Below, one piece after another: positions 1 through 64,000 of a stretch of 64,000 nucleotides of DNA; position 1 is the first letter of the stretch; every line of letters starts with the position of its first letter. The translations under genes and the position numbers were made by a program. This DNA comes from Streptomyces sp. HNM0574. GTDB taxonomy: Bacteria > Actinomycetota > Actinomycetes > Streptomycetales > Streptomycetaceae. Where the stretch lies: the NCBI RefSeq assembly GCF_012726235.1, contig NZ_JAASAH010000019.1, positions 1-64,000 of the forward strand. The letters run 5' to 3'. The notes beneath the pieces were generated by a model. It did no database searches, was not told where the DNA came from, and saw only the letters and a program-made list of their open reading frames with translations.

Positions 1-360
1 CGGAAACCCAGGCAGGCCGGAACGCGGAAGGCCGGACACACAGCAGGGCCACCGGCAGCCCAGACAGAACGGCAGGCCCAGGAACCAGGGCCCAGGAGAT
101 GAGACCCGGGAAGCAAAGGCCTGGAACAAGGCCCGGAAGCAAAGCCCGGGAAACAAAGCCGGTAGCCGAAGGCCCAAGGCCCCGGAACAGCAGAGCTACG
201 TACGCGACACCGGATGCTGGACGCGCCCCCTCCCCCGCAGCCCGCCATGACCAGCAACCCGAGACCCCCACGGCCAACCCTCCACCGCCCCCGGACACCG
301 CACCGAGGCAGGACGGCACCCGACAGGGGCATGCCCCAAACGGTGTGCCACGGTGACCGC
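1..360. other. intergenic stretch at the window edge with degenerate repeats
   Basis: I see no convincing gene here; open frames have unnatural composition. The segment at about 105-160 has three degenerate copies of a unit resembling CCCGGGAAGCAAAGGC (105-120, 131-146, 144-160). The upstream gene may end left of the window. Confidence 0.5.
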
Positions 361-918
361 ATGGAATGGAACGGTGACGCCTATCAGGCCCGGTTCGACC
401 GCCTCGCCCGCGAAGGAGAAGACGTCCACGCAGAAGCCACACTCGTCCGCTCCTTCGCACCCACCACCGTCCTCGACGCCGGCTGCGGCACCGGCCGCGT
501 CGCCATCGAACTCGCCCGCCACGGCATCACCACCACCGGCATCGACAACAACGCCTCCATGCTCGCCACCGCCCGACGCCTGGCCCCCACCCTCCACTGG
601 CACCAACACGACCTCACCAACCTCAACCTGCAACGCACCTACGACATCGTCGTCATGGCCGGCAACGTCCCCCTCTTCACCCCACCCGGAACACAAGCCG
701 CCCTCATCCACGCACTCGCCCGCCACATCCGCCCCGGCGGCCACCTCATCACCGGCTTCTCCCTCAACCGCGGCTACACCCTCACCGACTACGACACCCA
801 CTGCCACACCGCCGGCCTCACCCACCACACCCGCTACGCAACCTGGCACCAAACCCCCTACACCGGAGGCGACTACGCCATCACCATCCACCACCAACCC
901 CCAACCCCAGACCCCTGA
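361..918 (+). CDS. class I SAM-dependent methyltransferase
   Basis: Predicted 185-aa soluble methyltransferase. The SAM-binding motif I is clear (LDAGCGTG at residues 38-45), followed by an acidic strand end (GIDNN, about 60-64) that would contact the ribose, and a typical motif with a proline-glycine turn (RPGGHL). The substrate cannot be told. The frame stays open back to 214, but the protein-like part begins at ATG 361, so I chose that start; no strong ribosome binding site is visible. Third positions are almost always C and ACC/CAC codons are very frequent, a more skewed style than most other genes in the window. It stands alone, with a gap before the minus-strand gene ending at 1120. Confidence 0.75.
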   Translation: MEWNGDAYQARFDRLAREGEDVHAEATLVRSFAPTTVLDAGCGTGRVAIELARHGITTTGIDNNASMLATARRLAPTLHWHQHDLTNLNLQRTYDIVVMAGNVPLFTPPGTQAALIHALARHIRPGGHLITGFSLNRGYTLTDYDTHCHTAGLTHHTRYATWHQTPYTGGDYAITIHHQPPTPDP

Positions 919-1119
919 CCCACCTCCGAGGGACCACAGCCGAGGGGCCACAACACTGACCCACAGCCGCGGCACCAGCCCCGGCCACACCCACCCAGAG
1001 ACAAGCACTCCGCTGGCATCCGCGTCGCGGAAGCGCGGAAGGACCCCAACACCCAGGGCCACCACCGGCAACAACAGGACGCCCCCGGACAGAAGCAGAC
1101 GGCCACCCACCGACGAGGG

Positions 1120-1512
1120 TCAGGCCAACAAACGGCTCCGAGCGCGCCCCCAGATCCCCACCCGGTCAAACACCTCCGCATGCCAAGTACTGGACGTCAA
1201 CGCCCCTCTGCCCCGGTACCTGCGCATGATCTCGGCATGCGGCCCCCAGCCGACGAACCCCTGCAGGGCGGCCTCGTTGCGCCAGATGGCTACCGCGCCG
1301 CAGTGGCGGGTGAAGGGGCGTGCCCATAGCCACATGCCGTATGCGCCTTGCAGGTTGGGCCAGTTGGTGGCGAGGCGGCGGGCTGCGCGGTGGGCGGCGG
1401 GGAGGTCTGTGGCGGTGTTGAGGTGGAAGTCGGTGATGCTGACGAGGACGGGGCCGGGCTGGTCGTGGTCGGGGCCGGGGATCCAGGAGGAGCGCAGCAG
1501 TTTCGTAGGCAT
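1120..1512 (-). CDS. conserved hypothetical protein, monooxygenase-like (DUF3291/ABM-like) fold suspected
   Basis: A 130-aa protein with no signal peptide or membrane helix. The pattern of a beta-strand start (VLVSITDFHL), Trp-rich middle and FVGWGPHAEIMRRYR segment resembles small dimeric alpha/beta-barrel proteins related to DUF3291 or antibiotic-biosynthesis monooxygenases; this is a fold impression, not a firm assignment. It is transcribed away from the MarR gene at 1564 across a 51-bp gap, a layout often seen when a MarR protein controls its divergent neighbour. ATG at 1512. Confidence 0.55.
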   Translation of the reverse strand: MPTKLLRSSWIPGPDHDQPGPVLVSITDFHLNTATDLPAAHRAARRLATNWPNLQGAYGMWLWARPFTRHCGAVAIWRNEAALQGFVGWGPHAEIMRRYRGRGALTSSTWHAEVFDRVGIWGRARSRLLA

Positions 1513-1536
1513 GTGCTTACGGTCTGATTGTGCCTA
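1506..1536. promoter_or_regulatory. possible MarR operator between divergent genes
   Basis: TAGGCA at 1506-1511 and TGCCTA at 1531-1536 form an inverted repeat with 19-bp spacing in the short gap between the hypothetical gene (start 1512) and the MarR gene (start 1564). The arms are short, so the assignment is tentative. Confidence 0.3.
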
Positions 1537-1563
1537 TGGTTTGTCAACGGGTACGTTCGCGGT

Positions 1564-2010
1564 ATGTCCGCCTCTCCCCCGCCCCGGCCCGGCCTCGCTG
1601 CGATGGTCGTCCCTCTCGGGCGTGCTCTGATGGCCGCCGAGCGGCCGGTCCTTGATGCTCACGGCCTGACCATGTGGGCGTACACGGTGCTCTCCCATCT
1701 GGACGAGACGCCGCTGCGTACGCAGGCCGCGCTGGCCGAGACGATTCACGCGGACAAGACGCGGATCATCGCCGTGCTCGACGATCTCGAGTCCCGTGGG
1801 CTGCTCACCCGGCGGCCCGATCCGAAGGACCGTCGGGTGCGGCTGCTCTCGCTCACTCCCGAGGGGCGCCGGCTCCGGGGGGTGGTGCAGGCCGCTGTCC
1901 AGGCGGGCGAGGAGCAACTGCTCGGGCGGGTTCCGGAGGCCGACCGGGAGGTGTTTCTGCGGGCCTTGCGTCTGGTGTACGAGGTGAGCCAGGGACGGAC
2001 GGGAGGCTGA
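1564..2010 (+). CDS. MarR-family transcriptional regulator
   Basis: A 148-aa winged-helix repressor-type protein. The HTH segment (QAALAETIHADKTRIIAVLD, about residues 59-78) is followed by the wing signature LTRRPDPKDRRVRLLSLTP, hallmark of MarR proteins, and a C-terminal dimerisation helix. The frame is open upstream to 1528, but ATG 1564 gives the normal MarR length and starts just before the conserved N-terminal helix. It probably regulates itself and the divergent gene at 1120-1512. The ligand is unknown; MarR proteins of this type usually sense phenolic or oxidative signals. Confidence 0.88.
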   Translation: MSASPPPRPGLAAMVVPLGRALMAAERPVLDAHGLTMWAYTVLSHLDETPLRTQAALAETIHADKTRIIAVLDDLESRGLLTRRPDPKDRRVRLLSLTPEGRRLRGVVQAAVQAGEEQLLGRVPEADREVFLRALRLVYEVSQGRTGG

Positions 2011-2141
2011 GCCGCGCGCCCGCGTCCAACTCCGCACCGGACCAGGCCTCCTGAGAGGGCACCCTCTCAAGCCGACCAAGATCGATTGTCAGTGGTGGGT
2101 GAGACGATCGATGCATCGAGTCGGAAGAGGGGGAGCCTTTC

Positions 2142-3182
2142 ATGTCCGGAACTCAGAACTACATCAATCACGTTGCTCTCGTGCTGGATGCCAGTTCGTC
2201 GATGTCGCATCTGAGCGGCAAGGTGGTCGAGGTCGCCGATCAGCAGATCGCGTATCTGGCCCGCCGGTCGAAGGAGCTGGATCAGGAAACCCGCGTCACG
2301 GTGTATGTGTTCGCCAGCGATGTGGAGTGCGTCGTCTACGACAAGGACGTGCTGCGGATGCCGTCCTTGAAGCAGCTCTACCAAGTCGGTGGCATGACGG
2401 CACTTTTGGCGGCCACGTTGAAGTCGCAGAACGAGCTGGCGCAGACGGCTCAGCTCTACGGTGACCACAGTTTCCTGACCTTCGTACTGACCGACGGGCA
2501 GGAGAATGCCAGCCACCGCTGTCCCGACGCCCCGGCCTCGAGCCCACGGGAACTGACCGAGGCCGTGGCGAAGTTGACGCGGACGCAGGAGGACAACTGG
2601 ACGCTGGCCGTCCTGGTGCCGGACCAGATGGGCAAGCGGGAGGCCATGCAGTGCGGCTTCCCCAAGGACAACATCGCCATCTGGGACGCCACCAGCACCC
2701 AGGGGCTGGAAGAGGCCGGGCAGGCCATTCAGCAGGCGACCGAGAATTTCATGGTGGGCCGTGCGCAGGGTATCCGCGGGTCGCGGGCGGTGTTCTCCAC
2801 CGGGGCCGAGGCGGTCAACAAGGACACCATCAAGGCCGCTGGTCTCACGCCGGTGAAGCCGTCCGAGTACCAGCTGATTCCGGTGGCTCGCGAGGCGGGA
2901 ATCCGGGAATGGGTCACCGAATGCGGACACACCTACCGCACCGGCTGTGCGTTCTACCAGCTCAGTAAGTCGGAGAAGGTCCAGGCACGGAAGCAGATAG
3001 CGGTTCTGGAGAAGAAGACGGACCGCGTCTACACAGGGCCGGAGGCCCGTACTCTTCTCGGACTTCCCGACGCGGAAGTCCGCGTCAAGCCGGACCACAA
3101 CGACGACTTCACCATCTTCGTGCAAAGCACCAGCGTCAACCGCAAACTCGTACCGCACACCCGGCTGCTCCTGATGATCTGA
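2142..3182 (+). CDS. von Willebrand factor type A domain protein
   Basis: A 346-aa cytoplasmic protein. Residues 10-200 form a vWA domain with a complete metal-ion-dependent adhesion site: DASSS at 16-20 (DxSxS), a threonine in VGGMTALL and an acidic TDGQE near 120-125. The second half is unrelated to known catalytic domains I recognise; it contains a Cys-rich spot (TECGHTYRTGCAFY). No signal peptide or membrane helix. RBS GGGGGAG lies before ATG 2142. It is a single-gene unit ended by a strong hairpin (3195-3228). Related vWA proteins in actinomycetes sit in tellurite-resistance-like or phage-like neighbourhoods, but no such partner is next to this one, so the role is open. Confidence 0.8.
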   Translation: MSGTQNYINHVALVLDASSSMSHLSGKVVEVADQQIAYLARRSKELDQETRVTVYVFASDVECVVYDKDVLRMPSLKQLYQVGGMTALLAATLKSQNELAQTAQLYGDHSFLTFVLTDGQENASHRCPDAPASSPRELTEAVAKLTRTQEDNWTLAVLVPDQMGKREAMQCGFPKDNIAIWDATSTQGLEEAGQAIQQATENFMVGRAQGIRGSRAVFSTGAEAVNKDTIKAAGLTPVKPSEYQLIPVAREAGIREWVTECGHTYRTGCAFYQLSKSEKVQARKQIAVLEKKTDRVYTGPEARTLLGLPDAEVRVKPDHNDDFTIFVQSTSVNRKLVPHTRLLLMI

Positions 3183-3194
3183 CACCTCTTTCGT

Positions 3195-3228
3195 GGAATG
3201 CCCCGACGGCCGGCCGTCGGGGCATTCC
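3195..3228 (+). terminator. intrinsic terminator of the vWA gene
   Basis: Perfect 16-bp inverted repeat, arms 3195-3210 and 3213-3228 with a 2-base centre, 12 bp after the vWA stop codon. No T-run follows, as is common in Streptomyces. Confidence 0.8.
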
Positions 3229-3300
3229 GGGGCGCGGCCGTCGGGGTTCCGTCCGTAGCGCTGTGGGCGGTTCAGGTTTTCCTGAGGGCCTGGGTAGCCT

Positions 3301-3993
3301 GTGCGGGTGATCAGCATGGATTGGGACGGCCTCACCGACCGCGGCCGCTACGGCAAGGCGTTCTTGGAGGAGCGGGACCGGTTCTCGGACAAGGCCCGGG
3401 ACGCTGACTGGACAGGCATGTTCGAGGTTTTGGGAAAGAACGCCGGGTGGGTCAACCTCCCCCGGCCCGGGAACCGTACCGGCTTTGCTCCCCTGCATCA
3501 GGCGGCTTGGCACGGCGCGGACTTCGCTGTCGTCTCCAGGCTTCTCGCGCACGGTGGCTGGCGCACTCAGCGCACCCGGGACGGGCAGCGTCCCGTGGAT
3601 GTCGCACGGGAGCGGGGACACACTCACTTGCTGGAACTCCTCGATCCAGTCGTGGTGCGGCCACTGCCTTCTCCTGCGGAGATGCTGGAGGACCGCTTCC
3701 ACGCTCTGCTCCGAGAGAAGACGGGACGCTGTTTCGAGGAGACCCATCACCTACTGCCTCCGCTGTCTCCACTGACGGAGGGGCCGGCCGTGCAGATCGT
3801 CTTCCCCGTCGTGGGGATGATGGGAGGCTTCACCTACCGGCTTGAGGAGGACCGGCTGCGCGTACACGCCCACTCACGGATGGACTCCGACGGCGGGGAC
3901 CATTACCACGTCACGCCTCAGGGGTGGACCCGCATCAAGCACTCGCGTATGTCTCCCCCTCCCCTGCCGGCCCCGCAAGCCCCTCCGTCCTGA
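3301..3993 (+). CDS. ankyrin-repeat protein
   Basis: A 230-aa protein whose residues about 40-110 carry two to three ankyrin repeats: TGFAPLHQAAWHGADFAVVSRLLAHG followed by DGQRPVDVARERGHTHLLELL, both with the canonical TPLHxAAxxG-like turn-helix pattern. The C-terminal half (residues 115-230) has a short beta-rich segment (VQIVFPVVGMMGGFTYRLEEDRLRVHAHSRM) and a proline-rich tail, not recognised. GTG 3301 or ATG 3316 could start it. Ankyrin repeats imply protein binding; no partner can be named. It stands alone between a terminator and a convergent membrane-protein gene. Confidence 0.7.
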   Translation: MRVISMDWDGLTDRGRYGKAFLEERDRFSDKARDADWTGMFEVLGKNAGWVNLPRPGNRTGFAPLHQAAWHGADFAVVSRLLAHGGWRTQRTRDGQRPVDVARERGHTHLLELLDPVVVRPLPSPAEMLEDRFHALLREKTGRCFEETHHLLPPLSPLTEGPAVQIVFPVVGMMGGFTYRLEEDRLRVHAHSRMDSDGGDHYHVTPQGWTRIKHSRMSPPPLPAPQAPPS

Positions 3994-4081
3994 CGGAGTC
4001 GCACAGCGGCCGCATTTCACCTGCCGTGTAGCAGCACGCCGCCCAAGCCGGGGCGGGTCGTGTCCGGCCAAGAGCGCACCC

Positions 4082-4981
4082 CTACCCCCGCCGCAGTCGG
4101 CGGATTTCCCAGCAGGAGACTGCCGTTACCGACAGTGGGCCGCCGAGGAGGGCGGTGAGGGCGAGTGGTGTCGGGCCCGGTGGCAGGCCGCCCGTCAGGA
4201 GGCCGAGGAGGGCCAGGGCCCAGACCAGGACGGAAGTCACCAGTGCGGGCAGTGCCGCGTGCACGGCGGAGAGGTTGAACGCGCGGCGCAGCGCCGGGCC
4301 CGACGCGAAGCAGAGGAAGAAGAGTCCCCACCAGAACGGCGTCCAGAGGGCGAAGAGCAGGGCGACGGTGAGCACCAGGAGCAGCAGACCGGGCGGGCCG
4401 TGGAACTCGTTGGGCAACAGGTCCATCCCCTCGAACGCCGCCCAGAACGCCAGCGGCACCAGGAACCAGGCGCCGAAGTACCACAGGGCCGACCGTCCGG
4501 CCGGCCACAGGTGCGTCCTCATGGTCTGCCGCGCCCCGGGCCTGGCCGTCCCGTAGAGCAGCGCCACCACCGACGCCGCGATCAGCAGTGCCGACCAGGG
4601 CGCCAGCAACATCCGGTACACGGTCTGCAGATACGCCTCCTGCACGTCCTGCCGGTCACCGAACACGGCCAGCAGCGCCCCCGACATCACCAGGGCCGTC
4701 CAGGCCCGCACCCGCTGCACGCGCAACACCTCGGGGTCCTCCGCGTGCCCTTCCGGGCGCAGCGGGAAGATCCGGCGTGCCGAACGCCGTGCCGTACGGG
4801 CCAGTTGGTAGCCGAGGACCAGTGGCACGGTCAGCCACCACAGGCACGGGAGAGCCAGCACCACCCACACCCCCCGTGGCGCGTCCCCCAGCGACGGCCA
4901 TTCCTCCTCGCGCAGCCGCTGCCACGGCCGCGGTGCGCCGTGCGGTAACTGCCCGGACGGGTGGGGTGCGTCGACGCCCAT
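4082..4981 (-). CDS. multi-pass integral membrane protein of unknown function
   Basis: A 299-aa protein with about six to seven hydrophobic helices, for example WVVLALPCLWWLTVPLVLGY, LLIAASVVALLY, FLVPLAFWAAF, LLLLVLTVALLF and ALVTSVLVWALALLGLL. No transporter or enzyme motif is evident. The frame is open up to 5155 but the extra N-terminus is low-complexity; ATG 4981 follows GGAAGGGG at a good distance and I take it as the start. It is divergent from the FHA gene at 5352 with a 370-bp gap. Confidence 0.7.
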   Translation of the reverse strand: MGVDAPHPSGQLPHGAPRPWQRLREEEWPSLGDAPRGVWVVLALPCLWWLTVPLVLGYQLARTARRSARRIFPLRPEGHAEDPEVLRVQRVRAWTALVMSGALLAVFGDRQDVQEAYLQTVYRMLLAPWSALLIAASVVALLYGTARPGARQTMRTHLWPAGRSALWYFGAWFLVPLAFWAAFEGMDLLPNEFHGPPGLLLLVLTVALLFALWTPFWWGLFFLCFASGPALRRAFNLSAVHAALPALVTSVLVWALALLGLLTGGLPPGPTPLALTALLGGPLSVTAVSCWEIRRLRRG

Positions 4982-5351
4982 GGGTGCCCCTTCCACGGTT
5001 CGGCCGGTCCCGGCGGTCGCCCGCGGCATCTGCGCAACGGCCCGCCCCGCCCGCCCTTCGCCGTCCTCACGACGGTAGCGACCGGCGCCCCGGGCCGGTG
5101 CCCGTTGGCGAGAACCGGCCGTCGGCATCGAGCCGTCGGCGGGCCGCCTGAGCACCGTGCACAGTACGCCGGAGATTTCGAGCAGCGTGCACCTTGGGCG
5201 GCGGGAAGGGCGGCTCTAACGTCTTTCGTGGCGGGGTCCGGGCGTTACCCGGGAACGTGGTGCTTCCCGTGCGACGGGTGGTCTTCACGCCAACGGGGCG
5301 GAATTCCCCGGCAATTGAGCATGCAGCAGAGTGAACGGGGGACGCGTCACC
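4982..5351. other. 370-bp divergent promoter region
   Basis: No gene or RNA seen. It must carry promoters for the membrane-protein gene (minus) and the FHA-kinase operon (plus). I could not pick unambiguous -35/-10 boxes or repeats. Confidence 0.4.
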
Positions 5352-6098
5352 ATGTTCAGCATCATTGTTGTTCCGCCGGGGAGCGGTGCGCCGGACGGGC
5401 AGCTCCGGCTCGCCCCCGGGGAGGCTCTCGACTTCGGCCGTACGGTGGCGGACGGCGGCTCCGGGGCCAACCGGCAGCTCACCATTCCGCATCCGGGGGT
5501 TTCCCGGCATGCTGGAATTGTCACCGCGTCCGTGGCTTTCTGGTCCCTGAGTAATCTCAGTACGGGCCAGACGTACGTCGTGGAGAATCCCGAGGGCGCG
5601 GGCGAGCACATCAAGGTCGCGCCGGGACGCGTGGCCGCGCCGGTGCCGTTCGAGTTCGCACGTGTGGTGCTGCCGGCGAACGGCGAGCTGCTCGCGTTCG
5701 ACGTCTGGGCGCCGCGTCACGACTACCGCAGCAGTACCGGCGGTTTTCCGGGGCAGACCACGGCGCCGGCTTTCGCTCTGGACCGGTCGACGCGCTACTT
5801 CCTCGTGCTGGTCGCGCTGTGCCGCCCGCGGCTGTGCGGTGACCCGTACGCGGTGCTGCCCACCACGGACCAGCTCGTGGACCAGCTCCGGCCGGTCTGG
5901 CCCGGGGTGAGCCGCAGTGCGCTGCAGTGGAACATCGACTATCTGGCCGTCAAGCTGCGGCTGAAGGAGCCTGCGGAGTCCGCCGACCGAGGGCCGCGCT
6001 GCAACGGGAAGAAGGAGTCGCTGGTTTCGCTCGCGCTGCGGTTCGATCTCGTGCGGGAGTCCGATCTCGATGTGTTGCGCGGGGCGGTGGCGCGATGA
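5352..6098 (+). CDS. FHA-domain transcriptional-regulator-like protein
   Basis: A 248-aa cytoplasmic protein. The N-terminal FHA domain (about residues 1-100) shows LDFGRTV, then VSRHAG and LSNLSTGQTYV, matching the Gly-Arg, Ser-x-x-His and Asn pattern that binds phosphothreonine. The C-terminal part (TDQLVDQLRPVWPGVSRSALQWNIDYLAVKLRLKEP) looks like a winged-helix segment of the kind found in actinobacterial FHA regulators. ATG 5352 is preceded by GGGGGAC, better placed than GTG 5331. Its stop overlaps the kinase start by 4 bp (ATGA at 6095-6098), so the two are translationally coupled and the FHA protein is a likely substrate or reader of the kinase. Confidence 0.8.
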   Translation: MFSIIVVPPGSGAPDGQLRLAPGEALDFGRTVADGGSGANRQLTIPHPGVSRHAGIVTASVAFWSLSNLSTGQTYVVENPEGAGEHIKVAPGRVAAPVPFEFARVVLPANGELLAFDVWAPRHDYRSSTGGFPGQTTAPAFALDRSTRYFLVLVALCRPRLCGDPYAVLPTTDQLVDQLRPVWPGVSRSALQWNIDYLAVKLRLKEPAESADRGPRCNGKKESLVSLALRFDLVRESDLDVLRGAVAR

Positions 6099-7477
6099 CG
6101 GGGCGCGGCGAGGGGGCGCATGCGGTGGTGGTGCCCGCCGGGTACCGGGTGGGCGGCTGGGAAGTGGGTGAGCCACTCGCGTCCGGCGGCTTCGCCAGCG
6201 TCTACCGGGCGCGCCGGGCGGGCGGGGGCGGCGGATCTCTTCCGGAGGAGGCCGCCCTGAAGTTCCTGCCGACCGGCACCCGGACGCCCCGCCAGCTGCG
6301 TCACCTGCAGGATCTCGCGCGGCGTGAGCTGGAGATCCACCGCAGGCTGCGGCGTCCGCGGCTGATCCGGATGTACGAGGCCCTCACCGTCGACGATCCC
6401 GGGCGGCCCGCGCTGGACGGTGCGACGGTCCTCGTGCTGGAGCGTGCCGAGGTCTCGCTGGACAAGGTGCTGGCCCGGACGGGTCCGCGTCCGCTGGCGG
6501 GCGGCCCGCGGCTGCTGGCCCAAGTGTGCGAGGGGATCGCACAGTTGCACCGTGCGGGCTGGGTGCACGGTGACCTCAAGCCCGGCAACGTTCTGCTGAT
6601 GCCGGACGGCACCGTACGGCTGGGCGACTTCAACCTGGCGGCGGAGATGGAGGGCACCCACGGGTACGCGCCCGCTTTCGCCTCGCCCGACTACACGCCG
6701 CCGGAGCTGCTGTGGGGCGAGCTCGACGCGCGTGGCCGGCAGGTCCGCCCGTCGGTCGACGTGTGGGCCTTCGGTGTCGTCGCGCACCTGGTCCTGACCG
6801 GGGTTTCGCCGCTGCCGGGCGCGACCGCGGCGGCGCGGCGGGAGGCCCTGGCGTCCTACGCGCAGGGCCTGTGCGAGCTGCGCCTGTCGCCCGAACTCCC
6901 CACGGCCTGGCGGGAGATCGTCACCGACTGTCTCGCCCGTACGCACGAGGAGCGCGCCGCGCACGAGGTCGGCTCGCTGCTGCGCCGCGTCGAGTCGGCG
7001 GCGGGGACGGGCCGTTCGCCGCGGCTGCCGAGGCTGAGACCGCGCCGCGGCGGCCGCAGACGTCTGGCGCTCGGCAGCGCTCTCCTCACGGCCGCGGTGG
7101 GGGTGGGAGGGAGTCTGGTCGCCGCGGACGGGAGGTTCTCCGGCTCCGAGGCGCCCGCCGGCTTCGAGCGGTGTTCGCGGGGCAACGTCTGCTTCTTCTC
7201 CGGGAAGGACGGGCGGGGTGAGGTGTGCAACTGGTGGGACAACGAGCGTGACTGGCTGAGCGGACGCGTGGTGTGCGGCTGGGGTGCGGAGAATCCGCCG
7301 CGGTCGGTGTTCAACAACGGCTACACCGAGGACGAGCCGTACCACGACGTGCTCTTCTACCGGGAGGCCGACTACCGGGGCCGGATCGGCTGTGTACCGG
7401 CGGGTGAGCGGCGGAACCTGTCCGGTGCGGGGGACGTGGTCCGTTCGCTGGAGTGGGAGAGGAGCTGCGCTCCCTGA
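6095..7477 (+). CDS. membrane Ser/Thr protein kinase with extracellular I36 peptidase-inhibitor-like domain
   Basis: A 460-aa predicted transmembrane kinase. Domain order: Hanks-type kinase (about 18-305), Arg-rich juxtamembrane segment, one membrane helix (324-343), and a Cys-rich extracellular domain (356-460). Kinase elements seen: Gly loop ASGGFASVY (29-37), Lys56 in AALKF, Glu in ARRELEIH, catalytic loop HGDLKPGN (158-165), and metal loop DFN (178-180) in place of DFG; the APE motif is PPE. The extracellular part has six cysteines (360, 366, 378, 394, 433, 458) and the CFFSGKDGRG...CNWWDN pattern of peptidase inhibitor family I36. HGD and DFN deviate from HRD and DFG but keep both aspartates, so activity is plausible. 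It is coupled to the upstream FHA gene; a secreted M23-type peptidase follows 90 bp later. Confidence 0.85.
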   Translation: MTGRGEGAHAVVVPAGYRVGGWEVGEPLASGGFASVYRARRAGGGGGSLPEEAALKFLPTGTRTPRQLRHLQDLARRELEIHRRLRRPRLIRMYEALTVDDPGRPALDGATVLVLERAEVSLDKVLARTGPRPLAGGPRLLAQVCEGIAQLHRAGWVHGDLKPGNVLLMPDGTVRLGDFNLAAEMEGTHGYAPAFASPDYTPPELLWGELDARGRQVRPSVDVWAFGVVAHLVLTGVSPLPGATAAARREALASYAQGLCELRLSPELPTAWREIVTDCLARTHEERAAHEVGSLLRRVESAAGTGRSPRLPRLRPRRGGRRRLALGSALLTAAVGVGGSLVAADGRFSGSEAPAGFERCSRGNVCFFSGKDGRGEVCNWWDNERDWLSGRVVCGWGAENPPRSVFNNGYTEDEPYHDVLFYREADYRGRIGCVPAGERRNLSGAGDVVRSLEWERSCAP

Positions 7478-7567
7478 GAGTTGCGGGGTACGCGCCGTGC
7501 GGCGCCGCGCGCAGCATGGTGCGTGTTCACGGAGCAGCACCATCGATGCACACAGGGGGACCTACGC

Positions 7568-8185
7568 GTGAAGACCACACGGAAGCTGATGCGCCCGGCG
7601 CAGGCGGTTGTCGCAGGCTCGGCGGTAGTGGCGCTCGGGGCCGGGATTTCCCCGGCGGGCGCGGCTTCGCCCGGCGCCCCGGCCGTCGAGCGGGAGCCGG
7701 TGGCCGAGGCGGCGGCGAAGGGCAAGCCGAAGTTCCAGATGCCGTTCCGGTGCAAGAGCAAGATGCGGCTCGACACCTGGGGTCACAGTCCCGCCCTGGA
7801 CATGGTCAAGAAGGGCAATCCCGGTTCGGCCGGCAAGGCGGTCGTGTCCTCGTACAAGGGCAAGGTCGTGGGGACGTACTACACCAAGGGTTCGGGCCAC
7901 ACGATCCAGATCAAGCACAAGAACGGCTGGTTCACGGCCTATTACCACCTGAAGGATGACGCGAACACGTACGTGAAGGAGGGCCAGAAGGTCAAGCGCG
8001 GCAAGAAGATCGGCCGCATCGGGGCCTCCGGCGCCACCACGCACGCGCACCTGCACTACGAGCAGCGCTACAAGAAGTCCGGGAACTGGACCGGTGAGAA
8101 GCACCGCAAGGCGGTCCACTTCAACGGGAAGAAGTACACCGGCGCCAACAACACCTGGAAGAGCGTCACCAGCAAGAACTGCTGA
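7568..8185 (+). CDS. secreted M23-family (LytM-like) peptidase
   Basis: A 205-aa exported protein. A signal peptide covers about residues 1-33 (KTTRKLMRP, then a hydrophobic run ending PAGAAS). The mature domain has the M23 metal-ligand pattern: His73 and Asp78 in WGHSPALD, and HLH at 161-163 near the C-terminus, with His127 in YYHL. M23 enzymes cut peptidoglycan cross-bridges or act as inactive regulators; the first site is HxxxxD rather than the usual HxGxD, so catalytic competence is less certain. GTG 7568 follows AGGGGGA. The gene lies 90 bp after the kinase carrying an inhibitor-like ectodomain and may be transcribed with it. Confidence 0.82.
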   Translation: MKTTRKLMRPAQAVVAGSAVVALGAGISPAGAASPGAPAVEREPVAEAAAKGKPKFQMPFRCKSKMRLDTWGHSPALDMVKKGNPGSAGKAVVSSYKGKVVGTYYTKGSGHTIQIKHKNGWFTAYYHLKDDANTYVKEGQKVKRGKKIGRIGASGATTHAHLHYEQRYKKSGNWTGEKHRKAVHFNGKKYTGANNTWKSVTSKNC

Positions 8186-8197
8186 CCGTCGCCTCCG

Positions 8198-8238
8198 GCG
8201 GGTTTCCCGCGCTCCGGAACGGGGCGCGGGAAACCCGC
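8198..8238. terminator. bidirectional terminator between convergent genes
   Basis: Perfect 14-bp inverted repeat with arms 8198-8211 and 8225-8238 and a 13-base loop, between the stops of the M23 gene (8185) and the minus-strand regulator (8253). Confidence 0.85.
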
Positions 8239-8252
8239 TGTCCGGGGCGCGC

Positions 8253-9746
8253 TCAGACGGCGCGGCTGCTGGTGATGCGGAGGGCGTGGACGAGTTCGTG
8301 GATTCCGGTTCCCGAGGTCAGCAGATCGAGGCCGAGTACGGCCTCGGTGGTGCGGAGATGGGCGCGGACGGTGTTGCGGCTGATGCCCATCCGGTGCGCG
8401 GCCCGCTGGGCGTCGGCGTTCGCGTCGATCCAGGCCTGGAGTGTGCGGCGGTGCTGGGGCCGGAGAGGGCGCAGGAGGCTCCCCGCCCAGGCCGCGGCGG
8501 GTTCGACGCTCAGCAACTCCTCCAGGGGCGGGGGTGGTTGCTCGCCGTCGGGTTCGGGCCCGGTGAGCGAGTCGCTGAGCGCGAAGGCCAGATGGATCTC
8601 GGCGCGGGTGCGGACGTCGGTGAGGTCGAGGCCGAGGGCGTCTTCCACCTGGCCGATGTACGTGGTGACGGTGTTGCGGCTGAGGTTGAGCAGCCGGGCC
8701 ACGCCTGCGCGGGGCATGCTCAGGGAGAGGTGGGCGATGTCGGTGCTGGCCGGCGGGACCTGCGCCAGGGGCCGCAGTACGGCGCGTGCCCAGGCGAGGG
8801 CGGGCCGGTGGGGAAGGATGCCGTCCAGGGAGGTCTGGCCGTGGTGGAAGGCGACGCGGTCCGGGGTGGTGCGGGCGGCGGCCAGGGCGTGGTTGGCCTG
8901 GCTGTAGGCCTGGGCCGTCGAGCCGAGGGGCTGCGGGCCGCTGATGCCCAGCGCGTAGCGCGGATTGTCGCGGACGAGACGGCGCAGGGTCTGCTCCAGC
9001 CCGTGTGCCTTCCCGCTGCCGCCGCCCACTCCCGCGTCGTCGGGAATGAGGCAGATCAGGTGCTCCTTGAAGACGGGGCAGTGCACCAGCAGTCCCGGCC
9101 CGTGGTAGCCGGAGGGGTCCTGGTAGGCGCGGGCGATCCCATCCCGGTCGGCGGACGGGCAGCGCAGCAGGTGGATGCGCAGCCGGTCGGCGTCCAGCAG
9201 CGGCGGCACGGCGCCCGTGGTCATCCGGCGGGCCAGCAACGGGTCCCCCGCGAGCAGTGCGTGCAGCACGGCGAAGCGGACCTGGTGCGCCTTGTGCTGG
9301 TAGCCGCGCCAGGTTCTGTCGCGTGCGCCGGCGCTGCGCAGCAGTGCGACGACGCTGCCGGTGTGTGAAGCCAACACCACGGTCTCCGGGGAGGGTTGCG
9401 AAGCGCTGGCGAGGACCAGAACCGGCCGCGGCGGGTGCGACTCCAGCGCCTCGCAGCGTACGTGCCACTCCCCCGCGCTCGTCGCGGCCGCGGCCAGCTG
9501 CCCGCCGGCGATGCGTGCGAGCACCGGGGAGAGCGAGGCCAGCACTTCGCGGGGGAAGCCGGCGGTGGACGACTCCACGGTGTCCGCGTCGTCCGCGACC
9601 AGCGCGAGATGGGCGCCCGTCTGCCGCTGCAGCCCGTCCAGGACCTTCCCGACGTCCGGCTCACCCCCGTGCGCCATCTGGCTCCGCGCCTCCCGCAGCA
9701 GCTTGTCCAGCCGTCCGTCCCGCGACCGCGCCCCCGGTTCGCCCAC
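8253..9746 (-). CDS. PucR-like helix-turn-helix regulator
   Basis: A 497-aa cytoplasmic protein. The N-terminal half (about 35-150) looks like a GAF/sensor-type domain, followed by a GGDEF-like degenerate region (about 200-300, including YALGISGPQPL) as in CdaR/PucR proteins. Two HTH segments occur toward the C-terminus: GVARLLNLSRNTVTTYIGQVEDALGL and AQRAAHRMGISRNTVRAHLRTTEAVLGL, both with the 'SRNTV' recognition-helix pattern typical of PucR C-terminal domains; having two is notable. GTG 9746 follows AAGGGGGA. No effector or target is evident; it is a single gene ending at the shared terminator 8198-8238. Confidence 0.75.
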   Translation of the reverse strand: MGEPGARSRDGRLDKLLREARSQMAHGGEPDVGKVLDGLQRQTGAHLALVADDADTVESSTAGFPREVLASLSPVLARIAGGQLAAAATSAGEWHVRCEALESHPPRPVLVLASASQPSPETVVLASHTGSVVALLRSAGARDRTWRGYQHKAHQVRFAVLHALLAGDPLLARRMTTGAVPPLLDADRLRIHLLRCPSADRDGIARAYQDPSGYHGPGLLVHCPVFKEHLICLIPDDAGVGGGSGKAHGLEQTLRRLVRDNPRYALGISGPQPLGSTAQAYSQANHALAAARTTPDRVAFHHGQTSLDGILPHRPALAWARAVLRPLAQVPPASTDIAHLSLSMPRAGVARLLNLSRNTVTTYIGQVEDALGLDLTDVRTRAEIHLAFALSDSLTGPEPDGEQPPPPLEELLSVEPAAAWAGSLLRPLRPQHRRTLQAWIDANADAQRAAHRMGISRNTVRAHLRTTEAVLGLDLLTSGTGIHELVHALRITSSRAV

Positions 9747-9992
9747 GCCGCCATCCCCCTTGGTCGATGTGCCCTGTTCCTACCCTGCTGCGGCGTGAAC
9801 GCCGCATGGTGACGCCGACGCGCCCTTCACGGTCGCGTCGCTCCACCGCTCGCGTGGGCGGGCGGCCGGTGACCGGGGTGCCGGGCGGCGGACTCGACCG
9901 TGACGGGCGCCGTCGTGGGGGATGCGCGCCGCCACCGGCCTCCGGCGGGTGGCGAATGGCGCCAACAGCCGTGCCGGGCTGGGCCGTTCCGG

Positions 9993-10298
9993 CTACGTGC
10001 CGACGATGGCGCGCAGCGCGTCGATGTGGGCCCGGTACGCCGCGCGTCCTTGGCGGGTGAGTTTCAGCCACACCCGCTGCCGAGTGTCGCGCACGGCCTT
10101 GCGCTGCTCGATGTAACCGGCGTCCATGAGCACGGTCACGTGCTTGCTGAGCACGGACGCCGAGACGTCGAGCTGCTCCTGCACCACGGCGAACTCCGCC
10201 TCGCCCGCGGTGTCCAGGACCGCGCAGATGCGAAGCCGGTTGGGCGCGTGGATGGTGGCGTTGAAGCCGCTCATCGGGCTGCCGGTGCTCGCGCTCAC
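9993..10298 (-). CDS. winged-helix transcriptional regulator (HTH_34/MarR-like)
   Basis: A 101-aa DNA-binding protein. The fold is clear: NRLRICAVLDTAGEAEFAVVQEQLDVSASVLSKHVTVLMDAGYIEQRK spans helix-turn-helix and wing, as in the small HTH_34 family related to ArsR/MarR. Its GTG start (10298) overlaps the stop of the upstream membrane-protein gene by 4 bp, so both are made from one transcript. The three near-identical 19-bp operator-like repeats at the head of this operon (10784-10853) are the natural binding sites, giving autoregulation. Confidence 0.85.
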   Translation of the reverse strand: MSASTGSPMSGFNATIHAPNRLRICAVLDTAGEAEFAVVQEQLDVSASVLSKHVTVLMDAGYIEQRKAVRDTRQRVWLKLTRQGRAAYRAHIDALRAIVGT

Positions 10299-10792
10299 GA
10301 CGCCTTCCGGTGCAGGTGGACGAACCGGAGGTGGAAGGCGAGGGAGACGGCCGCCCCCACGGCAGCGGCGGCGAACAGCCACAGCGGCTGTCCGGTGTAC
10401 CGGAACGCGTAGCCGCTGCCCAGCACGAGCACCGGCAGTCCGACGATCGCCGGCAGTGTGACGTGCCGGGGCAGGACGTCCATGCGCAGCGCCACGCCCG
10501 TCCTGGCCCGCCAGCGCCTGCCCGCAACGGCGAAGAGCGCGAGGAAGACCGTCTCGCTCACGAACATGGTGACGGTCCACGCCCACTGCGGCATCAGCCA
10601 CTCGGGCTCGGCCAGCACACCACCCAGCGTGACCGGCAGGACGACGAGCATGGCGGTGGTGATCACGACGAACCACACCGGCCACGGCGTGGCGGACCGT
10701 GCGGCGACGGACGCGCGGACCCGGTCGGTACCGGCCAGGGCGGCACGCGCCTCCTCAGCCGATGGGCGGACAGCTTCCCCGTTGGTTTCCAT
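10295..10792 (-). CDS. four-helix integral membrane protein paired with the regulator
   Basis: A 165-aa protein with four hydrophobic helices (WPVWFVVITTAMLVVLPVTL, WAWTVTMFVSETVFLALFAVA, HVTLPAIVGLPVLVLGSGYAF, WLFAAAAVGAAVSLAFHL). Similar small membrane proteins are commonly encoded just upstream of HTH_34 regulators; the function is unknown, possibly sensing or export. ATG 10792 is chosen over TTG 10828 because the first residues then begin METNGEAV and match the hydrophilic leader of such proteins; note that this start codon lies inside operator copy 1. Confidence 0.7.
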   Translation of the reverse strand: METNGEAVRPSAEEARAALAGTDRVRASVAARSATPWPVWFVVITTAMLVVLPVTLGGVLAEPEWLMPQWAWTVTMFVSETVFLALFAVAGRRWRARTGVALRMDVLPRHVTLPAIVGLPVLVLGSGYAFRYTGQPLWLFAAAAVGAAVSLAFHLRFVHLHRKAS

Positions 10793-10853
10793 GCCGGAAA
10801 CTGTAGCGGCCGGTTTCCACACCGGCAAACGTAGAGTTTCCGTACCGGAAACT
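10784..10853. promoter_or_regulatory. three tandem 19-bp operator copies before the membrane-protein/regulator operon
   Basis: Copies at 10784-10802 (GGTTTCCATGCCGGAAACT), 10812-10830 (GGTTTCCACACCGGCAAAC) and 10835-10853 (AGTTTCCGTACCGGAAACT). The last is a perfect palindrome with 8-bp arms; the others share the GTTTCC...GGnAAC arms. Copy 1 covers the ATG of the membrane-protein gene, so binding would block both promoter and translation start. Confidence 0.75.
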
Positions 10854-11223
10854 GATGGTCCAACACCCGGGCAGGCCGACCGAGTTCACCACCGACCCTT
10901 CCCCCTCCGCGTGACCAGAGCCCGCTCCAGGCCGAGGACCGTGCCGAAAAGGTCGGTGTGCAGGGGAACTGGGTCACGCTCGCCCCGGGCCGGTCGGGTG
11001 CCTCCGAGGCCACGTGTGCACCGTGGAGCACGAGCGTGGGCGGCATCGACCGGGGCGGCCGGGCCGCCTGGGTCCGGGGGCCGGCATCAACTCGGCCGAG
11101 AGGAGGGGGGCTTCCGGTCTCGTCGCCGGTGACCGCGTCGGCGGGGATCGGTGGACTGAGGCGAGGGGAGCTCGCTACCGAGCGTCATCCCCAGCCCCGC
11201 CCGTACGTGAGCCCCCCACGCAC
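10854..11223. other. 370-bp region without a recognised gene
   Basis: Only low-quality frames on both strands; no RNA motif or repeat noticed. It separates the operator array from the PpiC terminator. Confidence 0.4.
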
Positions 11224-11269
11224 ACACCCGGGCGCCCGCCACATGGAGACATGGCGAGCGCCCGGGTGT
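11224..11269. terminator. terminator downstream of the prolyl isomerase gene
   Basis: Perfect 12-bp arms (11224-11235 ACACCCGGGCGC and 11258-11269) with a 22-base centre that can itself pair partly, just past the stop of the minus-strand gene at 11291. Confidence 0.8.
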
Positions 11270-11290
11270 CGTCTCAGGTGCGGGTCCTGA

Positions 11291-11572
11291 TCAGTCCTGC
11301 CGGCTGGTGACCTCGAGGAGGTGGTAGCCGAACTGGGTCTTCACGGGGCCCTGGACCTCGTTGACGGGCGCGCTGAAGACGACGGTGTCGAACTCGGGGA
11401 CCATCTGGCCGGGGCCGAAGGAGCCGAGCTCGCCGCCCTGGCGGCCGGAGGGGCAGGTGGAGTTGGCCTTCGCCAGCTCGGCGAAGTCCGCTCCGCCCTC
11501 GATCGCCGCCTTCAGCTCGGTCGCCTTGTCCTCGGAGGGGACGAGGATGTGCCGCGCGGTTGCCGTGGCCAT
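11291..11572 (-). CDS. parvulin-type (PpiC) peptidyl-prolyl cis-trans isomerase
   Basis: A 93-aa single-domain rotamase acting in the cytoplasm. It begins ATARHILVPSEDKATELKAAIEGGADFAELAKANSTCPSG and ends GPVKTQFGYHLLEVTSRQD, matching the E. coli PpiC (parvulin) pattern, including the two histidines (ARHIL, GYHLL) and the GGELGSFGPGQMVPEFD stretch of the active site. ATG 11572 follows AAAGGAG. Length equals the minimal family size. It is a single-gene unit with its own terminator. Confidence 0.92.
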   Translation of the reverse strand: MATATARHILVPSEDKATELKAAIEGGADFAELAKANSTCPSGRQGGELGSFGPGQMVPEFDTVVFSAPVNEVQGPVKTQFGYHLLEVTSRQD

Positions 11573-11818
11573 GGGGGTACTCCTTTGCATCGGAATGTGG
11601 ATCCCCCGAGACTCTCACGAACGCCGAACCGACACGCACCAGGGCAAGGGCTCACCGCCCGGCCCCCTGCCGGGACGGACAGCGCACCGGGTCGTGCGAC
11701 GGTCGGCCGGTCGCGTGCGCACGCCCCTCCCGCGGCCCGATGGCGGCTTGAACCCGGCTACGGGGGGCCGCGTGTACGGAACAACAAGCAGGCTGTCACC
11801 ACGAGTTCTCGCCACGCC

Positions 11819-13003
11819 CTACTTCGCAGCCCCCGCCCGCACCGGAACACGAAGCAGCCGCTCCGTCCCCCACACGGCCAGCGCGCAGCCCGCGAATCCG
11901 GCCCCGAGGAGGCTGGCGTACGACCAGCCGCCGGCGGTGAAGGCGGCGGTCGTCGTGGCCGCGCCGAGGGCGGAGCCGAGCGAGTAGAAGACCATGTAGC
12001 CGCCGATGACGGTGTCGGCACGGTCCGCGTACACGGCGGTGAGGTGGTGCTGATTGCTCACGTGCACGGCCTGGACGGCGAAGTCGAGGATCACGATGCC
12101 GAGGACGAGGAGCCACAGGGACCACGGCAGCTGCGCGATCGCCGCCCACGAGAGGACGAGCAGGACGAGGGCGAGACCCGTGACCGGAACGGCCCGCCCC
12201 GCGTCGGCCCACCGTCCCGCGCGTGCCGCGCCGAGCGCGCCGGAGAGTCCGACGAGGCCGAACAGTCCGATCCCGCTCTCGCCGAGCTGCCACGGCGGGC
12301 CCGCCAGCGGCAGGGACATCCCGCTCCACAGGGTCCCGAAGGACGCGAAGAGGAAGAACGCGATCAGTCCGCGCGTCAGCAGGGTGCGCTGCCCGAACAG
12401 TCCGCCGCCGAGCGCGAGGACGGCCCGCCCGTACCGGACGGACCGGCCGGGACGCATCTCCGCGGGCAGTACGGCGAGGACGAGGCCGGCGAGCCCGAGG
12501 GACAGCACCGCGAGCACCGCGTAGCAGCTCCGCCAGCCCCACACCTCGGCGAGCGAGCCGGTGACGACCCGCGAGCCCAGGATGCCGACGACGACGCCCG
12601 AGGTCACGACGCCGATGTTCCGGCCGCGTTCGGCGGGCGGCGAGACGGACACCGCGTACGCCACGGTGGTCTGCACCACGACCGCGAACAGCCCGGCCAC
12701 CGCCAGCCCCGCGAACGCCGTGCCCGGCCCCGACGCCGAGGCCGTCAGGGTCAGGCCCGTCGCGGTGACCGCCAGGTGCACGGCGATGAGCCGGCGCCGG
12801 TCGGCCACCGCATCGGCGAGCGGCACCAGCAGCACCAGCCCTGCCAGATAGCCGAGTTGGCCGGTCGCGACGATCCAGCCGGTGAGCCCCGGCGGCAGGC
12901 CGAGATCGCGTCCCATCACGTCGAGGACCGGCTGCGCGGCGTAGACGCCGGCCACCGCCACACCACAGACCACCGCGAGCAGTAACCGTCGCCACGCGTC
13001 CAT
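11819..13003 (-). CDS. MFS transporter of the drug-efflux type
   Basis: A 394-aa protein with 12 predicted membrane helices. The loop between helices 2 and 3 (VPLADAVADRRRLIAVH) fits the MFS signature GxLaDrxGRr, and the start with VAVAGVYAAQPVLDVMGRDLGL resembles arabinose/drug exporters of the YnfM/AraJ kind. The likely role is proton-coupled export of a small toxic molecule. ATG 13003 follows GGGGAG. It is transcribed divergently from the HxlR gene (13094) across a 90-bp gap with a perfect inverted repeat, so it is the probable target of that regulator. Confidence 0.85.
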   Translation of the reverse strand: MDAWRRLLLAVVCGVAVAGVYAAQPVLDVMGRDLGLPPGLTGWIVATGQLGYLAGLVLLVPLADAVADRRRLIAVHLAVTATGLTLTASASGPGTAFAGLAVAGLFAVVVQTTVAYAVSVSPPAERGRNIGVVTSGVVVGILGSRVVTGSLAEVWGWRSCYAVLAVLSLGLAGLVLAVLPAEMRPGRSVRYGRAVLALGGGLFGQRTLLTRGLIAFFLFASFGTLWSGMSLPLAGPPWQLGESGIGLFGLVGLSGALGAARAGRWADAGRAVPVTGLALVLLVLSWAAIAQLPWSLWLLVLGIVILDFAVQAVHVSNQHHLTAVYADRADTVIGGYMVFYSLGSALGAATTTAAFTAGGWSYASLLGAGFAGCALAVWGTERLLRVPVRAGAAK

Positions 13004-13011
13004 CCCGCTCC

Positions 13012-13040
13012 CCAATCAGTAGCGTATTGCAACTGATTGG
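13012..13040. promoter_or_regulatory. HxlR operator between MFS and HxlR genes
   Basis: CCAATCAGT (13012-13020), 11-bp spacer, ACTGATTGG (13032-13040): perfect 9-bp arms lying directly upstream of the MFS RBS. A further half-like element, ACCCATTGG, lies at 13076-13084 just before the hxlR RBS. Position and symmetry fit a dimer-binding HxlR site. Confidence 0.7.
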
Positions 13041-13093
13041 ACGCTACGGCATGCGGCATGATGGTTTCAATCCGCAACCCATTGGGAGGTGTC

Positions 13094-13552
13094 ATGCCAC
13101 GCCCGGCCGACCGCGTGCCGAACCCCGACTGGACCGACCCCGACTGCCCCGTCGCCCGCACCCTGGACCTCGTCGGCGACCGGTGGAGCCTGCTCGTGAT
13201 CCGCGACGCGATGGACGGGGCACGGGCGTTCACCGAGTTCCAGCGACGCACCGGCATCGCCCGCAACATCCTCACCGACCGCCTCCGCAAGCTCACCGCC
13301 CACGGACTCCTCGCCCAGCGCACCGCCCCCTCGGGCCGCCGCCAGGAGTACGTCCTCACCGACGCCGGCCGCGCCCTGTTCCCCGTGATCCTCACCCTGC
13401 GCCAGTGGGGAGAGCACCACGCCTTCACCCCCGACGAGCCCCACTCCACCCTCCTCGACCAACACGGCACCCCCGTACCGCAGTTCACCCCGACCGGCTC
13501 GGACGGGACACCGCTGGACGCGGAGACGACGCATGTGGAGAAGGCGCGGTAG
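13094..13552 (+). CDS. HxlR-family transcriptional regulator
   Basis: A 152-aa winged-helix protein. It shows the HxlR core: DPDCPVARTLDLVGDRWSLLVIRDAMDGARAFTEFQRRTGIARNILTDRLRKLTAHGLL, with the conserved early cysteine (about residue 19) and the GDRW motif, then wing residues RQEYVLTDAGRALFPVI. HxlR proteins respond to aldehydes, electrophiles or redox change through that cysteine. ATG 13094 follows GGGAGGT. The divergent MFS exporter is the likely regulated gene through the inverted repeat at 13012-13040. Confidence 0.9.
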   Translation: MPRPADRVPNPDWTDPDCPVARTLDLVGDRWSLLVIRDAMDGARAFTEFQRRTGIARNILTDRLRKLTAHGLLAQRTAPSGRRQEYVLTDAGRALFPVILTLRQWGEHHAFTPDEPHSTLLDQHGTPVPQFTPTGSDGTPLDAETTHVEKAR

Positions 13553-13750
13553 CCCGGTGGCAGGACGCCGGTGTCCCGGGCATCGGACCACCTGTGCGGC
13601 GCGCCCCCAGGGCGGGGCGATTCCTCGGGACACGACATGGCAGAGGTCTGCCGTGATCAGCGCCGGGGAGACAGGGCATCGCGCCAAGACGTCGGCCCGT
13701 GCCCGGCGTACGTCGTGATCAGTCCGTCGGAGCGGATTTAAAGTGGCCCG

Positions 13751-14101
13751 ATGCCGCTTGTCGAAGTTGTCCACGCGCCCGGTGTGGCCGAATCGAGCCT
13801 TCGCGAACTGGGGTCGGTGCTTCCGCACCTGGTGTCGAAGGCCGTGGAGTGTCCCGAGGAACCGTATGACGGGGCCTTGCGGCCGGGTGATGTGGAGATT
13901 CGTTTCCGAAAGCTCAGCCCGTTGGACCGCAGCGGCCTGGACGTGGTGATCGAGGTGAAGTCCAAGTGGTTCGAAAGCAGGGCCGCCAACCGGCAGGAAC
14001 GCGTGGACAGGCTTCACAAGGACATCAGGACCTCGACCGGGCTCCGCGATTTCGGCATCTACTTGTCGCTCCCGTCGGCCGCGTGGTCGCAGGGAGACTG
14101 A
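13751..14101 (+). CDS. small hypothetical protein, tautomerase-like fold possible
   Basis: A 116-aa soluble protein. After the initiator it starts with proline (MPLVEVVHAPGV), and later has DVEIRFRKLSPLDRSGLDVVIEVKSKWFESRAANRQERVDRLHKDI. A processed N-terminal proline plus a second beta strand before a long helix resembles tautomerase-superfamily enzymes such as 5-carboxymethyl-2-hydroxymuconate isomerase, but conserved arginines cannot be aligned with confidence by eye. It stands alone; no operon partner. Confidence 0.5.
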   Translation: MPLVEVVHAPGVAESSLRELGSVLPHLVSKAVECPEEPYDGALRPGDVEIRFRKLSPLDRSGLDVVIEVKSKWFESRAANRQERVDRLHKDIRTSTGLRDFGIYLSLPSAAWSQGD

Positions 14102-14186
14102 ACCGGCACCACAATGAGGTTCGCCCCGCTCGCCCTGACCTCCCCCTCCAGTACGTCCCTGGGTACGCTCCTCGGACGCTGAAGGA

Positions 14187-14504
14187 TCAGGTTGCGTCCG
14201 CGTCGATGCCCACAGCACCCACCGAGGTCAACGACCGCCCGAGGCTCCCGGTGAGGATGCGGGGGTGTCGGCGCCACCACCACAGGTCGGGGCCGGGGAG
14301 TCGGTGGAAGTGGGCGAGTGCTTGGCCGTCGTCGTCGACGGTCGAGGCCCGGTAGCGGTCGTCGAGGGCTTCGATCCGCAGGGTCCAGAGCTGGACGATG
14401 TGTTCGTCCAGCAGGAGCCAGGCTTCGTGCAGCCAGTTTCTGCAGCAGAGGTCCTTGGTGTACTCGTCGATGGTGTGCACCAGCGCGGCCCACGCCGCTG
14501 TCAT
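14187..14504 (-). CDS. small hypothetical helical protein
   Basis: A 105-aa protein of unknown function, mainly helical and Trp-rich (NWLHEAWLLLDEH, GPDLWWWRRHP). No signal peptide or membrane segment. Codon use and third-position GC are typical of a real gene, and competing frames are less protein-like. It lies between two plus-strand genes with no obvious operon partner. Confidence 0.5.
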   Translation of the reverse strand: MTAAWAALVHTIDEYTKDLCCRNWLHEAWLLLDEHIVQLWTLRIEALDDRYRASTVDDDGQALAHFHRLPGPDLWWWRRHPRILTGSLGRSLTSVGAVGIDADAT

Positions 14505-14663
14505 TCCGCTGACGGTGAATGCCGTTCGCCGGCCGCGCTGATGCAGCAGCTCTCACGCCGAATTCCCTTCCGGCGAGCGGGATTTACCCCCTGGCTTCGG
14601 AGCGCGGGACAGCGCGCACGTCCCCGGCCCGGCCGGGAAGACCACCGGCGCCCTCGAAGCTGC

Positions 14664-14694
14664 TTGACTCTCCCACCGAGGGAGAGTCGAAGGT
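14664..14694 (+). promoter_or_regulatory. MerR-type promoter/operator
   Basis: TTGACT (-35, 14664-14669) and GAAGGT (-10, 14689-14694) are separated by 19 bp, the over-long spacer of MerR-controlled promoters. Between them is a perfect 9-bp inverted repeat, GACTCTCCC (14666-14674) and GGGAGAGTC (14680-14688). The MerR gene starts 8 bp downstream, so this is autoregulation and the transcript is near-leaderless. Confidence 0.85.
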
Positions 14695-14701
14695 GGGGCG
14701 C

Positions 14702-16414
14702 ATGAGCAGCGACGACGCGTCGGGGCCGACGTGGAGCATCGGGGACGTGGCGCGGGAGGCCGGGCTGTCGGTGAAAGTGGTCCGGCACTGGTCGGATGTG
14801 GGCGTCGTGACGCCGGTCGGCCGGAGTGCCGGCGGCTATCGCCGGTACGACGCCGCCGGTCTGGCCCGGCTGCGCCTGGCCCGCACGCTGCGGGACCTGG
14901 GGATGGGGCTCGGTGAGATCCGGGACGCGCTGGACCGTGAGGACGGGCTCACCGAGGTCGCGGCCGCACACGTCGAGGCACTGGAGACGCAGATCCGACG
15001 GCTACGGGCCCACCAGGCCGTCCTGCGCACCGTCACCCGTCGCACCACGCACGAAGGACTCGCCCTGATGACGCGTACCGCCCACATGTACCCCGACGAG
15101 CGGCGCAGGCTCGTCCACGACTTCCTCACCGGCACGCTCGGCGATCTGGACGTCCCCCACTTCCGTGAGGGGCTCCTCGCGGCCGGGGCCTGCCTTCCGG
15201 ACGATCCCACCGACGAACAGGTGGAAGCGTGGCTGGAATTGGGCGAGTTGGTCGCCGGCGGGGAGTTGGGGCCCGCCATGCGGCGGCTCGCGGAGTACGC
15301 CGCCCGTCAGGGGAAGGGGGTGCGGGACGCCGCCGTGGCGGAGGAGATGCGCGCGCTCACCGACACCTGGACGGCGCGCGTCCGCGAGGCGGTGCGGACC
15401 GGCACGGCGGCCGACTCCCCCGCCGCCGACCAGGTGGTCGCCGACGTCATCGCCGCCTGGCTGCCCAGTCGCGCCAACTCGGCGCCCGGCGTGAGCACCG
15501 ACGACGCCGAGGCCCGCGCGCTCCTGCGCGAGCAGCTCACCGCCGCGGCCGAACCCGCCGTGGAACGCTTCTGGCACCTGCTGTGCGTCCTCGGCGGCCG
15601 CCCCGCACCCGCCGGGATCGCCGAGGAAGGACGGTGGCTCGTCACCGCCCTGCGCACCAACCCCGCGCCCGGCGCGCGCGACGCCCAGCTCGAAGCCCTG
15701 TACGCGGACGGCACCGACCCGTGGCCCGGCGGCGTCCTCGACGCGTTCACGCGCGTCCAGGACCGCGTCGCGGAACTCGTCCGCGCAACGACGCCCGGTC
15801 AGTTCGGTCTGCCGACCCCCTGCTCGGCCTGGACCGTACGCGATCTGCTCGACCACCTGGTCTGGGAAAACATCATCTGGGGCGGCCTGGCGCAGGGCTC
15901 CGCTCCCGACGGCGGACCCGACGAGGACCACCTCGGTGACGACCACATCGCCGCCTTCGAAACCGCCGCCGCCGAGGCCCGCGCCGCCTTCCTCCAACCG
16001 GGCCTGCTGGACCGCTCCTTCGGCCCCGCCCCGGGCCGCCGCCTGGTCGAACAGCTCCTCATCGAACTGCTCGTCCACGCCTGGGACCTCGCCACCGCCC
16101 TCGGCCACGACCCCGGCCTGGAGCCCAAAATCGCCCACGCGGCCCTCCCCGTCGTCCACGACATCTACGGCCCCCTCCCCCGCACCCCCGGCGGCTCCCT
16201 CGCCCCACCCCGGCCCGCCCCCGCCCACGCCCCGGCCCTGGACCAGGTGGCGGCGTTCCTCGGGCGGCGCGTCGGGGGGGGTGAGCGGGTTGGGGGGCCG
16301 CATACCGTACGGGCCCGAATGGGGCCTGTTCATGCGGGCTTCGAGGGAGCCGGCCCAATTCGCCGGCAAGCAGAGGGCCCACCACGCTCCCGTCCGAACC
16401 CCTGGGCCACGTAG
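14702..16414 (+). CDS. MerR regulator fused to a DinB/maleylpyruvate-isomerase-like domain
   Basis: Predicted 570 aa. Residues 5-120 are a MerR DNA-binding domain with its coiled coil (IGDVAREAGLSVKVVRHWSDVGVVTPVGRSAGGYRRYDAAGLARLRLARTL in fused segments). Residues about 140-340 are a helical region that may hold the effector. Residues about 355-525 match the TIGR03086/mycothiol-dependent isomerase fold (TPCSAWTVRDLLDHLVWEN, later ELLVHAWDLATALGHD with metal-binding histidines). The final ~50 residues after FLGRRVGGG look like run-on: an 8-G tract at 16274-16281 precedes them, and one extra G would end the protein at once (TGA at 16282). ATG 14702 sits directly behind its MerR promoter. Detoxification plus sensing in one chain is likely. 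Confidence 0.8.
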   Translation: MSSDDASGPTWSIGDVAREAGLSVKVVRHWSDVGVVTPVGRSAGGYRRYDAAGLARLRLARTLRDLGMGLGEIRDALDREDGLTEVAAAHVEALETQIRRLRAHQAVLRTVTRRTTHEGLALMTRTAHMYPDERRRLVHDFLTGTLGDLDVPHFREGLLAAGACLPDDPTDEQVEAWLELGELVAGGELGPAMRRLAEYAARQGKGVRDAAVAEEMRALTDTWTARVREAVRTGTAADSPAADQVVADVIAAWLPSRANSAPGVSTDDAEARALLREQLTAAAEPAVERFWHLLCVLGGRPAPAGIAEEGRWLVTALRTNPAPGARDAQLEALYADGTDPWPGGVLDAFTRVQDRVAELVRATTPGQFGLPTPCSAWTVRDLLDHLVWENIIWGGLAQGSAPDGGPDEDHLGDDHIAAFETAAAEARAAFLQPGLLDRSFGPAPGRRLVEQLLIELLVHAWDLATALGHDPGLEPKIAHAALPVVHDIYGPLPRTPGGSLAPPRPAPAHAPALDQVAAFLGRRVGGGERVGGPHTVRARMGPVHAGFEGAGPIRRQAEGPPRSRPNPWAT

Positions 16415-16439
16415 GCCACTTCACGCCCCAACCCGGGGC

Positions 16440-17171
16440 TCAGTGCCTCAACGTCCGTCCCAGAAGGGGCAGTAGGCGGTTCCAGTGGTGTTGCAGGGCG
16501 GTGGGGTTGTAGGCGTCGGTGTCGGACATGGTGAAGCCGTGGGTGGTGTCGGGGTAGATCTCTGAGGTGTGGTGGACGCCTGCGGTGTTCAGGGTGTGGT
16601 TGAGGTCGGTGAGGGCTTCGGGGGTCATGTCGCCTTCGGCGTGGGCGAGGTGGGTCTCGGCGGTAATGGTGGTGAAGAGGTCGGGGCCGTCGGCGGTGAC
16701 GGGGCCGTGGAAGGCGGCGAGGGCGGCCACCTGGGTGGGGTGGGCGGCGGCGGTACGTACGGCGAGGAGGCCGCCGATGCAGTAGCCGGTCACCGCGACC
16801 GGGCCCGCGGCGGCCTCGGGCTGGGCGGTGAGGAAGCGGAGGAACGCGTCGGCGTCGCTCAGGGCGCGGTCGGCGGTGTGTGCCTCGATCAAGGGCATCA
16901 GCCGGGCGAAGACCTCGGGGCGTTCCTTCTCCCCGATGTACTCGGGGAGTTCGATCACCGGTGCCGGGCCGTGGCGGTAGAAGAGGTGGGGGACGAGCAC
17001 GTAGTAGCCGTGTCCGGCCAGTTCGCGGGCCATCTCGCGCAGTACGGGGCGGATGCCGAAGCCGTCGGCGTACATCAGCACGCCCGGGTGCCGCTCGCCG
17101 TTGTCCGGGAAGGCGGCGAACGCGTCGGCCAGGCCGTCCGCGGTGGGGATCGTGAGCGTCTTGGTGAGCAT
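16440..17171 (-). CDS. dienelactone hydrolase family protein
   Basis: A 243-aa alpha/beta hydrolase of the DLH family. The nucleophile elbow is GYCIGG with Cys131, followed by an Asp in AEGDMTP and His in TTHGFTMS, giving the Cys-Asp-His triad of dienelactone hydrolases. Length matches the family. These enzymes open lactone rings formed in chlorocatechol and related pathways, but many actinobacterial members act on unknown esters. ATG 17171 follows AGGAGA. It is a single gene; the tRNA-Asn lies upstream. Confidence 0.88.
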   Translation of the reverse strand: MLTKTLTIPTADGLADAFAAFPDNGERHPGVLMYADGFGIRPVLREMARELAGHGYYVLVPHLFYRHGPAPVIELPEYIGEKERPEVFARLMPLIEAHTADRALSDADAFLRFLTAQPEAAAGPVAVTGYCIGGLLAVRTAAAHPTQVAALAAFHGPVTADGPDLFTTITAETHLAHAEGDMTPEALTDLNHTLNTAGVHHTSEIYPDTTHGFTMSDTDAYNPTALQHHWNRLLPLLGRTLRH

Positions 17172-17400
17172 GGATTCTCCTGTCGTGGTCGAGGTGTTGA
17201 GCCTTGATCGACACGACGGAGGCGGAGCCCGTGCTCCTGGGCCGGACGGCAGGGCCGCACCGGCCCGTGCGGTGCTCAGCGGAGCACCGGGTCACCGATC
17301 CGTGTGTGGCGCGAAGCCGTCCCGGTAGTCATGGCCGGGCAGCTTAGCGCAGGCACGCGAGGGCCTGGTCGCGGCGTCCTGGAACGGCGGGCAGCACGAA

Positions 17401-17429
17401 GAGAGGGCCCCTCGGTAAGGGGCCCTCTC
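17401..17429 (-). terminator. terminator of the tRNA-Asn transcript
   Basis: Perfect 11-bp arms GAGAGGGCCCC (17401-17411) and its complement (17419-17429) with a 7-base loop, 6 bp beyond the tRNA 3' end. Confidence 0.85.
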
Positions 17430-17434
17430 GTTTG

Positions 17435-17507
17435 CTCCCGCGACTGGACTCGAACCAGTAACCTGCCGGTTAACAGCCGGCTGCTCTGCCGATTGAGCTA
17501 CACGGGA
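17435..17507 (-). tRNA. tRNA-Asn (anticodon GTT)
   Basis: 73 nt read from the minus strand. The 7-bp acceptor stem (TCCCGTG with CGCGGGA, one G-T pair) is complete, the D arm has AGCTCAATCGGCAGAGC, the anticodon loop CTGTTAACC gives GTT, and the T arm has GGTTCGAGTCC. CCA is not encoded, as usual in Streptomyces. Confidence 0.97.
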
Positions 17508-17697
17508 TTGCTCGCCTGGTACCCGCCGTCCGATGCCGGGGGCGCGTCCTCGCGGTGAACAATATTAGCGCACGCACACGCGGGCTCGTGCCGGGTCCAC
17601 GGTCCGGTCCCCTCGTCGTCTTTTCCGCCCGTGCGGGACGCGGTCGCAGTGGGGTTTTTCCATGGCAGTGGCGCGAGAGCCCTGATGGAGTGGCGGG

Positions 17698-18354
17698 ATG
17701 ACGACGCTGCCCTACCGCGTGCTCCGGGCGCTGGAGGAGTTCAACGCGGCCCACCCGTGGGATCACAACGCGCACTACCACCCCTGGATCCTGCGGCAGC
17801 TCCCCCGGCGCTTCGGGAACGCGCTGGACGTCGGTTCCGGGAGCGGTGAGCTGGCCAGGCTGTTGGCCGGGCGGGCCGACGCGGTGGACGGGATCGACGC
17901 CGACCCGCAGATCACCGCCCGGGCACGGGAGTTGACGCCCCGGGACGCGCCCGTCGGCTTCACGGTCGCGGACGCGCTGACGGGAGTCCCCGCGGAGTCC
18001 TACGACGTCATCACCTGCGTCGCCACGGTGCACCATTTGCCGTTCACCGAGGCACTCACCGTCTTCCGCCGGCACCTGGCGCCCGGCGGAACGCTGGTGC
18101 TGCTCGGGCTGGCCCGCCCGGGCACGCCTGCTGACTACCTGCTCGGCACGGTCGCCGCCCCGCTCAACGCCGCCACGGGCCTGCTGAAGAACCGGGGGCA
18201 CGCGGCACCGCCCCCGGTCTCGATGACGGCGAGGACCCGTCCGGCGGAGATGAGCTTCCCCGAGATCGTCCGCGAGGCCACGGCCGTCCTCCCCCGCGCG
18301 CGGCTGCGGCGGCGGCTGTTCTGGCGCTACAGCCTGGTGTGGCGCCGTTGTTGA
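17698..18354 (+). CDS. class I SAM-dependent methyltransferase
   Basis: A 218-aa methyltransferase of the Methyltransf_11/25 kind. Motif I is LDVGSGSGELARLL (residues about 43-56), the acidic ribose contact is GIDADPQ, and motif III includes LAPGGTLVLLGL. ITCVATVHHLPFTEAL is typical of small-molecule methyltransferases. Substrate unknown. ATG 17698 is preceded by GGAG. It ends 14 bp from the convergent immunity gene of the Rhs operon. Confidence 0.85.
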   Translation: MTTLPYRVLRALEEFNAAHPWDHNAHYHPWILRQLPRRFGNALDVGSGSGELARLLAGRADAVDGIDADPQITARARELTPRDAPVGFTVADALTGVPAESYDVITCVATVHHLPFTEALTVFRRHLAPGGTLVLLGLARPGTPADYLLGTVAAPLNAATGLLKNRGHAAPPPVSMTARTRPAEMSFPEIVREATAVLPRARLRRRLFWRYSLVWRRC

Positions 18355-18367
18355 GGGTGGCCAGGGG

Positions 18368-18835
18368 TCAGGCGAGGTCCTGGGCGACGGTCACCTGGGC
18401 CGGGGTCTCGTTGCCGAGGGCGGCCAGGAGGTCCGGGAGCGGGAGGGAGGCGTACCAGTCGGCGAATTCCTCTCCCGTTCCGCGGAACCACCAATGCGCG
18501 TCCGAACCGAGTGCCTCCAGCGCGGGCACGGGGGTGTAATGCAGTTCGCAGGAGACCTGGAGATATCCCTCGCCCTCTTCCGCATCCTCGGGGAGTTCCA
18601 GTTGCCGGGTGAGGTTGAGCGTGAACATCCGGCTTCCGGTGAGGCTGGTCACTCCGTATTCGAAGAGGCACCCGTCGGCGTCCTCGTTCTCCGGGACGGG
18701 GAAATCGGCGCGGGCGAAGCGGGAAAAGGCCCGCAGTGCCGGGTGCGGCTGGCGGTCTGCCGCGTTCGCCGTTTCCTCGTCCAGGAGTTGACGGTATACG
18801 TCCGAGGCCTCCGCGATGCGAAACATGGGTCCCAC
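18368..18835 (-). CDS. acidic candidate immunity protein for the Rhs toxin
   Basis: A 155-aa acidic soluble protein (many Asp/Glu, for example PENEDADG and PEDAEEGEG) of no family I can name. It is the last gene of the minus-strand toxin operon, 27 bp after the Rhs stop codon, exactly where polymorphic-toxin immunity genes lie. It has no signal peptide, consistent with neutralising a nuclease in the cytoplasm. GTG 18835 has GGAG close by; ATG 18826 three codons later is an alternative start. The immunity role is inferred from position and charge. Confidence 0.65.
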   Translation of the reverse strand: MGPMFRIAEASDVYRQLLDEETANAADRQPHPALRAFSRFARADFPVPENEDADGCLFEYGVTSLTGSRMFTLNLTRQLELPEDAEEGEGYLQVSCELHYTPVPALEALGSDAHWWFRGTGEEFADWYASLPLPDLLAALGNETPAQVTVAQDLA

Positions 18836-18862
18836 GTGCTCCGTTCTGAGTCTGCTGAAGGT

Positions 18863-21800
18863 TTAGGGCCACGGGCCGGAAAGGAGGCCGGTCCGGATCT
18901 TGTCCAGGACGGCGTGCGCTTCCGTCGCGTTCCGCGCTCCCGCCATGAGCCTGTTGACTTCGTCGTAGTACGCGTTCGTGTGCACTTTGGAGTGTACTGC
19001 CGTGCCGTTCGGGTTCGCGGAGGCCGAACCCCTCGGCAGGAAAGCGCCGTTCCTCGCGTCGTTGATGTCGATTCCGAACCGCTGCAGCTGGGCCCGCGCC
19101 GGCGCCGCTTTCGCGGAACCGCTGGCCACCATGTGGTGCGCGGCGGTGTCCGGTGGCCGGGTGATGTTGTTGGCGACCATGTTGTCGCCCAGCACCTTCG
19201 CGTTCCCCGAGCAGGTGTTGGGCGCCAGGCCGAGCGGGTCGAGCCAGGTGAGCGGGTTGTGGACGTACGCGAGCGGGTTCGGGCCGGGGAGGAGGCCCAG
19301 CGGGTCGGGGGTGGTGTAGCGGGCGGTTTCCGGGTCGTAGTGCCGGAAGTGGTTGTAATGGAGGCCGGTTTCGGGGTCCTCGTACTGGCCGGGGAAGCGC
19401 AGCGGGGTGTGCGCCGTGGCGTCCCGGTTGCGGGTGGTGGTGCCCCACAGGGTGGTGCGGGAGCGCCAGGCGATGTGGCCGGTTTCGTCGACGAGTTCGG
19501 TGGGGGTGCCGACGAGGTCGGTGACGAGGGCGAAGAAGCGGGAGTCGTACTCCCCCTGGGTGAGCTCCCGTCCGTGGCGGGGTTTGCGCTCCAGCTGGGT
19601 GAGGGGGCGGTGGTCCTCGTGGTCCCAGGTGAGGGTGACGCCGGTGGCCGAGTCGGTCTGTTCGGCGAGGCGGGTGCCGTCCCAGGTGAAGTGGACGGCC
19701 TCGGCCACCGAACCGTCGGCGTTCATGCGGTACTTGGCGGTGCGGCGGCCGAGCGGGTCGTAGGTGTACGACCACAGGACTCCGTCGGGGGTGGTGCAGG
19801 AGACGAGGCGGTCCTCGGTGTCCCACCGGTAGTGCCAGGTGTCCGGCTTGCGGGACAGGCGGCGCTTCTGGCGCAGGAGCATGCGGCCCGCGCCGTCGTG
19901 CTCGTAGCGCACGTCGCCTGCGGTCTCGATGCGGGTGCCGGTGTAGGTGCGGGCGCCGCGGGCCTCGGCGCGGCCGGCCTTCTCCGGCCAGGTCGCGTCG
20001 GTCTGGTTGCCCGCCGGGTCGTAGGCGTAGGACTCGGTCCAGCCGCCGGCGGTGACGGTCAACGGGTGCCCGGCCGGGTCGAGTTCCATCTGCTGGACGG
20101 TGCCGGTGACGGACTCGGTGACGGCCGTGAGGTGGTCGTCGGCGCGGTAGGCGTAGCCGCGGTCGCGGAGGGTGCGGCCGGGGGTGACGAGGCCGTGGGC
20201 GACGGGGCGGCCGGCCGTGTCCCAGGCGGTGGTGGCCCGCACGGGCGCGGCCTCGGTGCCCCAGATGCGGGCCAGTTCGCGGCCGAGGACGTCGTGGGTG
20301 AAGTCCACCCGGTGCCCGTCGGTGGTGAGGGAGACGCGGTTGCCGACGGCGTCGTAGCCGAGTTCGGTGACGGCGCCCGTGGGGGTGGTGCGGGAGGTGC
20401 GGCGGCCGAGGTGGTCGTAGGTGTAGCGGGTGGTGCGTCCGTCCACGGTCTCGGTGAGCGGACGGCCCATGAGGTCGCGTTCGAACTCCAGGGTGGAGTG
20501 CGGGGATTCGGCCCGGAGGAGTGCTCCGCCGGGGTCGTAGGTGTACGACGTGCGTACCCCGGCGGTGGTCTTGGCCCGGAGCCTGCCGACGGGGTCGTAG
20601 TCGTAGGTGATCGTCTCGCCCAGCGGGGTGGTGCGGGCGACGACGTGGCCAGCGGCGTCGTGGGTGTAGGTGACCTCGCGGCCGTCGTAGTCGGACTCGG
20701 CGACCAGGCGTCCGGCGCTGTCGTAGGTGTAGTCCCAGCTGAGGCCCTGCGGGTTGCGTACCCGGGTGAGGCGCAGCTCCGGGTCGTAGGTGAAGGTGCG
20801 GCGGACACCGTCGGGGCCGGTACGGGCCACGGGCCGGTCGAAGTGGGTGTACTCGGACGTGCTGACGCCGCCTGCGGGGTCGGTGCTGGTCAGGCAGTTG
20901 CCCTCGCCGTCCCAGGTGAGGTGCGCGGTGCGGCCGTCGGGGGTGGTGCGGCTGGAGAGCAGGCCCTCGACGGTCCAGGCGGCACGGGTGACCGCGCCCA
21001 GCGGGTCGGTCACCGCGGTGGGCCGGCCGAACGCGTCCCGTTCCACGGTGACGGTGCTGCCGGAGACGTCGGTGACGGTGAGGGGCAGGCCCGCCGGGTC
21101 GGTGACGTGCGTGAGGACCGCTCCGGAGGGGTCCGTCTCGGTGGCCGGGGCGCCGTTGGGGTGGTGGGTGCAGCGGTGCGTGCTGCCGTCCGGGGCCGTC
21201 ACCTCGGTCGGGTTGCCGCTCTCGTCGTAGGCGTACCGCCAGGTCGTCCCGTCGTGCCCGGTCGAGGTGAGCGGGAGGTTGAGTGCGTTGTACGTCGCCG
21301 TGGCGCGGGTGCCGGACGGGAGTTCGACGGCCGTGGGGTTGAAGGACCGGTCGTACTCGTAGCGGGTGGTGTGGCCGAGGGGGTCGGTGCGGGCGAGGAG
21401 GTGGTCGTAGCGGTCCCACTCGGAGGTGGTGGTGTGGCCCAGCGGGTCGGTCTCGCCGGTGACCTGGTACAGCTCGTTGAGCTGGTAGACGGTGGTGGCC
21501 CCGCAGGCGTCGGTGTAGTACGTCCTCCTCAGGTCGGGGTCGTAGGCCCAGCGGGAGGAGAGGTAGCCCTCGGGGCCGAGGGTCTGGGTGACGCGGTGGT
21601 CGTCGTCGTAGACGTAGCGGTAGGTGGAGCCGTTCCGGTCGGTCCAGGAGGTGATGCGGGAGCGGTCGTCGTAGCCGAACTCCATGGGTTTGCCGGAGGA
21701 GTTGGTGACGTGGGTGAGGTTCCCCGCGTCGTCGTAGGCGTAGGACATGACCTGGACGGGGCCGTCCGGCGTGGTGACGGACAGCCGGGTGATGCGGCCC

Positions 21801-23338
21801 ACGGGGCATTCGAGGGTGACGCGGTAGCCGCCGGTGTGGGTCAGTTCCGTCGGGGTGCCGTCCTCCTCGCGGAGGACGGTGGCCGCGTTGCCGTTGCGGT
21901 CGTGCCAACGGGTCAGCCAGTACAGGCTGTTCTCGTACGCGGGGCGGCCGCCGTCGGTCGGGGCGGGGTGGCCGGCGAAGACGTGGACGACGCCGGTGTG
22001 CGGGTCGGTGACGTGGTAGACCGACTCGCCCGCCTCGCCGGTGCCGGCCGCGGTCAGCGGGAGGCGGGGGCCTTCCTCGGGCCAGACCTTCCCGTCCGTG
22101 CCGCCGGGCAGCCGGGGGTAGGTCAGGACGGAGCCGTCCTCGCGGGCCCAGAACACCCGTCCGGTGTCATCGGCCTCCAGGCGCTGGTCGAGGGTGGAGG
22201 CCCAGGAGGGGCCGAAGAACTGGCCGTAGCGGTAGGTCGAGAGGTGGGTGCGGGAGACGGTCAGCGGCAGGATGCCGGGGAGCTCCAAGTCGGTCTGCGG
22301 CAGCAGCATTTCGCCGCTGGCGACGTCGACGGGGTCGGTCCGGCAGGTCTTGATTCCGCCGGACCTGCCGTCGACGCGGATGTCGACCTTGGACGACTTC
22401 ATCGGTCCCGGCTTGACGCCCTTGATGGCCGAGCCCAGTCCCCCGAGCCCCTTGAACAGGGCGGCGCCTCCGGCGACCATGCCGACGACGCCGAGCACGA
22501 TCTCGCCGATGTTCCACTCGCCCGTCTCGGCCATGATGGAGATGTTGATCCCCAGCGAGGCGGCCCCGGCCACGATGCTGCCGATGGTCAGCGCGATCCC
22601 CAGGCCCTGGAGGCCCGGCACGAGCAGGGCGATGACGCCCAGTACCGCGCTGATGATGCCGAGGGCCGTGCTGAACGCCTTCTTGATCTTGTCCCAGAGG
22701 CTGTAGCCCTCGACGGACTCGCCCTTGGCCTCGTCCAGCGCCCGGGCCGCGACGCCCGCGTCCTCCTCGCGCACCTGCCGCGCGTCCTCGGCCAGCAGCC
22801 GGGCGGCGTCCAGGTCGGCCTGCGCGTCGTCGGCCCTGGCCTGCGCCGACGACTGGCTGCTGCGCGCCTCGTCCAGCGCGCGGCGGGTGCTGGCCCGCGC
22901 CTCCTTGTCGTCCGGCGGCGGGTCCTGCCCGTCGAGCCGGCCGATGTCGGCCCCGGCGGCGCGCACCACCTCGGTCGCCGACTCCAGGCGCTGCTTGGCG
23001 TCGCGCCCCTGCTCCAGCGCGCCGTCGGCCTTGCGCTGCTGGTCGCGCAGCGACTCGACGTACGTGCTCAGCGCGCCGGCCGCCTGGTCGTAGGAGTCGT
23101 GCAGTTTGCGGACCTGTTCGGCGAGGTCCCCGAGCTTCTCGCGGAGCTTGTCCATGGACTTGCCCTCGCCCACCTGGTTCCCCTCCAGTCCGGAGACCAG
23201 GGGCAGGGCGTCACCCGCGTCGTTCGCCACCGAGCGGTAGCTGTCGGCGAGTCTGCCGAGCATGTCCGCATCGCCCGGCGTCGGGTCGTCGGAGAACCCG
23301 AAGACGTCTTCCCATTCGGACACCGCAGGTCGGACCAT
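18863..23338 (-). CDS. Rhs polymorphic toxin with T7SS-type N-terminus and C-terminal AHH nuclease domain
   Basis: A 1491-aa protein. Residues 1-200 form a helical, coiled-coil N-terminus resembling the putative T7SS secretion domain of actinobacterial toxins (begins VSEWEDVFGFSDDPTPGDADML). Two hydrophobic blocks follow (about 222-267 and 277-304). Residues 335-410 fit DUF6531 (DPVDVASGEMLLPQTDLELPG). About 410-1375 are YD/Rhs repeats (many YxYDxxGR units) ending in the Rhs core (LRFPGQYEDPETGLHYNHFR, YTTPDPLGL). The last ~116 residues are the toxin tip, with AAHHMVAS (AHH at about 1400-1402) and later VHSKVH, the signature of the AHH branch of HNH/EndoVII nucleases. The Rhs shell would encapsulate the tip. 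It lies in an operon with a WXG100-like gene, a Mog1/PsbP-like gene and an immunity gene. Likely antibacterial DNase. Confidence 0.9.
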   Translation of the reverse strand: MVRPAVSEWEDVFGFSDDPTPGDADMLGRLADSYRSVANDAGDALPLVSGLEGNQVGEGKSMDKLREKLGDLAEQVRKLHDSYDQAAGALSTYVESLRDQQRKADGALEQGRDAKQRLESATEVVRAAGADIGRLDGQDPPPDDKEARASTRRALDEARSSQSSAQARADDAQADLDAARLLAEDARQVREEDAGVAARALDEAKGESVEGYSLWDKIKKAFSTALGIISAVLGVIALLVPGLQGLGIALTIGSIVAGAASLGINISIMAETGEWNIGEIVLGVVGMVAGGAALFKGLGGLGSAIKGVKPGPMKSSKVDIRVDGRSGGIKTCRTDPVDVASGEMLLPQTDLELPGILPLTVSRTHLSTYRYGQFFGPSWASTLDQRLEADDTGRVFWAREDGSVLTYPRLPGGTDGKVWPEEGPRLPLTAAGTGEAGESVYHVTDPHTGVVHVFAGHPAPTDGGRPAYENSLYWLTRWHDRNGNAATVLREEDGTPTELTHTGGYRVTLECPVGRITRLSVTTPDGPVQVMSYAYDDAGNLTHVTNSSGKPMEFGYDDRSRITSWTDRNGSTYRYVYDDDHRVTQTLGPEGYLSSRWAYDPDLRRTYYTDACGATTVYQLNELYQVTGETDPLGHTTTSEWDRYDHLLARTDPLGHTTRYEYDRSFNPTAVELPSGTRATATYNALNLPLTSTGHDGTTWRYAYDESGNPTEVTAPDGSTHRCTHHPNGAPATETDPSGAVLTHVTDPAGLPLTVTDVSGSTVTVERDAFGRPTAVTDPLGAVTRAAWTVEGLLSSRTTPDGRTAHLTWDGEGNCLTSTDPAGGVSTSEYTHFDRPVARTGPDGVRRTFTYDPELRLTRVRNPQGLSWDYTYDSAGRLVAESDYDGREVTYTHDAAGHVVARTTPLGETITYDYDPVGRLRAKTTAGVRTSYTYDPGGALLRAESPHSTLEFERDLMGRPLTETVDGRTTRYTYDHLGRRTSRTTPTGAVTELGYDAVGNRVSLTTDGHRVDFTHDVLGRELARIWGTEAAPVRATTAWDTAGRPVAHGLVTPGRTLRDRGYAYRADDHLTAVTESVTGTVQQMELDPAGHPLTVTAGGWTESYAYDPAGNQTDATWPEKAGRAEARGARTYTGTRIETAGDVRYEHDGAGRMLLRQKRRLSRKPDTWHYRWDTEDRLVSCTTPDGVLWSYTYDPLGRRTAKYRMNADGSVAEAVHFTWDGTRLAEQTDSATGVTLTWDHEDHRPLTQLERKPRHGRELTQGEYDSRFFALVTDLVGTPTELVDETGHIAWRSRTTLWGTTTRNRDATAHTPLRFPGQYEDPETGLHYNHFRHYDPETARYTTPDPLGLLPGPNPLAYVHNPLTWLDPLGLAPNTCSGNAKVLGDNMVANNITRPPDTAAHHMVASGSAKAAPARAQLQRFGIDINDARNGAFLPRGSASANPNGTAVHSKVHTNAYYDEVNRLMAGARNATEAHAVLDKIRTGLLSGPWP

Positions 23339-23348
23339 GGCCGCGACC

Positions 23349-24050
23349 TCACTTCCCTTCGTGTCCGGCCGCACCGGCCGTGGTCGTGGTGTCCGCCGTG
23401 CTGTCCGCCGCGTCGAAGCGGAAGGACGCGGCGATCGCGTCGAAGACCTCGTAGAACTGCTCCGCGAGGTCCACGTTCGGGGTGGAGCAGGCGAGCAGGA
23501 GGTAGTCCCGGCTGTGCGGGACGGGGATCAGGGTGTGCCGCATCGCCGTGGGTACCCGGTTCCCCTTGATGTCGACGTCCTCGACCCTGGTGATCCGGCC
23601 GACGGCGCCGACCCCGGGCAGCTCCAGCAACTCGACCTCGCCGGGCGGCAGTCCGGTGCCCTCCGCGGCGGTGGCGACCTGCATGCCCGCGCCGACGACG
23701 AGGTCGGCCAGGTCCTCGGACTCGCCCTCCGGCACGGTCATCCGCAGCACGACGGCGGTGGCGCTGAGCACCAGCGGGGCGGTGCCGGCCTTGAGGATCC
23801 TGAGCATGCCGGAGGCCTGCAGCGCCCCCTGCCCGTACGCCTCGCGTGCGGTCTGCCGGGTGGTGCGGATCAGGCTGTCGAGCTGCTCGCGGGGCAGTTG
23901 CGGCGCGCCCTCGGCCTGGGACTCGATCTGCCGGCGGATCGACGCGTCCCGGGTGGCCGGGTCGAGGTCGAGGTGCCACCAGGAGTCGGGGAACCTCAGT
24001 CCGTAGCCCACGGGCGTGGTACCGGAACGTTCCGTGACCGGCTGCGTCAT
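23349..24050 (-). CDS. Mog1/PsbP-like protein, candidate chaperone of the Rhs toxin
   Basis: A 233-aa soluble protein. It opens with YGLRFPDSWWHLDLDP and closes with AEQFYEVFDAIAASFRFD; this start/end pair is typical of the Mog1/PsbP/DcrB-like fold, which also includes the Eag (DUF1795) chaperones of Gram-negative T6SS Rhs proteins. No signal peptide or lipobox is present, unlike LpqN/DcrB lipoproteins, so it acts inside the cell. It sits between the WXG100-like gene and the Rhs gene, with a 10-bp gap to the latter. The chaperone role is inference from fold and position; an adaptor role in T7SS targeting is the main alternative. Confidence 0.65.
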   Translation of the reverse strand: MTQPVTERSGTTPVGYGLRFPDSWWHLDLDPATRDASIRRQIESQAEGAPQLPREQLDSLIRTTRQTAREAYGQGALQASGMLRILKAGTAPLVLSATAVVLRMTVPEGESEDLADLVVGAGMQVATAAEGTGLPPGEVELLELPGVGAVGRITRVEDVDIKGNRVPTAMRHTLIPVPHSRDYLLLACSTPNVDLAEQFYEVFDAIAASFRFDAADSTADTTTTAGAAGHEGK

Positions 24051-24081
24051 GACTCGATTCCCTTTCGCATGGCGCCTGTTG

Positions 24082-24396
24082 TCACGCTTCCTGCTGGGAC
24101 TCGTCCAGCGATGCGCCGGTGTCCTCGTCCGTCTGCGTGAAGTTCTCGGCGATCTTGTCCGTGTTCTCGGCGAAGGTGTTCACGTTGTCGTGGACCCGCT
24201 CGTGGCCCGCGGCCCACGCCTTGTCGAAGCCGTCGAGGGCGTCCGCGAGGACCCCGTCGCCGACGAGGTCCTTGAAGGAGTCGGCCTGGCCCGTGGCGTG
24301 GTAGAGCGTGGCGGAGCTGCCGAGCATCTCGCCGATGTTCTTCAGCTCCGCGACGGTGTCCTTCAGGTCCTGCACGGGCACGCTGATGCGACCCAC
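24082..24396 (-). CDS. WXG100-like (ESX) small helical protein
   Basis: A 104-aa helical-hairpin protein. It begins GRISVPVQDLKDTVAELKNIGEML, has a turn around DALDGFDKAWAAGHERVHDN and ends AENFTQTDEDTGASLDESQQEA, the layout of WXG100 or related ESX proteins, though the W-x-G turn is only approximate (WAAG). GTG 24396 follows GGAGGGGAGG. It is the first gene of the toxin operon and supports secretion of the Rhs protein by a type VII system; the secretion ATPase is not in the window. Confidence 0.72.
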   Translation of the reverse strand: MGRISVPVQDLKDTVAELKNIGEMLGSSATLYHATGQADSFKDLVGDGVLADALDGFDKAWAAGHERVHDNVNTFAENTDKIAENFTQTDEDTGASLDESQQEA

Positions 24397-24809
24397 CGGT
24401 ACCTCCCCTCCTGTGCCGTACGTCCGGCCCCGTCCTCCGTCGAGGGCGGGGCCGGATGCGCCGGGCACGTCAGCCGACGGAGCCGGCCGTCGCGGTCAAC
24501 TCACCGGCGCCGCGCGGCTCCTGGACCGCCGTCGGACCGGTCCGCCGGCGGGTCTCCGGTGCGACAGTGCTGCCGCACAGACCATTACGCGGCGCACCGC
24601 TGATCGGTTCACCGCGTTCCGGAACCGTGACAAAGATCGCCCACGGCACCACGTCGCCGCCCTGCCCTGCGCCAACTCCGCTGCCGAGTCTGCCTGTTGA
24701 AGCTGTGAATCGTTTCCCGGCGGTTCGGCGGCCGTCCCGGCTCCGTGGTCGGATGGCCGGGGGGGGCGGTTCCACGCCTCTCACCCACCAGAACGGAGGA
24801 GCACTCCGC
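24397..24809. other. 413-bp divergent region upstream of the toxin operon
   Basis: No protein-coding frame or RNA recognised. It must hold the promoter of the minus-strand toxin operon and that of the YrhB-like gene. No clear repeat or operator was found by eye. Confidence 0.4.
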
Positions 24810-25115
24810 ATGCTGACGGAGGACCGGGCGCGCGAGGCAGCGCTGGCGTTCCTCGACGGCCTGTACGCGGGCGAGTACACGATCGTGCTGCCGGAGGGGT
24901 GCGCCCGCGAGCACCGGTGGGCCTGGGGCGTGGTGTTCGACACCCAGGAGCACATCGACACCGGCGACGTCATGCGGGCCCCGCTGTCCCGTCTGCTGTA
25001 CGTGCCGCAGGACGGTTCACCCGTCGGCTTCGTCCCCACCGCGTTCCAGGTGGACGAGACCACGGCGTTCCTGGAGACCGGTGTGACGCCCGAGCGGCTG
25101 CGTCCGGGGGCCTGA
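24810..25115 (+). CDS. YrhB/Imm35-like small protein
   Basis: A 101-aa soluble protein. The order TEDRAREAALAFLDGLYA, HRWAWGVVFDTQEHIDTGD, PLSRLLYVPQDGS, ending in FQVDETTAFLETG, resembles the YrhB domain, classed among polymorphic-toxin immunity proteins (Imm35). ATG 24810 follows GGAGGA. It faces away from the toxin operon 413 bp away and could be an orphan immunity gene; the assignment is moderate. Confidence 0.55.
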   Translation: MLTEDRAREAALAFLDGLYAGEYTIVLPEGCAREHRWAWGVVFDTQEHIDTGDVMRAPLSRLLYVPQDGSPVGFVPTAFQVDETTAFLETGVTPERLRPGA

Positions 25116-25189
25116 GCGCGCAGGGGTCCCGTGCAGTGGGCGGCCTGCCCGGGTCCTACAGATCCCTCGCCTTGCGCCGACCGCCCCCC

Positions 25190-26331
<1,142 letters not shown>

Positions 26332-26335
<4 letters not shown>

Positions 26336-26745
26336 TCGGCGGCGGTGGCCGTCGGCTGCTCGCCGTAGAACGGGCGGACCTCCAGCCATTCGTGGATCGG
26401 CTCGCCCCCGGCGCCCGGGGCGGCGGACAGCTCACCGGCGAGTTCGAGGGCGCGGTCGTAGGTCTCGACGTCGATCACCATCCAGCCGGCGATGAGGTCC
26501 TTGGTCTCCGCGAACGGGCCGTCGGTGACGGGCGGCCGCCCCTCGCCGTCGTACCGGACGAAGGTGCCCTCCGGGGAGAGCGCCTGGCTGTCGACGAACT
26601 CGCCGGTGTCCTCCAGCCGGGCGGCGAAGTCCCGCATGTACTGCACGTGGGCCGTGACCTCCTCCGGCTTCCACTGGTCCATCGGCACGTCGTTGACCGA
26701 GGCCGGCGCGCCCCGGTAGTGCTTCAGCAGCAGGTACTTGGCCAT
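26332..26745 (-). CDS. DGPF/YCII-domain protein, partner of the ECF42 sigma factor
   Basis: A 137-aa dimeric alpha/beta-barrel protein. It carries the diagnostic VTDGPFAETKD motif (around residues 80-90) and starts MAKYLLLKHYRG. DGPF proteins belong to the YCII family and are the usual first genes of ECF42 operons and targets of the sigma factor; their chemistry is unknown, though some may act on antibiotics. ATG 26745 follows AAGGAGA. The open frame extends far upstream but with non-coding composition. Confidence 0.92.
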
Positions 26746-27184
26746 GATCTTTCTCCTTGGTGAGGTGCGGCCGGTGCGGCCGCGTTCGCTCCGGGGACGG
26801 AGCCGCACCCGACGTCTCGACATCCCCGGGGGAGATTTTTCCGGGGGATTTCTCCTGGGGGTGGCTTCCGCAGGGGCGGGGCGTGTCAGCGGGGCCGGTT
26901 CCTTCGCGTGGCGGTCACGTGCGGGGGGGGGAGTCCGCCGTACGGGGCGGTGGTGTCCGTGCTCAGGGTCCGGTCGGCGGCGCTCCTCACGCGCGTGCGG
27001 GCTGACCACCACGGGACCGGGCCCGCCGGTGACGTGCCACGCGGCGACGACGTGCGCCGGCAGTCGAGCGGGGGCTCTTCGGGTGACCTCCTCTCCGTCC
27101 GGGAAAGGTACCGGCACCGGTACGGATGGTGGCCGGTTTCCGGGGAGGCGGTGAACTGTCCGCTGTTGGGGCTAAGTTGGCCGG
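26746..27184. other. 439-bp divergent intergenic region
   Basis: No gene seen. It contains the ECF42-type promoter (26796-26822) on the minus strand and an unexplained C/G-T-rich patch near 26825-26860 (CCGGGGGAGATTTTTCCGGG, then another GGGGGATTTCTCCTGGGGG-like unit) that could form a hairpin. Confidence 0.45.
26796..26822 (-). promoter_or_regulatory. ECF42-type promoter
   Basis: On the minus strand TGTCGA (26822-26817) is followed after 17 bp by CGTC (26799-26796). TGTCGA with a C-G-A/T-C -10 box is the reported ECF42 promoter form. It lies about 50 bp before the DGPF start codon. Confidence 0.7.
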
Positions 27185-27535
27185 ATGGCTGACGTACTGG
27201 TCATCGGTTACGACCCCGCGGCGATCCCCGGCGCGGACGGGGACGCGCTGCGGGCGGCGCTGGACACCGAGCTGGCCCGGTTCGGGGAGCACGGGATCGA
27301 CGCGGACGCCGCGCTGGTCGTCCACGACGGGTCGGCGGGGGCGGTGCTCGCCGGGGCGCTGACCGAACGGGCCTGGCGGGTGGTGGTCATCGGCGGCGGC
27401 ATCCGCAAGGACGAGGGGCTGCTGCCGCTGTTCGAGCAGACGGTGAACCTGGTCCGCCGCCACGCCCCGCAGGCCGCGATCGCGTTCAACTCCCGTATCG
27501 GCGACAGCGTCGAGGCGGCGCTGCGGTGGCTGTGA
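27185..27535 (+). CDS. conserved hypothetical cytoplasmic protein
   Basis: A 116-aa protein with a compact alternating beta/alpha pattern (ADVLVIGYDP, ALVVHDGSAGAVL, WRVVVIGGGIRKDEGLL, AIAFNSRIGDSVEAAL). It resembles small Rossmann-like response proteins but has no catalytic motif I can name. It is a single gene with normal Streptomyces codon use. Confidence 0.65.
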   Translation: MADVLVIGYDPAAIPGADGDALRAALDTELARFGEHGIDADAALVVHDGSAGAVLAGALTERAWRVVVIGGGIRKDEGLLPLFEQTVNLVRRHAPQAAIAFNSRIGDSVEAALRWL

Positions 27536-27665
27536 CGGAGTGCGCGCGGCGCTGATCCCGGGAAACCCTGCGCCGGCCGCGGGGCACGTGCGAGGCTCGG
27601 CGGGACGTGCGTGAACCGGGCCCGCGCCGCCGGGCGTCCGGGCCGTCCGTCCCCTGGAGGCCCGT

Positions 27666-29384
27666 GTGCCCGCGATACCGGTCAGCGAGGTCGATCTCTA
27701 CACGCCCGCCGCGCGGGCCGACCCGTACGCGCTCTACGCGGAGCTGCGGGCGCTCGGCCCCGTGGTGCACCTCCCCCGGTACGACCTGTACGCGCTCCCC
27801 CGCTACCGGGACGTACGCGCCGCGCTCATGGACTGGCGGACGTTCTCCTCGGCGCGCGGCGTGTTCGTCGATCCGGGGATGAACGCGCGGCTGGCGGGGA
27901 TCACGCTGTGCAGCGACCCGCCCGAGCACACCGCGATGCGCGCGGTACTGGGCCGTCCGCTGCGTCAGGACCGGATGCGGGAGATCGTCCCGGTGATCGA
28001 GGCGGAGGCGGAGCGGATCGTCGCCGAACTGCTCGGCCGGGGCCGGTTCGACGCCGCGACGGAGCTGGCCGCGCGGCTGCCGATGGCCGTGGTCTCCGAC
28101 CTCGTGGGCCTGCCCGCCCGGGGGCGCGCGCGGATGCTGGAGTGGGCGGCGGCCATGTGGGACATGCAGGGCCCGGCCGACGGGCGTTTCGCGCGGGCGG
28201 CGCCCGTGGTCGATGAGTTCATGGACTTCGTCGCGCAGGAGGCGGTGCCCGGGCGGATCGCGCCGGACGGCTGGGCGGCGCACCTCCACCGGGCGGCGGA
28301 CCGCGGCGAGTTGCCGCGCGAGAAGTGCCCCGCGCTGATGCTCGACTACGTGACGCCGAGCCTGGACACCACGATCCTCGCGATCACCGGCACGATCGCG
28401 CTCTTCGCCGAACACCCGGACCAGTGGGACCTGTTGCGGGCCGACCGTTCACTGATCCCGCACGCGATCAACGAGTCGCTGCGCCTGGAGTCCCCCGTCC
28501 CGCAGTTCAGCCGGGTCCTCACGGAGGACCACGCGATCGGCGGGGCCGCCCTCCTCTCGGGCAGCCGGGTGGCGCTGCTCTACGGTTCGGCCAACCGCGA
28601 CGAGCGCCACTACCCCGACCCGGAACGCTTCGACATCACCCGCCGCCCCTCGGACCACCTGGCCTTCGGCCGCGGCGAGCACGTGTGCGTCGGCATGCAC
28701 CTGGCCCGCCTGGAGCTGAGCGCCCTGCTGCACCGGCTGGCCGACCGGGTACGCCGCTTCGAGACCGTCTCCGCCGCCCCGCTGGTCAACAACGGGCTGC
28801 GCGGCCTGGCCCATTTGGAGGTCGTGGTGCACACGGATTCGCCGGCGCAGGCTCCGCGTGCGAACGCGAGGCGTCCGCAAGGGAGTGGGACGAAGGAGGC
28901 GGGGGATGCCCGGGTGATCGTCAGAGCTGCGCGGGAGCGGGACGTCCCCGGCCTTCTCCGCCTGGCGGCCGAGGTCGAGGAGTGGTTCGGGCCGATGGTG
29001 GAGAATCCGGGGTTCCGGGAGGCCGTGGCCCGGCACGTCCGCAGGTCCACCGCGCTGGTCGCCGTGTCGGGTCCGCACGTCCTCGGCGGGCTGCTGTCCG
29101 GCGGCCGGGCGCCGGTGCACCGTGTCCACTGGCTCGTCGTCGCGGAGCGGGAGCGCGGGAAGGGTGTGGGGCGGGCGCTGATGGCGGAGGCGGACCGGCG
29201 GTTCGCGCGCGGGGCGGACGCCGTCGAAACCGTCGAGGTGGTCACCTTCGGCGCCGACCATCCGGGGGCGGTCACCAGCGGTGCGCGGGTCTTCTACGAG
29301 CGGCTCGGGTTCCTGCCGGGCGAGGCCGCGGAGCCGGGCCCGGAGGGCGGTTCGCGTCAGGTCTACCGGCGGTCCCTCGGCTGA
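27666..29384 (+). CDS. cytochrome P450 fused in frame to a GNAT acetyltransferase domain
   Basis: A 572-aa single frame. Residues 1-395 are a class I bacterial P450: I-helix LDYVTPSLDTTILAITG with the Asp-Thr pair, K-helix ExxR (ESLRLE), and heme loop FGRGEHVCVGMHLARLE with the Cys ligand. A ~25-residue polar linker (SPAQAPRANARR...) joins it to a GNAT domain (about 417-572): VIVRAARERDVPGLLRLA, acetyl-CoA loop ERERGKGVGRALM, and a final GARVFYERLGFLPG. GTG 27666 follows GGAGG. An internal GTG at 28914, in frame and 15 bp after AAGGAGG, could give a separate GNAT, so the product may be one fused protein, two proteins, or both. No redox partner is adjacent. Confidence 0.85.
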   Translation: MPAIPVSEVDLYTPAARADPYALYAELRALGPVVHLPRYDLYALPRYRDVRAALMDWRTFSSARGVFVDPGMNARLAGITLCSDPPEHTAMRAVLGRPLRQDRMREIVPVIEAEAERIVAELLGRGRFDAATELAARLPMAVVSDLVGLPARGRARMLEWAAAMWDMQGPADGRFARAAPVVDEFMDFVAQEAVPGRIAPDGWAAHLHRAADRGELPREKCPALMLDYVTPSLDTTILAITGTIALFAEHPDQWDLLRADRSLIPHAINESLRLESPVPQFSRVLTEDHAIGGAALLSGSRVALLYGSANRDERHYPDPERFDITRRPSDHLAFGRGEHVCVGMHLARLELSALLHRLADRVRRFETVSAAPLVNNGLRGLAHLEVVVHTDSPAQAPRANARRPQGSGTKEAGDARVIVRAARERDVPGLLRLAAEVEEWFGPMVENPGFREAVARHVRRSTALVAVSGPHVLGGLLSGGRAPVHRVHWLVVAERERGKGVGRALMAEADRRFARGADAVETVEVVTFGADHPGAVTSGARVFYERLGFLPGEAAEPGPEGGSRQVYRRSLG

Positions 29385-29396
29385 GGGCCCGGCGCT

Positions 29397-29939
29397 TCAG
29401 TCCTCCTCCGCCTCCGCGCCGGAGAGTGCCTCGGCGATCATGCGGGTGGCGAACTCGGGGTCGTCGGTGATCCGGTTGACGTGGTCGGCGAGGAGGAAGG
29501 CGGTGACCTCCAGGGGTGTCATCTCGGTCTCCGTCCAGTAACCGTACTGTTTACGCCACAGGTTGGGGCTGAGGCCGGTTCCGGCGGCGATGAGCAGGCC
29601 GGCCATGGTGGGGATGGCCTCGGGCGAGACGCTCTTGGGCATCATCCGCATCGTGGCGACGAGGGTGGGCACGACGTACTCGATGACGTCCTTGTCGTGG
29701 TCCTCGTACGCGGCGCGCAGCCACTGCATGTACATGTAGATGAGCGTGCAGGCGCCGTCCAGCAGGTCCTCGAACCCGCCCGCGCTCACCGAGGCGGCGA
29801 ACTGGTCGGTCAGCGCCTGCTGTTCGGCATCGCTCAGCCGCTTCTCCGCGCTGATCTCCTTGAGCCGCGAGTCGACCATCATGAGCGCCGCCCCCACATC
29901 ACCGGCCGGCGCGTGCACGGGATCGCAGGGCGATGACAC
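29397..29939 (-). CDS. hypothetical helical protein
   Basis: A 180-aa, mostly helical soluble protein (TLIYMYMQWLRAAYEDHDKDVIEYVVPTL in part; ending LSGAEAEED). No known domain identified. GTG 29939 follows GAGGAGG, which fixes the start; longer frames upstream have poor composition. It converges with the P450-GNAT gene (12-bp gap). Confidence 0.65.
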   Translation of the reverse strand: MSSPCDPVHAPAGDVGAALMMVDSRLKEISAEKRLSDAEQQALTDQFAASVSAGGFEDLLDGACTLIYMYMQWLRAAYEDHDKDVIEYVVPTLVATMRMMPKSVSPEAIPTMAGLLIAAGTGLSPNLWRKQYGYWTETEMTPLEVTAFLLADHVNRITDDPEFATRMIAEALSGAEAEED

Positions 29940-30194
29940 AAACTCCTCCTCGGTCGACGTTCCGCAGCGCAACGTGCCCGCACAGTAACCCACCGCCCGG
30001 ACACAGATATGACGAATCCCGCGAAAAGATCGCGGGAGAGCGTACGGGGCCCGCCGAGCGTCAACTCCGGCTCTGGCCGCGGAATCCGTGACGGCAGGAC
30101 CTTTGTCCTGGCCCCAACCGGGCTGCGGTGCGGGTACGTTGCCCCCATCATCGCGCATCAGCGGATCCGCTCCGCTCGTCACCACTCGGGAGAG

Positions 30195-31307
30195 ATGTCC
30201 GTGCGACCCGCCCCGTCCTTCGTCCGCTCCTTACGGGAGAGCCTGCGACGCTCCGCCCGCAGGCGCAACGGCCCCCCGCCGCCTTCGGCTCCACCGGCCG
30301 TCCCACCGGGTCCGCCACGCGAGCGCAGCGCCTTCGATGCCGCGTGGGACGACTACGTCCCCGAGGCACGGGATCTGCCACGCAGGGCGAAGGTGAGGGT
30401 CACCGCTTGGCGCGTGGCCATGGCCGTGGTCGTCCTCGTCGCCGCGGCGTTCGTCACCCAGCGCCTCGACCTGTGGCACACGGAGAGCGCCAAGCGCGCG
30501 GAAGACGTCGCGGAGAAGGCGATCGACGCGGAGGAGGCGCCGTTCACCGCCCATGTCAGCCGCTTCCGGGAGGACACCTCCATGGTGCAGGCGGGCAGGT
30601 ACGTGCTGGACCGGCCGCTCACCGCCGCCGAGCGGCAGAAGGCCGCCTCGTTCGCCATCGACACCACCGAGATGGACACCTTCCTGCGGTCGATCGGCGC
30701 CCGGCGCCTGGGCGACCCCAGCAAGATCCCGCACAACGTCGACACCCCGCCGTACGCGGACGCGTCGTCCTTCAATCTGCAGCTGCACAGCTCCCGCAAG
30801 TCGACCCTGACGATCACCGACCTGCGTGCCAAGGTGCTGCGCTGCAATCCGTCCCGCGCCCGCGCGGTCTTCGAGCGCCACCCCGAGGGCGAGGCGGCCT
30901 ATACCGGCGTCCTCTACGACCTGACCAAGGAAGGCTCCGCGGCCGTCACGACACAGGCGACCGGCAGGGAGACCGAGGAACTGGGGCAGCCGTTCTTCCG
31001 GAACAACGTGATCAACCTCGGCGGCGGGGAGGAGCCGGCGAACCTGCGGGTGGAGAGCCTGACCAGCGGCCGTTCCTGCGCGTGGGAGCTGCTCGCCACC
31101 TACTCGGACGAGACGGGCACGCACACCCGCGCCATCCGGGACAGCGGGAAACCGTTCTTCACCGAAGCCGCGCCCGTGAGCCCCGACCAGTACTGGGTCG
31201 CGGCGATGACCGACACCGAGGACGGCGAGTGGGCCGATTGCGCGACCGGCAAGCCGTCCTCGGATGTCGTGAAGTACACCTGCGAAGGCTCCAGGCGACA
31301 GAACTAG
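30195..31307 (+). CDS. single-pass membrane protein of unknown function
   Basis: A 370-aa protein. The first ~75 residues are basic and proline-rich (cytoplasmic); one membrane helix follows (WRVAMAVVVLVAAAFV, about 77-92); the remaining ~275 residues face outside and contain few cysteines (LRCNPSR, GRSCAWEL, EWADCATG, KYTCEGS), likely paired in disulfides. No enzyme motif. ATG 30195 with GGGAGAG just upstream. It ends before a strong two-way terminator shared with the convergent secreted-protein gene. Confidence 0.65.
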   Translation: MSVRPAPSFVRSLRESLRRSARRRNGPPPPSAPPAVPPGPPRERSAFDAAWDDYVPEARDLPRRAKVRVTAWRVAMAVVVLVAAAFVTQRLDLWHTESAKRAEDVAEKAIDAEEAPFTAHVSRFREDTSMVQAGRYVLDRPLTAAERQKAASFAIDTTEMDTFLRSIGARRLGDPSKIPHNVDTPPYADASSFNLQLHSSRKSTLTITDLRAKVLRCNPSRARAVFERHPEGEAAYTGVLYDLTKEGSAAVTTQATGRETEELGQPFFRNNVINLGGGEEPANLRVESLTSGRSCAWELLATYSDETGTHTRAIRDSGKPFFTEAAPVSPDQYWVAAMTDTEDGEWADCATGKPSSDVVKYTCEGSRRQN

Positions 31308-31367
31308 CCCCCCGCGCCAGGGGCCTGCCGACGGCCCGCCGGAGGTGAACGGAGCTTGCTCCGCCGC

Positions 31368-31404
31368 CGCGGGAGCGGCCCGGTTCCCCCGGGCCGCTCC
31401 CGCG
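31368..31404. terminator. bidirectional terminator between convergent genes
   Basis: Arms 31368-31383 and 31389-31404 (16 bp, perfect) with loop TTCCC, between stops at 31307 and 31411. Confidence 0.85.
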
Positions 31405-31410
31405 CCCCGC

Positions 31411-31812
31411 TCAGCCCCGGTACTCCCAGTGCTGCATGACGGCGACCTTGGGCATCCAGCAGGTGGCGGTGGAGGTCTGGCGGTGGTTGACCCATTCGCC
31501 GGTGGTGCGGGTGCCGCTGCCGGTCTTGGGGTCCTCGCAGCTGACGACGGCGCGGTACTGCTTGGGCGAGTCGACGTCGCAGCGGTAGTTCACGGCCGTC
31601 CAGATGCCGCGGTAGTCGCTCCAGATGCGGCAGCCCGGCGGGACGCCCTTCGTCTGGACGCCGCCCTCGTCCGCGAAGGAGACGGCCGGGCGGGTGGGCT
31701 GGGCCGACTGCGGCGTCGCGCCCGCCGGTGCGGCCGTCGCGCCGAGGGCGCCGGCGGCGGCCAGCAGGGTGAGGGCGGTGGTGGTCGCCTTGCGGCGGAT
31801 ACCGAGGGTCAT
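31411..31812 (-). CDS. small secreted protein
   Basis: A 133-aa exported protein. A signal peptide is clear (MTLGIRRKATTTALTLLAAAGALGATAAPAGA, residues 1-32). The ~100-aa mature part has four cysteines (PPGCRIW, NYRCDVD, VSCEDP, ATCWMP), suggesting two disulfides, and is rich in Trp/Tyr. No family recognised. ATG 31812 follows GGGGAG. It is divergent from the glycosidase gene at 32013 and is also secreted. Confidence 0.75.
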   Translation of the reverse strand: MTLGIRRKATTTALTLLAAAGALGATAAPAGATPQSAQPTRPAVSFADEGGVQTKGVPPGCRIWSDYRGIWTAVNYRCDVDSPKQYRAVVSCEDPKTGSGTRTTGEWVNHRQTSTATCWMPKVAVMQHWEYRG

Positions 31813-32012
31813 GCGGTGCTCCCCGTGGATCGGTGTTCGTCTTCTGACGCCCCCTACACGTGCGCCGCGATCGTCCGTATGACCCACCGGAAGGTGATCT
31901 GGCCCACAGTGGCGGTCAGTTGGCCGGGAAGTCGTCCGGAAGCGTTCTTGATGGGGCGTCAGGTTGCTGGTGTGATCCCGGGGCCGGGACATCGTCGTGC
32001 GGAGGTCTGCCC

Positions 32013-33431
32013 GTGTACCGACGTCTGCTCGCTGGGATCGTGACGCTCGTGTGCTGCGCCGTGGTCGGCGCGGGAGGGGGCCCCGCCACGGCCGCCGGGA
32101 AGGCGGACACCGGCGGGCCGCCGTCGCCGCCGCGGCTGACCGACGAGCGCGGACGCGTGCTCACGCTGCGCGGGTGGAACGTCGAGGACAAGACGCACCG
32201 GGGCGAGGAGGCGCTGTCCGCCATCACCGAGCGGCACTTCCGGGACCTGCGGGAGCGGGGCTTCAACTTCGCCCGGCTGCTGGTCTTCTGGGACGATCTG
32301 GAGCCCCGGCCCGGCCGGTACAGCGAGGACTACCTGGCGAAGATCGAGCGCATCCTGGACTGGGCCGAGCGGCACCGTATCCATGTCCTGATCGACGCCC
32401 ACCAGGACGTGTTCGGCCCGGCGTTCGGGCACCGCGGCATCCCGGAGTGGGCCACCAGGACCGACGGTCTGCCCTTCGAGCCGCACCCGGACGACTGGTT
32501 CGCCGAGTACTTCGAGCCGGCCGTGCAGCGCGCGTTCACCCACCTGTACGAGGACGCCGATCTCCAGCGGGCCCAGGCACGGATGTGGCGGGTGCTGGCG
32601 GAGCGGTTCGCCGCGCATCCGGCCGTGCTCGGCTACGACCTGATCAACGAGCCGATGGGCGAGCTCCGGGCCGGTGAGGACATCCCCACCGCGGCCCGCC
32701 GGATCGAGGCCGAGCAGCTCACCGGCATGTACAACCGCCTGGCGGACGCGGTCCGTTCCGTCGACCAGGAGAACTGGATCTTCTTCGAGCCGACCCCGGT
32801 CGTGGGCGAGGGCGTGCCCACGGGCCTGGGCCGCGTCGACGACCCGAAGGCGGTCTACGCCCCGCACTTCTACAGCACCGCGATGGAGGCGGGCGCCGAC
32901 TACGACCCGTCGGCCGGCTGGATCGAGGCGTACGAGGCGGCGGTGCGCGTCTATCCCGAGCGGTACGGCGTGCCGGTGGTGGTCGGCGAGTGGGGGCCGC
33001 TGAACAGCGGCCTGCCGAACATGGGCCGCTTCTACCGGGACGCGCTCGCCTCGCTCGGCCGGTACAGCTCGGGCTGGGCGGGCTACGTCTGGTGCTACGG
33101 GGGCGGCTACTGCGCCGTCGACGAGCAGGGCCGCTTCCGCCCCAACAAGGAGCGGACGGCCGCCCCGTACGCCCCGGCGGTGGCGGGCGCGGTCACCGAG
33201 GACGTGTACGACCCGGACGCCGGGACGTACCGGCTGACGTACCGGGCGGGGCACGGCGTCACCGAGCTGCGGGTCCCGCCCCGTCCCGGCGGGTGGCGGG
33301 TGCGGGTGACGGGTCCCGGCTGGACGGCGACGCCCGGGCTCCCCTCGGACCGGGCGGCGACGGCCCGGGTGCACGCCCGTCCGGGCGCGACGGTGACGGT
33401 CACCGTGACGCCGGGGCACGGCTCCGGCTGA
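32013..33431 (+). CDS. secreted GH5 endoglycoceramidase-like glycosidase
   Basis: A 472-aa exported enzyme. A signal peptide covers about residues 1-28. The GH5 barrel shows GWNVEDKTH, FARLLVFWDDLEPRPG, VLIDAHQDVFG, the acid/base Glu in YDLINEPMG and the nucleophile Glu in VVVGEWGPL. The HQDVFG and WNVEDK-type motifs point to the endoglycosylceramidase branch, which cuts the whole glycan off glycosphingolipids. A ~90-aa beta-rich C-terminal domain follows (ends TVTVTPGHGSG). GTG 32013 follows GGAGGT. The substrate in soil could be fungal or plant glycolipid. Confidence 0.85.
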   Translation: MYRRLLAGIVTLVCCAVVGAGGGPATAAGKADTGGPPSPPRLTDERGRVLTLRGWNVEDKTHRGEEALSAITERHFRDLRERGFNFARLLVFWDDLEPRPGRYSEDYLAKIERILDWAERHRIHVLIDAHQDVFGPAFGHRGIPEWATRTDGLPFEPHPDDWFAEYFEPAVQRAFTHLYEDADLQRAQARMWRVLAERFAAHPAVLGYDLINEPMGELRAGEDIPTAARRIEAEQLTGMYNRLADAVRSVDQENWIFFEPTPVVGEGVPTGLGRVDDPKAVYAPHFYSTAMEAGADYDPSAGWIEAYEAAVRVYPERYGVPVVVGEWGPLNSGLPNMGRFYRDALASLGRYSSGWAGYVWCYGGGYCAVDEQGRFRPNKERTAAPYAPAVAGAVTEDVYDPDAGTYRLTYRAGHGVTELRVPPRPGGWRVRVTGPGWTATPGLPSDRAATARVHARPGATVTVTVTPGHGSG

Positions 33432-33547
33432 GCGCGGGTGTCCCCCCGTCCCCCGGGATCGTTCTCCGCGTGGGGAGGGCGGAGTTTCCGTGCGTACCGT
33501 GCGCCCCTCCCCCGCCGCCCGACCGACCGTTCCCGCTGGAGAGACGG

Positions 33548-35212
33548 ATGGACTACTACGACCTCGGCACCCACTCCCGTCCCGTCACGACTTCCTCGGC
33601 GTCCGCGCAGCTGTGGTTCGACCGTGGCCTGATCTGGGCGTACGCCTTCCACCACGAGGAGGCTCTCGCCTGCTTCGAGGCGGCCGCCGAGGCGGACCCG
33701 GAGTGTGCGATGGCGTACTGGGGCATCGCCTTCGTGCTCGGCCCGAACTACAACAAGCCCTGGGAGGCGTTCGACGAGGAGGACCTGTCCCGTTCCGTCG
33801 GCCGCGCCCACCGGGAGGCCGAGCGCGCGCACGCGAAGGCCGCGGCCGCCACCCCCGTCGAGCGGGCCCTGATCCGGGCGCTGCGGAGCCGGTACCCGCG
33901 GGCGGAGCCGGACGGGGACTGCGCGGCCTGGAGCGTGGCCTACGCGGACGCCATGCGCGCGGTGCACGACCTCGCCCCCGACGACCCGGACGTGGCCACG
34001 CTGCACGCGGACGCGCAGATGAACCTCACGCCGTGGCAACTGTGGGACCAGCGCACCGGGTTGCCCGCCGAGGGCGCGCGCACGCCGGAGGCGAGGGCCG
34101 TACTGGAGCGGGCGATGGACTCGGGGCCGGGCGCGCACCATCCGGGCGTGCTGCACCTGTACATCCACCTGATGGAGATGTCCCCGACGCCCGAGGCCGC
34201 GCTGACGGCCGGGGACCGGCTGCGCGATCTGGTGCCGGACGCGGGCCATCTGCAGCACATGCCGACGCATCTGGAGGTGCTGTGCGGGGACTACCGGCGG
34301 GTGGTCTCGGACAACTCGCGGGCGATCGCCGCCGACGAGAAGTTCCACGCGCGGGCCGGGGCGATGAATTTCTACACCCTGTACCGCTCGCACAACTACC
34401 ACTTCAAGATCTACGGCGCGATGTTCCTCGGCCGGTCGGCCACCGCGCTGGAGACCGTCGAACAGCTCGAAGCCTCCATTCCGGAGGAGCTGTTGCGGTG
34501 GGGCAGTCCGCCGATGGCCGACTGGCTGGAGAGCTTTCTCGGCATGCGCGTCCACGTGCTGATCCGCTTCGGCCGCTGGGACGACCTGCTCCGCCTGCCG
34601 CAGCCGGCCGACCCGGAGCTGTACCGCGTGACCACGGCGATGCGGCACTACGGGCGCGGCGTCGCGCTCGCGGCCACCGGGCGGACCGGCGAGGCCGCCG
34701 CCGAGCGGGAGCTGTTCCGCGCGGCCGTCGCCCGGGTGCCGGCGACCCGCATGCTGTTCAACAACACCTGCGCCGACATCCTGGCCGTCGCCTCCGCCAT
34801 GCTGGACGGCGAACTGGCGTACCGGGAGGGCGACTTCGACACCGCCTTCGCCGCCCTGGAGCGCTCGATCGCACTGGACGACGGCCTGCCGTACGACGAG
34901 CCGTGGGGCTGGATGCAGCCCACCCGCCACGCCTACGGCGCCCTGCTGCTGGAGCGGGGCCGCGTCGCCGAGGCGGAGGCCGTGTACCGGGCCGACCTGG
35001 GCCTGGACGACACGCTGCCGCGCGCCTGCCAGCACCCCGCGAACGTCTGGTCGCTGCACGGGTTCCACGAGTGCCTGGTGCGCCTGGGCAAGGACGCGGA
35101 GGCCCGGATCGTGGCGCAGCAGCTGCAGTTCGCGGCCGCCCTGGCGGACGTCCCCGTCCGGGCGTCCTGTTTCTGCCGCCTGGAAACGGACGGCGGGAAG
35201 GGCTGCTGCTGA
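33548..35212 (+). CDS. tetratricopeptide-repeat protein
   Basis: A 554-aa soluble protein built of TPR-like helix pairs, for example WFDRGLIWAYAFHHEEALACFEAAAEADPECAMAYWGIAF in the first unit, and several later (TAFAALERSIALDD; YGALLLERGRVAEAEAVYRADLGL). It contains the YxWGxxxxxGPNYN segment seen in a widespread bacterial TPR family of unknown function. The C-terminus is unusual, ending GGKGCC. ATG 33548 follows GGAGAG. It may be co-transcribed with the glycosidase 116 bp upstream, but no functional link is known. Confidence 0.8.
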   Translation: MDYYDLGTHSRPVTTSSASAQLWFDRGLIWAYAFHHEEALACFEAAAEADPECAMAYWGIAFVLGPNYNKPWEAFDEEDLSRSVGRAHREAERAHAKAAAATPVERALIRALRSRYPRAEPDGDCAAWSVAYADAMRAVHDLAPDDPDVATLHADAQMNLTPWQLWDQRTGLPAEGARTPEARAVLERAMDSGPGAHHPGVLHLYIHLMEMSPTPEAALTAGDRLRDLVPDAGHLQHMPTHLEVLCGDYRRVVSDNSRAIAADEKFHARAGAMNFYTLYRSHNYHFKIYGAMFLGRSATALETVEQLEASIPEELLRWGSPPMADWLESFLGMRVHVLIRFGRWDDLLRLPQPADPELYRVTTAMRHYGRGVALAATGRTGEAAAERELFRAAVARVPATRMLFNNTCADILAVASAMLDGELAYREGDFDTAFAALERSIALDDGLPYDEPWGWMQPTRHAYGALLLERGRVAEAEAVYRADLGLDDTLPRACQHPANVWSLHGFHECLVRLGKDAEARIVAQQLQFAAALADVPVRASCFCRLETDGGKGCC

Positions 35213-35218
35213 ACGTCA

Positions 35219-35249
35219 TTGACCTCAGGTGCTCCTGAGGTTCTACGTT
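35219..35249 (+). promoter_or_regulatory. SoxR/MerR-type promoter of the MFS gene
   Basis: TTGACC (-35, 35219-35224), 19-bp spacer, TACGTT (-10, 35244-35249). The spacer holds a perfect inverted repeat, CCTCAGG-TGCT-CCTGAGG (35223-35240). It matches the SoxR-box form CCTCAAGT...ACTTGAGG at 13 of 18 bases. The expected transcription start is at or next to ATG 35256, so the mRNA is probably leaderless. Confidence 0.75.
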
Positions 35250-35255
35250 CGGCGC

Positions 35256-36713
35256 ATGTCCAGTACTTCTGATCCGAACGAGAACGAGGCCGCTGCTCAC
35301 GGGAGTTGGCGCGACTTACTGGGGGGCCGGAACCGCCGGGTGGCCGTGGTCCTCGCCGGCGGTGTGGGGCTGTACGCGACCAATGTGTTCCTCACGACGA
35401 GTCTGCTGCCCGCCGCCGTGGAGGAGATCGGCGGCCGCAGGTTCTACGCCTGGGTGACGACCGTCTTCCTGCTGGCGTCGGTGATCTCCTCGACGCTGGT
35501 GAGCACGCTGCTGCCGCGGCTCGGCGCGCGCCGCACGTACTTCCTGGCGCTCGGTTCCTTCGCCCTCGGCACGGTGACCTGTGCGGCCGCGCCCGCCATG
35601 GAGGTGCTGCTGGCCGGGCGGTTCGTGCAGGGGCTCGGCGGCGGCCTGCTCTGCGGCCTGGGGTACGCGCTCATCCGTGCGCTGCTGCCCGAGGGCCTGT
35701 GGTCCCTCGGGACGGCGCTGGTGTCCGCCATGTGGGGCGTGGGCACGTTCCTGGGCCCCGCGGTCGGCGGCGCCTTCGCGCAGTACGACATGTGGCGCGG
35801 CGCGATGGTGGCGCTGCTGGTCGCGACGGGGCTGGTGACCGTCCTGGTGCCGCTGGCGGTGCCCGCGGCACGGAACGGTGACGTCCCTCCGGTGGCCTCG
35901 CCGCTCACCGTGGGGCTGCTGGTCGGTGCCGTGCTGCTGGTGAGCCTCGGCAACATCGTGAGTTCCACGGCCCTGCTGGTCGTGCTGCCGGCGGGAGCAC
36001 TGGCCGGGCTGTTCCTCGCCTTCGCGCACGACAGGCGGCGCGGGGGCCGCATCCTGCCCCGCTCCGCGTTCTCCTTCTCGTCCCCGCTGCCCTGGTGTTA
36101 CGGCGCCATCGCGCTGCTGTCGGTCGCCTCGCAGATCGAGGCGTTCATCCCGCTGTTCGGGCAGCGGCTGGCCGGGCTGGCCCCGCTGCTCGCCGGCTTC
36201 GCCGGTGCCGCGATCGCGCTGGGCTGGACGCTGGGCGAGATCCCGAGCGCGACCGTCGCGGGACTGCGGGCCAGGAGCCGCGTGGCGTCCGCGGGTCCGC
36301 TGCTGATCACGGTCGGCTTCGTGACGGCCGGGCTGGTGACGGCGGAGGCCATGGGCGTCGGGGTGACCGTCGTCTGGGTGGTGGCCCTGCTGGTCGGCGG
36401 CGCCGGTGTCGGTATCGCGTGGCCGCATGTGGCGACCCGCGTCATGAGCGGTGTCGCCTCCGACGACGAGGGCGACACGGCCGCCTCGGCGATCAACACC
36501 GTGCAGCTCGTCTCGAACGCCATCGGCTCCGCCGTCGCGGGCGTCCTCGTCCACCTCGGCGGCCCCGCGCCCGCCGGCCAGGCCCGCCTGGCGCTCTGCG
36601 GGATCGGGCTGGCGGGCGTACTGGGCGCCTGGTGCGTCTGGCGGGGGACGGCGGCCTGGCGCCGGAAGGCCGCGCCCGAGCTGCCCAAGACCGCGGTGCG
36701 GACGGAGGGTTGA
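35256..36713 (+). CDS. MFS drug-efflux transporter (DHA2-like)
   Basis: A 485-aa membrane protein with about 14 hydrophobic helices, fitting the 14-helix DHA2 group. Signature segments: GGRRFYAWVTTVFLLASVISSTLVSTLLPRLGARRTYFLALG (motif A loop), GRFVQGLGGGLLCGLGYALIRALLP and MWGVGTFLGPAVGGAF (motif C). Export of a drug or redox-cycling compound is likely. Start ATG 35256 has no RBS and lies just behind the SoxR-like promoter. Confidence 0.88.
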   Translation: MSSTSDPNENEAAAHGSWRDLLGGRNRRVAVVLAGGVGLYATNVFLTTSLLPAAVEEIGGRRFYAWVTTVFLLASVISSTLVSTLLPRLGARRTYFLALGSFALGTVTCAAAPAMEVLLAGRFVQGLGGGLLCGLGYALIRALLPEGLWSLGTALVSAMWGVGTFLGPAVGGAFAQYDMWRGAMVALLVATGLVTVLVPLAVPAARNGDVPPVASPLTVGLLVGAVLLVSLGNIVSSTALLVVLPAGALAGLFLAFAHDRRRGGRILPRSAFSFSSPLPWCYGAIALLSVASQIEAFIPLFGQRLAGLAPLLAGFAGAAIALGWTLGEIPSATVAGLRARSRVASAGPLLITVGFVTAGLVTAEAMGVGVTVVWVVALLVGGAGVGIAWPHVATRVMSGVASDDEGDTAASAINTVQLVSNAIGSAVAGVLVHLGGPAPAGQARLALCGIGLAGVLGAWCVWRGTAAWRRKAAPELPKTAVRTEG

Positions 36714-36744
36714 GGGTGCCGGTCGCCCGCGTCCGCGTACCGGT

Positions 36745-37509
36745 TCAGCGGGTGGTGGCCACCTGTGCCAGGAAGGCGTCGACGAGGGCGGCGGTGCGGG
36801 CGCGGTAGTCCGGGGTGGCGGCGGCGAGGCCGGTGACCAGCGCGTCGCAGGCCGCGCGGTCCAGGCCCGCGGCGCCGGCGGCGAGAGCGTAGCCGCCGTT
36901 GTCGAACCAGGACTGGAGGGTGGCGGGGGTCAGTTCGGGGTGGAACTGGACGCCGAGGCTGCGGCCGAGGGTGAACGCCTGCGGGCAGACCTCGTTGCGG
37001 GCGAGTTCTTCGGCGCCCTCGGGGAGGGTGAAGCGGTCGCCGTGGAACTGGAACCAGGGCCCCGGGCCGAGCAGTTGGGGCCGCTGGGCCTCCAGCTCGG
37101 TCCAGCCGAGTTCGAAGCGGCCCGCGGGCCGTACGCTGCCGCCGAGCGCGGCGGCCAGCGCCTGGCCGCCGAAACATATGCCGAGCACGGGCACGCCGGC
37201 GTGGTGGGCCTCGCGCAGCAGCCGGAGTTCGGCGGTGATCCAGGAGTTCATGCGGGTCACCGACCAGGGGGCGCCGAGCGGGACGATGAGGTCCCAGGCG
37301 GTGGGGTCGGCGGGGAAGCCGGCCTCGGCGGCGTCCAGGTCGGGGGTGTCGTAGCGCTCCTCGGGGACGACGGTCATCTCGACGAGCCGGTAGCCGCGTT
37401 CGCGCAGCCTGGTGCCGACGTGTCCCGCTGACGAGCAGTGGTCGTGGTGGATGACCAGCGCGGCCGGCTGCCGTTGGCCGGTTCCTGCCGCCGTGGGTGT
37501 GCTGCTCAC
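36745..37509 (-). CDS. class I glutamine amidotransferase-like protein
   Basis: A 254-aa GATase1-fold protein. The nucleophile elbow is GICFGGQA (Cys), with the His-Glu pair in GVQFHPELTP. Such stand-alone domains hydrolyse gamma-glutamyl amides or act with synthetases. GTG 37509 follows AGGAGG. It is divergent from the LLM oxidoreductase gene, whose promoter carries operator A, and a second GATase-like gene (puuD) lies 3.6 kb away, suggesting a part in the same gamma-glutamyl pathway. Aniline-degradation systems also pair a glutamine-synthetase-like ligase with such a protein; that link is inference. Confidence 0.82.
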   Translation of the reverse strand: MSSTPTAAGTGQRQPAALVIHHDHCSSAGHVGTRLRERGYRLVEMTVVPEERYDTPDLDAAEAGFPADPTAWDLIVPLGAPWSVTRMNSWITAELRLLREAHHAGVPVLGICFGGQALAAALGGSVRPAGRFELGWTELEAQRPQLLGPGPWFQFHGDRFTLPEGAEELARNEVCPQAFTLGRSLGVQFHPELTPATLQSWFDNGGYALAAGAAGLDRAACDALVTGLAAATPDYRARTAALVDAFLAQVATTR

Positions 37510-37591
37510 CGGTGCGCCTCCTGGGTCGTGTCGGTGCGGACGGTCACTGTTCCCTTCCCACGGCGCCCGCCTTTCCCACCGTGCCCGCCTC

Positions 37592-37632
37592 TTGTCGGCG
37601 TGGCCGCCCCAGCTTACCGTTTGGCCTCAAAT
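37592..37632 (+). promoter_or_regulatory. promoter with regulon operator A
   Basis: TTGTCG (37592-37597), 17-bp spacer, TACCGT (37615-37620); operator GTTTGGCCTCAAAT at 37619-37632 overlaps the -10 end. Upstream of the LLM gene, 25 bp before its ATG. Confidence 0.75.
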
Positions 37633-37657
37633 CATCACCCCGTCCGGAGAGGTTCCC

Positions 37658-38623
37658 ATGCCGCTGCCGCAGCCGCACCCGCGTCCCGCCGCACCCCGGA
37701 TGACGCTCGTGCTGACCGAGAACTGGACGATGACCGGGGGCCGTTGCGATCTGGACGCCGTGCTCCGCTGGGCCCGCGAGGCCGAGGAGGCGGGCTTCGA
37801 CTCGGTGATGCTCAGCGAGCACATCGTGCTCGGCCCGGACTCCGGCGCGCGGGGCCTGATGCCGAACCCGCGCGAGTACGCGCTGCCGGGCAACCAGGAC
37901 CCGGACACCCCCTGGCCCAGCTCGGTGGTGCTGCTCTCCGCGATGGCCGCGGTGACCGAGCACATCCGGCTCGCGGCCGCCGCCGTGCTCGCCCCGCTGC
38001 GCCACCCGCTGCTGCTGGCCAAGGAGCTGGCCACCCTGGACCTGCTCTCCCACGGGCGCCTGGTGGTGCTGCCGACCGTGAGCTGGTCGAAGGACGAGTA
38101 CGCGGCACTCCAGGTGCCCTTCGCGCGGCGCGGCAGGCTGCTGGACGAGCACCTGGCGGCGTGGGAGGCGCTGTGGCGGCCGGGCCCGGTGACCTTCGAG
38201 GGCGAGCACTACCGCTTCCGTGACGTCCACCTGGAGCCCAAGCCGTTCCGCCCCTCCGGCCCCGAACTGTGGTTCGGCGGCGCCACGTTGCACGAGCCGC
38301 TGCTGCGCCGGCTGGTGCGCCACGGGGACGGTTTCAACCCGCTCGGCCGCCCCCGCCCGGAGGAACTGGCGAGGCTGCGCGCGGCGATGACCGAGGCCGG
38401 GCGGGACCTCGCGGACCTGGAGATGATCGGCGGCACCCGCGCCGCCTTCCCCGACGACGCATCGGTGGCCGGTCTGGACGCCGCACTGGAGAGCATCCCG
38501 GCACAGCTGGAGCAGGGTTTCGGCACCTTCTGCGTCAAGCCCTCGCAGTTCACCGACGACCCGCGAGACGTGGCCCGGTTCTGCCGCGAGGTGATGCGCA
38601 AGGTGCACGCACTGACCTCCTGA
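37658..38623 (+). CDS. LLM-class F420-dependent oxidoreductase
   Basis: A 321-aa luciferase-like TIM barrel, family TIGR03619-like. Typical parts: AREAEEAGFDSVMLSEHIVLG, VVLLSAMAAVTEHIRLAAAAVLAPLRHPLLLAKELATLDLLSHGRL and the FGGATLHEPLLRRLVRHGDGF segment. Such enzymes reduce or oxidise small organics with F420 or FMN. ATG 37658 follows GGAGAGG. Operator A precedes it, placing it in the MarR regulon; its step in the pathway is unknown. Confidence 0.88.
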   Translation: MPLPQPHPRPAAPRMTLVLTENWTMTGGRCDLDAVLRWAREAEEAGFDSVMLSEHIVLGPDSGARGLMPNPREYALPGNQDPDTPWPSSVVLLSAMAAVTEHIRLAAAAVLAPLRHPLLLAKELATLDLLSHGRLVVLPTVSWSKDEYAALQVPFARRGRLLDEHLAAWEALWRPGPVTFEGEHYRFRDVHLEPKPFRPSGPELWFGGATLHEPLLRRLVRHGDGFNPLGRPRPEELARLRAAMTEAGRDLADLEMIGGTRAAFPDDASVAGLDAALESIPAQLEQGFGTFCVKPSQFTDDPRDVARFCREVMRKVHALTS

Positions 38624-38685
38624 CGGCCGCACCGCACAACCCACGGCCACCTCGTACGGGCCCGTACGGATTACCGTCGCACCTC

Positions 38686-38726
38686 TTGGCAGGCACCCTC
38701 CCCCGCGCTTACGTTTGGCCTCAAAT
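38686..38726 (+). promoter_or_regulatory. promoter with regulon operator B
   Basis: TTGGCA (38686-38691), 18-bp spacer, TACGTT (38710-38715); operator GTTTGGCCTCAAAT at 38713-38726, identical to A. It drives the amidohydrolase gene 65 bp downstream. Confidence 0.75.
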
Positions 38727-38791
38727 GAGATCCGAGCCAACAGGTGCCGGACGCAGGGCACTTGGTCCCGCCCCCGTCCAGGAGGTCCGCC

Positions 38792-40501
38792 GTGCCGACT
38801 CCCGCAGATCTGGTGCTGTACGGCGGCACCGTGCTCACCATGGACGCCGCCTTCTCCCGCGCCGAGGCACTGGCCCTCCGGGGCGGGCGGGTGCTGGCCG
38901 CCGGGAGCGAGGCGGAGATCCGCGCCCTCACCGGGCCGCGCACCACCACCGTCGACCTGGCCGGGCGCACCGCGCTGCCCGGCATCAACGACTCCCATCT
39001 GCACGCCGCCGCCTTCGGCGCCTCCCGGCCCCCGCACTCCCTGGACTGCGGCTCCGCGGCGGTCTCCTCGCTCGCCGGGCTCGCCGAGGCCGTCCGCGAG
39101 CGGGCCGCCGCCCTGCGGCCCGGTACCTGGCTCACCGGCAGCGGCTGGGACCCCGGCTACCTCGCCGAGTGCCGGGCCGACCCGCGCCGCCACCCCACCG
39201 CGGCCGACCTGGACGCCGCCTCGCCCTCCCACCCCGTCGCCCTGACCGACTTCTCCGGGCACAACGTGCTGCTCAACTCCCGTGCCATGGAGCGCGCGGG
39301 GATCACCCGGCACACGCCCGTGCCGCCCGGCGGCGTCATCGAGCGGCACCCGGACGGCACGCCCACCGGCCTGCTGCGGGAGAGCGCCAAGGACCTCGGG
39401 TACGCGGCCGTCCCCGCGATGACCGGCGAGCAGCGGGAGTCCGCGATCCGCACCGCCGTACGGCTCTGCCACGCCGAGGGCATCACCTCGCTCACCGAGC
39501 CGGGGCTCGGCCCGGGCGGCACCTCCCTCTTCCTCGGCGCCGCGCACACCGACACCCTGCGCGCCTACGCCCGGCTCGCGGCCGCCGGTGAACTGGGCGT
39601 GAGGGTCAGCGTGCTGCTGCTGCCGCTGGAGATGGGCGGCGCCGCGTCCGGCCTGCCCGAGCGGCTCGCCGAACTGGAGGGGATCTGCGCGGACGCCGAC
39701 CCGCGCCTGCTGAACGTCCTCGGCGTGAAGCTCTTCGCCGACGGCATCCCGCCCGCCCGCACCGCCTGGATGCACGAGCCCTACGAGGAGAGCGCCGGCG
39801 GCGGCCGCGGCGGCCTGTGCCTGCACGGGCACAGCCACGCCCAACAGGTCGGCGAACTGCGGGAGATCGTCCGGTACGCGCACGCCGCCGGCCACCAGCT
39901 CGGCGTCCACATCACCGGCGACGCCGGGATCGACGCCGTGGTCGACGCGTTCACCGAGGCCCAGCTCGAACACCCCAGGCCGGACGCGCGGCACTACCTC
40001 ATCCACGGCGACTTCGCCTCGCCCCGCGCCCTGCGCACGCTCGCCGCGCACGGCTGGGGCGCCAACATGAACCCGGGCGTCAAGGACACCGTCGCGGACC
40101 TGATGGTCGGCGTCGCCGGTCCGGAACGGGCCGCCTACCAGTGGCCGGTGCGGGACGCGGTGGCCGCCGGGATCGCCGTCACCGCCTCGTCCGACGCCCC
40201 CGTCACGCACCCCGACTGGCGCCGCGGGGTGGCCTCGATGATGCTCCGCGAGTCCCGGGCCTCCGGCCGGGTCAGCGGGCCCGAACAGCGCGTCGGTCTG
40301 GAGACCGCGCTGCGCGCCTACACCACGCACGCCGCGCGCCAGGACTTCGCCGAGACCTGGAAGGGCACCCTGACCAGCGGCGCGGCGGCCGACGTCTGCG
40401 TCGTCGACGGGGACCTGCCGCACGCAGGACCGCACGAGATCGCCGAACTCCCGGTCGCGCTCACCGTGTTCGACGGGGAGATCGTGCACGACGCGCGCTG
40501 A
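38792..40501 (+). CDS. YtcJ-like amidohydrolase (amidohydrolase family 3)
   Basis: A 569-aa metal-dependent hydrolase. N-terminal beta domain (LVLYGGTVLTMDAAF...GRVLAAG), first metal motif DSHLHAAAFG, a central HGHSHAQQ and HITGD, then TASSDAPVTHPDW and a C-terminal GTLTSGAAADVCVVDGD. This is the YtcJ/NfdA group, which cleaves N-formyl, amide or carbamoyl bonds. GTG 38792 follows GGAGGT. Operator B puts it in the MarR regulon; it could hydrolyse an N-acyl or gamma-glutamyl intermediate, but the substrate cannot be deduced. Confidence 0.85.
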   Translation: MPTPADLVLYGGTVLTMDAAFSRAEALALRGGRVLAAGSEAEIRALTGPRTTTVDLAGRTALPGINDSHLHAAAFGASRPPHSLDCGSAAVSSLAGLAEAVRERAAALRPGTWLTGSGWDPGYLAECRADPRRHPTAADLDAASPSHPVALTDFSGHNVLLNSRAMERAGITRHTPVPPGGVIERHPDGTPTGLLRESAKDLGYAAVPAMTGEQRESAIRTAVRLCHAEGITSLTEPGLGPGGTSLFLGAAHTDTLRAYARLAAAGELGVRVSVLLLPLEMGGAASGLPERLAELEGICADADPRLLNVLGVKLFADGIPPARTAWMHEPYEESAGGGRGGLCLHGHSHAQQVGELREIVRYAHAAGHQLGVHITGDAGIDAVVDAFTEAQLEHPRPDARHYLIHGDFASPRALRTLAAHGWGANMNPGVKDTVADLMVGVAGPERAAYQWPVRDAVAAGIAVTASSDAPVTHPDWRRGVASMMLRESRASGRVSGPEQRVGLETALRAYTTHAARQDFAETWKGTLTSGAAADVCVVDGDLPHAGPHEIAELPVALTVFDGEIVHDAR

Positions 40502-40509
40502 ACCGGCCG

Positions 40510-41055
40510 TCAGTCCCCTCCGCCGACGCCGCGCCATGCGTCCTCGAGGACGGCGAACAGTTCGGAGTCGCGCCAGCCGTCCCGGATCAGGGCGGTGTGC
40601 CGGAGGCGGCCCTCCCTGGTCATGCCGAGCCGGCCGAGCACCCGGGCCGAGCCGAGGTTCCGCGGGTCGCAGGTGGCGTACACGCGGTGCAGGCCGAGCC
40701 CGTCGAAGGCGCGCGCCAGCAGCCCGGCGCCGATCGCCGTCCCCACGCCCCTGCCCCAGACCCGGGGATGCACGGCGTAGGTGATCTCCCCCTGCCGCTG
40801 CGCCCGGCTCCGGACGTGCAGCTCCCCCATGCCGACGACGTCGCCGCCGGACCGCGCCGCGTACGCGTACCGGTGCTGCGGTGACCGTTCCCAGGCCGCG
40901 GCGGCCTCCGCCACGAACGCGCGGGTCTGTGCCTCGGTGTTGGGCCCCCAGGTCTGGTAGCGGCAGACCTCGTCGAGGGAGGCCCAGGAGTGCACGGCCC
41001 GCCAGTCCGCCGGTTCGATCCGGCGCAGCGTCACGGCACCCCGGCTGCTCCCCAT
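40510..41055 (-). CDS. GNAT N-acetyltransferase (RimJ/RimL-like)
   Basis: A 181-aa acetyltransferase. It starts VTLRRIEPADWRAVHSWASLDEVCRY, has the acetyl-CoA loop HPRVWGRGVGTAIGAGLL and ends with HRVYATCDPRNLGSARVLGRLGMTREGRLRHTALIRDG, the full RimJ/RimL pattern. ATG 41055 is not preceded by a strong RBS. It is downstream of puuD on the same strand (47-bp gap), so it may be the last gene of the operator C operon. Confidence 0.85.
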   Translation of the reverse strand: MGSSRGAVTLRRIEPADWRAVHSWASLDEVCRYQTWGPNTEAQTRAFVAEAAAAWERSPQHRYAYAARSGGDVVGMGELHVRSRAQRQGEITYAVHPRVWGRGVGTAIGAGLLARAFDGLGLHRVYATCDPRNLGSARVLGRLGMTREGRLRHTALIRDGWRDSELFAVLEDAWRGVGGGD

Positions 41056-41102
41056 ATGCCTGACGGACGTACGGGGAGCGCGCGTCGGTTCCTCCTGCGC
41101 CG

Positions 41103-41822
41103 TCAGCGGGCGGCTTCCACCAGGGCGGTGAAGAGGGCCTGCTGTGCCGGGTCGGTGGCGGCGGTGTCCTCCGGGTGCCACTGGACGGCGGTGAACCAGG
41201 CGCGGCGGCCGGGGAGTTCGAGGGCCTCGGGGGTGCCGTCGGCGGCCCGGGCCGTCACGGTGAGGCCGCGTCCCGGGGCGTCGACGCACTGGTGGTGGTG
41301 GCAGGAGACCTCGGCCTTGTCCGTGCCGAGGACGCCGGAGACGCGTGAGCCGGGGCGCGTCGCGACCGGGTGGACGAGGTGCCGGTGGGCGCGTCCCGGG
41401 CCGCCCATGTCCTGGCGCAGGGTGCCGCCCAGCGCGATGTTGACGGCCTGGAGTCCGCGGCAGACGGCCAGCACGGGCAGCGGGGAGGCGAGGGCGGCGC
41501 GGGTCAGCGCCAGGTCGAAGGCGTCCTGCTCCTCGTCGACGTCGTACACCGCCGCGTGCACAGCGGCCTCCGCGCCTGCGTAGTGGTGCGGCGCGAAATC
41601 GCCGCCGCCGGGGAGGAGGAGAGCGTCGCAGCGGGCGAGGCGCGCGGCCGCCTCGGCCTCGTCGGCCCGGCCGCCGGGGGCGTGCGGGAGCAGCATCAGG
41701 GGCTCGCCGCCCGCCCGGTACACGGCTTCCGCCAGGGCGCGCGCGGTGACCACGGCCGCGTACCTGAGGACGGCGGTGTCCGGCGAGAAGCGCTGCGGGA
41801 GCGCGATCAGGGGGCGGGTCAC
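41103..41822 (-). CDS. puuD: gamma-glutamyl-GABA hydrolase family protein (peptidase C26)
   Basis: A 239-aa GATase1-fold hydrolase. It starts TRPLIALPQRF, has LLLPGGGDFAPHHY, the nucleophile elbow AVCRGLQAVNIALGG (Cys) and the His-Glu pair in AVQWHPEDTA, as in PuuD. The family cleaves the gamma-glutamyl amide bond, releasing glutamate. Its GTG start (41822) overlaps the stop of the PuuC gene by 4 bp, so the two are translationally coupled; this is the puuC-puuD pairing of gamma-glutamyl amine pathways. Operator C controls the unit. Confidence 0.85.
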   Translation of the reverse strand: MTRPLIALPQRFSPDTAVLRYAAVVTARALAEAVYRAGGEPLMLLPHAPGGRADEAEAAARLARCDALLLPGGGDFAPHHYAGAEAAVHAAVYDVDEEQDAFDLALTRAALASPLPVLAVCRGLQAVNIALGGTLRQDMGGPGRAHRHLVHPVATRPGSRVSGVLGTDKAEVSCHHHQCVDAPGRGLTVTARAADGTPEALELPGRRAWFTAVQWHPEDTAATDPAQQALFTALVEAAR

Positions 41823-43327
41823 AGCCGGATCCAGGTGGTCTTGAGCTCGGTGTACTTCTCCAGCGCGTGGGCGGACTTGTCGCGCCCGTTGCCGCTGTGC
41901 TTGTAGCCGCCGAAGGGGACGGTGAGGTCGCCCTCCTCGTAGCAGTTGACCCAGACGGTGCCGGCCCGCAGCCTCCGGGCGACGGTGTGTGCCGTGGTCA
42001 GGGAGCCGGTCCAGAGCCCGGCGGCCAGGCCGTACTCGGTGTCGTTGGCGAGGCGGACGGCCTCCTCGGCGTCGCGGAAGGTGAGCACGGAGAGCACCGG
42101 GCCGAAGATCTCCTCCCGGCAGACCGCGGCCGACGGGGCGACGCGGTCGAGGACGGTCGGCGCGTAGTAGCTGCCGCCGGGGACGCGTTCCAGCCGGGTG
42201 CCGCCGGTGCGGAGCCGGGCGCCGCCCGCTACCGCGCCGTCGACGTGGGACTGGAGGACGCCGACGCAAGCCTCGCCGGACTGGGCGCCCATCCCGGTGG
42301 CCGGGTCCAGCGGGTCGCCGACGCGCAGCGCCCGGGCCCTGGCCACCACGGCGTCCACGACCCGGTCGGCGACGGACTCGTGGACGAGCAGCCGGGAGGG
42401 CGCGGTGCACATCTCGCCCTGGTTGAAGAAGATGCCCCAGGCGGCGGTGGCGGCTGCCACGTCCAGGTCGGGGGCGTCGGGGAAGACCAGGTTGGGAGAC
42501 TTGCCGCCCAGCTCCAGCCAGACCCGTTTGAGGTTGGAGTCGGCGGCGTGGTGCAGGAAGTGCCGTCCGACGGCGGTGGATCCGGTGAAGGCGAGGACAT
42601 CGACGTCCGGGTGGAGGCCGAGGGCGCGGCCCGCGGTGGGGCCGTCCCCGGCGATCACGTTCAGCACGCCGTCGGGGAGGCCGGCCTGCTGCGCGAGTTC
42701 CGCGAGGAGCAGCGCGGAGAGCGGGGTGACCTCGGAGGGTTTGAGCACCACCGTGCAGCCGGCGGCGAGCGCCGGGGCGAGTTTCCAGCCGGCGAGGGTG
42801 AGCGGGAAGTTCCAGGGGACGACGGCGCCGACGACGCCGGACGGTTCGCGGGTGACGAGCGCGAGTGCGGCGGGATCGGTGTGCGGGGACTCGTCGGCGA
42901 GCTTGTCGGCGAGCTGGCCGTAGAAGCGGAACGTGGCGGCGAGGGCGCGCAGTTCGACGCCGTACGCCTCGCCGACCGGTTTGCCGTTCTCCAGGGTGAC
43001 GGTCAGGGCGAGCCGGGTGCGGTGTTCCTCGGCCTCCAGGAGTCCGGCGAGGCGGAGCAGGACGCGGCCGCGGTCGGCGGGGGCGAGGCGGGGCCAGGGG
43101 CCGTGGTCGAAGGCGCGGCGTGCGGCGGCGACCGCGAGGCCGGTCTCCGCCGGGCCCGCGTCGGCGACGTCGGCGAGATGGCGGCCGTCGCGGGGCGAGG
43201 TGACGGGGAAGGTGGCGCCGCCGCCGGGTTCGGCGCGGCCGTCGATGTGGTGCGTGGTGCGGAAGGTGGCCTTCTCGGCGTGCGCGGTCCAGTCCTGGTG
43301 GCTGCGGGTGGCCAGGGCGTCCGGCAT
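41819..43327 (-). CDS. puuC: gamma-glutamyl-aminobutyraldehyde dehydrogenase-like aldehyde dehydrogenase
   Basis: A 502-aa NAD(P)-dependent aldehyde dehydrogenase. Catalytic set: Asn in VPWNFPLTLAGWKLAPALAAG, Glu in WLELGGKSPNLV, Cys in FFNQGEMCTAPSRLLV, and EEIFGPVLSV. The C-terminus GDLTVPFGGYKHSGNGRDKS followed by ALEKYTELKT is very close to E. coli PuuC. The family oxidises gamma-glutamylated amino-aldehydes and related aldehydes. ATG 43327 follows AGGAGG. Operator C overlaps its promoter. Together with PuuD it supports a gamma-glutamylation route; the actual aldehyde may be aromatic. Confidence 0.88.
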   Translation of the reverse strand: MPDALATRSHQDWTAHAEKATFRTTHHIDGRAEPGGGATFPVTSPRDGRHLADVADAGPAETGLAVAAARRAFDHGPWPRLAPADRGRVLLRLAGLLEAEEHRTRLALTVTLENGKPVGEAYGVELRALAATFRFYGQLADKLADESPHTDPAALALVTREPSGVVGAVVPWNFPLTLAGWKLAPALAAGCTVVLKPSEVTPLSALLLAELAQQAGLPDGVLNVIAGDGPTAGRALGLHPDVDVLAFTGSTAVGRHFLHHAADSNLKRVWLELGGKSPNLVFPDAPDLDVAAATAAWGIFFNQGEMCTAPSRLLVHESVADRVVDAVVARARALRVGDPLDPATGMGAQSGEACVGVLQSHVDGAVAGGARLRTGGTRLERVPGGSYYAPTVLDRVAPSAAVCREEIFGPVLSVLTFRDAEEAVRLANDTEYGLAAGLWTGSLTTAHTVARRLRAGTVWVNCYEEGDLTVPFGGYKHSGNGRDKSAHALEKYTELKTTWIRL

Positions 43328-43350
43328 GGTGCTGCCTCCTGGTACATATC

Positions 43351-43367
43351 GTTTGGGCTCAAACATA
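43351..43367 (-). promoter_or_regulatory. promoter with regulon operator C
   Basis: Minus strand: TATGTT -10 (43367-43362) overlapping operator GTTTGAGCCCAAAC (43364-43351), 23 bp before the puuC ATG. The -35 is weak (TGTCGG-like). Confidence 0.75.
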
Positions 43368-43395
43368 GCCCGGACTCCCGTGCGCCGACAGGGGG

Positions 43396-43438
43396 TTGAC
43401 CGCCGCCATCGCCACCCATACTTTGTTTGAGCTCAAAC
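43396..43438 (+). promoter_or_regulatory. promoter with regulon operator D
   Basis: TTGACC (43396-43401), 17-bp spacer, TACTTT (43419-43424), then the perfect palindrome GTTTGAGCTCAAAC at 43425-43438 on the transcription start, 17 bp before the hpaE ATG. This is the best copy. Confidence 0.85.
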
Positions 43439-43455
43439 GATATGGAGGTCTCGCG

Positions 43456-44946
43456 ATGGCACCCATCCCGCAGCAGGACCCGGTGGCCCGGGTCGCCGGG
43501 GTCCCGGTCGACACCCGGCACTGGATCGGCGGCGAACGCGTCGCCTCCGCCGCCGCCTTCCCCGACCACTCCCCCGTCGACGGCGCGCTCCTCGCGCACG
43601 TCGCGCGCGGCGGCGAGGCCGAGGCGCACGCCGCCGTCACAGCGGCACGGGACGCCTTCCCCGGCTGGGCCGCCACCCCGCCCGGGGAACGCGCCCGCGT
43701 CCTGCACCGCATCGCGGACGGCATCGAGGCCCGCACCGAGGAGCTCGCGCGGGTGGAGACCGCCGACAACGGCGCCCTCCTGCGCTCCCACCGGCGCGGT
43801 GTGATGCCCCGCGCGGCGCAGAACCTCCGCCACTTCGCCGACCGTCTTCTCACCCTGAACCACGAGGACTTCGAGACCCGGGGCCACAGCAACCACGTCA
43901 GCTGGGACCCCTCGGGCCCCGCCGTGCTGATCACGCCGTGGAACGCGCCGCTGATGCTCGCCACCTGGAAGCTCGGCCCGGCGCTGGCCGCGGGCTGCAC
44001 GGTGGTGCTCAAGCCCGCCGAGTGGGCACCGCTGACCGCCTCCCTCCTCGCCGGCATCGCCCACGAGGCCGGCCTCCCCGCCGGGGTGTTCAACCTGGTG
44101 CAGGGGTACGGAGCCGAGGCCGGGACCCCGCTGGTGTCCGACCCGCGGGTGCGGCGGATCTCCTTCACCGGCTCCGTCCCCACCGCCCGGACGATCGCCG
44201 GGCACGCCGCCGCGCACCTCGTCCCTACCAGCTTCGAACTGGGCGGCAAGTCCCCGCTGCTGGTCTTCGCCGACGCCGACCTGGACCTGGCGGCCGGCCT
44301 CGCCGTCGAGCAGTACGACAACGCGGGCCAGGTGTGCCTCGCCGGGACCCGGCTGCTGGTCGAGGAGTCCGTGCGGGACGTCTTCCTGGAGAAATTCCTG
44401 GCCAGGGCACGGGAGTTGACGCTCGGCGACCCGCGCGACGAGGCCACCTCCATGGGCCCGAACATCCATCCGCGCCACCTGGAACGCGTGGACGGCTTCG
44501 TCCGGCGGGCCCTCGCGGCCGGGGCCAGGCCGCTGCTCGGCGGGGAGCCGCACACCGCCCTGGCCGAGCGGCTGGGCGGCACGTACTACCTGCCGACGCT
44601 GCTCACCGACGTCGCCCAGGACTCCGAGATCGTCCAGGAGGAGGTCTTCGGCCCCGTACTGACCCTCCAGACCTTCGCCGACGAGGAGGAGGCCGTACGG
44701 CTCGCGAACGGCACCCGCTTCGGCCTCGCCGCGACCCTCGCCACCGGCGACCCGGAGCGCGCCGAACGGGTCGCCGCACAGCTGGTCGCGGGCACCGTGT
44801 GGACCAACTGCTTCTTCGTACGGGACCTTTCGGCGCCGTTCGGCGGCTCCCGCGAGTCCGGCATCGGCCGCGAGGGCGGCGACTGGTCCTTCGACTTCTA
44901 CTGCGACCTGAAGACCACCGTCACCGCACCGGCGGGGTGGTCCTGA
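43456..44946 (+). CDS. hpaE: 5-carboxymethyl-2-hydroxymuconate semialdehyde dehydrogenase-like
   Basis: A 496-aa aldehyde dehydrogenase. Asn in ITPWNAPLMLATWKLGPALAAG, Glu in FELGGKSPLLVF, Cys in NAGQVCLAGTRLLV. The tail FGGSRESGIGREGGDWSFDF, followed by YCDLKT, is typical of HpaE/hydroxymuconic-semialdehyde dehydrogenases. It would oxidise the ring-cleavage aldehyde made by HpaD. ATG 43456 follows ATGGAGG. First gene of a five-gene operon (operator D); its stop overlaps the HpaD start (TGATG). Confidence 0.88.
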   Translation: MAPIPQQDPVARVAGVPVDTRHWIGGERVASAAAFPDHSPVDGALLAHVARGGEAEAHAAVTAARDAFPGWAATPPGERARVLHRIADGIEARTEELARVETADNGALLRSHRRGVMPRAAQNLRHFADRLLTLNHEDFETRGHSNHVSWDPSGPAVLITPWNAPLMLATWKLGPALAAGCTVVLKPAEWAPLTASLLAGIAHEAGLPAGVFNLVQGYGAEAGTPLVSDPRVRRISFTGSVPTARTIAGHAAAHLVPTSFELGGKSPLLVFADADLDLAAGLAVEQYDNAGQVCLAGTRLLVEESVRDVFLEKFLARARELTLGDPRDEATSMGPNIHPRHLERVDGFVRRALAAGARPLLGGEPHTALAERLGGTYYLPTLLTDVAQDSEIVQEEVFGPVLTLQTFADEEEAVRLANGTRFGLAATLATGDPERAERVAAQLVAGTVWTNCFFVRDLSAPFGGSRESGIGREGGDWSFDFYCDLKTTVTAPAGWS

Positions 44947-45863
44947 TGGGCGAGATCGCCGGCGCCGGGCTGCTGGCCCACGTACCCACCATCGTGCTGC
45001 CCGAGGCCGTCCGCAGGGAACTCAACGACGGGCAGGAGATCTCCCTCGTACCCGGGCTGGAGCGGCTGCGCGAGGACGTCTTCGAACGCGCCGACTACGA
45101 CACCGTGGTGGTGCTCGACTCGCACTGGGCCACCACCGTGGAGTTCGTCGTCGCCGCGCAGCAACGCCGGGCCGGGCTGTTCACCTCCGAGGAGCTGCCG
45201 CGCGGGATGCGCCGGATGCCCTACGACTACCCGGGCGACCCCGAACTCGCCCACTCCGTCGTCCGGTTCGCCGGGAAGCACGGCACCTGGATCACGCCCG
45301 TCGACGACCCCTGCCTGCCGGTGCACTACGCCACCATCAACCTGTGGCACCACCTCGGCCGGGGGCTGCCGGACAAGCGGTGGGTCTCGGTCGGCGTCTG
45401 CCAGACCGGCGACACCGAGGACCACCTGCGCCTCGGCCGGGCCCTCGCGGACGGCATCGCGGCACTGCCCGGGCGGCGGGTGCTGCTGATCGCCTCCGGC
45501 GCGCTCTCGCACACCTTCTGGCCGCTGCGCGAACTCCGCGCCCACGAGGCGTCCGACCCGGTGCACATCCGCACCCCCGAGGCCCGCGCCGCCGACCTCC
45601 GGCGCATCGGCTGGCTGGAGCGCGGCGAGCACGCGCAGGTGCTGGACACCATGCCGGAGTTCCTCCGCCACAGGCCCGAGGCCCGCTTCGGCCACTACCT
45701 GATGATGCTCGGCGCCCTCGGCGAACACGCCTGCACGGCACCGGGACGCGCCTACAGCGCCTACGAGAACTCGGTCGGCACCGGCCAGATGCACCTGTGG
45801 TTCGACCGCCCGTCCGGCGGCTGGACGGCGCCCCGGCACGCAGCGAAGGAGAGCACCGTATGA
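44946..45863 (+). CDS. hpaD: 3,4-dihydroxyphenylacetate 2,3-dioxygenase-like (class III extradiol, LigB fold)
   Basis: A 305-aa extradiol ring-cleavage enzyme. It begins MGEIAGAGLLAHVPTIVL with the first iron-ligand His12, followed by VVLDSHW (His60), the TSEELPRGMRRMPYDYPGDPEL stretch, SGALSHTFWP, and the GTGQMHLWF end, aligning well with HpaD of E. coli type. The reaction opens homoprotocatechuate next to the hydroxyls using Fe(II) and O2. ATG 44946 overlaps the hpaE stop; its stop overlaps the next gene (ATGA). A related catechol with a different side chain is possible. Confidence 0.88.
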   Translation: MGEIAGAGLLAHVPTIVLPEAVRRELNDGQEISLVPGLERLREDVFERADYDTVVVLDSHWATTVEFVVAAQQRRAGLFTSEELPRGMRRMPYDYPGDPELAHSVVRFAGKHGTWITPVDDPCLPVHYATINLWHHLGRGLPDKRWVSVGVCQTGDTEDHLRLGRALADGIAALPGRRVLLIASGALSHTFWPLRELRAHEASDPVHIRTPEARAADLRRIGWLERGEHAQVLDTMPEFLRHRPEARFGHYLMMLGALGEHACTAPGRAYSAYENSVGTGQMHLWFDRPSGGWTAPRHAAKESTV

Positions 45864-46726
45864 GCGAGCGCGAGTCCACCGTCGAGTACCGCCGCGTCCT
45901 GCTGGACGGCGCGGCCGCCCTGGTACGGGTGGCCGGTGAGGAGCTGGTGGCCGGGGACGGACGGCGGGTGAAGGCCGCCGAGGCGGTCCATCTGCCGCCG
46001 GTGGTGCCGTCGAAGGTGATCGCGGTGCACCTCAACCACCGTTCCCGGGTGGAGGAGTTCCGGACCGGGCTGCCGCCCGCGCCCACCTACTTCCACAAGC
46101 CGGTCTCCGCGCTGAACGCGCACGGCGGCGCCGTCGTCCGACCGGAGGGCTGCCGGTACCTCAACTACGAGGGCGAGATCGCCGTCGTGATCGGCCGGAC
46201 CTGCCGGAACATCTCCCGGGACGAGGCCGGCGCGCACATCGCCGGCTACACCCTGGCCAACGACTACGGGCTGCACGACTTCCGGGACACCGACGCCGGT
46301 TCGATGCTGCGGGTCAAGGGCTCGGACACGCTCTGCCCGCTCGGCCCCGGCCTCGTCACCGGCTGGGACTTCCGCGACAAGTGGCTGCGCACCCTGGTCA
46401 ACGGCCGGGTGGTGCAGGACGGTTCGACCGCCGAGATGGAGTGGGACATGCACTATCTCGTCGCCGACATCGCCCGCACCATCACCCTGCACCCCGGTGA
46501 CGTGCTGCTGTCCGGCACCCCCGCGCACTCGCGCCCGGTCCGGCCGGGCGACGTGGTCGAGGTCGAGGCGGAGGGCCTGGGCCGGCTGACCAACCGGATC
46601 GTCACCGGCCCGGCGCCGGTGCGCCCCGAGGTGGGCGCGCAGCCGACCGCCTCCGAGGAGGTGCTCTCCACCGCCCTCGGCGGCGACTGGGAGTTCCGCG
46701 GCGTCCGCGCGCCCCGCCGCTCGTGA
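45860..46726 (+). CDS. hpaG: fumarylacetoacetate hydrolase-family isomerase/decarboxylase (HpaG-like)
   Basis: A 288-aa FAH-fold protein. Family motifs: KVIAVHLNHRSRVEEF, PTYFHKPVSALNAHGGAV, the metal-binding YEGEIAVVIG, GYTLANDYGLHDFR, KGSDTLCPLGPGLV and GDVLLSGTPA. In homoprotocatechuate catabolism HpaG decarboxylates and isomerises the muconate formed by HpaE, and its place right behind hpaE and hpaD makes that role likely. It is shorter than two-domain HpaG. No HpaF, HpaH or HpaI homologue is visible in the window. Confidence 0.82.
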   Translation: MSERESTVEYRRVLLDGAAALVRVAGEELVAGDGRRVKAAEAVHLPPVVPSKVIAVHLNHRSRVEEFRTGLPPAPTYFHKPVSALNAHGGAVVRPEGCRYLNYEGEIAVVIGRTCRNISRDEAGAHIAGYTLANDYGLHDFRDTDAGSMLRVKGSDTLCPLGPGLVTGWDFRDKWLRTLVNGRVVQDGSTAEMEWDMHYLVADIARTITLHPGDVLLSGTPAHSRPVRPGDVVEVEAEGLGRLTNRIVTGPAPVRPEVGAQPTASEEVLSTALGGDWEFRGVRAPRRS

Positions 46727-46770
46727 ACTCCCCTCCATCCGGCCGCACTTCCTCTCGAAAGGATCACGCC

Positions 46771-46959
46771 ATGAAGGTCATCGTCGACATGGACGTCTGC
46801 CAGGACCACGGCCAGTGCGTCTTCGCCGCGCCCGAGGTGTTCTCGCTGGACGCCGACGGACGGCTCGGCTTCGTCGAGCACCCGGACGCGTCGCTGCGCG
46901 AGGAGGTCGAGGACGCGGCGGACGTCTGCCCGCTCCAGGCCATCCGCGTCGAGGACTGA
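46771..46959 (+). CDS. [3Fe-4S] ferredoxin
   Basis: A 62-aa acidic ferredoxin. Cluster ligands are Cys10 and Cys16 in CQDHGQC and Cys53 in DVCPLQA; His13 replaces the second cysteine, so the cluster is [3Fe-4S], as in Streptomyces P450 ferredoxins. ATG 46771 follows GAAAGGA. It is in the hpa operon, directly before a ferredoxin reductase, and would feed electrons to the P450 encoded at 58918. Confidence 0.93.
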   Translation: MKVIVDMDVCQDHGQCVFAAPEVFSLDADGRLGFVEHPDASLREEVEDAADVCPLQAIRVED

Positions 46960-46988
46960 TCCCGCCCGCGACGTGAGGAGGAGACGTC

Positions 46989-48188
46989 ATGGCCGCCGAG
47001 CACCCCGCCCCGGCCGCACGCCGCATCGCCGTCGTCGGCGCCTCGCTCGGCGGTCTGCGCGCCGCCGAGCAACTGCGCGCCGCCGGCTGGACGGAGCGCC
47101 TCACCGTCTTCGGTGACGAGGCGCACCCGCCGTACAACCGTCCGCCGCTGTCCAAGGAGGTGCTGGCCGGGAAGGCCGCGCCCGGCTCCACCGAACTGCG
47201 CCGCCGCGCCTCCACCGAGGACGTCGAATGGCGGCTCGGCACCGCCGTCACCGGCTGCGACCTGGCCGGACGCCGGCTCACCCTGGCCGACGGCTCGGCC
47301 GAGCCCTTCGACGGTCTCGTCGCCGCCACCGGCATCCGCCCCCGCCGGGCCGCGCTGCCCACGCCGGACTCCGCGCCGCCCCGTCACACGGTGCGCACCC
47401 GGGAGGACGCGGCGGGGCTGCGGGCCGCGCTCGTCCCCGGGGCCCGGCTGGTGGTGATCGGCGCCGGGTTCGTCGGCATGGAGACCGCGGCCACCGCCCG
47501 CACACTGGGCTGCGAGGTGACCGTGACGGCGCCGGAACGGCTGCCCATGGAACGGGCGCTGGGCGCGCTGCTCGCGGAGGCGCTGCTGCTCCGGCACCGG
47601 GAACGCGGGGTGCGCTTCGCGCTGGGCCGCACGCCCGCCGCGTTCACCGCTGGCGGCGTCCTCCTGGACGACGGTACGGAGCTGCCCGCCGACGTGGTGG
47701 TCGAGGCGATCGGCTCACTGCCCAACACCGAGTGGCTGGCCGGAAATCCGGGCCTGGACCTCTCGGACGGCGTCCTCGTCGACGCGGCGCTGCGCGCGCC
47801 CGGGTACCCGTGGCTGGTCGCGGTCGGCGACGTCGCCCGCTTCCCGAACGCCCGCTACGGGGGTCCGGCCCGCCGCGTCGAACACTGGGCCGTGCCGGGC
47901 GACTCCGCGAAGCACGCCGCCCGCTCCCTGGTCGCCCACCTGAACGGGACGCCGGACGGGCGGCCGCCGTTCGCGCCCCTCCCCTCCTTCTGGAGCGACC
48001 AGTTCACCCTCCGCCTCCAGTCCTTCGGCGCCCCCGCCCTCGCCGACACCACCCGGCTCCTCTCCGGCACCCCCTCCCCCGACCTCCTCGTCGCCGCCTA
48101 CCGCGCGGGCACCCTCATCGCCGTCACCTCCCTCGGCGGCCCCCGGGCGGCAGCCGCGGCGGCATCGCTCCGGGGGGAGCTGGGGTAG
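46989..48188 (+). CDS. FAD-dependent ferredoxin reductase
   Basis: A 399-aa flavoprotein. Two Rossmann motifs: VVGASLGGLRAAEQLRAAG (FAD, about residues 15-33) and VIGAGFVGMETAATARTLG (NAD(P)H, about 157-175), plus YNRPPLSKEVLAG and the VAVGDVARFPN segment of rubredoxin/ferredoxin reductases. It transfers electrons from NAD(P)H to the ferredoxin encoded 30 bp upstream. ATG 46989 follows GAGGAGGAG. Last gene of the operon. The pair serves a class I P450 system. Confidence 0.92.
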   Translation: MAAEHPAPAARRIAVVGASLGGLRAAEQLRAAGWTERLTVFGDEAHPPYNRPPLSKEVLAGKAAPGSTELRRRASTEDVEWRLGTAVTGCDLAGRRLTLADGSAEPFDGLVAATGIRPRRAALPTPDSAPPRHTVRTREDAAGLRAALVPGARLVVIGAGFVGMETAATARTLGCEVTVTAPERLPMERALGALLAEALLLRHRERGVRFALGRTPAAFTAGGVLLDDGTELPADVVVEAIGSLPNTEWLAGNPGLDLSDGVLVDAALRAPGYPWLVAVGDVARFPNARYGGPARRVEHWAVPGDSAKHAARSLVAHLNGTPDGRPPFAPLPSFWSDQFTLRLQSFGAPALADTTRLLSGTPSPDLLVAAYRAGTLIAVTSLGGPRAAAAAASLRGELG

Positions 48189-48395
48189 GGGGTGGGGCTT
48201 CTCGGGCTCACCCCGCTTGCCGCGGCGCGGAGTTGGGATCCCGCCCCGCTTGCCACGACGCGGGGTGCCGCCTCCTTCGCGGGCCGGCCCCGCTTGGGAG
48301 AACTGCGCCCAGGCGCAGGGCTGGCAAGCGCAGCGCCCCAGCCCCGGCGCGGGGTGCTCAACCGGCGTCACGGACCACCCCGTACGACGTGGTAA

Positions 48396-48415
48396 GCGCA
48401 GTTCCCCGCGCCCCT
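48396..48415 (-). repeat. dispersed 20-bp repeat, copy 1
   Basis: On the minus strand AGGGGCGCGGGGAACTGCGC, identical to the copy at 50715-50734 on the plus strand. I recognise it as a sequence widespread in Streptomyces intergenic regions. The surrounding 48190-48425 has more GC hairpins and no gene. Confidence 0.75.
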
Positions 48416-48425
48416 CACGGGGGCC

Positions 48426-48998
48426 CTACGCCCGCCGCCGGCGCCCGCTGCGGCGCCGCGGCGGGGCCGCGCCGTCGAGGAGGTGGAGCCGCCGCTCCTC
48501 CCCGTGCTCCTCCGTGTGCACCACGATCTTCCGCAGCAGGTCGGCCAGAATCCGGTTCTCCGTGTCCGTGAGCGCCTCGGTGACGAAGGCCTCCTCCGCG
48601 TTGAACGCCGGGAACAGCTCCGCCATCACCTCCTCGCCCTCGTCGGTGAGCCGGAGCAGCGCGAGGCGCCCGTCGTCGGGGTGGCTGTTGCGCTCCAGAA
48701 GTCCCCGTCCGGCGAGGGTGCGGGCGACGCCGGTGAGGGTGCCCTTGGAGATGCCGGCCTCCTCGGCGACGTACCGGGTCTCCATCTCGCCCCATATCCA
48801 CACCACCCAGAGCACGACGAAGGACGTCCAGGTCAGTCCGGCGTCGCGGAGCACCGAGTTCTCGAAGTGCTGGCGCACCGCGGCCGCCGCGCGGTAGATG
48901 TTCGAGACCGAGGCCTGGCGTTCCAGCCGTACCGGGGTGTTGCCCAGCTTGGCGGCCACCGCCTTCTCGGTCTCGCGGATCGATCGTGACTCGGTCAC
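48426..48998 (-). CDS. MarR-family regulator, proposed controller of the catabolic regulon
   Basis: A 190-aa winged-helix protein. HTH and wing: TRYVAEEAGISKGTLTGVARTLAGRGLLERNSHPDDGRLALLRLTDEGEE (shown in pieces of the family pattern SKGTLT and DGRLALLRLT). N- and C-terminal helices form the dimer. MarR repressors such as HpaR control homoprotocatechuate genes elsewhere. GTG 48998 follows AAGGGAGAA. Its own promoter carries a degenerate operator (E), and the seven better sites lie in the genes around it. It ends with a basic tail (RRRSGRRRRA). Repression relieved by a pathway intermediate is the simplest model. Confidence 0.88.
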   Translation of the reverse strand: MTESRSIRETEKAVAAKLGNTPVRLERQASVSNIYRAAAAVRQHFENSVLRDAGLTWTSFVVLWVVWIWGEMETRYVAEEAGISKGTLTGVARTLAGRGLLERNSHPDDGRLALLRLTDEGEEVMAELFPAFNAEEAFVTEALTDTENRILADLLRKIVVHTEEHGEERRLHLLDGAAPPRRRSGRRRRA

Positions 48999-49057
48999 CC
49001 GGTCTTCTCCCTTGCCGCTCGACAGACACGCCCGTACGATCGGCGCCGCCGATATCC

Positions 49058-49075
49058 GTACGGGATCAAACGATA
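49058..49075 (-). promoter_or_regulatory. regulon operator E at the MarR gene
   Basis: Minus strand: TATCGT -10-like box (49075-49070) running into GTTTGATCCCGTAC (49071-49058), a degenerate copy (first half intact, second half altered). Lies between the divergent MarR and APC genes. Confidence 0.6.
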
Positions 49076-49196
49076 ACGCTTTCCGGCCCCGCTCCGCCCG
49101 CGAGCCGCTCTCTCCCCGCGCAGCCGCCCCGGCCACCGCACCGCGCCGACGAGACCGCCGCGCCCATCCTGCCCCGTCTCCCCTCTGGAGTCCGGC

Positions 49197-50681
49197 ATGC
49201 CTCTCACCCCCTCCGCCACGGACGGCTCCCCCGCCGTGGCCGGACCCCCGCCCTCCGCTCCCGCGCCGCAGCGCCGGATCGGGGTACCGGGCATCGTCTT
49301 CTTCATCGTCGCAGCCTCCGCGCCGCTGACCGTCGCGGCCGGCGGTTTCACCCAGGCCCTCGGAGTGACGGGGGTGCTCGGCATCCCCGTGCTGTACGCC
49401 GCGATCGCCGTCGTCCTGGCCCTGTTCACCTCCGGCTACGCGGCGATGAGCCGGCACATCACCGGCGCCGGGGCGTTCTACGCGTACGCGGCACAGGGCC
49501 TGGGCCGCCCGGCCGGAGTGGGCACCGCCTTCGTCGCGCTGGTCGCGTACAACGCGATGCAGGTCGGCCTGGCCGGGCTCTTCGGCGCCACCACGGCCGA
49601 GTTCGTCGAGGCCAGGACGGGGGTGGAGGTGCCCTGGTGGGCGCTGGTGCTCGCGGTGACGGCGCTCGTCGGGGTGCTGGGCTACCGGCGGGTGGACGTC
49701 AGCGCGAAGGTCCTGGCGGTGCTGCTGGCGGTCGAGTTCGCCGTGGTACTGGCCTTCGACCTGGGCCAGCTGGGCCACGCGCCGCAGGGTCTGTCGACGG
49801 TGCCGCTGACTCTCCACTCCGCGCTGGACGGACAGTTGGGCGTAGCACTGTGCTTCGTCTTCGGCTCGTACATGGGCTTCGAATCGGCCGCGCTCTACTC
49901 CGACGAGTGCCGCGACCCGAAACGCACCGTGGCCCGGGCCACCTACACGGCGGTCGCGGTCGTCGGACTGTTCTACGCCTTCTCGTCCTGGGCGATGATC
50001 GTCGGAGCGGGCCCGGACCGGGCCGTCGGCATGGCCCAACAGCAGGGCCCCGAGCTGCTGTTCACCCTGGGCTCCGACGCCCTCGGGCCGCTCTTCGCCG
50101 ACCTGTCCCAGCTGTTCCTGATCACCAGCATCCTGGCCTCGCTGGTGTCCTTCCACAACGCGGTGGCCCGGTACGTCCGTTCACTCGGCCGCGAACAGGT
50201 CCTCCCGCGCGGCCTGGGCGCGCTGCACCCGCGGCACGGCTCCCCGTACCGGGGCTCGCTGCTGCAGACGGTGGTGACGGTCGCGGTCACCGTCGCGTTC
50301 GCCGCCGCCGGACGGGACCCGGTGGCCGACGTCTTCACCTGGCTGACGAACCTGGGCGCGGTCGGGGTGATCCTGCTGATGCTGGTCACCTCCGTCTCGG
50401 TCGTCGCCTTCTTCGCCCGCCGCCAACACCTGGGCACAGGCGAGCGCCTGTGGCACCGGGTGGTCGCCCCCGTGCTGGCCGCCATTCCGCTGGCGGTCAT
50501 CTTCTGGCTGGCGCTGTCCACCTTCTCCGTCCAACTGGGCGTCGCCCCCGGCAACCCCCTGCGCTGGATCCTCCCCGGCCTGATCGTGGCCTCCGCCGCC
50601 GCCGGCCTCGCCTGGGGCCACCACCTCCGCCGCTCCCGCCCCACGGCCTACGCCCGCATCGGCACCAGCCGCGCCGAGTAG
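49197..50681 (+). CDS. APC-superfamily amino acid/amine permease
   Basis: A 494-aa membrane protein with 12 hydrophobic helices. The start GVPGIVFFIVAASAPLTVAAGGFTQALGVTG and the segment YAAMSRHITGAGAFYAYAAQGLGRPAGVG (helix 3 region) are typical of the APC/AAT family that imports amino acids, polyamines or other amines. ATG 49197 follows CTGGAG. It is divergent from the MarR gene with operator E between them; as an amine importer it fits a gamma-glutamylation pathway well. Confidence 0.9.
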   Translation: MPLTPSATDGSPAVAGPPPSAPAPQRRIGVPGIVFFIVAASAPLTVAAGGFTQALGVTGVLGIPVLYAAIAVVLALFTSGYAAMSRHITGAGAFYAYAAQGLGRPAGVGTAFVALVAYNAMQVGLAGLFGATTAEFVEARTGVEVPWWALVLAVTALVGVLGYRRVDVSAKVLAVLLAVEFAVVLAFDLGQLGHAPQGLSTVPLTLHSALDGQLGVALCFVFGSYMGFESAALYSDECRDPKRTVARATYTAVAVVGLFYAFSSWAMIVGAGPDRAVGMAQQQGPELLFTLGSDALGPLFADLSQLFLITSILASLVSFHNAVARYVRSLGREQVLPRGLGALHPRHGSPYRGSLLQTVVTVAVTVAFAAAGRDPVADVFTWLTNLGAVGVILLMLVTSVSVVAFFARRQHLGTGERLWHRVVAPVLAAIPLAVIFWLALSTFSVQLGVAPGNPLRWILPGLIVASAAAGLAWGHHLRRSRPTAYARIGTSRAE

Positions 50682-50696
50682 CGCAGGCCCGGCAAC

Positions 50697-50711
50697 CGGG
50701 GCGGAGCCCCG
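50697..50711 (+). terminator. short hairpin after the APC permease gene
   Basis: CGGGGC (50697-50702) and GCCCCG (50706-50711) with a 3-base loop, 15 bp past the stop codon. Short but GC-rich. Confidence 0.5.
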
Positions 50712-50714
50712 AAA

Positions 50715-50734
50715 AGGGGCGCGGGGAACTGCGC
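50715..50734 (+). repeat. dispersed 20-bp repeat, copy 2
   Basis: AGGGGCGCGGGGAACTGCGC, exact inverted partner of 48396-48415. The two copies flank the MarR-APC pair. The following bases (GACCAGCCACGACG) extend the common form of this repeat. Confidence 0.75.
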
Positions 50735-50813
50735 GACCAGCCACGACGCACCCGCACCTCAGCAACGCGGGCGAAGCAGCCGACCCGGCCGGATGGAGGC
50801 GCGACTCAGCAAC

Positions 50814-51626
50814 TCACCCCTGCCGGGCGGGACTTGCGGCATCCTTCCGGGCGACGGCGAGCACGGCCATGTGGTCCCGGTCACCGGCCCCGGGCAACAG
50901 CTCCTCCTGGTTGAGGGCCAGCCCGTGATGCGCGATCAGGGTCAGCCCCGAGGCGTCGAGCAGGCGGCCGGCGGTGGCGAGGGGGAGGTGGAACTGGGGT
51001 TGCCGGAAGGTGGTCCGGTTCCACGTGCGGGCGTCACCGCTGGAGAAGTGGTCCACCTGCACCTCCATCAGCCGCTCGTCCGCCGGGTAGCCGCGCATGA
51101 CCACCATGCCGCCCGGACTCTCGTGAACCCACGGACCGGACAGCAGGGACTCGCGCAGCCCCAGCGTGTACAGGTCGAAGAGGAACAGCCCGTCCGGGCG
51201 CAGCAGCCGGTAGACGCCGTCGAACGCCGCCCGCAGTTCGCGTTCGTCGTGCAGGTAGTTGAGCGGGCCGCCGAGCATGACCGCCACGTCGAACGGGTCG
51301 AGCTCGGGCAGTTCACGGAGATCGCCCGGGACGAAGCGCACCGTGGACGCGCCGGGTTTGGCCGCCGCGACCTTCAGCATGCCGGTGGAGCAGTCCACAC
51401 CGGTCACCGAGAATCCGGCCTCGGCGAAGTGCAGCGTGCCCTTCCCCGTTCCGCAGCCGAGATCCACGAGACGGTCCCCGGGCGCACCGTGCCGGTCGAT
51501 GAGCGTGCGGTACCGGGCGCATCGCGCCCCGTCGTCGTCCGTGGCGTAGATCGCGTCGTAGTCCTCGGCCAGGCGGTCGTAGCTGTGACGGGTCGTGGAG
51601 GAGAAGGATGCCGATCGTGCGCTCAC
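50814..51626 (-). CDS. class I SAM-dependent methyltransferase
   Basis: A 270-aa methyltransferase. N-terminus HSYDRLAEDYDAIYATDDDGARCARY, motif I LVDLGCGTGKGTLHFA, ribose contact GVDCSTGML, PGDLRELPELDPFDVAVMLGGPLNYL (motif II), and LRPDGLFLFDLYT. Substrate unknown. GTG 51626 follows GGGGAG. Not obviously part of the catabolic regulon: no operator copy precedes it. Confidence 0.82.
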   Translation of the reverse strand: MSARSASFSSTTRHSYDRLAEDYDAIYATDDDGARCARYRTLIDRHGAPGDRLVDLGCGTGKGTLHFAEAGFSVTGVDCSTGMLKVAAAKPGASTVRFVPGDLRELPELDPFDVAVMLGGPLNYLHDERELRAAFDGVYRLLRPDGLFLFDLYTLGLRESLLSGPWVHESPGGMVVMRGYPADERLMEVQVDHFSSGDARTWNRTTFRQPQFHLPLATAGRLLDASGLTLIAHHGLALNQEELLPGAGDRDHMAVLAVARKDAASPARQG

Positions 51627-51958
51627 TGTGCCGCAACTCCCCGATGAGAGGTTCTTCCTGACGAAAGACCTCCCGGCCCGCGAGGACGCCGGGGCGATGA
51701 CGCAGGGTCTCCGGTGGGTCTGCTTGCCTCCCGGCCTTCCCCCCCCTCCCCCGGATTCCGCAGCCGGCCGACGGCTTCCACCCGATCGGGGGACGCGTAA
51801 CCGGCCGCGGCCCGTGCGGGCACCACGGTGCACAACGTGCCCTGGTACACGGCGAGTTCGGCCGCCCTCGGGGCCGGACGACGGGGTCCCCGTGCGGCGG
51901 GCTCGTCACGGCCCGGCCCAACTCCCCGCGTCACATGCCCGGTTCGGCCCCGGAACAT
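51627..51958. other. 332-bp region without a recognised gene
   Basis: Frames here are poor in coding character. It lies between the methyltransferase start and the stop of the acetoacetate-decarboxylase-like gene, both minus strand. Confidence 0.4.
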
Positions 51959-52768
51959 CTACCAGCCCGTCACCGTGCCCGCTTCGGCGGCGAGGAGGGT
52001 GCCGCCGTCCCAGACGACGCCGACCTGACGGTAGTAGGCGCCGAGCGGTTCCTCGACGGTGAGGGCCGCGAGTTCCTCGGTGGGCGCCTCGAAGAGGTCC
52101 AGTTCGGCGTCCCCGGACCAGGCCGGGCCCGCCTCGGCGTCGGCGGCGCCGGAGGCGACCAGTTCGTCGAGGGCGAGGCCCTTGCCGTCGATGGCGGGCA
52201 GCCAGCGGTGGTGGGCCATCGGGTGACCGTTGACGAAGCCGTTGTGCGGCGACGGCTCGCGCAGCGTCACCACCGTCTGGGCGAGGCGGCGGTCGGCGGC
52301 GGCGAGGGTGGCGCCGAAGCGGGCGCCCGCCTCGATGCGCGGGGCCGGGCCGTAGGGGTGGGGGCGGGTCATGTGGATCGAGCCGAGCTTCTTCGGGTAG
52401 CCCTGGTGGTTGCCGCGGGCGACGGCGAAGTCCTTGTCCACCCAGATGTAGACGCACCGCGAGTAGGTCCGCCCGGCGTACGCGCAGCGCACCACGGCGA
52501 AGCACTCCTTGTACTGGGCGCGTACGGGGTCGAGCAGTTCTTCCCCGCTCCCGCCGCAGGACTGCCAGTCGGCCCAGATCAGGGCCACCGCACCGGGGTC
52601 CTCCTCGGCCAACCCCAGGGGCGCGGGCAGGAGTTCACGTACCCGTGCCGGGTCGGTGCGGTATTCGACGGTGAGCAGGTCGCCGGAGTAGTGCCACGGC
52701 GGCGCGAGGATCAGGGACGAGCGGCCGGTGGCGGTCTTGGGCTGGTAGAAGCCACGGACGGTGGACAT
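51959..52768 (-). CDS. acetoacetate decarboxylase-family protein
   Basis: A 269-aa ADC-fold protein. It begins with GFYQPKTATG and PPWHYSGDLLTVEYRTDPARVRELLP, and has QGYPKKLGSIHMTR with Lys126/Lys127 at the place of the catalytic Schiff-base lysine of acetoacetate decarboxylase. The family also includes aldolases and dehydratases acting on keto acids. ATG 52768; operator F lies 28 bp upstream. As a keto-acid enzyme it could act on a meta-cleavage product; the step is not known. Confidence 0.85.
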   Translation of the reverse strand: MSTVRGFYQPKTATGRSSLILAPPWHYSGDLLTVEYRTDPARVRELLPAPLGLAEEDPGAVALIWADWQSCGGSGEELLDPVRAQYKECFAVVRCAYAGRTYSRCVYIWVDKDFAVARGNHQGYPKKLGSIHMTRPHPYGPAPRIEAGARFGATLAAADRRLAQTVVTLREPSPHNGFVNGHPMAHHRWLPAIDGKGLALDELVASGAADAEAGPAWSGDAELDLFEAPTEELAALTVEEPLGAYYRQVGVVWDGGTLLAAEAGTVTGW

Positions 52769-52796
52769 GCTGGCACTCCCGGGGACGAGGGATCTC

Positions 52797-52814
52797 GTTT
52801 GGGCCCGTACGATA
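52797..52814 (-). promoter_or_regulatory. regulon operator F
   Basis: Minus strand: TATCGT -10 box (52814-52809) overlapping GTACGGGCCCAAAC (52810-52797). One half is altered as in site E (GTACGGG), the other is intact. Confidence 0.6.
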
Positions 52815-52919
52815 TGCGCCGCGGCGGCACCTTGTCACGGGGGCCTCCGCACCCGGGACGTCCCACCGGCCTTCGGCCCCGGTGTGCGGAGTGCCGGCGG
52901 TCACGGGCACCGGAACCGG

Positions 52920-52957
52920 CCGGCCGCGGGGCGTCCCGAGAGGCGTCCCGCGGCCGG
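52920..52957 (-). terminator. terminator of the exosortase cluster
   Basis: Arms 52920-52933 and 52944-52957 (14 bp, one mismatch that can pair as G-U), 10-base loop, 17 bp after the last stop of the minus-strand cluster. Confidence 0.75.
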
Positions 52958-52974
52958 GGGCCACCGGGGCGGCG

Positions 52975-53673
52975 TCAGGACGCCCTGCGGCGGCGTGCGC
53001 GGCGGATCAGCAGCCAGACCGCCCCGGTGACCGCGGTTGCCGCCGCGGCCACGTCGGGGGCGACCATGTTGATCGGGTCCGTGTCGTTCGGTTCCTCGGT
53101 GGCCCTGACGTTGGTGAGCGCCGCTCCACATCTGCTGCTGGTCTCCGGCAAGGAGGTGAACGACAGCGTGTAGGTGTCCTTCGTGGCGACGAAGGTGTAG
53201 GTCTGCGGTGTCCAGTCGGGAGGCCGGTTCGACGTACGGCGGGGCGGGTCGATGGTCTTGGGTTCTTCCCCGTCCACGCCGACGGTGAAGGGGACGTTTC
53301 CGCCGTACCAGGTGTTGCAGCTGCCGTAGGGAGAGCGGGTGGAGTCGAAGGTGATGGTCACGGTGGAGCCGGGGGTGACCGTGAGGGTGCGCTCGATACC
53401 GCCCGGCGAGTATTCGCGGTTCAGGTCGATGCACTGGGTTCCGGCGGGGTGCTCGCACAGCGAGGCCGAGTACAGGTCGACACCCGAGCCGGTGGTCGTC
53501 CAGCCTGTGATTTCCGTGCTGTTGCCGTAGACGTTGCGGTAACTCGAGGCCAGGTGAGGGGAGTCGAAGGAGCCGTTGGACACCGGGACCGGGTCCGCGT
53601 GGGCGGCTGTCGCCGCGGCCAGGAGCGCGGCACCGGCCGCGACCGCGGCGAGAGGGGCGGATCTGTGTTTCAT
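52975..53673 (-). CDS. secreted DUF642-like protein with C-terminal sorting-like tail
   Basis: A 232-aa exported protein. Signal peptide residues 1-26 (KHRSAPLAAVAAGAALLAAA...HA). The mature part has an N-terminal VSNGSFDSPHL and ITGWTTTGSGVDLY, as in DUF642/choice-of-anchor domains, with six cysteines. It ends in a tripartite tail: short motif region TDPINMVAP (198-206), membrane helix (206-223) and RRARRRR (224-230). This tail has the form of a sortase/exosortase signal but lacks LPxTG. ATG 53673 follows AAAGAGG. The gene directly follows the exosortase gene, so it is the likely substrate. Confidence 0.78.
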   Translation of the reverse strand: MKHRSAPLAAVAAGAALLAAATAAHADPVPVSNGSFDSPHLASSYRNVYGNSTEITGWTTTGSGVDLYSASLCEHPAGTQCIDLNREYSPGGIERTLTVTPGSTVTITFDSTRSPYGSCNTWYGGNVPFTVGVDGEEPKTIDPPRRTSNRPPDWTPQTYTFVATKDTYTLSFTSLPETSSRCGAALTNVRATEEPNDTDPINMVAPDVAAAATAVTGAVWLLIRRARRRRAS

Positions 53674-53717
53674 GCGGTGGCCTCTTTCTCTTGCAGGGCG
53701 GGACGGACCGGGCGGCA

Positions 53718-54281
53718 TCAGGTGCGGTCGGCTTCCGCGTCCGATGCGGTGGGATGCGGGCGGCTGAGCGCGAGGAGGAAGGCGGCGAGGGCGGCGGCCA
53801 GGGTGACCAGGGAGAGCAGCGTGCCCAGGTAGCGGTGGCCGAGGGCGTAGCCGGTGTCGCGGCCGGCCAGTGCCACCAGCCCGTACAGGGCGCAGATGCG
53901 CAGTTGGTTGCCCAGGACGGCGACCAGACTGGCCACTGCGGCCGCGGCGACCACCGCCCAGGCGGGGCGGCGCCGGGTGATCGCGGTGAGGGCCGCGGCG
54001 CCGCACCACAACAGGGTGACGATGTAGACGGATGTGCACTGGCTGGTGATCCGGCCGCCGAAGACCTGCAGAGGTTCCAGGAAGAGCCATACCTGTGGCG
54101 CCTGGGGGTTGGCCACGGCGCGGTGGCCGGTGACCGCGGCGACCACGTGAGCGGCGAGTTGTGCTTCACCGACGCGGAAGCGGTGCTCGCCCAGGACGAG
54201 GGCCAGCGCCAGGGCGGCGCACCCCAGGGCGCCGGTCAGCCGGGTCAGCCGGTGCAGCACGGTGCGGAGAGCGGAGGTCAC
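53718..54281 (-). CDS. exosortase/archaeosortase-family membrane protein
   Basis: A 187-aa protein with four to five membrane helices. It holds the catalytic trio of the exosortase/archaeosortase family in the right order: Cys82 in SQCTSVYIV, Arg128 in LGNQLRICALYG, His149 in ALGHRYLGTLLS. These enzymes cleave a C-terminal tail signal at the outer membrane face and transfer the protein to another molecule. GTG 54281 overlaps the glycosyltransferase stop by 4 bp. Neighbours are a surface-glycan glycosyltransferase and a protein with a matching tail. Exosortases are less common in Actinobacteria than in Gram-negatives. Confidence 0.82.
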   Translation of the reverse strand: MTSALRTVLHRLTRLTGALGCAALALALVLGEHRFRVGEAQLAAHVVAAVTGHRAVANPQAPQVWLFLEPLQVFGGRITSQCTSVYIVTLLWCGAAALTAITRRRPAWAVVAAAAVASLVAVLGNQLRICALYGLVALAGRDTGYALGHRYLGTLLSLVTLAAALAAFLLALSRPHPTASDAEADRT

Positions 54282-55603
54282 TTGGGCAGCGCCCCCGCCG
54301 GTGCGGGCGCGGTGTCGAGGACGCGGCGGGTCTTGTCCCACCCGTGCCGTCGGCGCAGCATGCGCAGCAGCCCGCGCCAGACGGCGGCGTAGGCCACGTA
54401 GTTGGCCGGCAGGAGCACGTGGCCCAGCAGCAGACTGCGCAGGAGCGAGCAGTCGCCGGCGCGGCGCCGGTAGAGGCAGGCGGCGATCAGGTTGGGGAAG
54501 AAGGAGACGACGTACCAGAGCAGGGCCGCGGGCACGGTGGAGAGACCTTGACCCCACAGTTGTCCGTGACTGAGGTGGAAGACGGTGACGGCGAGGGTGA
54601 GGTGGAAGAGGACGGACCAGCCCAGCACCAGCACCCAGGGCACCAGGAGGTACATGGTGACCTCCAGCAGAGCGAGGTGCCCCACCCGCAACGAGGCCCA
54701 CAGTTCGGGCAGTCGGGTCACGGCGGTCATGTGGCCCTGCATCCAGCGGGTGCGCTGACGGGCCAGCCGTCGCCAGGATTCCAGCCCCTGCTGCTCGACC
54801 CAGGCATGCGGGGTGGAGGTCAGTTTCCAGCCCCGGGTGACCAGGGAGACCGTCAGGTCGAGGTCTTCGGTCAGGGCGCTGGACCAGGGGTGGTCGCTCA
54901 CCGTGAGCAGCGCCGACAGGCGGGTGAACTGACCGTTGCCGCCGAGGCTGACGGTGGAGGTGGCGATCCGGCCGAACTGGGAGACGGCGGCCAGGCCCCA
55001 GAACTCCATGTCCTGCACCCGCGTGATCAGGCGGTGGCGGTTGACGATCCGCACCGGGAGCTGGGCACCGCCCACCCGGGGGTCGTCGAACAGTTCCAGG
55101 ACCTGGTCCACCGCCCGTACGGACAGTCTCCCGTCGGCGTCCATCACGCCGATCACCACATCGTGGGGCGGCAGGCCGCGGAGGGCGATGTCGGCGACCA
55201 CGTGGCGAAGCCCGGCGTTGAGGGCGGCCCCCTTGCCCTGGCGGGCCTCGGGGGCGGTGCGGGTGATCACGGTCAGGCGGCCCTCGGGGCACGCGCCACG
55301 CGCTCGCGGCACGGTGGCGTCCGCGCATCCGTCGTCGATGAGGACGACGTGGGCGCGGGGGTCGGCAGCGCACAGCTGCGTGACCGTACGGGCGATGACT
55401 TCCTGCTCGTCCAGGCACGGCACGAGGAAGTAGATCTGCCGCACGCCGCCCCGGCCGGTCAGTTCGAGCGGCACCGGTCCGCGCCGTCGCATGCGCCGTT
55501 CGTGGCGCAGTCCGCTGATCGTGGTGGCGAGAAAGTAGAGCAGCCCGGCGCAGATGACGACCGCGACGACGGCCTCGTACAGGCCCACCAGTGCTTTCGG
55601 CAC
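54278..55603 (-). CDS. processive family 2 glycosyltransferase, membrane-bound
   Basis: A 441-aa enzyme. N-terminal helix (VVAVVICAGLLYFLA), GT-A domain with Asp pair LIDDG (90-91), DAD (155-157), TEDLD (245-249) and QRTRW (283-287), then four C-terminal helices. The ED and QxxRW motifs mark processive polysaccharide synthases of the BcsA/HAS/PgaC type. GTG 55603 follows GGAAGGGTGAGG. It may build a glycan from the UDP-ManNAc or UDP-GlcNAc supplied by the epimerase encoded upstream. Coupled to the exosortase gene. Confidence 0.88.
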   Translation of the reverse strand: MPKALVGLYEAVVAVVICAGLLYFLATTISGLRHERRMRRRGPVPLELTGRGGVRQIYFLVPCLDEQEVIARTVTQLCAADPRAHVVLIDDGCADATVPRARGACPEGRLTVITRTAPEARQGKGAALNAGLRHVVADIALRGLPPHDVVIGVMDADGRLSVRAVDQVLELFDDPRVGGAQLPVRIVNRHRLITRVQDMEFWGLAAVSQFGRIATSTVSLGGNGQFTRLSALLTVSDHPWSSALTEDLDLTVSLVTRGWKLTSTPHAWVEQQGLESWRRLARQRTRWMQGHMTAVTRLPELWASLRVGHLALLEVTMYLLVPWVLVLGWSVLFHLTLAVTVFHLSHGQLWGQGLSTVPAALLWYVVSFFPNLIAACLYRRRAGDCSLLRSLLLGHVLLPANYVAYAAVWRGLLRMLRRRHGWDKTRRVLDTAPAPAGALPK

Positions 55604-55610
55604 CGCCGCC

Positions 55611-55772
55611 TCACCCTTCCCGGTTCGCGGCCTGCGCGCGGCGGCGGGCGATCGCCCGTACCGCGAGAGCACCGAGGACCACCGCCCCCACGGCACACAG
55701 CACCCACAGGATCAACGGCGTTCCGGTGTCGGCCAGTTCGGAAGGGGAGGGCGGGAGGGAAGGGGTGTACAC
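55611..55772 (-). CDS. 53-aa LADTG-tail membrane peptide
   Basis: A very small frame, missed by usual cut-offs. GTG 55772 is the only start after an in-frame stop; GGAAG lies about 10 bp before it. The peptide reads a short Pro/Ser-rich head, LADTG at residues 14-18, a hydrophobic helix (about 19-40) and ARRRAQ. This is the layout of a C-terminal cell-wall sorting signal of the LAxTG type found in streptomycete chaplins, but here with almost no protein before it and no signal peptide. It sits between the epimerase and glycosyltransferase genes. It may be a real small protein or the remnant of a longer anchored protein. Confidence 0.6.
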   Translation of the reverse strand: MYTPSLPPSPSELADTGTPLILWVLCAVGAVVLGALAVRAIARRRAQAANREG

Positions 55773-55825
55773 GAAGGATTCTTCCGATCTTTCACGGGAG
55801 GCGTCCGGGAAGGGCGGTCATCAGG

Positions 55826-57070
55826 TCAGGCGCTGGCCAGGTCCGGTGGGTGCGGCGCGGCGCCGCGTGGAGCGGTGACGGGCAGGTGCGGGCCGGTGCG
55901 CTCTGCGGGCAGTTGCGCGGCTGCGCAGGCGCAGCCGGCCGCACGGTGCACCAGACGGGCGATGCGCGTGGAGGCGCGCCCGTCCCCGAACGGGCTGGGC
56001 AGGGACCGCAGTTGGTCATACAGGCCGGGGACCCGGGCCAGGCACTCGGTGACGGCCGTGGCGATCTGCCGCGGCGTCACCAGCCGGGCGAAGTCCGTCA
56101 TGGCCTCGGGCCGTTCGGTGCTGCGCCGTACCACCACCAGCGGCCGGCCGAGTACGGTGCACTCTTCCTGCATCCCGCCCGAGTCGGACACCACCACGGC
56201 TGCCCCGGACGCGAGGGCCAGGAAGTCCCGGGGCGGCAGCGGCGAGGACGGACGGAGCGGGGCGAGCAGGCCGCTCAGGCCGTGGCGGTCGACCGCGGCC
56301 AGGGTCCTGGGGTGCAAGGGCAGCACCACCGGGCAGGGGAGGCGGCCGAGTTCGGTCAGGATTCGCCGCAGGACGGCGGGATCGTCGGTGTTCTCCGGCC
56401 GGTGCACCGTAGCCAGCACGTACCCGTTGATCCCTACGCGATGGGAGGCGGTGACGCGTTGCCGGTCGGCGTCGGTGGGCAGATTCCGCCGCACTGCCTC
56501 GACCACGGTGTTTCCCGTGACGAAAACCCGGTGCCCGGGAATTCCCTCGCGGGTGAGATTGTCTGCGTTCAACTCGGTCGCGGCGCACAGGACGTCCGAC
56601 AGATGATCGACCAGAATGCGGTTGTGTTCCTCCGGCATGGACCGGTCCCGGGAACGCAGCCCCGCTTCGACATGGACCAGCGGAATACCTCGCGCATTGG
56701 CAGCCAGCGCTCCGGCCAGAGTGGCATTCGTATCACCCTGCACCACAACTGAGCGCACCTCGTGCCGGGCCAGCCAGGCATCCACACCGGTGACCCCCTC
56801 CCCGATCTGTCGTCCACGGCTGCCGCCGCCGACCGAGAGCTGGAGTTGCGCCAACGGCATCCCCGTCCCGGAGCCGACCTTTCCGGCCAGCTCCGGATCG
56901 AAATGCTGTCCCGTGTGGATCACACTCGCCGCGGCACCCAGCAGATTCACGAGCCCGGCAAGTTTCACCGTTTCCGGTCGCGTGCCCAACACCACCGCGA
57001 CACTCGACGGCGGGAGCCGGGAACAGCGGAACTCGGCGAAGTGAGGCGTGGGCAGAACATCCAGAGACAT
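55826..57070 (-). CDS. UDP-N-acetylglucosamine 2-epimerase (WecB/MnaA-like)
   Basis: A 414-aa enzyme. It has VVLGTRPETVKLAGLV at the start, HTGQHFD, VVQGDTNATLAGAL, HVEAGLRSRDRSMPEEHNR, VHRPENTDDP, LPLHPRT and SDSGGMQEE, all diagnostic for non-hydrolysing UDP-GlcNAc 2-epimerases making UDP-ManNAc. A Pro/Ala-rich ~40-residue tail follows. ATG 57070 with AGAGAG upstream. First gene of the minus-strand exosortase cluster; it probably supplies sugar for the GT2 enzyme. Confidence 0.92.
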   Translation of the reverse strand: MSLDVLPTPHFAEFRCSRLPPSSVAVVLGTRPETVKLAGLVNLLGAAASVIHTGQHFDPELAGKVGSGTGMPLAQLQLSVGGGSRGRQIGEGVTGVDAWLARHEVRSVVVQGDTNATLAGALAANARGIPLVHVEAGLRSRDRSMPEEHNRILVDHLSDVLCAATELNADNLTREGIPGHRVFVTGNTVVEAVRRNLPTDADRQRVTASHRVGINGYVLATVHRPENTDDPAVLRRILTELGRLPCPVVLPLHPRTLAAVDRHGLSGLLAPLRPSSPLPPRDFLALASGAAVVVSDSGGMQEECTVLGRPLVVVRRSTERPEAMTDFARLVTPRQIATAVTECLARVPGLYDQLRSLPSPFGDGRASTRIARLVHRAAGCACAAAQLPAERTGPHLPVTAPRGAAPHPPDLASA

Positions 57071-57508
57071 TCGGCATCTCTCTGTGAGGGGGGGAGGGAC
57101 GACACTTCAGCCCGAACATCTCAATTCATCATCCATAACGCTGTTCTCACACGATGAATGAATGAAGACTTGCCCCGCCAGGCCCATTCGTCGGATTTTC
57201 CGCATTCCCCCCTTGGCCCTACGGGACCGCGGGGACATCGCCACGGACCACGGCGAGGAGGGGGCCCGCACGGACAGACCCTGCCGACGCCCGTGTTCAC
57301 GACGGCCGGACGGGAGCCCGAACACCCGGGCCCGGTGGGCCAATTCGGCACTCGGCCCTCTTGTGCCCGCCGCCGGGTCTCCCTAAGGTGCACAGTGCCC
57401 GGATATTGTTTGATCTCAAACGAGAACCGGCTCCCGCTCAAGTCCCGCACACCCGCCGCCCGGTGCGGCGCACCGTCCCGATCCGCTCCGCAGAAAGGCT
57501 GGGACACG
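57071..57508. other. 438-bp divergent region with operator G
   Basis: Carries the promoter of the exosortase cluster (minus) and, at 57404-57421, the operator G promoter of the glutamine-synthetase-like gene (plus). The 87-bp leader after the operator is long. No other gene or RNA recognised. Confidence 0.5.
57404..57421 (+). promoter_or_regulatory. regulon operator G
   Basis: TATTGT -10 box (57404-57409) overlapping GTTTGATCTCAAAC (57408-57421), symmetric in all 14 positions. The -35 is not clear. Confidence 0.75.
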
Positions 57509-58888
57509 GTGAGCAACGACGCAGCACCCTTCTCTCCCGCCACCACCCCCGACGAGGCCGTCGCCGCTCTCCGCGCGCAGGGCACGGACGTCGTCCGCGT
57601 CGTGTATCCGGACATGATCGGGGCCGACCGGGGCCGGGACGTCCTGGTCGAGCACCTGCCCTCGGCCTGCGGCCACGGGCTCTCCTTCTGTCACGCCGTG
57701 TACCACACCAGTCCGCAGGGCGACGTGGTGCGGGTCCCGGGCGGGCTGGACGCGGGGCTCCCCGACGTCCAGATCCGCCCCGACCTGGCCACCCTGCACC
57801 CGCTGCCCTGGGAGCCGGGCGTCGCCTGGTGCCTGGGCGACGCCACCGACCCGGCCACCGGAGCGCCGCCCCACGAGTCGCCGCGCGACCTGCTGCGCGG
57901 CGTCGTCGAACGGGTCTCGGGCATCGGCGGGACGGCGCTGACCCCGGTCGTGGGCCCGGAGTTGGAGTACTACCTGTGCGAGCGGGACGAGCGCGCGCCC
58001 GGCGGCTGGGCCCCGTACGCGCCGGCGCCCGGGAACGTGTACAGCGCGGGTCGGCGCGGCGATCCGGACTCGCATCTGCTGCGCACCCTGCGGCTGCTGC
58101 GCGATCTGGAGATCGGCGCGACCATGGGCAACCACGAGTTCGACAGCGGCCAGTTCGAGGTGAACCTCGACCACTCCACGGCCCTGGACGCCGCCGACCG
58201 CGCCTTCCGCTTCAAGTCCGCCGTGAAGGAACTGGCCCGCACCGAGGGCCGCCAGGCCACCTTCATGGCCAAACCCTTCAACGGCCTCGGCGGTTCCGGA
58301 TTCCATCTGCACCTGTCACTGCTGGACACCAAGGGCCGCAACGTGTTCGACGGTGCGGAGGGCGACGACGGGCTGTCCGCCACCGCCCGGCACGCCGTCG
58401 CGGGCGTCCTCCGGCACGCCCCCGCGCTGGCCGCGCTGCTCAACCCCACGGTCAACTCGTACAAGCGGTTCGGCCCGGACACGCTGGCCCCCTGGCTGAT
58501 CGACTGGGGGCTCGACAACCGCAGCGCCATGCTCCGCATCCCCCCGGAGCGCGGCGCGGGCAGCCGCATGGAGCTGCGGCTCGGCGACGCCTCGGCCAAC
58601 CCGTATCTCGCCGTCGCGGGCACCCTCGCGGCGATCGGACTCGGGCTGCGCGACAAGTGCGAACCGCCGGCGCCGCTGGACGGCTACGGCTACCGCACGG
58701 AGCTGTCCGCCGAGCTGCCCCGGACCCTGCCGGCCGCGCTCGACGCGCTGCGGGCCGACACCGAGTTCGCCGGCCTCCTCGGCCCCGGCTTCACCCGCTC
58801 CTTCCTCGCCTACAAGCGCGACGAGGTCCGGCGGTTCCAGCAGCACATCACCGACTGGGAGTTCACCGAGTACGCGGCTCTGACGTGA
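57509..58888 (+). CDS. glutamine synthetase-like gamma-glutamyl-amine ligase
   Basis: A 459-aa GS-fold protein. Metal/ATP ligands visible: PELEYYL (Glu pair), GNHEFDSGQFEVNLDH, GSGFHLHLS (His), NPTVNSYKRFGPD and the RMELRLGDASANPYLA motif. It lacks the usual DGSS ammonium site of true GlnA, having YPDMIGADRGRD at that place, as in GS-like enzymes that join glutamate to amines (PuuA, GlnA3/A4, aniline and isopropylamine ligases). GTG 57509 follows AAAGG. Operator G controls it. With PuuC and PuuD it forms a gamma-glutamyl amine route; the amine is unknown. Confidence 0.85.
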   Translation: MSNDAAPFSPATTPDEAVAALRAQGTDVVRVVYPDMIGADRGRDVLVEHLPSACGHGLSFCHAVYHTSPQGDVVRVPGGLDAGLPDVQIRPDLATLHPLPWEPGVAWCLGDATDPATGAPPHESPRDLLRGVVERVSGIGGTALTPVVGPELEYYLCERDERAPGGWAPYAPAPGNVYSAGRRGDPDSHLLRTLRLLRDLEIGATMGNHEFDSGQFEVNLDHSTALDAADRAFRFKSAVKELARTEGRQATFMAKPFNGLGGSGFHLHLSLLDTKGRNVFDGAEGDDGLSATARHAVAGVLRHAPALAALLNPTVNSYKRFGPDTLAPWLIDWGLDNRSAMLRIPPERGAGSRMELRLGDASANPYLAVAGTLAAIGLGLRDKCEPPAPLDGYGYRTELSAELPRTLPAALDALRADTEFAGLLGPGFTRSFLAYKRDEVRRFQQHITDWEFTEYAALT

Positions 58889-58917
58889 GCGCACCGCCCC
58901 CGACCGAAGGAGTCCCC

Positions 58918-60201
58918 GTGACCGCCCCGACCACCGCCCGCGCCACCGGTCCGCTCCCCCTGGAGGAGGTCGATCTCGCCGACAACGACAACTTCACCGA
59001 CGGCGACCTGCCCTGGCGGATGCTGGAGACGCTGCGCCGCGAGGACCCCGTGCACTGGCAGCCGGAACCGGCGCCCAACAGCGGCTTCTGGGCCGTCACC
59101 CGGCACGCGGACATCGTGACGGTGGACCGGGACGCGGAGACCTTCACCTCCACCGGGTTCACCAATCTCGAAGAGGTCGACGACGCCCTGAAGGACAAGC
59201 GGCGCTCCCTCCTCGAAACCGACGGACTGCGCCACCGCGCCCTGCGGACGCTGCTCCAGCGCCGCTTCACCCCGCGCGCCCTGGCCCCGTACGAGACGTA
59301 TCTGCGCGGGCTGACGGCCACCACGCTGGACGCGGCACTGGCCCGGGGCAGCTTCGACTTCGTCAAGGAGGTCTCGGCGGACTTCCCGATCAACGTGCTG
59401 GCCCGGCTCCTCGACGTCCCCGAGGGGGACACCCGGCAGCTGATCGACTGGGGCAACCGGATCATCGGCAACACCGACCCCGACTACGCCGACGTCCTCC
59501 TGGAGAGCGAGGACAGCGAGCGCTACCGGGACCTGCCCTTCCGCTCCCCGGCCGCGCTGGAGGTCTTCGAGTACGGCCGCGCGCTGGCCGCAGCCCGGCG
59601 CGGCAAGGACGGCGGTGACCTCGTCTCCGCCCTCGTCAACTCCGCACCCTCGGACGGTGTCCCGCTCTCCCCGCAGGACTTCGACAACTACTTCCTGCTG
59701 CTGGTGGTGGCGGGCAACGAGACGACCCGGCACGCCATTTCGCACGCGATGCACGCCCTGATCGAGCACCCGGAGCAGCTGCGCCTCCTCCAGCGGGACC
59801 CGTCGCTGATCCCCGGCGCGGTGGAGGAGTTCCTCCGCTGGGCGTCCCCCGTCTACCACTTCCGGCGGACCGCCACCCGGGACGTCGAACTGCGCGGCAA
59901 GCGGATCAGGCGGGGCGACAAGGTGGTGCTGTGGTTCGCCTCGGGCAACCGGGACGAGGACGTCTTCGAGGAGCCCGGCCGCTTCGACGTCACCCGCCGG
60001 AACGTGGACCACGTCACCTTCGGCAAGGGAGGCCCGCACTTCTGTCTGGGGAACTCGCTGGCCCGGATGGAGATGCGGATCATGTTCGAGGAGCTGCTGC
60101 CGAGGATCGCGGACATCCGGCTCGACGGCGAAGTGCGGCGCGTCCGCTCGAACTTCGTGAACGGCATCAAGGAACTCCCGGTCACCGTCACCCGGGCCTG
60201 A
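58918..60201 (+). CDS. cytochrome P450 of the CYP125/CYP142-like group
   Basis: A 427-aa soluble P450. I-helix VVAGNETTRHAISHAM with the acid-alcohol pair, ExxR in EEFLRWASPVYHFRRTA, and heme loop FGKGGPHFCLGNSLARMEM with the Cys ligand. The AGNETTR form occurs in the CYP124/125/142 region of the family. GTG 58918 follows CGAAGGAG, 29 bp after the GS-like gene, so both are in one operon under operator G. The ferredoxin and reductase at 46771-48188 are likely partners. Ring or side-chain hydroxylation of a glutamylated substrate is a reasonable guess. Confidence 0.88.
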   Translation: MTAPTTARATGPLPLEEVDLADNDNFTDGDLPWRMLETLRREDPVHWQPEPAPNSGFWAVTRHADIVTVDRDAETFTSTGFTNLEEVDDALKDKRRSLLETDGLRHRALRTLLQRRFTPRALAPYETYLRGLTATTLDAALARGSFDFVKEVSADFPINVLARLLDVPEGDTRQLIDWGNRIIGNTDPDYADVLLESEDSERYRDLPFRSPAALEVFEYGRALAAARRGKDGGDLVSALVNSAPSDGVPLSPQDFDNYFLLLVVAGNETTRHAISHAMHALIEHPEQLRLLQRDPSLIPGAVEEFLRWASPVYHFRRTATRDVELRGKRIRRGDKVVLWFASGNRDEDVFEEPGRFDVTRRNVDHVTFGKGGPHFCLGNSLARMEMRIMFEELLPRIADIRLDGEVRRVRSNFVNGIKELPVTVTRA

Positions 60202-60214
60202 TTCCGCAAGCACG

Positions 60215-60247
60215 GTGCGGCACCCGGCGAGGGGGCGGGTGCCGCAC
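60215..60247. terminator. bidirectional terminator between P450 and SDR genes
   Basis: GTGCGGCACCCG (60215-60226) and its perfect complement (60236-60247), 9-base loop, between convergent stops 60201 and 60254. Confidence 0.85.
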
Positions 60248-60253
60248 GGCCGG

Positions 60254-61075
60254 TCAGCCGGTCCTGGGCTCCAGGCGGTAGTCCAGGGGGACGTAGCCCG
60301 GGTCGACGGTGGACGTGCCGCCGTCGACGGTGAGCGCGGCCCCGTTGACGTACGAGGCCCCGGGCCCCAGGAGCCACAGCACGGCGCGGGCCACCTCCTC
60401 CGGGGCGGCCGGCCTGCGCTGCGGGACCAGGGCGGTGGCCTCGCGGTAGGCGTCCTCGGTGGAGAGTCCGGACGGGGCGCCGAAGGCGGCCATTTCGGCG
60501 TCGGCCATCTCCGAGCGGGTCCAGCCGGGGACGACGGTGTTGGCGCGTACGCCACGCGGGCCCGCCTCGGCGGCGACGACCGTGGTCAGCATGTGCGCCC
60601 CGGCCTTGGAGGCGGCGTACGCGGCGGAGCCGGGCGCGGCCCGCAGTCCCGCCACCGAGCCCACCGTCACCATCGCCCCGCCCGTGTCCTCCAGAGCCGG
60701 GAGCGCGGCTCTGGCGAGGAGGAAGACGGAGGTGAGGTTGGTGGCGAGGGAGGACTCCCAGTCCTCGTCGGTGAGTTCGCGCAGCGGTGCGGCCCGCATC
60801 ACCCCGGCACAGGCCACCAGTCCGTCGAGCCGTCCGTGCGCGGCGAGCACGTCCTCGACCAGCTGCCGCACCTCGGCCGGGGAGGTCGCGTCGGCCGGGT
60901 GCGCGGTGCCGCCGCACTCCTCCGCGAGCCGCCGCAGCGGGTCCGCCCGCCGCCCGGCCAGGGCGATCCGGGCGCCACCGGCCGCCCCTTCCCTGGCCAC
61001 CGCGGCGCCGATCCCGCTGCCCGCGCCGACGACCAGGTGGACGGGGGCGGCGGGATGCGTCGGGCGAGCGTTCAT
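60254..61075 (-). CDS. short-chain dehydrogenase/reductase
   Basis: A 273-aa SDR. NAD(P)-binding VVGAGSGIGAAVAREGAAGG, the CAGVM loop, catalytic Ser in VTVGSVAGLRAAPGS, YAASKAG (Tyr-x-x-x-Lys), VVPGWTRSEM and YVNGAALTVDGG. Arg in ALAGRRADPL after the second strand suggests NADP preference. ATG 61075 follows GAGGAGG; the longer frame starts inside the operator, so I rejected it. Operator H precedes it. It probably oxidises or reduces a hydroxyl of a pathway intermediate. Confidence 0.9.
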   Translation of the reverse strand: MNARPTHPAAPVHLVVGAGSGIGAAVAREGAAGGARIALAGRRADPLRRLAEECGGTAHPADATSPAEVRQLVEDVLAAHGRLDGLVACAGVMRAAPLRELTDEDWESSLATNLTSVFLLARAALPALEDTGGAMVTVGSVAGLRAAPGSAAYAASKAGAHMLTTVVAAEAGPRGVRANTVVPGWTRSEMADAEMAAFGAPSGLSTEDAYREATALVPQRRPAAPEEVARAVLWLLGPGASYVNGAALTVDGGTSTVDPGYVPLDYRLEPRTG

Positions 61076-61148
61076 CCGGGTCCTCCTCGGGGCGGCGGCA
61101 GGGGCCGAACCCGGCGGCGTGGACTGCCGGTTGGGGACACCGGGTTTC

Positions 61149-61189
61149 ATTTGGCCTCAAACGCTAGCCGTCGGCTCCCGTCCCCACAA
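61149..61189 (-). promoter_or_regulatory. promoter with regulon operator H
   Basis: Minus strand: TTGTGG (61189-61184), 17-bp spacer, TAGCGT (61166-61161), operator GTTTGAGGCCAAAT (61162-61149). Same geometry as A and D. Confidence 0.75.
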
Positions 61190-61273
61190 CAGCCCCGCCA
61201 CCCCGGGCGGCCCGACGCCCCGAACCCGCCTGGCAGACTGCCCCCGCCCGCACCCCGGCGTCCTGGAGCCCGC

Positions 61274-61750
61274 ATGCCGTCACAGCCCGTCGTCCGTCCC
61301 GCCCACGCCGGGGACCTCGCGGCGCTCCAGGAGCTCGCCCGGCGCACGATCGACGCCTGCTACCGGCCCTTCCTCGGTGACGAGAACGTCGACGGGTTCA
61401 TCGGCTCGGGCGCCTCGGACGAGCACCTCGCGCACCATCTCGGGCAGGGGCACGTCCACTGCCTGGAGGCGGACGGCGCCGTCGCGGGACTGACCGTCCT
61501 CGACGGGCCGACCGTCGACCTGGTGATGACCGACGTCCGCCACCACCGCCGCGGCCTGGGCACGGTGCTGCTCGCGCGGGCCGAGGAGCTGCTGTTCGCC
61601 CGGTACGAGGAGATCCGGCTCGACAGCTTCACCGGCAACACGGCCGCCTTCGCCTTCTACGAGGCGCGCGGCTGGCGGGTGTCGGGCTACACGGAACCGG
61701 ACGGCGGGCTGCCCGCCAGGGCCGGGTTCGTCAAGCGCCGGCCCGCGTAG
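61274..61750 (+). CDS. GNAT N-acetyltransferase
   Basis: A 158-aa acetyltransferase. VVRPAHAGDLAALQELARRTIDACY at the start, acetyl-CoA loop VRHHRRGLGTVLLARAEELL, and NTAAFAFYEARGWRVSGY near the end are the GNAT pattern. Substrate unknown. ATG 61274 follows GGAG. Shares the gap with operator H but reads in the other direction. Confidence 0.87.
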   Translation: MPSQPVVRPAHAGDLAALQELARRTIDACYRPFLGDENVDGFIGSGASDEHLAHHLGQGHVHCLEADGAVAGLTVLDGPTVDLVMTDVRHHRRGLGTVLLARAEELLFARYEEIRLDSFTGNTAAFAFYEARGWRVSGYTEPDGGLPARAGFVKRRPA

Positions 61751-61904
61751 CGGCGCGGGCCGGGTGGCGGGAAACGCACGTTCGCCGCACGGGGCGCGGC
61801 CGGTGCGGCGGCGGGAAATGCGGCGAATGTGGTCGGATGGCGAGCGGTGCCCGTACGCACGCGGGCCCGCGCAGTGACACTTCCGAGAAGGTGAAGGATT
61901 CCAC

Positions 61905-62330
61905 GTGGCAACCACGCGCACCGCACGAACGGTCTGGGAAGGCGAACTCCTCACGGGCAGCGGCAACGTCGCCTTCGAGTCCTCCGGCATCGGCACCCAG
62001 CCGGTGACCTGGCCGTCGCGCGCCGAGCAGCCGAACGGCAGGACCAGCCCCGAGGAGCTGATCGCCGCGGCGCACTCCAGCTGCTTCTCCATGGCGCTCT
62101 CGCACGGCCTGACCGGCGCCGGCACCCCGCCCACCCGGCTGGAGACCCAGGCGGACGTCTCGTTCCAGCCGGGCGAGGGCATCACCGGCATCCACCTGTC
62201 CGTCCGGGGCGAGGTTCCGGGGCTCGACGCGGACGGCTTCGCCGCGGCCGCCGAGGACGCCAAGAAGAACTGCCCGGTCAGCCAGGCCCTCACCGGCACG
62301 ACGATCACCCTGACCGCCGAACTCGTCTGA
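61905..62330 (+). CDS. OsmC-family peroxiredoxin
   Basis: A 141-aa dimeric thiol peroxidase. The peroxidatic Cys60 in AAHSSCFSMALS and resolving Cys123 in KKNCPVSQAL are both present, so the enzyme should reduce organic hydroperoxides. GTG 61905 follows AAGGTGAAGGA. Length and ends (TARTVWEGELLTGSG) are typical. Single gene ending at a two-way terminator. Confidence 0.93.
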   Translation: MATTRTARTVWEGELLTGSGNVAFESSGIGTQPVTWPSRAEQPNGRTSPEELIAAAHSSCFSMALSHGLTGAGTPPTRLETQADVSFQPGEGITGIHLSVRGEVPGLDADGFAAAAEDAKKNCPVSQALTGTTITLTAELV

Positions 62331-62348
62331 CCGCACGGCCCGTTCACC

Positions 62349-62386
62349 CCGCCGCCCGGCCGCCCCTCGGGGCAGCCGGGCGGCGG
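62349..62386. terminator. bidirectional terminator between OsmC and adenine deaminase genes
   Basis: 12-bp perfect arms CCGCCGCCCGGC (62349-62360) and complement (62375-62386), 14-base loop, between convergent stops 62330 and 62400. Confidence 0.85.
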
Positions 62387-62399
62387 TGCGTCGGCGCTC

Positions 62400-64000
62400 T
62401 CAGTGGCAGCAGTCGAGGATCTGCGGGGTCCAGTCGCGGGCGAGGACGTCGACGAGGCCCAGGTCGGTGATCTTCATCGTGGGCGAGACGGCCAGCGTCA
62501 GCGTCGAGACGCTCATGAACGGGTTGCGGTGACGCCACCCCCAGGCGCCCAGTTCCGCACGCACCCGGCGGGAGGCCTCGGCGACCTCGGCGGCCGGCCC
62601 GTCCGACATGACGCCGCCGACGCCCAGCGGCAGCCGCGCCGTCACCACGCCGTCCCGCGCGACGGCCACGCCGCCGTCGTCGGCGAGCACCGCCTCCGTG
62701 GCGGCCCGCATCGAGGCGCGGGCGGAGCCGAGGGTGACGAGGTTGTGGCTGTCGTGCGCGTAGGTGGTGGTCACCGCGCCGTCGCCCAGTTCCATGCCGG
62801 TGACGGGGACGCAGGCGGTGTGGTCCCGGCCGTGCCGGTTGCGCACCCAGCACAGGGCCGTGTGCCCCTCCCACTCCACGACGCCGCCGGTGACGGCCAG
62901 TTCGACCTCGGCCGGTTCGGTGTAGGTGTCGACGGGGTTGACGCGCAGGCCGCGGAAGCGGTGCCGCCCGTCGGGCAGGTCGACCCGCCAGCGGTACTCG
63001 TCCTCCGGCACACCCCGCACGTGGACGGAACCGGCGAACGGGTGGGTGACCGCGCGGGGTTCCTCGTACGCGGCCTGCCCGCCGGTGGCCACGATCCGGC
63101 CCCCGGCGAGCACCGTGTCGACGGCGAAGTCCTCCAACGGGCCGTCCAGCAGCACCAGATCGGCCCGCTTGCCGGGGGCGACGACGCCGCGGTCGAGCAG
63201 CCGGAGGCGCTGCGCCGGGGTCCAGGTGAGCGCGCGCAGCACGTCGAGCGCGGGGAGGCCTGCGGCGACGGCGGTGCGGGCGATGTGGTCCAGGTGGCCG
63301 CTGCCGGTGATGTGGTCGGCGGCCAGGTCGTCGGTGACGAGGCACAGCGGGGGCAGCCGGGGCAGGTCCAGCAGGGCCCGGACGACCTCGGGTTCGAGGC
63401 ACTTCTCCTGGAGCATGACGGTCATGCCGAGCCGGGCCTTCTCCACCACCACCTGTGGGCTGTTCTTGGTGTGGTCGGAGTCGATGCCGGTCGCCATGTA
63501 GCGGCTGAGCTCCTCCCCCGTCAGCCCCGGGCAGTGGCCGTCGAGGACGGTGCCCCGGCTGCGGGCCGCCTCGATGATCGCGTGCATGCGGGGGTCGCCG
63601 GAGACGACGGCGCGGTAGTCCATGACCTCGGCGAGCGCCTGGACGCCGTCCCAGCCCAGGAGTTCGTCCACGTCCCCGGCGTCCAGGTGGGCGCCGGAGT
63701 GCTCGAACCCGGCGAGCGCGGGCACGCAGGAGGGCACGCCCCACAGCTGGGTCTGCGGGGTCCCGCGTCCGGCGTCGATCATCCAGCGCATGGCGGTGCG
63801 TCCGGCGACGTTGACGATCTCGTGCGGGTCGGCGAGGACGCTGGTCGTGCCGCGCGGCAGGGTCAGCCAGGCGAAGGCGGCCGGGGTGAGGAAGGAACTC
63901 TCCACGTGCATGTGCGCGTCGACGAAGCCGGGGACGATCAGCCGGCCTGCCGCGTCGACCGTCTCCGCCGCCGCTCCCCCGGTGCCGGGTGGCACGACCC
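62400..64000 (-). CDS. ade: adenine deaminase (N-terminus beyond the window)
   Basis: At least 532 residues of an amidohydrolase; the frame is open to the right edge and the N-terminal ~40-60 residues are missing. Visible: metal motif PGFVDAHMHVESS, DPHEIVN, DGHCPGLTG, TDDLAADH, the C-terminal domain with YAHDSHNLVTLG, GGVMSD and NPFMSVSTLTLAVSPTMKITDLGLVDV. These match adenine deaminase (adenine to hypoxanthine). It ends with two cysteines (LDCCH). Convergent with osmC across a terminator. Confidence 0.92.
   Translation of the reverse strand, partial: VVPPGTGGAAAETVDAAGRLIVPGFVDAHMHVESSFLTPAAFAWLTLPRGTTSVLADPHEIVNVAGRTAMRWMIDAGRGTPQTQLWGVPSCVPALAGFEHSGAHLDAGDVDELLGWDGVQALAEVMDYRAVVSGDPRMHAIIEAARSRGTVLDGHCPGLTGEELSRYMATGIDSDHTKNSPQVVVEKARLGMTVMLQEKCLEPEVVRALLDLPRLPPLCLVTDDLAADHITGSGHLDHIARTAVAAGLPALDVLRALTWTPAQRLRLLDRGVVAPGKRADLVLLDGPLEDFAVDTVLAGGRIVATGGQAAYEEPRAVTHPFAGSVHVRGVPEDEYRWRVDLPDGRHRFRGLRVNPVDTYTEPAEVELAVTGGVVEWEGHTALCWVRNRHGRDHTACVPVTGMELGDGAVTTTYAHDSHNLVTLGSARASMRAATEAVLADDGGVAVARDGVVTARLPLGVGGVMSDGPAAEVAEASRRVRAELGAWGWRHRNPFMSVSTLTLAVSPTMKITDLGLVDVLARDWTPQILDCCH

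Follow-up and report, generated by a model that had tools for sequence, protein, structure and literature searches.

Genes and palindromic sites of the cluster

The window (the whole 64-kb stretch of DNA analysed here) contains a group of catabolic genes accompanied by eight copies of a palindrome. At the left end of the group, a class I glutamine amidotransferase-like protein with a Pfam GATase match (36745-37509, minus strand) is divergent from an LLM-class oxidoreductase of the TIGR03619 family (37660-38623, plus; above the NCBIfam cut-off), which is followed by an amidohydrolase family 3 protein (38793-40501, plus; predicted start). The next operon, on the minus strand, comprises a PuuC-like aldehyde dehydrogenase (41819-43327; 527 bits, cut-off 850), a gamma-glutamyl hydrolase-like peptidase C26 (41103-41867, predicted start; Pfam 157.3 bits on the longer ORF 41103-42410) and, probably as its last gene, a GNAT acetyltransferase (40510-41100; predicted start). 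The plus-strand ring-cleavage operon includes an HpaE-like aldehyde dehydrogenase (43456-44946; 522 bits, cut-off 638), a LigB-family extradiol dioxygenase distantly related to HpaD (44943-45863; 118 bits, cut-off 316) and an HpaG-like FAH-family protein (45860-46726; 198 bits, cut-off 276); on the same strand lie a ferredoxin (46723-46959) and a ferredoxin reductase (46989-48188). A MarR-family regulator (48426-48998, minus, within P0001; Pfam MarR PF01047, 44.5 bits, cut-off 24.6) is followed by an amino acid permease of the APC type (49197-50681, plus) and an MppR-like protein with the acetoacetate decarboxylase (ADC) fold (51959-52768, minus). Finally, a glutamine synthetase (GS)-like protein, probably a gamma-glutamyl amide ligase (57509-58888, plus), a cytochrome P450 whose nearest solved relatives are of the CYP125/CYP124 type (58888-60201, plus) and a short-chain dehydrogenase (SDR; 60254-61075, minus) are found further to the right.

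The six strong and two degenerate copies of the palindrome listed in the initial annotation were all recovered at their positions. Site A (GTTTGGCCTCAAAT, 37619-37632, plus) lies in the LLM promoter (TTGTCG-17-TACCGT) and precedes the divergently oriented GATase gene by about 110 bp; site B, again GTTTGGCCTCAAAT (38713-38726, plus), lies in the promoter of the amidohydrolase gene, where TTGGCA stands 17 bp from TTACGT or 18 bp from TACGTT. Site C (GTTTGAGCCCAAAC in its minus-strand reading, 43351-43364, minus) belongs to the promoter of the PuuC-like aldehyde dehydrogenase operon, and site D (GTTTGAGCTCAAAC, a perfect palindrome, 43425-43438, plus) to that of the ring-cleavage operon (TTGACC-17-TACTTT). 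Site G (GTTTGATCTCAAAC, 57408-57421, plus) is upstream of the GS-like ligase and P450 genes, while site H (GTTTGAGGCCAAAT in its minus-strand reading, 61149-61162, minus) suits the promoter of the SDR gene (TTGTGG-17-TAGCGT) and not that of a GNAT gene. The two putative variant operators are site F (GTACGGGCCCAAAC in its minus-strand reading, 52797-52810, minus), at the promoter of the ADC-fold gene (TGACAA-17-TATCGT), and site E (GTACGGGATCAAAC, 49058-49071, no strand assigned), between marR (minus) and the permease gene (plus). The marR gene had been credited with a copy of its own: site E does adjoin it, but in variant form, with a matrix score of 10.1 (below the cut-off of 12 applied to relatives) and no -35 seen.

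The TTG-type -35 boxes at 17 bp, first noticed at sites A, D and H, are present there and also at B and F, and C and G show weak ones only. The palindrome had also been described as starting at the end of the -10 box; the last -10 bases fall inside it at A, F, G and H, whereas at D the -10 (TACTTT) merely abuts it. As for its form, the 14-bp palindrome is present, but the true motif is wider and looser in the middle than first described, with the consensus TCGTTTGRNNYCAAACGA in relatives, i.e. GTTTG-N4-CAAAC; the CTC bias of the copies is peculiar to this window.

Rarity and conservation of the motif

The strict form RTTTG-N4-CAAAY (RTTTGNNNNCAAAY) has six matches in the 6.37-Mb genome, all at the six strong palindromes: it occurs in the cluster only (6/6), and not at the random genome-wide frequency which the initial annotation had named as speaking against its proposal. 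Allowing up to three mismatches, TCGTTTGRNNYCAAACGA is found in 11 places, namely the eight sites and three others (C1:33731, C3:78764 and C32:94960), against two places for its reversed-letter control. With up to two mismatches, 12 strand-wise matches at six places were counted, a number reached by none of 100 shuffles (mean 0.77, maximum 5). Moreover, a matrix built from relatives only, with the window excluded, reaches a score of at least 8 in the window at exactly the eight sites. A chance origin of the palindromes is ruled out by the shuffles, the reversed controls and the genome-wide exclusivity.

The motif is also conserved in other genomes. Across 80 named loci that contain a MarR orthologue (1.51 Mb), 76 motif matches were counted, distributed over 39 loci, against none for the reversed control, 0, 0 and 3 for spacings of 3, 5 and 6, and 0, 0, 0, 1 and 0 for five shuffles. 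The strict motif is missing from 42 of 84 loci, a count that excludes L071 (Niallia, MarR of about 35% identity, without a good motif). Among these 42, 19 are of the Lentzea type (18 Lentzea and Nocardia sp. NRRL S-836; MarR beside GS only), the Lentzea loci showing drifted motif candidates only; in a further 13, no more than one other cluster gene is within reach, and 10 contain several cluster genes with weaker sites only (14.7-28.1).

By matrix counts that are partly circular, since the loci counted also served to train the matrix, a site lies upstream of 12/14 GATase and 7/13 LLM orthologues (both within 350 bp), 26/46 GS, 25/40 PuuC-like aldehyde dehydrogenase (ALDH1) and 6/8 amidohydrolase orthologues and 12/35 counterparts of the site D ring-cleavage operon, and of none of the orthologues of C26 (0/44), LigB (0/37), FAH (0/38) and P450 (0/19). 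The sites thus precede operon-leading genes and never C26, LigB, FAH or P450. The strict-motif counts in the 80 loci and the genome-wide counts (RTTTGNNNNCAAAY, TCGTTTGRNNYCAAACGA) are free of this circularity. No counterpart of site H was found at the SDR genes of relatives (0/3). The GTAYGG-arm variant, as in sites E and F, recurs in relatives at 12 of 16 sites of ADC genes and at all three of APC genes, the GTACGG form of site E being found at the APC gene in L068, L072 and L143.

The MarR-family regulator as candidate repressor

Pfam, the AlphaFold model (pLDDT 86.5) and structure matches agree on a MarR winged-helix domain: Foldseek matched the model to MarR-DNA complexes, including, in third place, HpaR (7el3). 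PcaV of Streptomyces coelicolor (4fht/4g9y), a MarR regulator of aromatic catabolism in that genus, is likewise a structural match, with about 27% of the residues identical where the two align. The helix-turn-helix residues GISKGTLTGV are invariant across 23 aligned rows, and in another set of 25 rows of this region L067 carries T for S. The closest relative of this MarR elsewhere in the genome has 32% identity.

The eight palindromes are best read as the operators of this MarR, which would repress the cluster and be released by a ligand (probability about 0.87); such candidate operators stand at the promoters of neighbouring genes and, as a variant, at marR itself. A MarR dimer would bind TCGTTTGRNNYCAAACGA with one arm overlapping or abutting the -10 box, excluding RNA polymerase from seven catabolic promoters and from the marR/permease region, and a substrate or intermediate of the pathway could bind MarR and release all operons at once. 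Repression would be weaker where the operators are variants, in the marR/permease region and at the ADC-fold gene (autoregulation), and the whole pathway would very probably be switched on and off together. The control of about 16 genes by a single MarR repressor is, as far as sequence can tell, well supported by the genome-wide exclusivity of the sites, their conservation with MarR orthologues, their operon-leading position, the -10/-35 asymmetry and the co-occurrence described below; the single regulon originally proposed holds, with about 16 genes in place of about 14.

That a different regulator binds the palindromes, MarR being merely a fellow gene of the cluster, is unlikely. TetR-family genes adjoin some relatives' clusters (e.g. 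in S. canus), and palindromes of such size are used by several regulator families; however, no other regulator family was found by Pfam among the window proteins scanned (36.7-62.3 kb), and a site lies near the marR start in 33 of 83 orthologues. Furthermore, in 249 genomes of the family MarR and the strict motif occur together in 26, MarR only in 10, the motif only in 7 and neither in 206 (p 6e-21). The cluster marker, ALDH2, is present in 28 of the 249 genomes, and this MarR is kept in all 28, compared with 8 of the 221 genomes without the marker (p 4e-30), even where the marR gene and the cluster, which has kept its sites, lie far apart on one contig (1.8 Mb in G107, 6.9 Mb in G009, 0.57 Mb in G083). 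These far-away cases rule out a hitch-hiking of MarR through local linkage only. In the five genomes that possess the marker but not the strict motif, near-variants were seen at the cluster, the best one in each scoring between 33.7 and 38.8. The marR region was examined in five of the eight MarR-positive genomes without the marker gene: L172-L175 have no site with a score of at least 10 within about 8 kb of marR, and L176 has fragmentary cluster matches, with sites. In the seven of 33 motif-positive genomes from which MarR is absent, the sites adjoin no strong cluster homologue.

Slightly less probable again is that this MarR is no simple repressor but an activator or a dual regulator. A MarR-family precedent is HpaR, which is described as activating T6SS4 from a site at -241 (PMC7180172), and a good -35 is missing at sites C and G, a common trait of activated promoters. 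Against this, the overlap or abutment with the -10 on the promoter side is the place that would block the polymerase. For 111 dereplicated oriented sites (from 142 for which a gene start was recognised between -25 and 160 bp, the nearest such gene being taken and the starts in relatives being tblastn estimates), the TA of the -10 occurs at -4,-3 in 73 cases on the promoter side versus 17 on the other arm (p 1e-14), and the -35 TTG occupies -28 to -26 in 33 cases versus 1 (p 3e-10). At the GS gene of relatives this TTG is present in 24 of 25 sites, so that these promoters look complete without an activator.

A reading of the motif as a shared element of promoters, for instance of an alternative sigma factor, is very improbable: it is located at the -10, often at a fixed spacing to the -35, but it is palindromic, which sigma elements are not known to be, its downstream arm CAAACGA is conserved at least as well as the promoter-side arm, and it tracks one MarR gene across genomes.

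Known systems and the putative pathway

HpaR is the MarR-family repressor of the 4-hydroxyphenylacetate meta operon in E. coli W and Yersinia pseudotuberculosis (PMC7180172). It has in common with the MarR studied here the fold (7el3), a dyad with a 4-bp centre and HpaD/E/G-type enzymes among the regulated genes, and one of its reported sites in the hpaG1 promoter, with its centre at -8, is similarly placed (PMC7180172). The operator is not that of HpaR, the half-sites being TTAA-N4-TTAA for HpaR and GTTTG-N4-CAAAC here, and for HpaR hpaG1 is described as having two sites, with a further, activating one at another locus (PMC7180172), in contrast to eight sites in one cluster here. The regulated set also differs, with a gamma-glutamyl ligase, a P450 system and a C26 hydrolase; the Hpa-like enzymes score under the NCBIfam cut-offs, and of the complete homoprotocatechuate meta operon (D, E, F, G, H, I) the cluster shows D-, E- and G-like genes only. 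The predicted mode of action is HpaR-like (N4-spaced dyad, centre at -8), with a different operator.

Two further systems involve gamma-glutamylation. EpuRI controls glnA4 (gamma-glutamylethanolamide synthetase) in S. coelicolor (PMC6529630). There too, the genes of a repressor and of a GS-like gamma-glutamyl ligase are divergently arranged, and the setting is Streptomyces amine catabolism. One target gene is described for it, unlike the several operons here; the main text of that paper does not contain the word MarR, and its passages on this control give no operator (PMC6529630). The degradation of aniline via gamma-glutamylanilide employs the GS-like AtdA1, an amidotransferase-like enzyme and a dioxygenase (PMC4539516). 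In both that route and the one suggested here, gamma-glutamylation precedes oxygenation, with ring cleavage following in the wider pathway, whereas here a P450 system replaces the dioxygenase, a C26 hydrolase and a PuuC-like dehydrogenase are added, and the cleavage enzymes are HpaD/E/G-like.

The controlled genes look like an amine pathway, judging from their families: the permease would import the amine, the GS-like ligase would gamma-glutamylate it, the P450/ferredoxin/reductase system and the PuuC-like dehydrogenase would oxidise it, the C26 hydrolase would remove glutamate, and the HpaD/HpaE/HpaG-like enzymes would carry out extradiol ring cleavage. The Puu-type trio (GS-like ligase, aldehyde dehydrogenase and gamma-glutamyl hydrolase) is present together, with scores all below the putrescine-pathway NCBIfam cut-offs (245.8 of 650, 527.2 of 850 and 55.2 of 266), and such scores speak against putrescine being the substrate; the family of the PuuB-like FAD oxidase was not found among the cluster proteins scanned by Pfam. 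The NCBIfam and PDB sequence matches offered only distant HpaD/HpaE/HpaG, PuuC, type III GS and CYP125-like relatives, from which no substrate could be named. Genes for CHMI (HpaF fold) and for the HpcH/HpaI family, above cut-off, are on other contigs of the genome. No second homoprotocatechuate cluster was seen around its only CHMI gene and the best of its HpcH/HpaI-family genes, and a tblastn search of those two stretches with the 23 proteins of the window at 1e-5 gave a single match, a 34% GS homologue.

Among the matches listed from open-licence PMC papers, no title or abstract start describes the system, and the motif strings matched no open-licence PMC paper. Tentatively, and at somewhat less than even odds, the cluster may encode an undescribed actinobacterial pathway in which an amine with an aromatic ring is gamma-glutamylated for protection, oxidised by the P450 system and the PuuC-like dehydrogenase and ring-cleaved by the HpaD/E/G-like enzymes, the ADC-fold enzyme replacing a missing hydratase or aldolase. 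One MarR would govern it through graded operators, strong at most catabolic promoters, the ADC-fold gene, the permease and marR having presumably weaker variants with a GTACGG or CGAAC arm, which recur across genera. The operator would delimit the genes of one uncharacterised pathway and so narrow the search for the substrate, the boundary of the regulon being sharp and testable (all eight operators fall in one cluster, with hardly any outside it), and MarR with its palindrome could act as a sensor part for the pathway substrate in actinomycetes. The genera with the cluster include Streptomyces, Embleya, Yinghuangia, Nonomuraea, Actinomadura, Kibdelosporangium and others, and it is partly located on plasmids.

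The motif in the genome and in related loci

The initial annotation had placed eight palindromic candidate operators (sites A-H) in the catabolic cluster, and each was found where it had been put, between 37619 and 61162. Six of them are strict palindromes (exact arm pattern, N4 spacing), giving 12 strand-wise matches at six places in the window, with a shuffle expectation of 0.77 and none of 100 shuffles reaching 12. A scan of the whole genome had also been proposed, and the whole-genome pattern search (6,365,259 bases in 34 contigs) is the decisive check on the observation: RTTTGNNNNCAAAY occurs at six places, all of them the strict palindromes of the window, and nowhere else. With up to three mismatches TCGTTTGRNNYCAAACGA was found at 11 places, sites A-H and three more, against 2 for the reversed-letter control. 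A looser 16-letter pattern gave 48 strand-wise matches at three mismatches versus 39 in its reversed control; at two or fewer, every match is a cluster site.

Within this genome the regulator gene marR (48426-48998, minus strand) lacks a close paralogue, the next relative showing 32% identity. Its orthologues in the best 80 of 477 loci (80 named, one genome per species being searched) are 66-82% identical. In these loci (1,514,441 bases) the pattern [AG]TTTG-N4-CAAA[CT] was matched 76 times, in 39 of the 80, while the reversed pattern gave 0, spacings of 3, 5 and 6 gave 0, 0 and 3, and five shuffles gave 0, 0, 0, 1 and 0. The addition of four loci from plasmid records (84 in total, a distant Niallia locus being left out) raised this to 94 matches in 42 loci, with the symmetrised consensus CATATCGTTTGGGCCCAAACGATATG. 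A matrix built from these matches, window excluded, scored at least 8 at exactly eight places in the window, sites A-H, from D (40.7) down to F (18.7) and E (10.1). The cluster, or much of it, is plasmid-borne in S. lunaelactis (pSLUN1) and S. canus and lies on megaplasmids in two Embleya loci; exchange among strains is therefore possible.

Co-occurrence of regulator, sites and enzymes

Regulator (MarR, E<=1e-40) and marker (the gene for ALDH2, an HpaE-like aldehyde dehydrogenase, E<=1e-200) were scored in the same 249 family genomes, in which MarR was present in 36 and strict GTTTGRNNYCAAAC in 33; both occurred in 26, MarR only in 10, the motif only in seven and neither in 206 (p 6e-21). All 28 marker genomes possess MarR (p 4e-30), and in 21 of them a strict match lies within 3 kb of the ALDH2 gene. 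Among the others, five lack the strict motif and their clusters carry ATTTG/CAAAT or one-base variants (L165-L169; best score per stretch 33.7-38.8), one (G213) has its strict match on another contig and cluster variants scoring 28.3 and 26.3 (L171), and in the 1650-contig assembly G038 sites could not be placed relative to ALDH2. Furthermore, in G107, G009 and G083 marR and the cluster share a contig but are separated by 1.84, 6.9 and 0.57 Mb, yet two sites each are retained at the GS/Fd promoter region (glutamine synthetase-like ligase and ferredoxin; L152, L155, L156). By these sequence comparisons, regulator and sites travel together across genomes.

Counter to this, no cluster gene adjoins the strict matches of two MarR-positive genomes (G154, G217) or of the seven genomes with the motif only, in which P450/FAH homologues of 39-40% identity were all that was found; these matches are background. 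Eight genomes are MarR-positive and marker-negative; of the five marR regions examined there, four have no site and no cluster gene except one 37% SDR homologue, and one has fragmentary cluster matches plus sites. The shorter TTTGNNCTCAAA has no copy in 278 of 394 family genomes, mostly one or two elsewhere and 5-12 strand-wise copies in a few. Two genomes (G141, G379) contain several scattered copies of TTTGTCCTCAAA, nine each among the matches listed, perhaps a repeat or another regulon.

Promoters and genes behind the sites

A total of 142 sites were oriented to the nearest gene start, leaving 111 after dereplication. The placement of the palindrome on the -10 box, as first annotated, is borne out by these: TA at -4,-3 is found in 73 on the promoter side versus 17 on the mirrored side (p 1e-14), TTG at -28 to -26 in 33 upstream versus 1 mirrored (p 3e-10), and the downstream arm, CAAACGA, is strongly conserved, which together describe a symmetric operator core on an asymmetric promoter. 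The cleanest promoters are those of GS (TTG in 24/25); a -35 is rare at marR sites (TTG in 1/30), and TTG is absent at that position from ALDH2 and Fd sites, many of which have TTGACC 2-3 bases further up and the -10 just before the palindrome, like site D.

With coding frames fixed from GC3 and family matches, and operons inferred from strand and spacing, site A precedes an LLM oxidoreductase; B an amidohydrolase; C a PuuC-like aldehyde dehydrogenase (ALDH1), a C26 gamma-glutamyl hydrolase-like protein and a GNAT protein; D ALDH2, a LigB-family dioxygenase, an FAH-family protein, Fd and its reductase (FdR); E marR and an amino acid permease (APC); F an acetoacetate decarboxylase-fold (ADC) protein; G GS and a P450; and H an SDR. 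Thus 16 genes lie behind the sites, or 17 with the GATase gene divergent from A, rather than the roughly 14 noted initially; the single repressor then proposed fits the conservation of sites with MarR orthologues. A second GNAT gene is divergent from H. Among or next to all these lie genes for methyltransferase, DUF642, glycosyltransferase, epimerase and OsmC proteins, each without a site of its own; the first four interrupt the cluster at 50814-57070, and the interrupting genes had no tblastn match at 1e-15 in 85 relatives' loci.

Sites up to 350 bp ahead of each orthologue or within its first 60 bp were counted, both genes of divergent pairs being credited, with the relatives-trained matrix, so that the counts are partly circular for those relatives: GATase 12/14, amidohydrolase 6/8, ALDH1 25/40, GS 26/46, FdR 10/17 (counted because the short ferredoxin gene precedes it), LLM 7/13, ADC 16/30, Fd 10/20, APC 3/6, MarR 33/83 and ALDH2 12/35. 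Some siteless ALDH2 genes of relatives follow ADC or Fd genes. No upstream site was found for C26 (0/44), LigB (0/37), FAH (0/38) or P450 (0/19), which are downstream of other genes within the window's operons, nor for SDR (0/3) or OsmC (0/2). In S. varsoviensis (L074) the ALDH2 promoter has two sites whose starts, 13457 and 13472, are 15 bp apart.

The proposed regulator and its operator variants

The best explanation of this arrangement is that one local MarR would sterically repress the -10 regions until released from its operators by a pathway ligand. Among the described cases found, HpaR is the nearest, being reported with 15-bp sites (TTAA-N4-TTAA), the second centred at -8 (PMC7180172); the likeness is in the way of working, whereas operator and gene set differ. 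Moreover, GlnA4 under EpuRI is described as a gamma-glutamyl ligase of Streptomyces amine catabolism (PMC6529630), and for aniline gamma-glutamylation is reported to precede ring attack (PMC4539516). A gamma-glutamyl ligase combined with a P450 and HpaD/E/G-like enzymes under one MarR was not described in the literature matches listed. The regulon would therefore be of a known kind, and its most interesting content is its uncharacterised pathway.

The AlphaFold model of MarR (pLDDT 86.5, pTM 0.74) has the MarR fold, and its first five structural matches include MftR-DNA, HpaR-DNA, PcaV and BpsR. The helix-turn-helix residues GISKGTLTGV are invariant in one set of 23 aligned rows and show one change, S to T (L067), in a set of 25, in line with a conserved operator. 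Lentzea orthologues keep them despite drift in their best sites (e.g. GATAACGTTGAGGGGCAAACGCTATC). The orthologue of several Lentzea loci (L097, L099, L106 and L110 among them) adjoins a GS-like gene with a drifted candidate site, other cluster enzymes being mostly absent within reach; this pair is perhaps a simpler related unit.

A GTAYGG arm is found in 12/16 ADC and 3/3 APC sites, and CGAAC in the downstream arm of 28/30 marR sites (manual count). In the window, F and E are of the GTACGG type, E matching the APC-side sites of S. silaceus (L072), Embleya (L068) and Yinghuangia (L143). MarR would probably bind such variants more weakly, which would suit autoregulation. Finally, an inverted CCGTACGATC half-like element upstream of E (stretch 49030-49071), in the permease-side -35 region, recurs in L068 and L143 and may be a second, partial operator.
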